From IMG/VR virus record IMGVR_UViG_3300025617_000828, positions 1 to 35,491 of that record: a DNA stretch of 35,491 nucleotides; one strand, 5' to 3'. This DNA comes from a virus. The notes under the pieces were generated by a model. It searched no databases, had not been told where the DNA came from, and saw only the letters and a program-made list of their open reading frames with translations. Made by a program: the position numbers and the translations under genes. Each line of letters starts with the position of its first letter. Within the stretch, counting starts at the first letter, position 1. Positions 1 to 35,491 of this stretch are shown here, in pieces.

Positions 1-1
1 T

Positions 2-46
2 TTTTGGTGTAAAGAACGAGAGTGGGCCATTGAACAAAACAAATAG
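2..46 (+). CDS. possible 3' tail of an upstream gene (partial)
   Basis: This frame is open from the window edge to a TAG at 44-46 and encodes 14 residues ending in EREWAIEQNK. If real, it is the C-terminus of a gene lying mostly outside the window and overlaps the following radical SAM gene by about 17 bp, like the other overlaps in this region. Nothing can be said about its function. The call rests only on the open frame and the compact gene arrangement. Confidence 0.22.
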   Translation, partial: FWCKEREWAIEQNK

Positions 47-1301
47 TTGTACATTTTGTATGCATCCTTTTACAGGGTTAGCTACACGAGAAGACGGTGC
101 TATTAAAGTATGCTGTCGCAGCCAACCTATCGGCTACATTCAAAACGAAACATTAGAAGAAGCGTGGAATAACGATGCTATGCGTGAAGTACGTAGGCAA
201 GTGCTTAACAACGAACGTCCAGATGTATGCAAGCCGTGCTTTGACCTCGAAGATCAGGGGGTACAGAGCTTACGACAGCGTCATACAGCAGGGGTAATAC
301 CCGAAGCTAGGGTCAACTTATACCCTAACGCACTAGACGCTTTAAACGACGATTATACAATGCCGTTTGAAATTCCTACTATGGAAATTAAACTCAACAA
401 CTTGTGCAACCTAAAATGTCGTATGTGTAATCCATTAGATAGTACAAGCTGGAAAGACTGGAACGAAGTAAAACCGTTTTATGAAAAAGAAAATAACATT
501 CTTATTCCTATTGTAGACTCGCTCACAGATACTCCGGGCAAATATATTGGGCCATTTGACGATAGTGATAATTGGTGGTCAAGTTTTGAAAAACTATTAC
601 CATTCTTTAGACGTGTAGAATTTGCAGGTGGTGAGCCACTAATGGATCCATACCACTACAAGATATTAGACAAACTTGCAGAGTATGGCGATAATATAGA
701 ACTAAAGTACGCTACAAACGGCACTACACTTGGTATTAAAGGCGGACGTACTATTCACGACTATTGGCCTAAGTTTAAAAGTGTTGCTGTAAACGTAAGC
801 ATAGACGGCTTACACGATGTCTACGAATACATCAGAGGCAACGGCAAGTTCAGTGAGATAGAAGAAAACATCAAAGTGTTTAAATCGTTTCCTAATGTAA
901 GCAGAGTAGTAGGTGCGTTTACTGTACAAGCGAACAATATCATGCAAATTTGTGATGTAATTGATTACTTCTTAAACGATATGGGTATTGTGTTTTATTC
1001 GCATCGTGTAAATTATCCTATGGCACTAAGTGCGCAAACACTGCCGCCAGAACTTAAACAAAATGTTGTACGTGATTTAGAAGTTATGAAATCAACTATA
1101 CAAGATTATAAAATTATACAAGAAAACGAACTATTAAAAACTATTACACTACAGCAAATACAAGATAATATAAACTTTCTAACTGCAAAATGTATGCACG
1201 ATACACACTGGCAAGATTGTATTAATTTCAATCGTGCATTAGATAAAACTCGAGGGCAAAGTTTCCTTGATACTACTCCGGAGTTTAAACAGTATGTATA
1301 A
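30..1301 (+). CDS. radical SAM protein with N-terminal Cys extension (RS1)
   Basis: Probable radical SAM enzyme of about 423 residues, of the twitch-domain type common in marine phages. The [4Fe-4S]-SAM motif CxxxCxxC is C126/C130/C133, followed by a GGEP motif at 200-203. Before the core is an extension with CTFC (C7, C10), a CC pair (C28, C29) and CxxC (C67, C70), likely ligands of an auxiliary cluster. The extension is shared with RS4 (3237-4619) and, in reduced form, RS7 (15031-16413). The only start codon in frame within the window is the TTG at 30, with a weak GAGAG ahead of it. The frame stays open to the window edge, so the true start may lie upstream; RS4 has 17 residues before its first Cys, this one six. 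It overlaps RS2 by 8 bp. The substrate is unknown. Confidence 0.85.
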   Translation: MNKTNSCTFCMHPFTGLATREDGAIKVCCRSQPIGYIQNETLEEAWNNDAMREVRRQVLNNERPDVCKPCFDLEDQGVQSLRQRHTAGVIPEARVNLYPNALDALNDDYTMPFEIPTMEIKLNNLCNLKCRMCNPLDSTSWKDWNEVKPFYEKENNILIPIVDSLTDTPGKYIGPFDDSDNWWSSFEKLLPFFRRVEFAGGEPLMDPYHYKILDKLAEYGDNIELKYATNGTTLGIKGGRTIHDYWPKFKSVAVNVSIDGLHDVYEYIRGNGKFSEIEENIKVFKSFPNVSRVVGAFTVQANNIMQICDVIDYFLNDMGIVFYSHRVNYPMALSAQTLPPELKQNVVRDLEVMKSTIQDYKIIQENELLKTITLQQIQDNINFLTAKCMHDTHWQDCINFNRALDKTRGQSFLDTTPEFKQYV

Positions 1302-2196
1302 AGTTGAATCAAAATGGCCACATCAAAATTCTATAAAGGTAGAATGGAATTTAGGTAAGCGTTGCAACTTAGACTGTTCATACTGTCCAGCTGAAATACA
1401 CGATAACTTTAGTCCACATACTAATATCAAAGTCTTACTAGATACTGTAGATGCACTAGCAGAACTAGACAAACCTGTACGTGTAAGTTTTACAGGAGGC
1501 GAGCCATGCATACATCCAGACTTTGAGGAACTTATAAAACACGCACGACAAAGATTAGATTGGATTAATGTAACTACTAACGGCTTACGCAAAGCAGAAT
1601 GGTACGCAGAAGCACCGGTAGATCATTATGTGTTTAGTTTACATTTTGATAACGAACATTGGGAACGTGCTATGGATAATATTATGTTGTTTGGGCAACA
1701 TAACGAAAACATGGATAGAATACCTTTTCAAGTAAATGTAATGGCTCATCATGAACATATGGATCGTGTACGATTAGCCGTTGCACGTTTTCACGGAAAT
1801 AACATTCCGTATGTAATAAGACGTATACGTTGGACACAAGCAGAAGATCGTGATTGGTTCGACGATATGCGTTATAAAGAAAAAGACTTACAATGGATAC
1901 TAGATACTAATGCAACTGCATTGCCTAACTGTCTTATAGATGATAATAAACTAAAACATGCTAACGATATTATTAAAGAAAAATTAAATAATTTCGAAGG
2001 ATGGACCTGCGCTGCTGGTATTCAAAGTTTAATGATTAACTGGGACGGTGAAGTACATCGTGCTACCTGTAGAGTAGGCGGCAGTTTAGGAAATATATAC
2101 AACGGTACATTTGAACAGCCCGAAGAATGGATAACATGTACACGCAAGTGGTGTACATGTGCTGCCGACGTGCCACTTACAAAGGAAAAAAAATGA
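1294..2196 (+). CDS. radical SAM protein with C-terminal Cys region (RS2)
   Basis: A 300-residue radical SAM protein. CNLDCSYC gives C24/C28/C31 for the SAM-binding [4Fe-4S] cluster, and a FTGGEP motif follows. The C-terminal part has a GWTCAAG segment, a later Cys and a final CxxxxCxC-like group, which suggests an auxiliary cluster (SPASM/twitch-like). The architecture matches RS3 and RS5. I chose the ATG at 1294 rather than the in-frame ATG at 1267 because the earlier one adds nine residues inside RS1 and lacks the GGAG at 1280-1283 that sits correctly for 1294. The gene overlaps RS1 by 8 bp and RS3 through ATGA, so the three are probably translationally coupled. Family assignment is firm; the substrate is unknown. 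Confidence 0.88.
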   Translation: MYKVESKWPHQNSIKVEWNLGKRCNLDCSYCPAEIHDNFSPHTNIKVLLDTVDALAELDKPVRVSFTGGEPCIHPDFEELIKHARQRLDWINVTTNGLRKAEWYAEAPVDHYVFSLHFDNEHWERAMDNIMLFGQHNENMDRIPFQVNVMAHHEHMDRVRLAVARFHGNNIPYVIRRIRWTQAEDRDWFDDMRYKEKDLQWILDTNATALPNCLIDDNKLKHANDIIKEKLNNFEGWTCAAGIQSLMINWDGEVHRATCRVGGSLGNIYNGTFEQPEEWITCTRKWCTCAADVPLTKEKK

Positions 2197-3242
2197 TCAA
2201 GATAGATGCGGTTAATTTAACCAATCCTGAAAAAATTATGGTGGCTTGGCATACTGGATACAGATGTAATTATGATTGCACTTACTGCGAAGCAACACGC
2301 CATGATAATCATAGCAGACATCAAACATACGATTCTTTTATAGAAACATTTAACTTTGTAAAGGAATACACAAAAATTTACGGACATTATGTGAATATAG
2401 ATTTTACAGGAGGAGAGCCAACTGTGAATCCTGCATTTTGGGATTTTGCAGAACATGTAATAAACACCGAAGATAGATTTAGATTAAGTCTTACAACAAA
2501 CGGTGCCTGGCATCCAAAAAATTCTAAAAGAATTGCAGACATTTTTGAAGGAGTTACAGTAAGTTATCATGCTGAAGCTGATATTAAGCTAAAAAGTCAA
2601 GTTTTGGAAAATATAAAACTGTTGCACGAAACAGGTATATGGATACAAGTAAATGTAATGATGCATGTTGATTACTTTGACGAATGCACTGAAGTTTGCA
2701 ATCAGCTAAAAGACTTGGGCATAATGCATAAACCAATTCCTATTGGAGACGGTAATATAGAACGTGCTGGCTGGTACCTTGATACCGACGGGACTCCTAG
2801 AAGAACAAGTCATACTTATACACAAGAGCAGCAAGATTGGTATTTTAAATATATAGGAGTAGAATCACCTACGTCAAACGCTAAAGAAGGAACTGACTTA
2901 GGAAGATCGTGTTGTGGTCGAAGATGTCTAAAAGGACTAGTTAAAAATAAATGGCAAGATATAACGTATGTCGACACTCACTTTAAAGGATGGTACTGTA
3001 GCGTCAATAAATACTTTCTCTATATTGATCAACAAAAAGGTGAAGTTTATCATCATCAGACTTGTAAAGCGTTGCATAACGGTAAGCGAGGACCGATTGG
3101 TAATTTAAAAAATGCCGATGCAATATTGCAATATGCAATAGAGAATAAAGATAAGGCAATTGTTTGTCCTAATGACAGATGCGGATGTGGCATGTGTGTA
3201 CCAAAAGCCAAGGACTTTAACGATTTTATTTCTTTGTCATAA
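2193..3242 (+). CDS. radical SAM protein with C-terminal Cys region (RS3)
   Basis: A 349-residue radical SAM protein. CNYDCTYC gives C25/C29/C32, and FTGGEP follows. The C-terminal third carries a CC pair near residues 247-248, a GWYC segment and a dense cysteine group at the end (CPNDRCGCGMC), compatible with one or two auxiliary Fe-S clusters; this is the most Cys-rich of the RS2/RS3/RS5 group. The start is the ATG at 2193, overlapping the RS2 stop as ATGA and preceded by AAAGGA at 2181-2186. A longer frame from 2127 lies within RS2 and was rejected. The 3' end overlaps the convergent RS4 gene by 6 bp. Function beyond the family is not known. Confidence 0.88.
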   Translation: MIKIDAVNLTNPEKIMVAWHTGYRCNYDCTYCEATRHDNHSRHQTYDSFIETFNFVKEYTKIYGHYVNIDFTGGEPTVNPAFWDFAEHVINTEDRFRLSLTTNGAWHPKNSKRIADIFEGVTVSYHAEADIKLKSQVLENIKLLHETGIWIQVNVMMHVDYFDECTEVCNQLKDLGIMHKPIPIGDGNIERAGWYLDTDGTPRRTSHTYTQEQQDWYFKYIGVESPTSNAKEGTDLGRSCCGRRCLKGLVKNKWQDITYVDTHFKGWYCSVNKYFLYIDQQKGEVYHHQTCKALHNGKRGPIGNLKNADAILQYAIENKDKAIVCPNDRCGCGMCVPKAKDFNDFISLS

Positions 3243-4619
3243 TAAATGACTTAACTCCGGAAATATTTTTGCAGCATTAAGTCCACGGATTGCATCTAAT
3301 TTATTTACATATTCTTTAAAACCTGGTAATAAATGACTGTTATCTACACTATCCATATGTTTTAACAATCCTTCCCATTTTGTCCACCCAGACGGATTAT
3401 GTATCCAAAAATCATCGTCTTGAGTATAATTATCCCAAAGCCATTGTTTAAATTCTGCAAAAATTTCTCTAACTTCTTGTTTATCCTTTTCAGGTAATAT
3501 TGTAATATTTAAAAAGGTAGGAATGTGTACTAAATGCATATTAACTAGTCCGCCGCCCATAAGTACGCCGCCAACTTTGCCGACATTCATTTTACGAAAA
3601 TTTTGTTTTATTTTCCATTTCATAAAATCTGGTAAATGCTTTATATTAAATATTTGCACTGCTGTTGCCATACTAACATGAATATTATCAGGAGTATTGT
3701 CTAACATATGTAATGTTCGTTCTACATCTGCAAAGTTTGTAGGAAATCTTATATAATGATCTCGTTCGTGTATAGCGTCTATGCTCACAGCAAACTTAAC
3801 TTTTCTAAACTTACTCCAAAGTTTGATTAGTTCTTCGTCAACAAGTATGCCGTTTGAATTATAACGTAATAGTATATTTTGCTCGTATCCTTGACGTACA
3901 ATTTCTTCCAAAAACTTTTTGTGTTCTGCAATCATAAGAGGTTCGCCGCCAGCAAAATAAACTTGCTTTAGATTTGGAACTTGTGCGTATAGTTCATCCC
4001 AGAACTTACCTTTTTCATACCACTTATTATTAAACTCTTTTTTGTCCCAACGCATTTGACGTTTTACATCTTCATCTTGTAGCACAGGAATAAGTTTCTG
4101 CCAATCTGCTACCCACTTTGAACTGTCGTGTGGGCTGCACATTACACATTTAATGTTACAAGTATGCCCTAGTCGTAAGTCTAAGTATTGTAGTTGCTCT
4201 GGAACTGTTCCGTCTTCTGCTGTTTGAGCAATAAGTTCTTGTATGTCAACACCTTCATCTTTGTACCAAGTACCAGTTTCCCAAATACGTTTACTAACAA
4301 TACCTTGCGATTCTTCTTTAAAGCACCCTGAACAACTTGCAGGTATTTCGCCTCGTAGCATAGTTGTGCGTACACTTTTCATATAGTCGCTGTTAAACGC
4401 TTCTAAAGGAGTTGTACGTGCGAAATTAGCAGGCTTTCCGTCCTCTGCTTTAACTAGTCCTACTTCGTGATCATCTCCGGCGCCGCTTGCATTTGCTGTA
4501 CAACATAAACGCATATCGCCGTTTGGCCTAGTAGCAAGATGAATCCACGGCAGAACACAAAAGGTGCAACTACCTGTAAGTTCTTCTATTTGAGTTTTAT
4601 AGTCGTCTATTTTAGACAT
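3237..4619 (-). CDS. radical SAM protein with N-terminal Cys extension (RS4)
   Basis: A 460-residue radical SAM protein. The core motif CNIKCVMC is at C154/C158/C161, with AGGEP further on. The N-terminal extension carries CTFC (C18, C21), the CC pair (C39, C40) and CxxC (C96, C99), matching RS1 in order and spacing (for example PW/PF-x-x-LATR after CTFC), so the two are clear paralogues. The region after the core is long and probably holds the twitch-like C-terminal part of this family. The start codon overlaps the end of the methyltransferase gene by 8 bp, and the Shine-Dalgarno is weak (AAAGAAAA), so expression probably depends on coupling. The gene is convergent with RS3. Substrate unknown. 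Confidence 0.88.
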   Translation of the reverse strand: MSKIDDYKTQIEELTGSCTFCVLPWIHLATRPNGDMRLCCTANASGAGDDHEVGLVKAEDGKPANFARTTPLEAFNSDYMKSVRTTMLRGEIPASCSGCFKEESQGIVSKRIWETGTWYKDEGVDIQELIAQTAEDGTVPEQLQYLDLRLGHTCNIKCVMCSPHDSSKWVADWQKLIPVLQDEDVKRQMRWDKKEFNNKWYEKGKFWDELYAQVPNLKQVYFAGGEPLMIAEHKKFLEEIVRQGYEQNILLRYNSNGILVDEELIKLWSKFRKVKFAVSIDAIHERDHYIRFPTNFADVERTLHMLDNTPDNIHVSMATAVQIFNIKHLPDFMKWKIKQNFRKMNVGKVGGVLMGGGLVNMHLVHIPTFLNITILPEKDKQEVREIFAEFKQWLWDNYTQDDDFWIHNPSGWTKWEGLLKHMDSVDNSHLLPGFKEYVNKLDAIRGLNAAKIFPELSHLL

Positions 4620-5217
4620 TTTTCTTTTTGCCTATTATCATATAGCGTGTATACTTAGGAGTTTTAAATTCGCCTCTCCAGTAGGGTTTAATACTACTCA
4701 TACGCATAAAGTCATCGATGTCAGTTGCACAACGAATGTGCTCGTCTAACTCAAAATAGTTATTGCTTTGTATTACAAATAATGCATTGTCTGGCTGAAT
4801 GCTTAACCACTGTTCGTATTGTTCTTGTGTAATGTGTTCGCAACTTGTGTTAATAACAATGTCAGCAGGTTCTGTATACTCGCACATGTCTGCTGTTATT
4901 GCTGTAAAGCGTCCTGACATTTCGTAGTTTTTATTAACTGTGTAGGCAGTTTCTTGACAATCTTCATCAATGTCTACACTTGTGATATGTTCTATGCTTA
5001 AACTGCTGTTGAACAAGATACTAGCAAGTACTCCGTTCCAGCCGCCATAAATCACAATACGAGCATCGTCGTCAACGTAGTTTACACGCAGTGCATCTGC
5101 CAGCCAAACTTTGCTGTTGACCTGTCCTTTCCAGAAACTTTCAAGTGTGCGGTATTTGTCATCGCTGTTGCGAATTGCATCCATCCAGAATAGTACGTCT
5201 TGTATGTCAACTCTCAT
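4612..5217 (-). CDS. class I SAM-dependent methyltransferase-like protein
   Basis: A 201-residue protein with the features of a Rossmann-fold methyltransferase: a glycine-containing motif I (IVIYGGWNGVLAS, residues 54-66), an acidic motif II (SVDIDED, 80-86), a TAD segment around residue 110, and NTSCEHI (123-129) in the motif IV position. There is no extra substrate-recognition domain, so a small-molecule, lipid or peptide substrate is possible; no DNA-methylase DPPY/NPPY motif is visible. I start it at the ATG at 5217, two nucleotides after the desaturase stop. The longer frame from 5280 would put 21 residues inside the desaturase gene. It lies between a desaturase and RS4 in one minus-strand unit. 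The fold is likely; the substrate is unknown. Confidence 0.7.
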   Translation of the reverse strand: MRVDIQDVLFWMDAIRNSDDKYRTLESFWKGQVNSKVWLADALRVNYVDDDARIVIYGGWNGVLASILFNSSLSIEHITSVDIDEDCQETAYTVNKNYEMSGRFTAITADMCEYTEPADIVINTSCEHITQEQYEQWLSIQPDNALFVIQSNNYFELDEHIRCATDIDDFMRMSSIKPYWRGEFKTPKYTRYMIIGKKKNV

Positions 5218-5219
5218 TA

Positions 5220-5978
5220 CTATGAAGTTTTCATTAATAAGTATTTTATTATCCAAGCCGGAGGATCTAATTCCCACCATCTTTCTTGATTATTCCATGC
5301 TTTACTATTTGCATGATGATTATTATGCCAGCCTTCACCTAAAGTAATAAGGCTCGCAATCCAAGAATTTCTAGCTTCTTCGTGCCCTAAGTCGTGAGTT
5401 TTATATCCGTGCATGTGAGCAATAACAATAATAGAACTTGTACTATGTAAAACTAAGACAGCAGGTATTGCGTATCCAAACACAATCCAAATTGGATCTA
5501 TTAGGGCTAGGCATGCAACATAAGCAGCTATTATATAAAAATAATATTTGTGTGTAAACTTATAAAACTTATTTTTTCTTATGTCTTTAATTAGCTTAGG
5601 ACTAATCCAGTCAACTTTCCAAACACCAAACCAGGCTTTCCACCAACCTAGTTGGTAAGGGCTGTGAGGATCTTTCTCTGTTTCTGTATGACCATGATGT
5701 TGTCTATGTAGTGCAGTCCAAGCAAGAGGAGAACCTACTGTAGTAATTACTCCAATTAGTGCCAAAATATATTCTATAGGCTTATAAGTTTCAAAACTTC
5801 TATGTGAAATTAATCTATGGTAGCCTATGTTAATTCCAAAGACTCCGATAAACCAATAGATAAATACACTGTACAACATCATCATCCAGTTTGAAGTTGT
5901 AAAACAGTAATACAATCCGTAAAACAGTAATAAGTGTGTTGCAACTTGTAAAAGTCTTACTAATCTATTATGATCCAT
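5220..5978 (-). CDS. fatty-acid desaturase, HxxHH type
   Basis: A 252-residue integral-membrane di-iron desaturase. It has the three histidine boxes: HRLISH (54-59), HRQHH (91-95) and HNNHH (218-222). Hydrophobic segments near residues 10-50, 65-85 and 150-185 fit the four-helix topology, and the length suits a bacterial delta-9 acyl-lipid/acyl-CoA desaturase core without a cytochrome b5 domain. It would introduce a double bond into an acyl chain in the host membrane. The ATG at 5978 has a good AGAGGAAG Shine-Dalgarno. It is the first gene of a minus-strand unit (desaturase, methyltransferase, RS4) and is divergent from a second desaturase 55 bp away. Confidence 0.93.
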   Translation of the reverse strand: MDHNRLVRLLQVATHLLLFYGLYYCFTTSNWMMMLYSVFIYWFIGVFGINIGYHRLISHRSFETYKPIEYILALIGVITTVGSPLAWTALHRQHHGHTETEKDPHSPYQLGWWKAWFGVWKVDWISPKLIKDIRKNKFYKFTHKYYFYIIAAYVACLALIDPIWIVFGYAIPAVLVLHSTSSIIVIAHMHGYKTHDLGHEEARNSWIASLITLGEGWHNNHHANSKAWNNQERWWELDPPAWIIKYLLMKTS

Positions 5979-6033
5979 ATATGCTTCCTCTTATTATATT
6001 ATTTAACTAAATAGAGGATAAGAGGAATCAATA
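5979..6033. promoter_or_regulatory. divergent intergenic region between two desaturases
   Basis: This 55-bp gap separates divergent genes and must hold the start signals for both unless each is read from further away. On the minus strand a TATAAT hexamer lies at 5993-5998, but the hexamer 17 bp upstream (TTATCC) is a poor -35. On the plus strand TATATT at 5995-6000 has no recognisable -35. AGAGGA-type ribosome binding sites occur on both sides. No exact NATAAATA octamer is present. I consider a promoter here likely by position but only weakly supported by sequence. Confidence 0.35.
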
Positions 6034-6759
6034 ATGAGTTTATATCATAAAGTAAAACTTTTACTACTAACTACAAATGTAGTAGGTGCAATAGGTCTTA
6101 TATTTTATTTTTCTTGGTGGGGGTTAGGCCTTGCTATTTTAACATGGATTGTATTTAATTACGGAGTTAGTGCAGGATTTCATCGACTGTTCGGGCACGG
6201 TGCATACGAAACTAATGCTGTTGTATGGTGGGCTCTTTTAATTAGTGGGTCTCTTGCAAGTATAGGAAGTAGTATTGCATGGATCGGTCAACATCGTACA
6301 CATCATGCCAATAGCGATGTAAAAGGAAAAGATCCTTATTATCCACACGATAACTGGCTATATGCGTGGGTATTCGGTCCTTGGTCGACTCCTATATCAC
6401 CGAGAATGATTAAAGATTTACTTAGAGACAAGCGTCATAGATTTTTTCATGATCATTATTTTAAAATTATTGCTGCTTATGTTGCTGTTCTTGCTGTTAT
6501 AAATCCCGTTTTAGTATTTTGGATGTGGGCATTGCCCGGAGCAATGACTTTCTTCAGTTTACAGGCAACAGGAGTTCTAGGTCATATGATCGGAACTATA
6601 GATTATGACATCGAAGACGATAGCCGTAATAGTCATATTTTAAATATTTTAACGTTCGGTGAAAGCTATCAAAATACACATCATCATGATACACAAAAAA
6701 TATTATTAGGAAAATATGACTTAGTAGGATATACTATAAAATACGTGTTTTCTAAATGA
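6034..6759 (+). CDS. fatty-acid desaturase, QxxHH variant
   Basis: A 241-residue membrane desaturase related to, but clearly distinct from, its divergent neighbour. Box 1 is HRLFGH (50-55) and box 2 is HRTHH (87-91). The third box is QNTHHH (213-218), with Gln in place of the first His. A QxxHH third box is established in front-end desaturases, so it need not mean loss of activity, although those usually carry a cytochrome b5 domain that is absent here. Hydrophobic segments at about 8-45, 62-85 and 150-185 fit membrane insertion. The AAGAGGA-type Shine-Dalgarno before 6034 supports the start. The stop overlaps the next gene as ATGA. Confidence 0.9.
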   Translation: MSLYHKVKLLLLTTNVVGAIGLIFYFSWWGLGLAILTWIVFNYGVSAGFHRLFGHGAYETNAVVWWALLISGSLASIGSSIAWIGQHRTHHANSDVKGKDPYYPHDNWLYAWVFGPWSTPISPRMIKDLLRDKRHRFFHDHYFKIIAAYVAVLAVINPVLVFWMWALPGAMTFFSLQATGVLGHMIGTIDYDIEDDSRNSHILNILTFGESYQNTHHHDTQKILLGKYDLVGYTIKYVFSK

Positions 6760-7391
6760 ATACTAATACATACGAAGACGAAACTTATCGGTGCGTTACT
6801 TTTACTAAAGGCAACGACGAATGGGAAAGAGTTAGAAGCCTTTGTTTAGAAGAAGACAACTGGCTTAGAGAAAATTATGTTCCTGAAAAGTGTGTTGTAG
6901 AAGATCACGATGTATTCTCTATTACTTACGTTAAAGAAACAAATGCACCGATATGCTTTACCGGAATTTATAATAATGGTCGTTATCCAAAACAAGTTGG
7001 ACGTTGTTTAAATAGATTTTACCTTTTTCCAGAATATAGATCTTCTGACTTAAGAAAAAGAATGTCAGCTATTCATAATCTAATTGTTCCGGCGATGTTA
7101 GATTCTTCCCCTATAAAACGAGAGTTAATGTTTATATCAATGCAAACACGCGAACGAGCATACGAGGGTGAAGAAACTTGGTGGAAACTTTGGAAAAGAA
7201 TTTGGCTAGGATTTAACGGAGGATGGACGCCTGTTGAAGGATTAACTCAAGTAGTTCCGGGGGAAGACTATAGAGGATTTCAAAATATTATATACAAAAG
7301 CTATAGCGATTATAAATTTGAAAATTGGAATCCAAAAATATTAAGCTATGAAGAACATAGGAATCTTTATATTAAACAATCTTCTTCTTAG
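6756..7391 (+). CDS. protein of unknown function, possibly GNAT-like
   Basis: A 211-residue soluble protein, rich in Trp, Arg and Glu, with no signal peptide or membrane segment. The middle part (about residues 55-120: an ICFTGIYNNGRY strand, then NRFYLFPEYRSSDLRKRM, then a helix) resembles the strand-loop-helix that binds acyl-CoA in GNAT acetyltransferases. The canonical RxxGxG/A loop is not convincing, so this is only a suggestion. It overlaps the QxxHH desaturase by ATGA and is therefore probably coupled to it, hinting at an acyl-related role. Its 3' end overlaps the convergent RS5 gene by 20 bp. Confidence 0.75.
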   Translation: MNTNTYEDETYRCVTFTKGNDEWERVRSLCLEEDNWLRENYVPEKCVVEDHDVFSITYVKETNAPICFTGIYNNGRYPKQVGRCLNRFYLFPEYRSSDLRKRMSAIHNLIVPAMLDSSPIKRELMFISMQTRERAYEGEETWWKLWKRIWLGFNGGWTPVEGLTQVVPGEDYRGFQNIIYKSYSDYKFENWNPKILSYEEHRNLYIKQSSS

Positions 7392-8358
7392 GTATCTTAC
7401 TATCTGCACTACTCATGCAACTAGAAGTAATACACTGCTGCGGTTGTTTCATTATTTCAAATCCGTCTGTCAATGTTCCTAATAGTTCGTCATGACAGCT
7501 ATGACTTCGTCTTACTTCGTTATCTCGTATAATTATTCCTTGATAACCTGCATTACAAGTCCAGCCTTTGAACTTGTTAAACCCAAATGCATTAAAGCGT
7601 TCTGCTTGATCTAATTCGTATTCTGTTCCGTCTTTGTCGTAAAGTGCAATTTGTGCAATTTGCTCTCCGTTCCACTGTTGAGGGAATCCTTCTTGCATGA
7701 GTTTGATTTGCGCATCAGTGTATCCAGATACAACATATGAAGCGGTAGGATCGGACTGGGGCTTGAGAGTAACATTAATGCCTCTGGCGGCAAATCGTTC
7801 AAGACGTTGATATAGTTCGTCAAACATTTCTGGCACCATGACTTGATTGATCGTAACAAATACTCCTCCTTTTATTAGTTGTAAGCATTTATCACCAAAC
7901 TCTTGTTCTTTAGCAAATTCACTGTGAAAACTTGCAGTTATACTTCTGCGTTGTAAAGTTTTAGTTGCTTCCAAGTATTTATTCCACCACTTACTGCCCG
8001 GAGATAAATTTGTAGTCATGTGGATACTCTGGTACTCAGGATCTGTATCATTGCAATAGTGTTCAACTAATGGTAAAAATTGTTTGTTTACAGTAGGTTC
8101 GCCGCCGCTGAAACTAAAATGAAAGTCTGTAAATCCATTTGCACGAGCTTGTGCTTTGATACTATCCATAGTGTTTAAGTACAATTCTACTGGTTTAGTA
8201 TCTTTGACACTAGATCTAGCGTGAGGCCAGCAATAAGAACAGTTATAATTACAATATCTAGTGGTGATCCACGAAACTGTAAAAAGATGGCTCTTTAGGA
8301 GGGTTTTCTGGCCAAAGTGGGTAATATTATCCCAGGGAATGTTTGCTGTTGTCATCAT
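7372..8358 (-). CDS. radical SAM protein with C-terminal Cys region (RS5)
   Basis: A 328-residue radical SAM protein of the RS2/RS3 architecture. CNYNCSYC gives C36/C40/C43, followed by FSGGEP. The C-terminal section contains GWTCNAG, a later SCHD and a terminal pair of cysteines (QQC, SSC), the same order as in RS2 (GWTCAAG ... C ... CxxxxC). Two adjacent ATG codons at 8358 and 8355 could start it; neither has a good Shine-Dalgarno, and both lie inside the 3' end of RS6 (32-bp overlap), so coupling is likely. The gene converges on the unknown plus-strand gene. Substrate unknown. Confidence 0.87.
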   Translation of the reverse strand: MMTTANIPWDNITHFGQKTLLKSHLFTVSWITTRYCNYNCSYCWPHARSSVKDTKPVELYLNTMDSIKAQARANGFTDFHFSFSGGEPTVNKQFLPLVEHYCNDTDPEYQSIHMTTNLSPGSKWWNKYLEATKTLQRRSITASFHSEFAKEQEFGDKCLQLIKGGVFVTINQVMVPEMFDELYQRLERFAARGINVTLKPQSDPTASYVVSGYTDAQIKLMQEGFPQQWNGEQIAQIALYDKDGTEYELDQAERFNAFGFNKFKGWTCNAGYQGIIIRDNEVRRSHSCHDELLGTLTDGFEIMKQPQQCITSSCMSSADSKIPKKKIV

Positions 8359-9391
8359 AAATTATTTTACTACACTGTCTTGCACATGTCATGCATTTGT
8401 CTTTACCTTGCCAAAAGGTATCTAAATTTTTAAATAGATATAAATTTTTATATCCTAATATTCCAGAGTTGCAATTTACAACTACAACTTGTTTCATCAT
8501 TGCCTTTGTATTATCTACGCTTAGATTTCTTAAAAAATGTATAGGTAGTTTTTCTTCAATTGGCTGTTCTAAGTAGTCGCTTCCTATCCAGCAACACGGA
8601 AAAATATCTCCATAAGGATCTACGTATATTCCTTGTTCGCTAACACACTTAGGTTCTATAGATGCTGAAGCAATTGCAGCATTACGTACAGTTTCATCTA
8701 CAAGTAAGTTTAAACTTTTATTAGGTGTACGTTTAAATCTATCTGTTTGTGCAGGTGCTATTGTATATTCTATATTACCTTCGTTATCATGTACTTCATA
8801 TTCTGTCATTTCATAAAAGCGTGTAGTACTAACAAAGTTTACACTTTGTACACCCAAGTTTAATAGGTAGTCTTCTAACAAGTCTGTTTCTAACTCGTTA
8901 TGCTCAAACACTAAACTATCGACTCTTGCATTGCCGCCGGCGGCAATGAACGCTTTCATATTTTCAATAACTTTATCAAAGTTAGTATTTTTTCGATATA
9001 GTTCGTGTTTGCCTTTAACTCCGTCTACAGCAAATATAACTTCGATATTATATTGTGCTAGTTTTGTCCACCAAGTAGGATTACGCATGCCTCCATTAGT
9101 GTGTATTGCTAATCTTGCTGTAGGATTACATTCGCGTACATATGCATATATTTCTAAACAATCTTTTGCAAATGCAGGATCACCGTAGTTGCCACAGCTA
9201 TAAAAATTATTTAATTGTGCAAGGAAATGTCTAGGGAACCATTCTTTAAATTGATTTATACTAATATCACTGTTGCGAATAAACGAGCGTGTAGCGCCTC
9301 CGTTGTGGTTTCTAGGGCACATAGGGCACTGTGCTTGACATCGATCTGTAAGTTCAATGTGAACAGTTTTAATATCACTTACAAGCTGCAT
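8327..9391 (-). CDS. radical SAM/SPASM-like protein (RS6)
   Basis: A 354-residue radical SAM protein of a third architecture. The core motif is close to the N-terminus, at C18/C22/C25 (TDRCQAQCPMC). There is no canonical GGEP; the equivalent stretch reads SCGNYGDP. The C-terminal part has SPASM-type cysteines: Cys near 248, a CC pair near 265-266, a Cys near 305 and CxxCxxxC at 333-340. That pattern is typical of radical SAM enzymes with auxiliary clusters that modify peptides or small molecules. AGAGGAAC lies about 9 nt upstream of the ATG at 9391. It overlaps the glycosyltransferase-like gene by 17 bp and RS5 by 32 bp, forming a three-gene unit. Confidence 0.87.
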   Translation of the reverse strand: MQLVSDIKTVHIELTDRCQAQCPMCPRNHNGGATRSFIRNSDISINQFKEWFPRHFLAQLNNFYSCGNYGDPAFAKDCLEIYAYVRECNPTARLAIHTNGGMRNPTWWTKLAQYNIEVIFAVDGVKGKHELYRKNTNFDKVIENMKAFIAAGGNARVDSLVFEHNELETDLLEDYLLNLGVQSVNFVSTTRFYEMTEYEVHDNEGNIEYTIAPAQTDRFKRTPNKSLNLLVDETVRNAAIASASIEPKCVSEQGIYVDPYGDIFPCCWIGSDYLEQPIEEKLPIHFLRNLSVDNTKAMMKQVVVVNCNSGILGYKNLYLFKNLDTFWQGKDKCMTCARQCSKIIYDDNSKHSLG

Positions 9392-10049
9392 TAAACTGTT
9401 CCTCTAACCATTCGTAGTTGTTTATTAACTGAATATCATTGCTGCGAGAAATGCCAAACTCACGGCCAGCCCGAGCACCTCGTATCGCATACTCACCAAA
9501 AAGTCTATCGTGTCCCACGGTTGTCCAAGTTTCAAGTCGGGTTTCTGTTTCTTCATCTATTTGTCCTTGTATTGTCTTACTTGCTAGTTTAGCACATTCT
9601 CTAAACGCACTACGCCAAGTGCTAAAAGGATCAGTGTTAAAGGCTGTAATATTCGACATTTGTTCTACTGCTTTAAATTGGGTTGATATACTTGTAGTCA
9701 TATCAGGCTTACTAGTATCCATATTAATTGTAAGTTTGCGAGGAAGGAGTTTTACACCGCCATATCCGTATACTAAATCATTAACAGGATTAATACTACG
9801 CCATACATGTACTGTTTCTAAGTTGTATTTGTCAACTTCGTAATCAAAATTAAAATCGTCTACAAGTTGTGCATCTGCATCAACTACCCAAAACATTTTA
9901 GTAAAGCATTTCTTTGCTGCTTTAATATGTGCCTGGTGTATACCTTTTACATTAGCTACACGCTTTGCAGTAGGGAACCTATCTTTTAATAGATTCCAGT
10001 TATCTTCAGCATATGCTTCGCCATAACTAATAAAAACAATATCATACAT
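9375..10049 (-). CDS. GT-A-like glycosyltransferase (DxD), short paralogue
   Basis: A 224-residue protein with a probable GT-A nucleotide-sugar-binding fold. The N-terminus reads DIVFISYGEAYAEDNW, and a DxD motif is at D57-A-D59 (WVVDADA). It is a clear paralogue of the 300-residue protein at 16403-17305: shared features are DIVF(I/L)SY, A-x-RV-x-x-(V/G)-x-G, VDAD, G-(Y/N)-GG-(V/L)-K, a TWR/AWR-x-x-FRE block and a C-terminal GAR. A glycosyltransferase role follows from the DxD and the fold-like pattern but is not proven. It is the first gene after a strong sigma70-type promoter whose predicted transcription start is at or next to its ATG. No proper Shine-Dalgarno would then be transcribed. 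Confidence 0.75.
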   Translation of the reverse strand: MYDIVFISYGEAYAEDNWNLLKDRFPTAKRVANVKGIHQAHIKAAKKCFTKMFWVVDADAQLVDDFNFDYEVDKYNLETVHVWRSINPVNDLVYGYGGVKLLPRKLTINMDTSKPDMTTSISTQFKAVEQMSNITAFNTDPFSTWRSAFRECAKLASKTIQGQIDEETETRLETWTTVGHDRLFGEYAIRGARAGREFGISRSNDIQLINNYEWLEEQFNAACK

Positions 10050-10055
10050 CCTAAT

Positions 10056-10084
10056 ACTATAACACCTCTTTAATAATTTGTCAA
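10056..10084 (-). promoter_or_regulatory. sigma70-type promoter, TTGACA-17-TATAGT
   Basis: On the minus strand the -35 TTGACA occupies 10084-10079 and the -10 TATAGT occupies 10061-10056, with exactly 17 bp between them. The -35 overlaps the TGA stop of the upstream SGNH-like gene. The ATG of the downstream gene is at 10049, only 6 nt past the -10, so the expected start of transcription is about at the ATG. It would drive the unit glycosyltransferase-like, RS6, RS5. AGAGGTG lies inside the spacer and would not be in the mRNA made from this promoter, although it would serve readthrough transcripts. Confidence 0.7.
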
Positions 10085-10869
10085 GCGTTTCTTAAATAAC
10101 TCCAAATAACTGTAGAATTTCTTTTATTACTTACAGGGCCACAATGTACTAAATCTCTTGCTCCGTTATCAAATTGTAGTCTTTGCATTTTTCCATAATG
10201 TGCTGTATCATCAAACCACGAAGCATAAAACGTATTAGTATTAGACCACATAAATTTTACTTGCTCAATATTGTAAATAGATTTTATAATACTGTTATGT
10301 TCTTCTCGAATATAACCGTGCCAGTATTCATCTTCGGTAGACCATAAACCTAAAAATTCAGGAGCTAAATTTTTAAATTGCATTAAACGATTTACATTAG
10401 TAAATAGGTTAACTACTGCCCAAGGAGTAGGATAATTTTTTCTTAATAAAAAATTGTTATATAGATTAAAATCTAAACCAGAGGCAGGAACACCTAAATT
10501 AATAACCGGGCGGCCTGATTTTTGTTCTAAAAAATAAGATATTGTTTCGTCTTCGTGTACTCCTATTCCAGCAGTCATCGAACAACCTAACAAGACTATC
10601 GAGTTTTCCCAATCGATATCACTAAATTCTTTTGTTCTGTATCCTTTAGAATTTACAACATACTCAACTTCTTTTGTCCTGTAATGCCAATTTTTTGGTT
10701 GGATTTTTAAATTTTCTTGAAGGAGTTCATAGGTATCACCAGAAGAAAAATTATTAGTATTTTTTAAAGGATCTTTATGATCAGGAAGTGTAAGCCACGA
10801 AATTGGTATTAAATCATCGAGACTATGATATGACGGCAACGATATAGCATCTAACCAATTATGTATCAT
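10081..10869 (-). CDS. SGNH/GDSL-like hydrolase
   Basis: A 262-residue protein with the four blocks of an SGNH hydrolase. Block I is LLGCSMTAG with candidate nucleophile S97 (GCS instead of GDS), block II is NLGVPASG around G126, block III is in the NLFTNVN stretch (155-160), and the C-terminal DxxH is D239/H242. The family includes carbohydrate acyl-esterases and lipases; in a cluster of sugar genes, removal or transfer of an acyl group on a glycan is a reasonable guess. There is no signal peptide. The start overlaps the stop of the second SGNH-like gene as TAATG, so the two are coupled. It is the last gene before the second promoter. Confidence 0.72.
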   Translation of the reverse strand: MIHNWLDAISLPSYHSLDDLIPISWLTLPDHKDPLKNTNNFSSGDTYELLQENLKIQPKNWHYRTKEVEYVVNSKGYRTKEFSDIDWENSIVLLGCSMTAGIGVHEDETISYFLEQKSGRPVINLGVPASGLDFNLYNNFLLRKNYPTPWAVVNLFTNVNRLMQFKNLAPEFLGLWSTEDEYWHGYIREEHNSIIKSIYNIEQVKFMWSNTNTFYASWFDDTAHYGKMQRLQFDNGARDLVHCGPVSNKRNSTVIWSYLRNA

Positions 10870-11915
10870 TACATATCTCTAATATGTTCATACAATTCTT
10901 TAGCAAACAGATCGTGTGCTTTTGCACTAGGATGACAACAGACAGTAACCCAATTGCCCGGAGTGCCAACTCCGTTATAATCCCAAAAACCTTTATTAAC
11001 TATTCCTTCCTGTTTCAAACATAGATCCATAAATGTTTGACAATCTTGAGGATAAAACATATTATCCCAGGGCCATTGATCTACGATCTTTTCTAATGTT
11101 TCTAAATGACCCTCATGTCTATTAAACTTTAATAATTCTTCTGATTCAGGGCCGCCATCTCTAGTTTTAATTGCAACAATGTTTTGATCGGTATTACGTT
11201 CTATATAATCTTTTAATGACATATTAAAAGACTCTTTAGTATATGTTCTATCAAATCCGGGTGTAATTACTAATTTTGCATTGTTAACTTTACACCAGTT
11301 TTGCAAATCCATTACATTTAATATTTGTTCAAGTACTGAAGACTTATCACTATATACTGCTTCGCTATAGCCCTTCCATAAATTTTTTCTGGCGCCGGCA
11401 TGTTGATCCTTCCAATGCGGCCAAGCAGTAGAAAATAAATTATGTTCGTTAAACTCGTCGTTAACAAAATCGAACCGTTCTTTACCGCTCGGTACATATA
11501 ATACTATAATCTCTTTTGCAAGATCCCAGCGGATGTCTGGCCATAGATATAAATTCTTTATACTAGCACGGTTTCCTCGTCCGCGTATCCCCATATTAAT
11601 AGGAGTATATTCGTTTTTAAAATATTTCTTGCATAATACATTAACAAATGCATTTTTATATTCCATAAATGTAAAATTGATATTTTTACCATCCGATTCC
11701 AGTTCAGGATACTTTCTCTTTAGTTGTATACTTTGCTTTTTAGATAGTACAGGTTGCATCGGAACTCCGGTGCGCTGCATAGTCCATTCATAGTTGTTAT
11801 ATAGTTCTTGGTCTATTGCACCTTGACCTTCAACAAAAGAACATCCTAAACTAATTATGGCCTTTCCTGTTTTTTTTAAACTTCTATTAATTTCTTTTAC
11901 TTGATCAAAATACAT
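10869..11915 (-). CDS. SGNH-like protein with incomplete active site
   Basis: A 348-residue protein with an SGNH-like framework. SLGCSFVEGQG (block I, S26), NMGIRGRGN (block II, G109; N115) and a C-terminal HPSAKAHDLFAKEL (H328) resemble the hydrolase blocks. The position three before the His is Val rather than Asp, so the usual DxxH is missing; catalysis may use another acid or be lost. It shares the GCS block I with the neighbouring 262-residue protein, suggesting an old duplication, and is longer by an insertion in the middle. AGGAAA sits six nucleotides before the ATG. It is one nucleotide downstream of the GT-B-like gene. Confidence 0.68.
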   Translation of the reverse strand: MYFDQVKEINRSLKKTGKAIISLGCSFVEGQGAIDQELYNNYEWTMQRTGVPMQPVLSKKQSIQLKRKYPELESDGKNINFTFMEYKNAFVNVLCKKYFKNEYTPINMGIRGRGNRASIKNLYLWPDIRWDLAKEIIVLYVPSGKERFDFVNDEFNEHNLFSTAWPHWKDQHAGARKNLWKGYSEAVYSDKSSVLEQILNVMDLQNWCKVNNAKLVITPGFDRTYTKESFNMSLKDYIERNTDQNIVAIKTRDGGPESEELLKFNRHEGHLETLEKIVDQWPWDNMFYPQDCQTFMDLCLKQEGIVNKGFWDYNGVGTPGNWVTVCCHPSAKAHDLFAKELYEHIRDM

Positions 11916-11916
11916 T

Positions 11917-13233
11917 TTAATTTCCTATTTTTTCTTGTAGCTTTATAATCGACAAGGGAATTTTTGTAGTTGTATTATCTTTTAATACTTCAAAATTGTA
12001 ATCTAAAATTGGTTGCATAGCCGCAAACCATTTTAGTTTTTTATCGTGAGACATATTTTGTATTACTTTTAAATTTTTTATAATAGCATCAAGTCTGTCC
12101 CATGTATCTAAGTTATCATATGATTCATCTATATAATCACCAAATGTTTTATAACCTAAATCTTTTAAATATTTAAGACTATGAATGTTTCCATAAGTCA
12201 TAAATGGATGTCTTGCTGCAATAGGTTTAAACGACTTTTCACTAATAAAACAAGTATTTTCTGCAAAAGATGCTTCGCTTACAACACTTACCCAAGAATC
12301 TCTAGTTTCTTGGTGATAAAGATCTTTTTCAAACGATCCGCCCCATCCGCTTTTAAATAGTTCTTGTTTATCTCTAGGTAAATTTTGTCTAGGATACATA
12401 GGTAAGTATTCAATAATTTGCTTATAGGATTCCTTGTCTATAACTCGCCCTTCATAATAAGATGATTGTTCAGCAAAAGAATTCATGCTATTAATGCCAT
12501 GCTGCAATAAATCGTTCTTGAACAAATGATGGAACATCCATATACGATGAGGCCTAGCACGTTTTTGGAAGCAGTTATAGGTTTTAATATTATTTTTACT
12601 TTTATATTCTAAGTGATCTTCAACTGTAGGCAATACATTTTTTTGTTTTTTTGCAGAATCATATATAAACTCTTCAAAATGAATATAAGGTACTACAGTC
12701 ATTTTACTTGAAGGCTTATTCTTTAAACACCAATCAGTATATTGTTCTTCTACTGCAAGATTGCCAGTAACATATATAATTCTGTCTGCGTTTAGCTCGT
12801 ATTTTTTACATGCATCATGAAACCAATCAAATAACCAATCAGTGTGATATCCTTCGTGAGATTGATCCAACAACAAGTATGCTTTTCCTTTTTGCAGATC
12901 TCTTAAGAATTTTGTACCTAGATCTGCAAAAATTGTTTTACGTTTTATTTGTGCGTCATCATATTTTTTATCTAAATCTGTATATCCTGTCCAGTCCCAC
13001 GGCGAATGCGTTACACCAGTAGGCACAATATAATTCTTATATTTTTTTCTATTTTTAAAAATATCTATTTTTAAAGATCTAGATTCATAATTTTCAAAAT
13101 TTAAATTCAATGTTCTATATCTTATTAATGTTCCAAGTAGAGGACTTGCAGGAAATCGTTTGACTCCGGAAGTGTTCTTCTCTTTACTAGATATTCCTTC
13201 GTTATGTATTAGATTATTAACAATAAAAATCAT
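11917..13233 (-). CDS. putative GT-B-like glycosyltransferase
   Basis: A 438-residue protein. Its C-terminal third contains a block (about residues 313-365) reading SVVSEASFAEN, then FISEKSFKPIAARHPFM, a Gly, and SLKYLKDLGYKTF. That layout (acidic-Lys pair, Pro-Ile, then a Gly turn and helix) resembles the sugar-nucleotide-binding C-lobe of GT-B enzymes such as GT10 fucosyltransferases and exostosin-like proteins. The N-terminal half has no motif I recognise. I call it a glycosyltransferase by resemblance only; it could be a conserved phage protein with another role. The start overlaps the 2OG oxygenase stop as ATGA. Confidence 0.6.
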   Translation of the reverse strand: MIFIVNNLIHNEGISSKEKNTSGVKRFPASPLLGTLIRYRTLNLNFENYESRSLKIDIFKNRKKYKNYIVPTGVTHSPWDWTGYTDLDKKYDDAQIKRKTIFADLGTKFLRDLQKGKAYLLLDQSHEGYHTDWLFDWFHDACKKYELNADRIIYVTGNLAVEEQYTDWCLKNKPSSKMTVVPYIHFEEFIYDSAKKQKNVLPTVEDHLEYKSKNNIKTYNCFQKRARPHRIWMFHHLFKNDLLQHGINSMNSFAEQSSYYEGRVIDKESYKQIIEYLPMYPRQNLPRDKQELFKSGWGGSFEKDLYHQETRDSWVSVVSEASFAENTCFISEKSFKPIAARHPFMTYGNIHSLKYLKDLGYKTFGDYIDESYDNLDTWDRLDAIIKNLKVIQNMSHDKKLKWFAAMQPILDYNFEVLKDNTTTKIPLSIIKLQEKIGN

Positions 13234-14024
13234 TTACGATCCCATTTCTCAACATCAGTACTTGTTATTTGCGACCGACGTTGAATTAATTCTAATATTT
13301 CTTTATTGTCTTTTTGTTCTTCGGTTGGTACAAACACTGCACGTTTTCTATCGTTAGTATCTTCCGACGGCGTCTCGCACATATAATACATAGCTATACT
13401 ATTTCTAGATTTTCCTTCTGGACATTTAACTGTTGATGCAAGTCCGTGCCAGCTGTTTTGCGTTGTATCAAAGATAATAGCTCTATTAAACATAGGCGGA
13501 ATTTTAGTGTGTAATTCTGTCGGCTGTCCGTTTTCATCAGAACTCCACATACCAAATTCTCCTCCCCATTCTTCTTTCCAGTCCGGAGTTAGATAAATTA
13601 ATAAATTTAGTTTACGCTGTAGTCCTAATTTAGGATGTAAGTTATAGTCGAGATGAGGATTCAACTTTCCGCCTGGTGGATGTATGTGTTGTCCTCCGCC
13701 ATGTAATCCTGAATCAGAATCTAGTGGAACTTGAGTAGCTTTAGAAAAAGTATCTACTACTTCATATGAGTTTAGTGCATACAAAAGTTTATATGTGTTT
13801 TCAGAAAATTTATCCCATATATTTCCTGTTTTTTTTAATTCGATTGCATTATCATATGTTCCGTTATAATTAGGAGAATCAAAATTAGGAAATTCAGCAG
13901 CAACTTTGTTAGCAAAGTCTTCATTTAAAAAATTATCTATTACACAATAATCAAATGGAGGATTTTTTCCAAAATTCTTCCATTCGTTTATTATTCGTCC
14001 CATATTAATTAAATTGCCAACCAT
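13230..14024 (-). CDS. 2OG-Fe(II) oxygenase (prolyl-hydroxylase-like)
   Basis: A 264-residue protein with the facial triad of 2-oxoglutarate/Fe(II) dioxygenases: H124-x-D126 in NPHLDYN and distal H193 in SWHGLAS, followed by R207 (KSRNSIAMYY), the likely 2OG-binding residue. The pattern is that of the prolyl-4-hydroxylase-like group, common in marine T4-like phages. It would hydroxylate a protein, sugar or lipid using 2OG and O2. The start at 14024 has AAGGA at 14032-14036; the in-frame ATG at 14003 has none, so I keep the longer form, which overlaps the upstream dehydratase by 16 bp. It sits inside the nucleotide-sugar/glycosyltransferase run, so a glycan or virion-protein target is plausible. 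Confidence 0.85.
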   Translation of the reverse strand: MVGNLINMGRIINEWKNFGKNPPFDYCVIDNFLNEDFANKVAAEFPNFDSPNYNGTYDNAIELKKTGNIWDKFSENTYKLLYALNSYEVVDTFSKATQVPLDSDSGLHGGGQHIHPPGGKLNPHLDYNLHPKLGLQRKLNLLIYLTPDWKEEWGGEFGMWSSDENGQPTELHTKIPPMFNRAIIFDTTQNSWHGLASTVKCPEGKSRNSIAMYYMCETPSEDTNDRKRAVFVPTEEQKDNKEILELIQRRSQITSTDVEKWDRK

Positions 14025-15034
14025 CTATCATTCCTTAGTGTCCATTGTATTACTTCTTCAAGTTTATCGTAAGCACTACTCGGAGTCCAACCCATATTTG
14101 CCATTTTAGTTCCGTCTAGCGCATAACGCAAATCGTGCCCAGGGCGACTACTATGAAAATCTACCATTTCATAATTCAAAGGCTTGCCCTGCGTATCTGC
14201 AATAAACTGTGCAAGTTGTAAATTATCAATTTCAGTACTGCCAACAATATTAAATTTTTGACACTTTGCGCCCGTTTCATCTGGTTCTAATACACTTAAA
14301 TCGTAGTTATATAAAAACATTAATGCATCTGCAACGTCTCTTGCGTGAATATAATGTCTAGATCCTGCAACTGTTTTTTCTGCATTTGAATGCACAGTAA
14401 CTTTTTCATTATCCCTTACACGCTTTATAGTCATAGGAATATATTTTTCAGAATTCTGTCTTTCACCAAATACATTCATAGTATGTGTAATAATGCTAGG
14501 CAATCCGTAAGTGTTTTCATATGCAACTACAAGTTCTTCTGCGGCTGCTTTTGTTGCACTATAAGGATTAGTACTGTTGTATCGATCGTTTTCTTTATAT
14601 TTTACGTTGCCTGGAGCAGGGCCAAATATTTCGTCTGTGCTAAAATAAGCAAACATATCCAAACTATCTAAATTTCGAGCATAATCTAATAAGTTAGTTG
14701 TACCTACAACATTGTCCATTACAAATTCCATAGGATATGTAATGCTTCTGTCAACATGCGAGCCAGCAGCTAAGTGTGCAATAAGATCCACTTTTCCTAT
14801 CATAGCACGTATTTCTGGATTTAGTGCAGCCTTTAAATCGTGGTGTACTACACGTACACGTTTTCTGTCAGATTCTGAATGAGATGTTACTATTTCATGT
14901 AATCTATTAAGATTTCCACTATAGTCTAATCTATCAAGAGTAACAATTCTCCAATCTGTTTCTTTTAATATCTTGTCTACTAAATGATGGGCAATGAAGC
15001 CTGCGCCACCTGTTACTAAAACTGTTTTGCTCAT
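14009..15034 (-). CDS. rmlB: dTDP-glucose 4,6-dehydratase-like NAD-dependent enzyme
   Basis: A 341-residue extended short-chain dehydrogenase. It has the NAD-binding TGGAGFIA (8-15; the last Gly of GxxGxxG is Ala), LAAGSHVDRSI (88-98), the STDEIFG segment with the T133-D134-E135 triad typical of RmlB, and Y158-SAT-K162. Together with NPYSATKAAAEELV and the YGLP that follows, this is strongly RmlB-like. It would convert dTDP-glucose to the 4-keto-6-deoxy sugar; a related NDP-sugar dehydratase cannot be excluded. I start it at 15034, where ATGA overlaps the RS7 stop and an AGGAAG site precedes; the ATG at 15058 adds eight residues inside RS7. No RmlA, RmlC or RmlD partner is in the window, so the host must supply precursor and later steps. 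Confidence 0.82.
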   Translation of the reverse strand: MSKTVLVTGGAGFIAHHLVDKILKETDWRIVTLDRLDYSGNLNRLHEIVTSHSESDRKRVRVVHHDLKAALNPEIRAMIGKVDLIAHLAAGSHVDRSITYPMEFVMDNVVGTTNLLDYARNLDSLDMFAYFSTDEIFGPAPGNVKYKENDRYNSTNPYSATKAAAEELVVAYENTYGLPSIITHTMNVFGERQNSEKYIPMTIKRVRDNEKVTVHSNAEKTVAGSRHYIHARDVADALMFLYNYDLSVLEPDETGAKCQKFNIVGSTEIDNLQLAQFIADTQGKPLNYEMVDFHSSRPGHDLRYALDGTKMANMGWTPSSAYDKLEEVIQWTLRNDRWLAI

Positions 15035-16413
15035 AATGCTTCCTGTGTTAATGTCCAAAAATTTTCTAATTCTGGAAATGTTTTTAAAATATTAGTGTTC
15101 CTGCGTCTGTCGTGTTCTGAAAACCAATTATAAAAATTTCGCCTTGCTTCTAGCAATTTTTCTGCTTCGTAACTAGTATTTTGCATATAGTTAACTACTC
15201 GTCTAAATCTTTCATATTCTAATGAACTAAATTTAGTGCGATCTTTGTCGTCTGTGTTAGTTTTAATAAACTCTAAATGCTTATGCATATATGGCATAAA
15301 TTCATCTTTAGGAAGAATATTCATGTCATATATTGTAGGCTCTTTTAAATGCGGTGTATCAAATCGTATACGTTGCCATTGTGTTTCGTTTTGATCTCCA
15401 TTATACTTTTCTCTCCATTCTAAAATTTTAGAAAGAAGTGTATCAAAACTAGTAACACTAAACAAGTTAAAAGTAATCATAAATGTTACTGGCCAGCCTG
15501 TATTTTTTAAATAATAATCTAAATTTTGTTCCCATAATTTAATATCTAAACCAGTACGTGTATATTCTGCACGGTCCGTCCAAGTGTCAATACTTGTATA
15601 CAGTTTAAAACTTCTAATTTTGTTTTCTTCTTTAAGGCGTTTAACAGTGTCTGTAAGTTTTTTAACAAGCGCAGGCTTAACGCCCATATTACTGTTAAGC
15701 TCGATTTGCAGATGTGGTTTAGGCTCTGCATCTAATCTTTCAAATAATTCCCATGTGCTTTTATGCATTAACGGTTCGCCGCCGGTAATACGTAAGATGT
15801 TTAAAGTCTTGCTAACTTCTGGCCACCATTTCCACCATGCTTCTACATACGGATTTTCTTCTTCACGATGGAATACTTTAAACCAGTCTATGTCTTGTCT
15901 GTGGTCGGTGCTTGTTTCGTAAGGACCGTGTTGTTTAATTTCGTTGTAGTATCTGCTTGAAGCTTTGGGATGACAGTAGCCGCACTTAAAGTTACATTCA
16001 TTCGAGAAGCTAATTTCAATATATTCAGGGTTGATATCATAATTAAATCCATTTTCTGTTATTTCGGTTAATCGTTCCGGAGTGTATATACTAGCTGTTT
16101 TAATATGCCTATCACTAACATAGTCTTTGCCCATTGCTTCGATCTTCCAACAATAGTTGCAACCACTAGGTTTTCTGCCTTCTAACATTTCTTTTCGTTG
16201 TAATTTTTTTTCTTGTGTGTTGTGTAATGCACTAGGATTATCTTGTATTTCTGTTAATGGAATCTTATGCGGTGCAGGATGATAACAACTATGCGTTTCA
16301 CCTGTTTGCAAATAAATTGTAGTATGATGCCACTTAGCCATACAGAATGTAGGACTAACTGTCCTATCTGTTATAGGAATTATTTGTTTAATTTTATCTA
16401 ATTCACTGTTCAT
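15031..16413 (-). CDS. radical SAM protein, divergent N-terminal extension (RS7)
   Basis: A 460-residue radical SAM protein related to RS1 and RS4. CNFKCGYC gives C140/C144/C147, followed by ITGGEP. Its N-terminal extension keeps only part of the paralogues' cysteine pattern: PTFC (C24) instead of CTFC, a single Cys (C43) instead of CC, and then CNYC before residue 100. An auxiliary cluster there would need other ligands or be absent. I chose the ATG at 16413, which gives the same distance to the first Cys as in RS4; the ATG at 16482 adds 23 residues overlapping the upstream glycosyltransferase gene. No strong Shine-Dalgarno is seen, and it overlaps that gene by 11 bp. Confidence 0.87.
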   Translation of the reverse strand: MNSELDKIKQIIPITDRTVSPTFCMAKWHHTTIYLQTGETHSCYHPAPHKIPLTEIQDNPSALHNTQEKKLQRKEMLEGRKPSGCNYCWKIEAMGKDYVSDRHIKTASIYTPERLTEITENGFNYDINPEYIEISFSNECNFKCGYCHPKASSRYYNEIKQHGPYETSTDHRQDIDWFKVFHREEENPYVEAWWKWWPEVSKTLNILRITGGEPLMHKSTWELFERLDAEPKPHLQIELNSNMGVKPALVKKLTDTVKRLKEENKIRSFKLYTSIDTWTDRAEYTRTGLDIKLWEQNLDYYLKNTGWPVTFMITFNLFSVTSFDTLLSKILEWREKYNGDQNETQWQRIRFDTPHLKEPTIYDMNILPKDEFMPYMHKHLEFIKTNTDDKDRTKFSSLEYERFRRVVNYMQNTSYEAEKLLEARRNFYNWFSEHDRRRNTNILKTFPELENFWTLTQEAL

Positions 16414-17305
16414 TTTTACGTTTTCTAATAACTCTAGGAGTATTGTTATAAATTGATTTAAAGAAATGGCTTGCGTTTGCATCTAACTCGCCAATTTCAA
16501 TTCCTAAACTTGATCTTATTTTATCGCCTAAATCTTCAATTTCTTCTAGTAGATTTTCTTCAGTAATTTCTAAAGATCTCCAATAGCTGTTTAACCACTC
16601 GAAATCTCTTACTTCTGCATGATTCCAGTCTGTACACATTGTTTTGTACAATCCTTGACGTGCTCCTAGCATACTCCATATACCGTTTTCAACATCGGCA
16701 CCAACTGAACACCATACTCGAAGTCTATCATAATTTTGCCACCAGGCACCTTTAACATTTGTTAATTTTGATCCCTGGTTAAGACACATCTTAACACCTT
16801 CGCGAAAGCCCGCTCGCCAAGCCTGCCAAGGTGTCGCATTAGTGTAAGATACGCTGTAATTCTCGTTAAATTGATAATACTTATCGTCAAAACAAAACTC
16901 CACTTGTCCTTTATCGTCGCCTTCTTCACTTGCTTCGTGTGTTTTCATATTGTGAACAAACTTACGTGTCCACATTTTGAGGCCGCCGTTTCCGTACATC
17001 AAGCCGTTGACGTGTACTTTGCCGCACCAACTGAATACATGCTCTGGTGTTAATCCTAGTTGATCTAAATCAACTTCAATATTTAAAAACTCCTGATTAA
17101 TAATATTGTCTGCATCTACAGTAATAAAATATTCTGTTTCTGCAATATCTGCACATGCCTTGTGTGCTGCATCACTTCCATGTACTCCGTGTACACGTTT
17201 TGCCCATGGAACCTTTTGACACAAATCTGCATAATTTTTTTCTGCATTGGGCTCATCATACGATAAAAATACAATGTCTTGATCAACTACTCTTATCTTA
17301 CTCAT
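16403..17305 (-). CDS. GT-A-like glycosyltransferase (DxD), long paralogue
   Basis: A 300-residue protein with a probable GT-A fold: DIVFLSYDEPNAEKNY near the N-terminus and DxD at D64-A-D66 (TVDADN). It is a paralogue of the 224-residue protein at 9375-10049; the long form has an insertion with an acidic stretch (EASEEGDDKGQ) and an extra C-terminal tail of about 50 residues (coiled-coil-like, Glu-rich, then a basic end RKRKNEQ). The shared core GNGGLKMW, AWRAGFREG and GARQG suggests the same reaction on different donors or acceptors. AGAGGA precedes the ATG. It overlaps the unknown upstream gene as ATGA. The glycosyltransferase role is inferred. Confidence 0.75.
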   Translation of the reverse strand: MSKIRVVDQDIVFLSYDEPNAEKNYADLCQKVPWAKRVHGVHGSDAAHKACADIAETEYFITVDADNIINQEFLNIEVDLDQLGLTPEHVFSWCGKVHVNGLMYGNGGLKMWTRKFVHNMKTHEASEEGDDKGQVEFCFDDKYYQFNENYSVSYTNATPWQAWRAGFREGVKMCLNQGSKLTNVKGAWWQNYDRLRVWCSVGADVENGIWSMLGARQGLYKTMCTDWNHAEVRDFEWLNSYWRSLEITEENLLEEIEDLGDKIRSSLGIEIGELDANASHFFKSIYNNTPRVIRKRKNEQ

Positions 17306-17871
17306 ACAATCCTCTTAAACTGGTAAGTGTCAAATCTTCTAGGTGTATATATGCTTATCGGTTCTTCAGTTGTTTCGAATGGCATATTAAACGGTGCTAT
17401 AAAGTAGTTATCGTTAACCACCGTTCCGAAGTGTACAGAAAGAGTTTTATAAAGTACATTTGGATCTCCTTTAGCTGTAATACTAAACAACATATTTGAA
17501 TTAAGTGTAACTCCTTTAGATCGTATATTATGTTTTAATTCCTTACCAATTTGAATTTTCCAACAAGTATTTGGTATATCTTGTATTACAGTTATATCAG
17601 GTTCTTTAATATCACTTACTGGTATTTCATAAATGAATTCATTTACAGTAAGTTGATCGAGTATATGTTCATGTATAGAAATAAGTTCAAGAGTTTTTGT
17701 TTTTGAATTATATTCAACTTTATAATCTTTGAACTTTTCTTTGCCTTCTATTAAATTATTAACCATTGACAACGGGACTTCGATAGTATTATCTCCATCC
17801 TTGCTAGGCCCAATACGAATTATTTTTCCAGAATCTTTTTCGAATTGCACATACATTATCTGTTCAGGCAT
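17302..17871 (-). CDS. hypothetical protein, predicted beta-rich
   Basis: A 189-residue protein that I do not recognise. The sequence alternates short hydrophobic and charged stretches (for example IMYVQFEKDSGKIIRIG at the start and SLSVHFG-like strands later), suggesting a mostly beta structure; no signal peptide, membrane segment, metal motif or DxD is visible. The start at 17871 has AAGGAA upstream at a spacing of about ten; the ATG at 17856, which would overlap the upstream stop as TAATG, is the alternative. It lies between two glycosyltransferase genes and is coupled to both, so it may be an accessory or virion-associated protein. Confidence 0.7.
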   Translation of the reverse strand: MPEQIMYVQFEKDSGKIIRIGPSKDGDNTIEVPLSMVNNLIEGKEKFKDYKVEYNSKTKTLELISIHEHILDQLTVNEFIYEIPVSDIKEPDITVIQDIPNTCWKIQIGKELKHNIRSKGVTLNSNMLFSITAKGDPNVLYKTLSVHFGTVVNDNYFIAPFNMPFETTEEPISIYTPRRFDTYQFKRIV

Positions 17872-18686
17872 TTTTCATATTTCCTTATAATTCTTTCTTC
17901 GACAAACTCGTTTTCGGTATAATGGAATACTGTGTTTTGTAAATGATTTCCAATTTTAAGTTTTAAATCATCTGTTATGTAAATTCCAACTTTATGTTGC
18001 CATTTAGATACAGGCTCATACCAGCCTTGTATTGCAGCTTTCATGTGTACAATCATTGGTATATCTTGTTTTACGTTTGTAATCTCAGTATCAATGTCTA
18101 ATATTTTTGCTGCAATTGCACAAGTAATATCCATACTGGGTTGTTTAGGAAAATATTCTTTACAAAAATGCCCGTAAAATAATTCCCAGTTATTATTAAT
18201 AAGCTCTACCCAAGTATAATATTCTTTACTTTTTTTGCATTTTTTAAAGTAATGTAAAGTATTATATACATTAGGAAGATTGTTTGCTACAAAAGCCTTA
18301 CGATAGTAATTGTTGGTTATTAACTCTTGCCTATAAGTAAATACTCTAGTTGGATAAAATATATCGTAATTTTTAAAAAAATTCCATGCATATTCTAAAT
18401 TTTGTAGAACTAATATGTCGGTATCTAAAACTATAGTTTCGTCATACGGCGTGGCATGATAAAGTTTCCATCTGTGTTCTGTTTGAAATCTACTGTTAGT
18501 TTCTGTGTACCACGGAATATCAATAATTTTATCAAATACCCACGTATACTCTTCTGGTACTTGTGTTGATGTAACAACACTTACAGGATACTTGTTTTCA
18601 GTGGCAACTAAACTCATTGCACACAAATATGCTTGTTTTACATATTCAGCACCTTCAGCATATAATAGAAATCCTTTACTGCTCAT
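17856..18686 (-). CDS. GT8-like glycosyltransferase (A)
   Basis: A 276-residue protein with the layout of GT8/glycogenin-like retaining glycosyltransferases: an N-terminal strand (GFLLYAEG), a helix with YVKQAYLCAMSL, PVSVVTS, and the sugar-nucleotide/Mn-binding DxD at D88-T-D90 (YDETIVLDTDIL). The C-terminal part has IPMIVHMK followed by a basic Lys-rich end, in the place where GT8 enzymes have an HxxGxxKPW-like motif, although that motif is not exact. It is paralogous to the next gene upstream (18676-19560), sharing YCKQAY/YVKQAY and TPYDET-x-x-LDTD. It would transfer a sugar in the host cytoplasm. Confidence 0.78.
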   Translation of the reverse strand: MSSKGFLLYAEGAEYVKQAYLCAMSLVATENKYPVSVVTSTQVPEEYTWVFDKIIDIPWYTETNSRFQTEHRWKLYHATPYDETIVLDTDILVLQNLEYAWNFFKNYDIFYPTRVFTYRQELITNNYYRKAFVANNLPNVYNTLHYFKKCKKSKEYYTWVELINNNWELFYGHFCKEYFPKQPSMDITCAIAAKILDIDTEITNVKQDIPMIVHMKAAIQGWYEPVSKWQHKVGIYITDDLKLKIGNHLQNTVFHYTENEFVEERIIRKYEKCLNR

Positions 18687-19560
18687 CTATGCACCTGTTT
18701 AAACTAAATTTATTCATAACGTGTACATTACTATTCTTCATTTTCAAAGGAACAAACTCTCCTCTAAAATTTTCTTTTTGTAAAAGAATTAATAGTTCGT
18801 TATTGTTAATATTCCATAAGACATTTTTATCAGTAATAAAGTATAAAACTCCCGGCATTGATTTTACAAAATCTCCAGACTGATATCCGTTCATGATATG
18901 TGATGCAATGCTAAAACTATAATCATTCCTATAGTAAGGACTGCGTAGCTGAAAAACACTATTATAGTGTTTCCAGTTTTCTTGTATATGCTGTAATAAA
19001 TCAAAAAATATTTTATTAACTGATGTCTTTCTAAAAAAGACACAAGTTGCCCAATAAAAATCTACACTACTATCGGATATTCTATCAAATCTTCCATTAC
19101 GATTTGTTTGTGTTAGATCATACGATGTTTTGTACATTAATAAATCATGTGCTTGATTAAAGCACTGTTTAAAAGTGTCATTACATATTACTACATCTGT
19201 GTCTAATATTAGAGTTTCGTCATATGGGGTTATATCATATGCCAAAGTTCTAGTTTCATTTTTGAACTCTAATTTTTTTTCGATCAGTATACCATCATAA
19301 AAAGTTCGACGACCGTGATTTTCAGTTTTTGATAACGTTGTGTTTTCTTTAAGATCAGACTCTTTCCACACAATGCTAATAATATTATCAAATACTTCTT
19401 CAGCGTCTGAATATGCTGATAACAAATAAGAAGTACTATCTGTAACGATAGTAGTGGGCAAATCTAAATACTTGCTTATACGTTTTGCAAGAAAATATGC
19501 TTGTTTGCAATAATCTATTTGAGCATTATTTCGAGCAAATAATAAAACACCTTTACTCAT
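18676..19560 (-). CDS. GT8-like glycosyltransferase (B)
   Basis: A 294-residue paralogue of the preceding gene in the map. It has GVLLFARN at the N-terminus, YCKQAYFLAKRI, TTIVTDS, and DxD at D120-T-D122 within TPYDETLILDTDVV. An insertion of about 30 residues before the DxD separates it from copy A. The C-terminal region is Asn-rich and lacks an obvious HxxGxxK motif. Copies A and B overlap by 11 bp and lie in tandem, which suggests local duplication followed by divergence. The small 117-residue gene just upstream overlaps it by 8 bp. Confidence 0.77.
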   Translation of the reverse strand: MSKGVLLFARNNAQIDYCKQAYFLAKRISKYLDLPTTIVTDSTSYLLSAYSDAEEVFDNIISIVWKESDLKENTTLSKTENHGRRTFYDGILIEKKLEFKNETRTLAYDITPYDETLILDTDVVICNDTFKQCFNQAHDLLMYKTSYDLTQTNRNGRFDRISDSSVDFYWATCVFFRKTSVNKIFFDLLQHIQENWKHYNSVFQLRSPYYRNDYSFSIASHIMNGYQSGDFVKSMPGVLYFITDKNVLWNINNNELLILLQKENFRGEFVPLKMKNSNVHVMNKFSLNRCIDEQ

Positions 19561-19906
19561 ACTCTACTAATTTCTCCACACTTCGATTTTTACGAAGTTT
19601 CTCGTACTCTGCATGATATTCGTTAGTAGAAGTAAAATATGTATTCATTAAGTCAGATAAAAAACTTTCAAGATCTTTAATCATAATTGGTGTTTCATTA
19701 TCGTCAATTAAAACGATATCTTCATCATTTCCCCTATCTACTAACATGTTTACAAAGGTAATTAAGTCTTTTGTAACAGTAAATTGTCCACCTAAGTGAT
19801 AATGTAATGTTTGTTCTTTAAATTTTTCTTTTAACATACGCTTTTGATTGTTAAGCGTTACCATATAATTGGAAAAATTAAGTGCTTTTTCTAATCTTTC
19901 ATCCAT
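19553..19906 (-). CDS. small conserved phage-type protein, unknown
   Basis: A 117-residue acidic protein of unknown function. It starts with a helix-forming stretch (MDERLEKALNFSNY, then KRMLKEKFKEQ), has a LGGQF turn, a hydrophobic helix (DLITFVNMLVD), an acidic patch (DEDIVLIDDNE), and ends in a charged helix; alpha-helical with coiled-coil potential. There is no membrane segment. It is the first gene after a perfect-consensus sigma70 promoter and has AGGAG six nucleotides before its ATG, so it should be strongly expressed together with the glycosyltransferase run. A regulatory or structural-accessory role is possible but not shown. Confidence 0.75.
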   Translation of the reverse strand: MDERLEKALNFSNYMVTLNNQKRMLKEKFKEQTLHYHLGGQFTVTKDLITFVNMLVDRGNDEDIVLIDDNETPIMIKDLESFLSDLMNTYFTSTNEYHAEYEKLRKNRSVEKLVEYE

Positions 19907-19912
19907 AAGAAA

Positions 19913-19947
19913 CTCCTATTAGTCTTTACATTATATACTAATAGGAG
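19913..19947. repeat. perfect 10-bp inverted repeat around the promoter -10
   Basis: CTCCTATTAG at 19913-19922 and its exact complement CTAATAGGAG at 19938-19947 are separated by 15 bp that contain the -10 hexamer. One arm lies in the promoter spacer and the other covers the start of the transcript and the Shine-Dalgarno. Because the upstream arm is not transcribed, it is unlikely to be an RNA hairpin in transcripts from this promoter. It is a candidate operator for a dimeric repressor, though readthrough RNA from the structural genes could fold it and hide the AGGAG. Confidence 0.6.
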
Positions 19948-19958
19948 CAATATGTCAA
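19930..19958 (-). promoter_or_regulatory. perfect sigma70 promoter, TTGACA-17-TATAAT
   Basis: On the minus strand TTGACA (19958-19953) and TATAAT (19935-19930) are separated by exactly 17 bp, both hexamers matching the consensus at every base. The expected start is near 19923, giving a short leader with AGGAG (19917-19913) and the ATG at 19906. It should drive the eleven-gene unit down to 10081. It stands in a 65-bp gap just after the last late structural gene and marks the change of promoter type. Confidence 0.85.
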
Positions 19959-19971
19959 GTGTTATATTGGA

Positions 19972-21000
19972 TTATTCGTAAGTATTTGTTTTACTTACAG
20001 CCGGATAAGGAAGTACAACTTGAACATCAGATCTTCTTGCACTGATAGTAGTCGTAATCTCTCCTGTGACACTTTCATCTACTAATGCGCCGTACGGTGG
20101 TGGTGGGCTAGGATCAGGCCTATCGCCTACGTCATTATCTTCAAGTAGTACTTTAAATTCTAATATTGCGGCATTACCCGAATTAACTCTTGCTTGTATC
20201 TTATATCTGTTTTCAGCATATTCTGCATCGTTGCCGCCTTTTTCAAATATAGTTTGGTAAGTTCCAGTTAATCCATCATTACCAAATGTAGCAAGGGTAA
20301 CGCCAGTACTACTACCAGTTATAGTAGTATAATTAATACCTAGTTGTATTTGTCCTGGATTTTCAAGCATTGCTTTCCAGTCAGTATCTTTTGCGCTTGC
20401 GCCGCCACCAAATACAAGTCCGTACTCTAAGATAGTATCGACTCTAATTTGGCCTCCTGAATTAAAAAAATGTCTTCTAGCATTAGTATCAGTAAATGTA
20501 ATACTAAATTCTAAGTCAATGTTTCCGTTCCAGCTAGTAGTTCTGTCATCTGTATCTAAATCAGCAACATCCGATTGTCCTACTGCAATATTAAAACGGT
20601 TCAACTCAAGGGTATCCATCAAACTTAAATAATCATTAAATCCGCCTGTTATGTCAGCATTGTCAAAAGTATAGCTTCCGTCAGATGGATCAAACGTTAA
20701 ATCAGTTCCTGTTTCATCTGCGCCAATAATATCACCTTGGACAATATCTTTAATAGTTATAGGATCGCCTGTTTGGTGCGTAAAAACTTTAGTCATGTCA
20801 TCATGTAAGTTTTGCATTTGTAATGCTGTTACAGAATCGCCGTCGCCTGCACCTGGGCTAGATGGAGCAGAAACTTGTGAACTTGCTAATGCTTGACCAT
20901 AGCCAAAATCAGTTGAGCCGTTTCCAAGAACTTGATCAATTCTGCTCTGGAGACCATTATATTGTGATGCTGTTATCGAATCGCCTACATTAACTGCCAT
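19972..21000 (-). CDS. virion structural protein, probable
   Basis: A 342-residue protein, probably a late structural component. The N-terminus has two related helical segments (GDSITASQYNGLQSRID at about 6-22 and GDSVTALQMQNLHDDMT at about 54-70), each beginning GDS-(I/V)-TA. The rest is Gly-, Thr- and Asp-rich and beta-like (residues 90-290), and there is a proline-rich stretch (DPSPPPPYG) near 300. Such a composition is usual for tail or fibre-attachment proteins of marine T4-like phages. AAGGAA precedes the ATG, with a TATAAATA late promoter 24 nt upstream. The exact role is unknown. Confidence 0.7.
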   Translation of the reverse strand: MAVNVGDSITASQYNGLQSRIDQVLGNGSTDFGYGQALASSQVSAPSSPGAGDGDSVTALQMQNLHDDMTKVFTHQTGDPITIKDIVQGDIIGADETGTDLTFDPSDGSYTFDNADITGGFNDYLSLMDTLELNRFNIAVGQSDVADLDTDDRTTSWNGNIDLEFSITFTDTNARRHFFNSGGQIRVDTILEYGLVFGGGASAKDTDWKAMLENPGQIQLGINYTTITGSSTGVTLATFGNDGLTGTYQTIFEKGGNDAEYAENRYKIQARVNSGNAAILEFKVLLEDNDVGDRPDPSPPPPYGALVDESVTGEITTTISARRSDVQVVLPYPAVSKTNTYE

Positions 21001-21024
21001 TTTTATTTCCTTGTTATATGCGTA

Positions 21025-21032
21025 TATTTATA
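21025..21032 (-). promoter_or_regulatory. T4-like late promoter, TATAAATA
   Basis: The minus strand reads TATAAATA here, identical to the T4 late-promoter consensus, 24 nt upstream of the ATG at 21000 and overlapping the stop codon of the upstream fibre gene. Two further NATAAATA octamers occupy the same relative place in the other gaps of the structural region, which supports it; a single octamer would be common by chance in DNA this AT-rich. Confidence 0.75.
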
Positions 21033-22518
21033 CTTTTAATACACACTCGACTAATTTTTCTTCTTCTGAATTGTTAGTTTCTAGTGCTACACCTACCATC
21101 GAAGTTGTTCCTATAGTAGAACAAACTCCATTTTCCCAAGCATACACCGGCATGCCCTTTGATACAGGACCTGTAATACGCACCGGTACACGGCCTTTAA
21201 GTGCAACATAGTCGCCATTAGCTTCGGCATTCATTTTAAATGCAGGCTCGTCTGAAATAACACCTATAGAAACATCGCTTGCACTTGCGGCTCTAACTTC
21301 ACTATCGCCGCCTACTGCAACCGCAGTACCTACTGGATAAGGTTGATCACAAATATATTTTTCTGCTAAGTCAGCGAATTTTGCTTCTAATGCAACACCT
21401 CTAAATAAATTAGCACGTAAATCGCCACTTGCATCTCTAACTGCAACCGTATTTGCAGTTGCAGATACATCACCTGCTCTTGTGTTTCCGCTAACAACTA
21501 GTGCTGATGCTTTTTCTGATAGTCCAGTAAAGTTAGTTGAATAAATGTTGTTGTACGTTCTTGTTGCGCTACCAAGGTTAACTGTTTCAACTGTTACGCC
21601 GTCAGTTTGATATCCAGGATAAACAATATTACCGTCAATTATTAAAGAGTTTCTTAAATTACCGATACTGTCTTTTGCGCTTAAAATAATTTTTGTGCCA
21701 ACATCATTAGTAATAAATGCTTCATTTTCGTTATCGATATAAACTTGTAAATCGTTTGATCCGCCTACCGTAAATCCTGCGTCGGCAAATTCAACACTAA
21801 AGTCAAAGATAGTTGGTTGTCCAGACTGCGTAGTAACATAATTTGTTGCATCGAGACCGTTTAGTTTAGCAGCATTAGAAGCTGTTCCCCAAAACACATG
21901 ATCCGTTGCAGTTTTTCCGCCTGTTGATCCAAGAGTATTAACTAGTGTTATACCTTTTTTAACTACGTCAAACCCAGGAATAACATTTTCAGCATCTGTG
22001 CTATCAATAGTAAATGCATCGTTTGATATAACATGTACAACAGTGTCATTAATAACTGAAACAATAACAGAACGGTTAGTACCTTGTGTATCACGAACAG
22101 TACGTGATTGCATCTGTGTAACGCCTTCGCCTGCGTCTTGGGGTCCTACTAAAACAAAGTCTGTTCCGTTATATGCATACAACTGTTCGTTTCCAGTATC
22201 CCACCAAAAATCACCTTCTGTTAATCCTGATGGTGCAGCAGAACTAATTTCTGCGCCACCGGTTGTACGGAATTTAGATCCGTCATAGAACTTTAGCTTT
22301 GAATTAGAACTGTCAAACCAAATCTGTCCGCTGATCGCTTTTGGTGGTGCAGTTGATCCTGCAAAGTTTTCTAGCAAGTATACAAAGTTTTCGTTTTGGA
22401 TTTCTCCATAACCTGCATAGTTTTTACCAACTAACTTTAAATCAGTTGTTTGGTCAATTGTTCCGTCTTCGACTACTGTTAAGACTGTTCTGTTATATCT
22501 ATCGATAGTGTATGCCAT
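21028..22518 (-). CDS. tail fibre protein, paralogue 1
   Basis: A 496-residue tail fibre protein. Residues 1-130 form a module shared with the next two genes: a T(S/T)DxKLxGKN-x-x-GYGE segment, ENF-x-x-LLENFA, then two repeats of the GQIWFD...LKFYDG and GDFWWDTGNEQLYAYNG type ending in VLVGP. The middle is beta-rich with Asn/Thr/Gly. The C-terminal 80 residues (IGVISDEPAF, YVALKGRVPVRI, GMPVYAW) look like a compact trimerising or autoprocessing tail-tip domain, similar to those at the end of other marine phage fibres. A late promoter of the NATAAATA type and an AGGGG site precede it. Confidence 0.8.
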   Translation of the reverse strand: MAYTIDRYNRTVLTVVEDGTIDQTTDLKLVGKNYAGYGEIQNENFVYLLENFAGSTAPPKAISGQIWFDSSNSKLKFYDGSKFRTTGGAEISSAAPSGLTEGDFWWDTGNEQLYAYNGTDFVLVGPQDAGEGVTQMQSRTVRDTQGTNRSVIVSVINDTVVHVISNDAFTIDSTDAENVIPGFDVVKKGITLVNTLGSTGGKTATDHVFWGTASNAAKLNGLDATNYVTTQSGQPTIFDFSVEFADAGFTVGGSNDLQVYIDNENEAFITNDVGTKIILSAKDSIGNLRNSLIIDGNIVYPGYQTDGVTVETVNLGSATRTYNNIYSTNFTGLSEKASALVVSGNTRAGDVSATANTVAVRDASGDLRANLFRGVALEAKFADLAEKYICDQPYPVGTAVAVGGDSEVRAASASDVSIGVISDEPAFKMNAEANGDYVALKGRVPVRITGPVSKGMPVYAWENGVCSTIGTTSMVGVALETNNSEEEKLVECVLKV

Positions 22519-22542
22519 CTGTTGAACCCCTGTTATATTACA

Positions 22543-22550
22543 TATTTATC
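22543..22550 (-). promoter_or_regulatory. late promoter, GATAAATA
   Basis: GATAAATA on the minus strand lies in the 43-bp gap between two fibre genes, 24 nt upstream of the ATG at 22518. It fits the NATAAATA form reported for late promoters of cyanophage relatives of T4. The spacing is identical to that of the TATAAATA upstream of 21000. Confidence 0.68.
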
Positions 22551-22561
22551 GTATTTACTTA

Positions 22562-24448
22562 TTATACGGTACTTACCCACTGCCAGGCCCCGCCTGTAGT
22601 GTTAAATGTCATTAGTACCCTACTAGGACTAAAGTTAGCTGTACCAGAAACTGTATCAAACGATATATCTTGTACTACTGATTGCGCAGAAGAATCGTCT
22701 GCTAAGACACTTAAATAGCTCTTATTCATAGCCGATTGTACATCAATGCCTGTAACACTTACACTTGCATACGAGGTACAATGAATTCTTGCTGTTAACC
22801 CGTCTGGAAGTCCTGCACCTGGATATATATCGTCTAAAATTCCTAAAACATCTGCATATGGGTTTACTGCCGACGGTGTCGTTAATCCTGTAGTATCTAA
22901 AGTAAATCCTAAATCATTTGTTCCGAGTGCAGCATCTACATAAGACTTTGTTGCTGCATCTTGGGCATCTGTAGGATTAGTTAAATCTGTTATCTTAGAT
23001 GTACTAACGCTAATATCACCGTCTGGATTAATAGTTAATCCAGCACCTGTGGTTGATATCGTATTGCCGTCTAATGTAATGTTATCAACATCTAGTTCAA
23101 CTAATGTACCTACCCTAGTTAATCCGCTTGCAGTTGCTACTGTAGATCCTAACTCTAATCTACTAAGAAGCATTGTGTTTCCAATTTTGTATTCTTTGCC
23201 CGTATCAAGGTTAAAATCTTGATTAGACGTCCAGCAGTTGGTAGCATTTTTCCAAGTAAGCGTTTTATCGCTGTCTGTTGATTTTAGAATGACGCCTCCG
23301 CCATCTGCAACGGAATCATCACCTGATGCTGCGCCTTCTGAAATTCCTAATTCTATATTTTTATCTTCAACTTGTAGTGTAGCAACATTTACATAAGTTG
23401 CCTCGCCTTGTACTGTAAGATTTCCTAAAATTTCTGTATTGCCAGATACTAATAAATCTTTTCTTTCGCCAGTTGCATCGCGACCAATTGTTAAACCATT
23501 TACAGTTGGACTAGTATTGTAAAGTGAAACTCTTTCATTTGTGGCATCAATAAACATTGCAGTTTTAAATTGGTTTCCGGTCCTTGTTCTAATTGCAATA
23601 TTAGATCCGCTTTGTTGTGTTTCTAACGTAGTAGTTGTTCCTACAATTTTTAAATTTGCATATTCAGTGTCGTCAATTCCAACACTTAGGCCTGCACTAT
23701 TTTTAATTTTAATACTTCCAGTTGTTTCGCCATTTCTAGTGGTTGGTAGAAAATCTACTGAAGAAAAAGCATTACCTTCAGCATCAACAAGTGATCTTGC
23801 TTCAGCTGCTGTACCTCTATACCAATAATTTGTTTGGTCTACTAAGTTAAATCCTTGTAATACTAATTGTCGTTTCGGAATAACAACATCATCCGGATCA
23901 TCCGGATAACCTGCAACTTTATTATCTCCTGAAAGTCTAAACTCTTCTTTTGATATAATACCAAATAGTGTTCCGCCCATCCATATTTTAAGGATTACAC
24001 GCTCACGTGCTGAAATATCAACAACCGACGCAACTTCAAATCCAGTTTGTCCTTGTCCGGCATCATATTCAGGACCTACTAATACTAAGTCTGTGCCATC
24101 AAAGAAATACATTTTGTTATTAGCGTTATCAATCCAAATATCACCTGCAACCATGTCAGGGCGACTAGAGCTTACAATAGGGCCGCCAGCAGTTCTAAAT
24201 GAATTACCATCATATAGTTTCATCCTTTGCTCGGCAGTGTCGTACCACATTTGTCCTACTAACGGATTTCCTGGTGCTGCACTGCTGGCAAAATTTTCGA
24301 TTATCTTAATAAAGTTTTCATTAAAGGCTTCGCCAAAGCCTTTATAATTTTTTCCAACTAATGTTATGTCAGTAGTTGTAGTATCTATGCCGCCATCAGC
24401 TAATTCTACTAATAATTCGCCATCTGTTTTGTTTAACTTGTAACTCAT
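22562..24448 (-). CDS. tail fibre protein, paralogue 2
   Basis: A 628-residue tail fibre. The N-terminal module (about 1-135) matches its two neighbours: ITLVGKNYKGFGE, NENFIKIIENFASS, GQMWYDTAEQRMKLYDG, GDIWIDNANNKMYFFDG, LVLVGP. After a beta-rich shaft come LVSGNTEILGNLTVQGEAT (about 340) and ATKSYVDAALG (about 505), both typical of long tail fibres of marine T4-like phages. The last 120 residues differ from the paralogues (SYASVSVTGIDVQSAMNKS, ending GGAWQWVSTV), so receptor-facing ends are probably unrelated. One nucleotide separates it from the upstream collar-domain fibre gene, and no late promoter is seen there. Confidence 0.83.
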   Translation of the reverse strand: MSYKLNKTDGELLVELADGGIDTTTTDITLVGKNYKGFGEAFNENFIKIIENFASSAAPGNPLVGQMWYDTAEQRMKLYDGNSFRTAGGPIVSSSRPDMVAGDIWIDNANNKMYFFDGTDLVLVGPEYDAGQGQTGFEVASVVDISARERVILKIWMGGTLFGIISKEEFRLSGDNKVAGYPDDPDDVVIPKRQLVLQGFNLVDQTNYWYRGTAAEARSLVDAEGNAFSSVDFLPTTRNGETTGSIKIKNSAGLSVGIDDTEYANLKIVGTTTTLETQQSGSNIAIRTRTGNQFKTAMFIDATNERVSLYNTSPTVNGLTIGRDATGERKDLLVSGNTEILGNLTVQGEATYVNVATLQVEDKNIELGISEGAASGDDSVADGGGVILKSTDSDKTLTWKNATNCWTSNQDFNLDTGKEYKIGNTMLLSRLELGSTVATASGLTRVGTLVELDVDNITLDGNTISTTGAGLTINPDGDISVSTSKITDLTNPTDAQDAATKSYVDAALGTNDLGFTLDTTGLTTPSAVNPYADVLGILDDIYPGAGLPDGLTARIHCTSYASVSVTGIDVQSAMNKSYLSVLADDSSAQSVVQDISFDTVSGTANFSPSRVLMTFNTTGGAWQWVSTV

Positions 24449-24449
24449 T

Positions 24450-26474
24450 TTATATTGCCCTGCCAGTGTAAATGATATAATTCATAGTTAGTGTTGGTTG
24501 CATAATGTTCAATGCTGTTCCAAGGTCGTTCGATGTTAAAACGCCGCCGCTGTTTGGCAGAGCCTGTCCATTTCCTAATCCTGTCGGAGCATCATATACA
24601 ATAGCATCCGAATCTCTTGGTGTTCCGGAAACATCTCTTAATGCATAGTACTGATCTCCTTGATCACCTTTTAAATCGTGTACGTGTTCTGGTAAGTTTT
24701 CGACTAAAATATTTTCTGTTTCAGAACCACCTACTTGTCCGATGCCATCTGCATAATCTGCTTCAACAACATTGGCACTCGTTCCGCCCATGTTATCAGC
24801 ACCTAATGGCATTCTACCTCTTAGATCAGGAACTTTAAAGAATCCTGAAGTAACTGTAACCCTTGCACCAAACTGATAGCTAATAACGTCAAATAATGCA
24901 CTATACTCCGAAATTCTATATTCTTGACCATCACATAACAGCCATCCTGCAGGAGCAATAACTCCTACATAAGGAAGTACTACGCCTGGAGGATTAACCG
25001 GTACTGCCGATAATAAATTTCTTCTTGATATTTTATAAAGTCCAGTATTTCCTGATGTTCTGTTAAGAAGAATTTCGTCATCAATTTGAGAAGTTGTTGT
25101 TTCATCTTTAGACGAAACAATTGCATTACCGATAGTTGTATTAAAGACTTTTAACGATCCGCCTGTTTGTCCGTCAAATGTTACATCGTCTGCAACAATA
25201 TCGCCGCTAATTCTAAATGTACTTGCCGATGTTAATTTATTTGCACTTCCTGCAACTCCAGATACTGTACCGTTAACATTACCCGTTAAGTTTCCAACAA
25301 ATGTAGTTGAATATATGTTCTGCCATTTTGAAGTTGCAGAACCTAAATTCCTAGTATTATTTCCGTCTGGAATGGTATTAGCAAGTGTAGTAACACCGGA
25401 TATTTGTGCAGTTCCGCCGACATTTAAATTTTTAGCAACGCCTACGCCGCCTTTTGTAATAATACTACCTGTTCCTATTGTAGAACTTTGAGTAGTGCCA
25501 TTAACTAGTACAGACGAATCAGTTTGTATATTACCTATAACATCTAATGCTTCGTCTGGAGCTTCGTTATTAATACCTAATCTAAGTTCACTATCCACAC
25601 GCAAAACAGTTCTAGTTCTGCCGCCGCTTTTAACACGAACATCAATGTTAGATCCTTCGATTTGGTGTTGAATGATGCCTGCTTGTCCTTCAACACCGAT
25701 ATTAAGTGCAGCGTCAGATCCGATAACTACACCGGAATTGCTCTGTACATTTATCGGAAATAGTGTAGTACTTGTAGTATCGCCCCTTAAAAAGTTTCCA
25801 GCAAAGACTGTGTCGTTATTAACAACAAGTCCTTCTGCTTTTTCTGCTGTACCGTAGTATTTTGGAGACCCTTGTCCAGTAATATCACGTGTTGATAAAT
25901 TAACTCCAGGACGTATTGTAGTGAACCCCGGAATAACAATCTTTGGTACAAATTGATTTGAAGAAATAATTGCAACCGGTTGTGCATTTACTTCAACTTG
26001 TATTACTTGATAGGTTTCGTTATCAGTACCTATTACTGATATTGGGCTTACACCTGTTGCAAGGCCATCGCTAAACTGAGGTCCAACCAATACCCAGCCT
26101 GATCCTGAGTTTAAATAAAGTTGTTGATTGTCAGTGTCTACCCAAAGATCTCCAGTCTGTGTTAGTGCAACATCTGGTTGATCAGCGGCTTTATTAAGGC
26201 CGCCGGCTGGCACCCAACTAGTTCCGTCGTATACTTTAAGTTGTTCTGCTCCGGGTGTAGTGTTATACCACAGCTGACCTTCTATAGGCCTTGCTGGTTC
26301 TGTTGCACTAGCAAAGTTTTCTAATACATGCAAAAAGTTTTCAGCAATAGCAGTACCATATGAAGTTGCATTTCTACCCGGTAATTTCAATGAAGTTGTT
26401 TGGTCAACAGTATTATCTATTACAGTAATTGTACCGTTGTTTGTTTCGTCTGAGTATGGAATCGTATATGGCAT
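24450..26474 (-). CDS. tail fibre with C-terminal tail-collar domain, paralogue 3
   Basis: A 674-residue tail fibre. It carries the common N-terminal module (TSLKLPGRNATSYGT, AENFLHVLENFA, GQLWYNT...KVYDGTSW, GDLWVDTDNQQLYL). Residues about 340-430 hold a shaft with GNLTGNVNGTVSGVAG. The last 180 residues are a phage tail-collar domain: VGVIAPAGWLLCDG, a VPDLRGRMPLGADN motif, LPEHVHD with its metal-type His pair, and a closing QPTLTMNYIIYTG. Collar domains occur in T4 gp12-type short fibres and many other phage fibres. GAGGTG lies before the ATG. It is three nucleotides from the small structural gene upstream and probably co-transcribed from the late promoter at 27112. Confidence 0.88.
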   Translation of the reverse strand: MPYTIPYSDETNNGTITVIDNTVDQTTSLKLPGRNATSYGTAIAENFLHVLENFASATEPARPIEGQLWYNTTPGAEQLKVYDGTSWVPAGGLNKAADQPDVALTQTGDLWVDTDNQQLYLNSGSGWVLVGPQFSDGLATGVSPISVIGTDNETYQVIQVEVNAQPVAIISSNQFVPKIVIPGFTTIRPGVNLSTRDITGQGSPKYYGTAEKAEGLVVNNDTVFAGNFLRGDTTSTTLFPINVQSNSGVVIGSDAALNIGVEGQAGIIQHQIEGSNIDVRVKSGGRTRTVLRVDSELRLGINNEAPDEALDVIGNIQTDSSVLVNGTTQSSTIGTGSIITKGGVGVAKNLNVGGTAQISGVTTLANTIPDGNNTRNLGSATSKWQNIYSTTFVGNLTGNVNGTVSGVAGSANKLTSASTFRISGDIVADDVTFDGQTGGSLKVFNTTIGNAIVSSKDETTTSQIDDEILLNRTSGNTGLYKISRRNLLSAVPVNPPGVVLPYVGVIAPAGWLLCDGQEYRISEYSALFDVISYQFGARVTVTSGFFKVPDLRGRMPLGADNMGGTSANVVEADYADGIGQVGGSETENILVENLPEHVHDLKGDQGDQYYALRDVSGTPRDSDAIVYDAPTGLGNGQALPNSGGVLTSNDLGTALNIMQPTLTMNYIIYTGRAI

Positions 26475-26477
26475 CTA

Positions 26478-27092
26478 TTACACCTCGTTAAAACCGCTGA
26501 GTGATTGTACCCTAACAGTATAATCAATTTGTATTAATCTATTCAACGACTTTTGTACAGGATGGAAAATAACGTGTGTAAGAAGACGTCCTGTACCTGT
26601 TGTTGAATATGCTCTTAAGCCTAATTCATCAAATATATACGAACTAGATTCATCAGTTCCGTTATCAAAAGCATCTTGTCCGCTTGGTTCGCCATAATCT
26701 AACAAACAAGTAACTAAAATATCAGTATAGTTTGTACCACTAACATGTCTAGTTTCTATTTTGTTCCTAATTGGATCTACGTTATTGACACTTCTATCGT
26801 CAATGACTTTTGTATATGTTTGATTATATAAACTAGCATTTGTTCCTGTACTGTTTGGAGTAAGATATGTAATGATTCCAGTAGGGTCAATACTTGTACC
26901 GCCATTACCAAAGCTCATTTCATATATCCATCCAGTACCGCCGTTGCCAATTGACTCAGCTAGTGATATACTCATATTTTCATAATGTATAGCATTACGC
27001 TTATCAATTAATACTTCGCCACTCTGTGGGTCGTGTATTTTGATATGCCCTTGTAGCAATACACCGTTATTTTCATTTAAATTGTCTGCCAT
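26478..27092 (-). CDS. small virion structural protein, probable
   Basis: A 204-residue protein located between the fibre genes and the giant protein. It begins NNGVLLQGHIKIHDPQSGEVLIDKRNAIHYENM and continues with a Gly-rich segment (GNGGTGWIYEMSFGNGGTSID), the kind of beta-rich adaptor seen in marine T4-like structural clusters. There is no signal or membrane segment. CAGGAAG precedes the ATG, and GATAAATA lies 19 nt upstream. A role in fibre attachment or the baseplate fits the location, but I cannot name it more exactly. Confidence 0.72.
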   Translation of the reverse strand: MADNLNENNGVLLQGHIKIHDPQSGEVLIDKRNAIHYENMSISLAESIGNGGTGWIYEMSFGNGGTSIDPTGIITYLTPNSTGTNASLYNQTYTKVIDDRSVNNVDPIRNKIETRHVSGTNYTDILVTCLLDYGEPSGQDAFDNGTDESSSYIFDELGLRAYSTTGTGRLLTHVIFHPVQKSLNRLIQIDYTVRVQSLSGFNEV

Positions 27093-27111
27093 TTTTTTCT
27101 TCCTGCTATAC

Positions 27112-27119
27112 TATTTATC
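27112..27119 (-). promoter_or_regulatory. late promoter, GATAAATA
   Basis: On the minus strand GATAAATA covers the TAA stop of the giant gene and ends 19 nt before the ATG at 27092. It is the third NATAAATA octamer placed in an intergenic gap of the structural block and would start transcription of the small structural gene and the fibres. Confidence 0.68.
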
Positions 27120-30100
27120 GTGGTAGAACCGTTGTCTTGTCGCGTAAGAAATTCGCAACATCAGTTTCTGCTTGTGCTAGTGGAATTCCTTCCGGAGCCC
27201 AAAGTGTACCTACTTTTCTTATGATATTAACCTTAGCTCCTTGATCGGGCGGAGTAGTTAATCTTACATATGCACCTATATTTTTGTTTACAGCATATTC
27301 AGCTTCAAGAGTAATATCACCTTCCGGCGAATCTTGTGCATCATAATTGTATACACTAATAGGAGTTTTGCGTAAACGCTTACCGCCTACAAACATTTCA
27401 ATGTCTTGCGCTTCCCAGTACTCATATGGAATACTTACAAAATCTAATACTGTTCCTGAACCAGATCCGATTCCAGTTGCTATAAATTCTGTACCTGGAT
27501 TATTATTTGGAGCACCAATAGTTGTAAAATCAGTTGTACCGGTAGATTCAATTACGTATCCTCGTCCGGGCACAATTAAATCTACGCCCATTGATTCTTG
27601 AGACTTATACCAATTAGTTGCGCTCTTTGGATTTGGTATTGGTGCAAACGGTAGTAATATTTGTACAGATTTGATTGCACCTTCAACAACAAAACTTGTT
27701 TGAGGAGTATCAATTGGCACACTAGTAAACGGGTTAACAATAATTAAATCATATGCGCCTACCGGTAGTCCAGGGACATCAAACTCTAACTTAGTTGGGC
27801 TTATGTATCTAGTAGTACATTCAACTTCGCCTGCAAAAACTTTAACACGATCAGTAAATCCTGTGCCTTCAACTGTACATATTTGTTCATACACTCCTGG
27901 GACTCTAACAGGAAATGCAGTATTATTATTAAAGTTGTAAGTAATCCTACTTACGCCCATTCCTGTACTGTTTTCGTAGTTTGCACTTCCTTGGCTATAG
28001 CCGCCAGCAGTTACAGTAATAACTTCTGTATTATCTTTATAAGGAACTGTCTGATCAACACCTTGTTCCATTATAGTAGTACCGACTGTATAAACTTCTT
28101 TTACACCAGTTCCTAAAGTACCTCTACGTATTTGCTTTAACTGATTTCCGTCTCTGCTAAAGTATTCAATACGTTCGCCTTCAATAAAAATCACACCTGG
28201 ATATTTTGCATTATACTCAGGCTCAGGTAATCCGTTAGCATTATCTAATACAATAACTCTATCATACCAATTTAAGTCTTCTGCCAGAGTATAGACATCT
28301 GTAAGACGTTTATAATGTGTGCGGTTGAGCATGTCTTTAAACTGTCTCCAACCAAATTTATTAACTACTGAATTTTCAGAGAAATGTATGATTTGGACTT
28401 CGTCGCCTGTATTAAATGGTTCTACCATTTCTACATAACGCTTATTATCAGTAATTTTATAATCAACACTCGGAGTTTTTAGTTCTCCATTTACTACTAC
28501 CCAAACATATTGTGCATCTTTTGCAGGTTCTCGAAGTTCAATTAATCCTCTTTCGAGTAGATTGAAATTAAAGTATCTAGTAGACTCAAATGTTAGTTCA
28601 GTTTTTTCTTCTACTGTAAAGAACATTCTTTCAATGCCCTGACTATCGCTATTACTAAATTGATAAACTGTAATAACGTCGTTTTCAGAATATGCACTGT
28701 CAAAATGTATAGTACCTGGAGTTCTTACAAAGTCGTCAGCACTGTCATAATAACCAAATCTATATTCACCATTTCTAATAATATAAACTTGAAGTATATC
28801 GCCTGCTGTTGCAATGCCTCTTTCAAGTGTTATTGTGCTTCCTGGTTGCTCGTCTAACAATAAAGATGAATCAAAAGAACCTGCACCTTCAAAGGTCCAT
28901 TCTTGCAAATATTCTAATTGTCTACCATTTAGGTAAACTTCAATATCTGGAGAATTTACACTTGCAACTGGCACTTGTGTTAAATCTAGTTGATAATCTC
29001 TTACATTTTCTTTAACTGTAAATCGTTCAGTGTAGCCTGGGTTAAGTATTGTATTATTAACTTTAACAATTACATAGTTTCCAGACGGTTGTGTCGAAAA
29101 TGGTGCTATAGCAAGATCAAATTCTGTAGTCGATCCGTCTGCAATAAATGTATCAATATTAACTCTACTGAATTTTTCAACTCTGTCATCTGTTCCTGAT
29201 ACTAGTGTTGCTTTAATATTTGCACCAGTTGCTGGAGGAGTAGCAAATTTAATAACAAAGTTATTTGCATATTCGTAAGTTTCGTCTGATTTGATTAATG
29301 AAACTTCAACTTCTTCACCGTTAACAGTTACAAATGCTTGTGCAAGATCTTCCCACCTAGCACTAGTTAAAAATTCTACAGTATCTCCTGTACCAGTAAA
29401 ATCATCTAGATCAAGGATTGAAGAACTAGATTCTCCCATATTAACTATGTTAATTCTTGCATCATTAGTTGGAGCAGTATTAAACACAAGTTGATTTAAA
29501 TCGTAATCAACTGTAAACTGGTCATTTGTTAATATTTCATATGCAACTTTAACAAATAAGTTTTCATTCTTAACGATATTTGACCCTATGTCAAATATTT
29601 TAGTAGCACCGTCTCCTATATAGCTGTTAGAAGTTATAATACTCGATCCACCATAAGGCTTCTCATAAACTGTAATATTAACAGAATCTAAAACCTGTCC
29701 GGGGACAACTTCTTCTGGACCTTTTGATGTTGTAGGTGTTACAAATCCATCACCGTCGATATTAATATCTTCTGAGTTTAATCCAGTAGCACTAGAATAT
29801 GCCAAGTCGCCGCCGCTGATAGAAGTATCATAACTTTCCGGATCTGCAATAAAGCTACCATCCGAAGTACTCTTACGAACAACAATTACAATAGTAGCTT
29901 CAGTACTATCTTCTGCCGAAGTTGGTACATTTAATTCATCTAAGAAAATAGTAGTAGTTTCTCCATCTCCTACAATGGGAAGCATTGTTGCTTGAGGATT
30001 ATTTTCCGTTCCAACGGTTGATCCGTCCCAATCCGGGTCGTCCATTCTGCGGTTATCTAATAGTTGTCCATTAGAATCATAACTCATTCTATATAGATTA

Positions 30101-33100
30101 TATTCAGTGCCGTCTTCAAGAGGCTTACTTAATTCAATTGCAATAGTTGAGCCATCTAATCTAAAAATTTCATCTTCAAAAGTAGTATCATAAACGTCCC
30201 AACCTTTTGTAAACCAAGGTGAGCTATCCCAGCCACTAGTAGTACCAAATTCAAAACTACGAACTTCGACGCCGCCGTAATCAATGCCGTCCATTAACTG
30301 ACCTAGTGTTTTACCGAATTGATCTGTTGTAGGCTCATATGCTAAATTAATACGGTCTTGCGCATTTAATAAGTTAATATCTTTGAAGTATTCAATTCTA
30401 ATTTCTGTTCCAACCGCAGGCGGATCAATAAATTGTACTATGCCTTTATGTCTATCATAGCCTTTGGTAGTATCTAATACATTGCTATATGTATATTGTC
30501 CGCCTAATGCTTCTTCGTTATCAACAAAAACTGCAACACGAGTAGTTTTTAAATCCATTGGCCATTTTAAATTAAAGTTTAAAGTACTTCCACTAGCAGT
30601 AAATGTTTCAGTTGTTGTTAAATTAGTAAATTCATAAACACCAGAGACTCTGTCAAACTTAACAATACTATGCATAGTTCTTAATGAAGAGTTTCCGATC
30701 TCTGCTATTGCATTTGCTGCTTCGCCGCCAACTGCAATTGAACCATTTATCAATACAGTTGGCTGACTTAGGTATCCGGAACCTGTATTAGTTATAGTTA
30801 TACTACTAATAGATCCGCCTCTGCCTAAAGATGCAACTGCTGTTGCGCCTGAGCCGCCTGCGCCTGTGATTGTAATTACTGGTGCTGAAGTATAACCCGA
30901 TCCATTATTAGAAAGTTCTATTCTAGAAACTTCATAGCCTATATTATCGGCCCAATTTTTATTAGGATAAGTTGTTAAATCAGCATCCTGGGAAATTATT
31001 TGATTATCTACAATTTTAATACGCTGAGGCTGAATAGAATCAGTTAGCGGATTGTATCTTGGAGGTAAGTCAAAGTCAGAAACCATAGATTGAGAGTTGT
31101 CTAAGTTTTCATAAGAACTTAAATATTCTCTAATTTTAGTTTTGTAAGGTTTAACTTCCTTAATATATTTTTCATAACTTTCAAGATTATCGTTTTGGAA
31201 ATTAATTTTTTGTTCTAAATCTCCAACATTGTGTCTTGCTTTTATAAACGAAGTTTTAAATACCCAATCAACGTATCCTTGTTCTGAAAATACATAACGT
31301 AAACTTGCAAAGAATAAATTGTTATATTCAATTAATAGCTCGTCAATAAAGATATTATCTCTAATGGTTTCAAGAATAATTCTAGTTTCAACTGACGGTA
31401 AGCTATCAAATAATAAGGTATCAAAACTTGTAGTATCATATCCTACAAGACTTTCTGCTACATTATACAATGTATCTTTAAATTGTATTGTACCATTTTG
31501 TCTACCAATTGTTTTATAATTGACGCTATAATCCGTGTTGTCTTCATTATTAATTTTTTCGAGCAGCAACCACCCGCCGGTTCCCACGTTTTCAATTTTA
31601 ATAACATCGCCAATACTATCATTTAAACTAGTTAAATCAAATGAATATGTAATTAAATGATCAATTTCTGTAAATTGACCATAACCTGCATCATACCAGT
31701 CTTCGTATTGCCAATATAAATCAACATTATAAGATTGACTTAATACTCTAATCCAAGTCTTTGCTACTGTATCTCTTTCATATAGTGCCCATTTACCGTT
31801 TAGTGTTTCGTCGGCGTCAACTAGAACTGTATATCTTCTAGCACTTAAACGTGTATTATCATTATAATATTCACCAGCACTTATTACTGTTGCAGATATT
31901 ACCGTTCCTTGAGCATTGATCTCTGTTGCAATTTCTCCGCCGACACCGTTGCCAACAATTTGAATAGATGGTGCTATTAAATATCCGCGGCCACCGTTAA
32001 TTATATTAACACGAACGATTTTTCCGTTTTCAATTACCGGCTCTAATTGAGCCTGTTCTGCTTTAGCTACTCCAACAAATTGTAATTCAGAAACTGTGCT
32101 AACTGTTCTGTCGTATCGATTAGATGTTATTAGCGGCGGCTGTTCTTTTTCTGTTAATCTAGAAATATCTTTATCATCTGCAATTAAATTAGTTTTTAAT
32201 ACTGCATTTGATCTAGTTATCAACTGCTTTAATGCCTCGGCTCTATTAACAAACCAACCTTGTCTAGGTCTATTTAAAGAACCATAGCGTTCTTTAGGAC
32301 TTAATTCAGGAGCAGGCACAGCTCTATTAGCAGAATCATAACCAACTAAACTGTCAAACCATTTAGCTTCAATATCTCTCTTAGGTTTACTAAACTCTAA
32401 ACCTTCTGTAACAATTTGATATTCATTATGAATATTAATATCTTGATTTTCAATTGTCCAGTATTGTATACTTAATGCAACATCTTTGCCTTTTATTAAA
32501 CTATCACAATTATGTAGTGCAAATTGCGTAGGACTAATGAAGCTGATAAATCTGTACGATTCATTTTCAGGATCTCTTATAAGATCAGCAACATCTCTAT
32601 TTGATAAATTTCTGCCTTCAATATTCGGAATGGTTGTTTTATTTCCTACCCAGAAGTAAAAATATGATTTAAATGTTTGAGAAGCACTATCATAAATGCG
32701 CTTAGTAACATATGCATCATCGCTGTATTTTGACTTACCAGTAATTCCTTTAGACAAACCTTTATCTGTTCCGCTTAAATTATCCCATTCTGATGGCAAA
32801 TATTCAGATTGTACCCATTCGTAAACATCAATAGTATTAATTTTAGAGAACGGCTCATTCCAGTTATTTGCACTAAAGATTACTGAATCTTGATAAGGAT
32901 TAATAAATTTAGCATTTGTAAGATCCCACCATAGCTGACCAGTTTGTGCATCACCCCAACTATTTGTTATATCTACATTTACTGCGGATCCAGTTGTGTA
33001 TGTAGCAGGGTCATAATAAGTTTTGTATGTTAGTTCTTGTTCTGCGATTCCAGGTATCTTACCTTGTAGAACATCGATATAATCAAGATTAGTTATTAAT

Positions 33101-35490
33101 TGATTTGTTTTTGTATTATATAAAATAACACGCTTAATCTTATTAATGTCAACAGTTTCTTTAGCCTGTCTTAAGATAGACCACGTATATTTGTTATCTG
33201 GCCTTCTAAAGTCTACTACAATACCTTGACGACTTCCTTCTTGATTATTTAAGAACGGCAAGCCTACATAAATGTGATTATTTGATAATAAAACATTTCT
33301 ACCAAAATATCTAACTCCGCTGTCGTCAAAATCTATACTTTGTGCATATCCTAATGTGTCGCCCTGACGTTCGTAAATTCTAATTGCGCCTGCATCTTCT
33401 TCAATTTCTCTAAATTTAGAGAATTTGTTATCAAAATAAGTTGTATTATTATCAAATGTTGTTTCAGTAAATGAATCTCCGTTTTTAGATCCAACAATTA
33501 AACTATTTCCATCAAAGTCTAATGTAAATCCAAACAGCTCTGCTCTATCACCTGCTGGACTATGTAAAATTTGAGATTGTACAAATTCTCCGTTTACTTG
33601 TTTATATACATAAACAATTCCTTGATCTTCGTCAAACGTGTCGTCATATGGAGCACTAACTGCTATTAGCTTTCCATCTGCGCTCATCGCGACTTGAAAA
33701 CCGTATTGAGTTGTCTTGCTAGGAGCTTCAATAGATTGTGCTCTATAATACGATCCGCCAATATTTCTGTATATTACTAAGAGATTTGGTTTATTACTAT
33801 CATACTCTACCGATACCGCAAACACTTCTCCGTTATCGCTTGTATCAAAATCTCTAGCAAATTTAGTAAGTAAGTCTTGATCTAATATTGTGCTTATATC
33901 ACTTCCGACTAATAACCCTGTATCGTTAGGAACATACCCTACATATTCTTTAGGTTCTGTAATAATATTCCAGTTAGAAGGATCAAACGCTCCTGGCGCA
34001 ATGTTAGTTATTGCACTGTAAAGTACACCATCATAGTAAACAATATCATTCTCGTAATACGTTCTAGTATCATTAAATTCACCAGTATATTCTTTGTCAG
34101 TACCTAGTTCCCAAGAATAAGAATAGTTTCCGTCATCGCCTGCTTTAATAACATATATTTTACCTAAATTATTTCCTAATCCTGACCCATCTGTTTTTAC
34201 AAATAATCTATACAAGTCATTAAATTTAGTTAATTTAAAATCTGATCCTAAGAATGTATTATTATCTCGTTCAGGAATAACAAAAGAATTAAGTTTAACA
34301 AACTGTCCAACACCCCGTCTTTCGTAAATATGGTACATACCTTCGTTTACTAGTCCGCTTGCCGTTCCGCCTATCGATGCAGGAACATTATAAACTTGCA
34401 ACCAGTCATTATTTCCTTCTGCAGGAGCATTGGCCGGTCTTGGTATGCCGTCAACAATACCTTCTTGCCAGAACCAGTACTCTCCATCGAAGATATTATA
34501 ATACTCTTCATTAGTAGTATCAATTGCATCAGCAGGTTTCTGAGAATCTATCAAAACACCGGTATCAAGCACAATCATTCTGCCAATGCCTTCAGACGGT
34601 AATGGCAGACTTCGTGCCTGTATTTGTCCAAATACACGGAATCCAGCAGCTGGATCGTACAATAAGTCGCCTGATCCGTCTGCTAAAAATTGTATTTCTC
34701 TGTTTTCAAGAAAGATATCACCGGCGGCCCAATCACCACTGACACCTTTTACGTATATTCTTCCACTGTCAGTGTCAAACTTTTGATAAAATACAACTTC
34801 AGCAGTACCGAAATTTGTTACGTCTTGAACAATTATTCCTACTTTTGGTTCAATTGCTACTCCACCTAAGTTTTTAGTAATTTTAAAATCAATATATCCA
34901 TCCCAGATATCATAAACAGTGTGTTGTTTATTAATATCGCGAATATCTATTCCGATGTTGCTCGGATCTTTAAATGTGCCTGACAAAAACGCCGGCATCG
35001 GATTATAAAATAAATCAATTTTTGGATTATCTGGATCACCTTGTACAATCGATGCCGGTGTCAACGAATCCGTTAATTCATTTGGTGCTCTTAATACAAC
35101 CAACGACGATTTAAACTCTCCAATTTCTCCTCCAGGTCCTGGAAGACCGTCGTATGTCATAACACTTAACTGACTATTTCTTGTGTCATAACTTGATGTA
35201 ATTGAAGTATCAAAATCTAAAATATTATAATATTTTCTATCAGGGTCTGCTGCACCATTTGGAACAATGTCATAATAAACTAATCCCCTACCATCATCGG
35301 AATTAGTATCTCCTACAAAGTAAGAAGTTGAAGTATTGATTCTCCAATATCCTCTCCATTCGTCATCTGCGCCAACTGCTTGTTCTGCAGGAGCAACAGT
35401 AATATATTCACCTACATATTCGCCAATTGTTGTTTGAGCAGATCCTATTACGCCAAAACTTCCGTTTTGATTTTTAATGTATATTGTTAG
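27115..35490 (-). CDS. giant multidomain virion protein (5' partial)
   Basis: The frame is open from the TAA at 27115 to the window edge: 110 sense codons precede the first internal ATG at 35160, without a stop and with similar composition, so the gene starts outside and at least 2791 residues are visible. Numbered from the edge, about 540-770 is a beta-propeller-like region of FG-GAP type (GEVFAVSVE, GKLIAVSAPYDD, NSLIVGSKNGD, NHIYVGLPF). Around 1160-1215 and 1525-1585 are GxGY-x-x-x-P-x-(I/V)-x-I repeats. From about 1610 to 2375 come degenerate modules of 90-110 residues with a GxGxTxxFxL start, a V-x-V-N-G/D strand and a PPxxGxxI end. About 2535-2600 is an IPT/TIG-like domain. No protease or transmembrane signature is seen. 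It is likely a large baseplate or tail-fibre protein. Confidence 0.85.
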   Translation of the reverse strand, partial: LTIYIKNQNGSFGVIGSAQTTIGEYVGEYITVAPAEQAVGADDEWRGYWRINTSTSYFVGDTNSDDGRGLVYYDIVPNGAADPDRKYYNILDFDTSITSSYDTRNSQLSVMTYDGLPGPGGEIGEFKSSLVVLRAPNELTDSLTPASIVQGDPDNPKIDLFYNPMPAFLSGTFKDPSNIGIDIRDINKQHTVYDIWDGYIDFKITKNLGGVAIEPKVGIIVQDVTNFGTAEVVFYQKFDTDSGRIYVKGVSGDWAAGDIFLENREIQFLADGSGDLLYDPAAGFRVFGQIQARSLPLPSEGIGRMIVLDTGVLIDSQKPADAIDTTNEEYYNIFDGEYWFWQEGIVDGIPRPANAPAEGNNDWLQVYNVPASIGGTASGLVNEGMYHIYERRGVGQFVKLNSFVIPERDNNTFLGSDFKLTKFNDLYRLFVKTDGSGLGNNLGKIYVIKAGDDGNYSYSWELGTDKEYTGEFNDTRTYYENDIVYYDGVLYSAITNIAPGAFDPSNWNIITEPKEYVGYVPNDTGLLVGSDISTILDQDLLTKFARDFDTSDNGEVFAVSVEYDSNKPNLLVIYRNIGGSYYRAQSIEAPSKTTQYGFQVAMSADGKLIAVSAPYDDTFDEDQGIVYVYKQVNGEFVQSQILHSPAGDRAELFGFTLDFDGNSLIVGSKNGDSFTETTFDNNTTYFDNKFSKFREIEEDAGAIRIYERQGDTLGYAQSIDFDDSGVRYFGRNVLLSNNHIYVGLPFLNNQEGSRQGIVVDFRRPDNKYTWSILRQAKETVDINKIKRVILYNTKTNQLITNLDYIDVLQGKIPGIAEQELTYKTYYDPATYTTGSAVNVDITNSWGDAQTGQLWWDLTNAKFINPYQDSVIFSANNWNEPFSKINTIDVYEWVQSEYLPSEWDNLSGTDKGLSKGITGKSKYSDDAYVTKRIYDSASQTFKSYFYFWVGNKTTIPNIEGRNLSNRDVADLIRDPENESYRFISFISPTQFALHNCDSLIKGKDVALSIQYWTIENQDINIHNEYQIVTEGLEFSKPKRDIEAKWFDSLVGYDSANRAVPAPELSPKERYGSLNRPRQGWFVNRAEALKQLITRSNAVLKTNLIADDKDISRLTEKEQPPLITSNRYDRTVSTVSELQFVGVAKAEQAQLEPVIENGKIVRVNIINGGRGYLIAPSIQIVGNGVGGEIATEINAQGTVISATVISAGEYYNDNTRLSARRYTVLVDADETLNGKWALYERDTVAKTWIRVLSQSYNVDLYWQYEDWYDAGYGQFTEIDHLITYSFDLTSLNDSIGDVIKIENVGTGGWLLLEKINNEDNTDYSVNYKTIGRQNGTIQFKDTLYNVAESLVGYDTTSFDTLLFDSLPSVETRIILETIRDNIFIDELLIEYNNLFFASLRYVFSEQGYVDWVFKTSFIKARHNVGDLEQKINFQNDNLESYEKYIKEVKPYKTKIREYLSSYENLDNSQSMVSDFDLPPRYNPLTDSIQPQRIKIVDNQIISQDADLTTYPNKNWADNIGYEVSRIELSNNGSGYTSAPVITITGAGGSGATAVASLGRGGSISSITITNTGSGYLSQPTVLINGSIAVGGEAANAIAEIGNSSLRTMHSIVKFDRVSGVYEFTNLTTTETFTASGSTLNFNLKWPMDLKTTRVAVFVDNEEALGGQYTYSNVLDTTKGYDRHKGIVQFIDPPAVGTEIRIEYFKDINLLNAQDRINLAYEPTTDQFGKTLGQLMDGIDYGGVEVRSFEFGTTSGWDSSPWFTKGWDVYDTTFEDEIFRLDGSTIAIELSKPLEDGTEYNLYRMSYDSNGQLLDNRRMDDPDWDGSTVGTENNPQATMLPIVGDGETTTIFLDELNVPTSAEDSTEATIVIVVRKSTSDGSFIADPESYDTSISGGDLAYSSATGLNSEDINIDGDGFVTPTTSKGPEEVVPGQVLDSVNITVYEKPYGGSSIITSNSYIGDGATKIFDIGSNIVKNENLFVKVAYEILTNDQFTVDYDLNQLVFNTAPTNDARINIVNMGESSSSILDLDDFTGTGDTVEFLTSARWEDLAQAFVTVNGEEVEVSLIKSDETYEYANNFVIKFATPPATGANIKATLVSGTDDRVEKFSRVNIDTFIADGSTTEFDLAIAPFSTQPSGNYVIVKVNNTILNPGYTERFTVKENVRDYQLDLTQVPVASVNSPDIEVYLNGRQLEYLQEWTFEGAGSFDSSLLLDEQPGSTITLERGIATAGDILQVYIIRNGEYRFGYYDSADDFVRTPGTIHFDSAYSENDVITVYQFSNSDSQGIERMFFTVEEKTELTFESTRYFNFNLLERGLIELREPAKDAQYVWVVVNGELKTPSVDYKITDNKRYVEMVEPFNTGDEVQIIHFSENSVVNKFGWRQFKDMLNRTHYKRLTDVYTLAEDLNWYDRVIVLDNANGLPEPEYNAKYPGVIFIEGERIEYFSRDGNQLKQIRRGTLGTGVKEVYTVGTTIMEQGVDQTVPYKDNTEVITVTAGGYSQGSANYENSTGMGVSRITYNFNNNTAFPVRVPGVYEQICTVEGTGFTDRVKVFAGEVECTTRYISPTKLEFDVPGLPVGAYDLIIVNPFTSVPIDTPQTSFVVEGAIKSVQILLPFAPIPNPKSATNWYKSQESMGVDLIVPGRGYVIESTGTTDFTTIGAPNNNPGTEFIATGIGSGSGTVLDFVSIPYEYWEAQDIEMFVGGKRLRKTPISVYNYDAQDSPEGDITLEAEYAVNKNIGAYVRLTTPPDQGAKVNIIRKVGTLWAPEGIPLAQAETDVANFLRDKTTVLPR

Positions 35491-35491
35491 T

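Follow-up and report, generated by a model that had tools for sequence, protein, structure and literature searches.

A recurrent set of radical SAM genes beside the tail genes of a T4-like phage, with a counterpart in Bdellovibrionia chromosomes, may serve to modify a cell-surface glycan

The occurrence of at least a dozen radical SAM genes in some phages has gone unexplained since it was first noted in 2010. The T4-like Campylobacter phages CP220 and CPt10 carry 11-12 such genes, of which five belong to an interchangeable cassette (PMC2853527). Among marine T4-like phages, the genome TARA_ERS488813_N000010 contains 12 radical SAM genes (PMC5332604), and in pelagimyophages the 'host recognition cluster', located with the tail fibres between the giant baseplate gene (VrlC) and the neck genes, includes glycosyltransferases as well as radical SAM cassettes (PMC7029224). 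The available portions of the latter two papers mention or count the genes and contain no account of a conserved core, of its gene order or of a counterpart in bacteria. Radical SAM cores joined to auxiliary Cys clusters, as found here, also characterize the SPASM RiPP maturases SkfB, CteB and TigE, and N_Twi_rSAM (NF033640) is a broad subfamily whose function has not been named.

The DNA analysed here (the window) is the complete IMG/VR record IMGVR_UViG_3300025617_000828 of 35,491 nucleotides. The presence of tail, collar and virion-protein genes, identified by PF07484 Collar and by PHROG tail and virion families, confirmed that the record is a phage genome, and the window is a piece of the genome of an uncultured T4-like phage of aquatic origin. 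The radical SAM island sits between the tail genes and a giant virion gene (Table 1). Like CP220 and CPt10, the phage is T4-like and has many radical SAM genes, but the cassettes of those two phages are hardly related in sequence, even one to the other (PMC2853527); tblastn searches with RS1, RS3 and RS4 hit no Campylobacter phage, and RS5 hit CP21 only, with 23 % identity. CP220 and CPt10 list a glycine amidinotransferase (PMC2853527), and an amidinotransferase-like family, recognized by inspection, was an occasional cargo of the present loci (9 loci). As far as the available text of PMC7029224 and PMC5332604 goes, the features shared with those marine T4-like phages are an island next to tail genes, glycosyltransferases, radical SAM genes and Fe-S supply genes. 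The likeness to the pelagimyophage cluster is one of position, the giant virion gene and the tail genes adjoining the island here. No orthologue of RS1, RS3, RS4 or RS5 was detected in INPHARED isolate phages at the sensitivity used. The window contains no RNA families and no tRNA genes, so tRNA gives no clue to the host.

Table 1. Genes of the radical SAM island and its flanks in the window
Feature	Coordinates	Strand	ORF opens at	Assignment and role	Family match	Loci (of 22)
RS1	3..1301	+		N_Twi_rSAM; core of window-type module	PF04055	
RS2	1294..2196	+		C-terminal Cys domain; core of window-type module	PF04055, 55.5 bits	
RS3	2193..3242	+	2127	C-terminal Cys domain; variable slot between RS2 and RS4	PF04055, 49 bits	
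RS4	3237..4619	-		N_Twi_rSAM; core in phages and Bdellovibrionia		
o5	4612..5217	-	5280	probable class I SAM methyltransferase; core		
o6	5220..5978	-		fatty acid desaturase; variable cargo	PF00487, E 4e-16	5
o7	6034..6759	+		fatty acid desaturase; variable cargo	PF00487, E 9e-15	0
o8	6756..7391	+		GNAT-like by inspection; variable cargo	none	0
RS5	7372..8358	-		C-terminal Cys domain; core in phages and Bdellovibrionia	PF04055, 45 bits	
RS6	8327..9391	-		SPASM-like; core, with variants	PF04055, 36.9 bits	
o11	9375..10049	-		GT-A-fold protein, probable glycosyltransferase; core		
o12	10081..10869	-		SGNH-hydrolase-like by inspection; cargo	DUF6473 (weak)	1
o13	10869..11915	-		SGNH-hydrolase-like by inspection; cargo	none significant	1
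o14	11917..13233	-		glycosyltransferase-like by inspection; cargo	none	1
o15	13230..14024	-		2OG-Fe(II) oxygenase; cargo	PF13640, E 3e-17	0
o16	14009..15058	-		nucleotide-sugar epimerase/dehydratase; cargo	PF16363, E 2e-47; phrog_540, E 3e-99	0
RS7	15031..16413	-	16482	N_Twi_rSAM; cargo		2
o18	16403..17305	-		o11 paralogue (same family); conserved partner		
o19-o22	17302..19906	-		link island to tail genes; order kept in a 169 kb contig (G001)	phrog_1903 for o20; otherwise none	
o23 to o27 and giant gene	19972..35491	-		tail fibre, collar and virion structural genes; flank island		

The 5' end of RS1 is cut by the left edge of the window, its frame being open from base 3, and the probable starts of RS2 (1294), RS3 (2193) and RS7 (16413) lie inside the longest ORFs. 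By inspection, o20 and o21 resemble GT8-type glycosyltransferases.

The ORFs of all seven radical SAM proteins that an earlier note had recognized in the window were confirmed at the positions given, and all seven passed the curated PF04055 cut-off (29.5 bits). The claimed CX3CX2C motif occurs exactly once in each, and no other ORF of the window has one; the chance expectation at the Cys frequency of the window is about 0.0006 per 400 aa. The density of radical SAM genes is far above chance, and related records hold 5 to 23. The motif is followed by GGEP in RS1-RS5 and RS7, and by CGNYGDP at that position in RS6. The common architecture proposed for RS1, RS4 and RS7, with an N-terminal Cys extension, was borne out by their NF033640 scores of 329.8, 390.8 and 323.1 bits, respectively (cut-off 170 bits). 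This cut-off was missed by RS3 (44 bits), RS5 (39 bits) and RS6 (33 bits), and RS2 was outside the best 25 matches. The N-terminal part of RS1 matched the Pfam SPASM model with 34.2 bits (cut-off 21.5), and that of RS4 fell just under the cut-off; the auxiliary domain is N-terminal in RS1, RS4 and RS7, but C-terminal in RiPP SPASM maturases. C-terminal Cys groups were indeed seen in RS2, RS3 and RS5. RS6 has a Cys pattern (C249, C266/C267, C307, C333/336/340) that agrees with the proposed label 'SPASM-like', but the Pfam SPASM model gave no match, so the label is based on the Cys pattern only. RS4 alone was modelled (AF2, pLDDT 86). The model has an intact radical SAM fold, not the broken one that the note had named as an argument against its proposal, and its significant Foldseek matches were radical SAM enzymes only, headed by peptide maturases in loose alignments (TM about 0.3).

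Conservation was assessed, with RS4 as the anchor, in 22 IMG/VR loci that extend 7 kb or more to either side of it. RS1 and RS2 were present in all 22, RS5 and o5 in 20 and o11 in 19, which is the opposite of the independent scatter that would have spoken against a dedicated pathway. RS3 was found in 2 of the 22 and in 8 of 30 loci, the slot between RS2 and RS4 being usually occupied by another divergent radical SAM gene. RS4 was detected in 175 IMG/VR stretches, and the RS5 profile matched more than 500 viral stretches, in which a single contig can hold up to 23 radical SAM genes. The recurrent set consists of RS1, RS2, RS4, RS5, RS6 (replaced by variants in other phages), o5, o11 and o18, and the conserved order is o18-o11-o5-RS6-RS4-[swappable genes]-RS5. 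A PP-loop gene, weakly QueC-like, and a 2OG-hydroxylase-like gene, both located just beyond the window, also recur, as do Asp/Asn-hydroxylase-like partners. Selection was strongly purifying (median dN/dS 0.09-0.17; RS1 0.10, RS2 0.155). Ten of 17 larger relatives have A-type Fe-S carrier genes, consistent with a need to load many Fe-S enzymes. The idea of one dedicated pathway is thus supported by co-occurrence, synteny, selection and the chromosomal sub-set described below, but not for RS3 and RS7, which are variable cargo. Likewise, among the interleaved sugar, acyl and methyl-transfer genes to which the earlier note drew attention, o5 and o11 recur, whereas the desaturases, the epimerase and the SGNH-like genes vary and, together with RS3 and RS7, carry little information on the substrate. 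The sugar genes adjoining RS7 are not conserved partners.

A counterpart was found in bacterial chromosomes. RS4, RS5 and RS6 occurred together in 13 of 144 Bdellovibrionia genomes (RS5 in 15), with a hypergeometric probability of about 1e-16 that ignores the relatedness of the genomes. The Bdellovibrionia homologues of RS4 and o5 showed 46-49 % and 26-37 % identity, respectively, RS6 homologues were also found, and o18 pairs with o11, the two being adjacent in one locus (L099). Archaeal and Rickettsiales matches from the genome scan appear to be phage contigs that were mis-binned, and they were left out of the cellular evidence. The Bdellovibrionia copies lie amid ordinary chromosomal genes without virion genes, so a normal cell has to contain the substrate. 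A count of glycosyltransferase-family-2 (GT2) genes within 10 kb of RS4 gave 14, in 6 of the 13 genomes, where 1.2 were expected (P about 4e-4, counting loci); the other 7 loci have none within that distance. Cys motifs in some Bdellovibrionia GT2 proteins raised the possibility of a radical SAM-GT2 fusion, which was rejected since Pfam did not support it and the hhalign probability was 2.5 %.

Shared by hundreds of phage contigs and by chromosomes of some Bdellovibrionia, which are relatives of predatory bacteria, the core looks like one pathway. Another reading is that of independent auxiliary metabolic genes gathered in a hypervariable region, with no joint product: the island is hypervariable, RS3, RS7 and most of the cargo differ between loci, and RS4 divergence does not follow that of RS5 (Mantel r 0.06); radical SAM genes are, moreover, often included in marine viral auxiliary-gene lists (PMC7150976). 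The constancy of RS1, RS2 and RS5, the correlated distances of RS1, RS2, RS5 and o5 (r about 0.75) and the Bdellovibrionia co-occurrence argue against such an assembly, and since co-occurrence is seen in two separate kinds of genome it is largely refuted and very improbable. In the literature searched, neither the conserved core nor its counterpart in cells appears to have been described; the proposal of an undescribed system stands to that extent, T4-like phages with many radical SAM genes having been published (PMC2853527, PMC5332604, PMC7029224).

The partner enzymes were assigned from a model and from motifs. The AF2 model of o11 (pLDDT 92) predicts a GT-A fold and o11 is probably a glycosyltransferase: the best Foldseek match was the fucosyltransferase WrtF (E 6e-5, probability 1.00, TM about 0.42), nearly all of the 33 matches with E up to 0.001 were glycosyltransferases, and D59 is invariant in the family. 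Neither o11 nor o18 matched a described glycosyltransferase sequence family in Pfam, PHROG, NCBIfam or PDB. The probable class I SAM methyltransferase o5 was recognized by the motifs GGWxG and DxD only and had no Pfam, NCBIfam or PDB match.

Auxiliary-cluster radical SAM enzymes often mature RiPPs, and several of the weak NCBIfam matches were RiPP maturases, so a RiPP with its precursor encoded elsewhere in the genome was considered. Scores were far under the maturase cut-offs, and no radical SAM member reached an NCBIfam RiPP-maturase equivalog cut-off. Positions 1-19906 of the window are 99.6 % coding, the largest gap being 65 nt; in agreement with the earlier reading, no precursor peptide was found in the island gaps, and no small ORF recurred over 80 loci. 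Tandem 26-aa repeats near the cluster in two Bdellovibrionia loci (L103, L104), tried as a multi-core precursor, are tails of a GT2 gene: in L104 they continue its C-terminal part up to an N-run, and the precursor reading was rejected. A RiPP product is accordingly improbable. A viperin-like nucleotide-modifying or antiviral function is extremely unlikely. The resemblance of RS3, RS2 and RS5 to prokaryotic viperin is weak (39-52 bits), as is that of the PP-loop partner to QueC, and no protein reached the NF038283 cut-off of 180 bits, the best being RS3 with 51.5 bits. Viperin is not known to require a GT-A or methyltransferase partner or a second radical SAM enzyme, which also counts against such a function.

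Our preferred but tentative explanation is that the island encodes one biosynthetic module, which would most likely produce or alter an unusual glycan or glycoconjugate on the surface of the infected cell. This explanation is preferred because of the co-occurrence and synteny in phages, the selection, the fold of o11, the GT2 enrichment, the lack of a precursor peptide and an island position like that of the pelagimyophage cluster in the available part of its description (PMC7029224). However, no core member has a characterized homologue above a family cut-off that would name a sugar substrate, the structural neighbours of RS4 are headed by peptide maturases, the fold match of o11 is modest, and 2OG-hydroxylase-like partners are also typical of peptide or protein modification.

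A rather unlikely, though weightier, alternative is modification of a protein, either a virion protein or a host protein present in both infected cells and Bdellovibrionia, on which the radical SAM and hydroxylase-like enzymes, o5 and o11/o18 would install side-chain cross-links and hydroxyl, methyl and sugar groups. RS4 gave its best Foldseek matches with the peptide maturases SkfB and CteB, TigE and an anaerobic sulfatase maturase were among the best PDB profile matches of RS5, and o11 also matched SunS and ThuS (peptide S-glycosyltransferases) and polypeptide GalNAc-transferases; the recurrent Asp/Asn-hydroxylase-like partners and the adjoining tail and baseplate genes would fit as well. 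On the other hand, structural matches of SPASM-type enzymes are unspecific, the Bdellovibrionia clusters lack virion genes, and no non-enzymatic substrate protein was recognized among the families common to both types of locus.

In the glycan module, o18, o11, o5, RS6, RS4 and RS5 would form the core, to which this phage group would add RS1, RS2 and the PP-loop and 2OG-hydroxylase-like proteins. The GT-A-fold protein o11 and its paralogue o18 may transfer or handle a sugar unit, and the radical SAM enzymes could abstract H from unreactive sugar carbons, leading to deoxygenation, epimerisation or formation of C-C or C-N bonds, with auxiliary Fe-S domains that might hold the substrate or pass electrons. 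A methylation step would fall to o5, and swappable radical SAM, 2OG-oxygenase, SDR, PP-loop and desaturase genes might tailor the product. Placed beside receptor-binding genes, the island could alter the infected-cell surface and, for example, block competing phages. That a glycan is the substrate, what each enzyme does and how the phage profits are inferred. It is possible, at a lower level of confidence, that the module represents an undescribed system common to many uncultured aquatic phages and Bdellovibrionia, in which the fixed part, consisting of GT-A proteins together with a probable methyltransferase and three radical SAM enzymes, is combined with a slot that swaps up to six further radical SAM genes, giving phage-specific variants of one radical-modified surface molecule.

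The fixed core and its chromosomal counterpart turn a list of auxiliary genes into a testable pathway: the core names the minimal gene set and the chromosomal context shows where the product should be sought. If the product is a surface glycan, phages would use radical chemistry to remodel host surfaces, and the islands would provide a rich supply of new radical SAM enzymes.

The CxxxCxxC motif that the earlier note had assigned to seven radical SAM genes, RS1-RS7, was found in the window, a viral record of 35,491 bases, only in these seven ORFs, and all seven products scored above the curated cut-off of PF04055. RS1, RS4 and RS7 belong to N_Twi_rSAM by its curated cut-off. The N-terminal extension of RS1 was matched by the Pfam SPASM model, so it resembles a SPASM/twitch domain placed before, not after, the radical SAM core; the auxiliary Cys residues of RS2, RS3 and RS5 are C-terminal. 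In larger phages the C-terminal Cys domain of RS3-like (L276, L303, L267, L268) and RS2-like (L260, L280, L283, L286) enzymes is encoded by an ORF of its own (~120-155 aa); for the RS2-like enzymes, the two halves are separated by one or two radical SAM genes. The genes of the packed region overlap (99.6 % coding), and the right side of the island adjoins tail-fibre, collar and giant virion genes.

Coordinates of the features discussed
Feature	Record	Position
RS1-RS7	window	3-16413
RS4	window	3237-4619
Packed region	window	1-19906
Segment with window gene order	G001	37-82 kb
PP-loop and 2OG-hydroxylase-like genes	G001	34060-37162
PP-loop and 2OG-hydroxylase-like genes	L089	
Tryptophan-halogenase-like gene	L032	17943-19529
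Amidinotransferase- and aminotransferase-like genes	L025	4541-6744
GT2 gene with repeat tail	L103	4726-5562
GT2 gene with repeat tail	L104	10826-13368
Radical SAM genes beside PagP gene	L097 (Vibrio phage K566)	160-180 kb

Scanning IMG/VR with RS4 gave 175 related stretches, of which 80 (71-100 % identity) were retained, and two gene orders recurred. In one, o11-RS6-RS5-o5-RS4-RSx is followed by RS2 and RS1 on the other strand; in the other, RS4-RSx is followed on the other strand by RS2, RS1, o5, RS6, RS5, o11 and o18. RSx denotes a radical SAM gene of divergent sequence, and its slot is occupied in the window by RS3. Gene presence was counted in 22 distinct loci anchored on RS4 and extending at least 7 kb to both sides. 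RS1 and RS2 were always present (22/22 each), RS5 and o5 occurred in 20 each and o11 in 19. Directly left of RS1 lie a PP-loop gene and a 2OG-hydroxylase-like gene, each present in 21 loci; the cargo genes o6-o8 and o12-o16 each occurred in 0-5. Orthologues close to the window RS6 were found in 8/22 loci, and diverged RS6-type genes in many others. The PP-loop gene is weakly QueC-like and, with its hydroxylase-like neighbour, recurs past the window's left end. By inspection, a tryptophan-halogenase-like flavoprotein is occasional cargo (L032 and five other loci), and amidinotransferase-like and aminotransferase-like genes occur together in nine loci.

Median dN/dS against the window was 0.09 for RS4, 0.10 for RS1, 0.11 for o5, 0.13 for RS5, 0.14 for RS6, 0.155 for RS2 and 0.17 for o11. 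Protein distances among RS1, RS2, RS5 and o5 were correlated (r = 0.74 to 0.78). RS4 divergence did not follow that of RS5 (r = 0.06) and tracked the other core genes only weakly, which suggests that RS4 recombines between phages.

The window gene order is kept, from RS1 through the giant gene (product of 5,287 aa), in the 169-kb IMG/VR contig G001, which carries 15 radical SAM genes and a major capsid protein sharing 67-72 % identity with its counterparts in large T4-like phages, e.g. Phosso, PA5oct and Vibrio phage 2.275.O. No orthologues of RS1, RS3, RS4 or RS5 were detected among INPHARED isolates at the sensitivity used. Two public MAG contigs, L098 (labelled Thermoplasmata) and L109 (labelled Rickettsiales), appear to be phage contigs; L109 has the same length as the viral contig IMGVR_UViG_2823573081_000015.

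When RS4 was used to scan bacterial and archaeal genomes, it matched Bdellovibrionia MAGs at 46-49 % identity, and its neighbours there are homologues of RS5, RS6, o5, o11 or o18. Among 144 Bdellovibrionia genomes RS5 was present in 15, and strong matches to RS4 and RS6 in 13 and 15, respectively; all three occurred together in 13 (hypergeometric probability ~1e-16, uncorrected for relatedness). The clusters contained no virion genes and were surrounded by ordinary chromosomal genes, by inspection e.g. MoxR-, DUF58- and SppA-like in the 494-kb contig L247.

An RS5 profile, built from Bdellovibrionia sequences and the window, gave at least 522 viral relatives; the best 80 share 59-68 % identity with the Bdellovibrionia protein and lie on contigs of up to 382 kb. 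Among the matches listed, 51 loci exceeded 19 kb; 47 of these had an RS4-type gene and 32 an RS6-type gene. Single contigs carried up to 23 radical SAM genes. Fuller loci have the order o18-o11-o5-RS6-RS4-...-RS5, with RS4 and RS5 separated by 0-6 radical SAM genes. An A-type Fe-S carrier gene was found in 10 of 17 larger contigs tested versus 0 of 8 window-type contigs. Families common to the loci of larger phages and of Bdellovibrionia (counts in that order) included SDR (41/7), 2OG-hydroxylase-like (41/4), PP-loop (33/2), desaturase (18/2), o5 (13/9), o11/o18 (8/9) and B12-binding-type radical SAM (13/4). In the RS5 tree, unrooted and based on similarity-guided sampling, each phage set formed one group (supports 100/100 and 99/92), with the bacterial sequences between them.

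Apart from the radical SAM enzymes, the conserved members are o5, which its motifs suggest to be a methyltransferase, and a predicted GT-A-fold pair, o11 and o18. The o11 model (pLDDT 92) matched almost exclusively glycosyltransferases in Foldseek, with modest TM scores. The significant structural neighbours of the RS4 model (pLDDT 86) were the radical SAM enzymes SkfB, CteB, viperin, DesII and MoaA. Virion genes are absent from the bacterial clusters and the phage island yielded no precursor peptide, so a substrate common to both would most simply be a cellular glycan or glycoconjugate, a tentative proposal that we place slightly short of an even chance; protein modification is another task to which these enzymes would be suited. 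The glycan reading is consistent with the host-recognition position in phages (PMC7029224) and with GT2 enrichment in the bacteria: 14 GT2 genes (tallied by hand), spread over 6 of 13 genomes, are found less than 10 kb from RS4, versus 1.2 expected at 4.2 GT2 genes per Mb. The C-terminal tail of one Bdellovibrionia GT2 protein consists of near-identical ~26-aa repeats (FWLPNEVRKL...), interrupted in L104 by an assembly N-run.

Radical SAM proteins number 11 in Campylobacter phage CP220 and 12 in CPt10, and five of the genes form an interchangeable module (PMC2853527); the amidinotransferase-like cargo recalls the glycine amidinotransferase of these modules. An Fe-S carrier and 12 radical SAM genes were listed in 2017 for a marine T4-like genome (PMC5332604), and pelagimyophage host recognition clusters acquire radical SAM cassettes (PMC7029224). 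High radical SAM density by itself had therefore been described before. No account of the conserved core, of its order with the swappable slot or of the chromosomal counterpart turned up in the searchable literature, which leaves out most subscription journals and preprints. In the isolate Vibrio phage K566 several radical SAM genes adjoin a PagP lipid A acyltransferase gene, their products being just 23-25 % identical to RS1 and RS4; this phage could serve as a cultured model of a related island.
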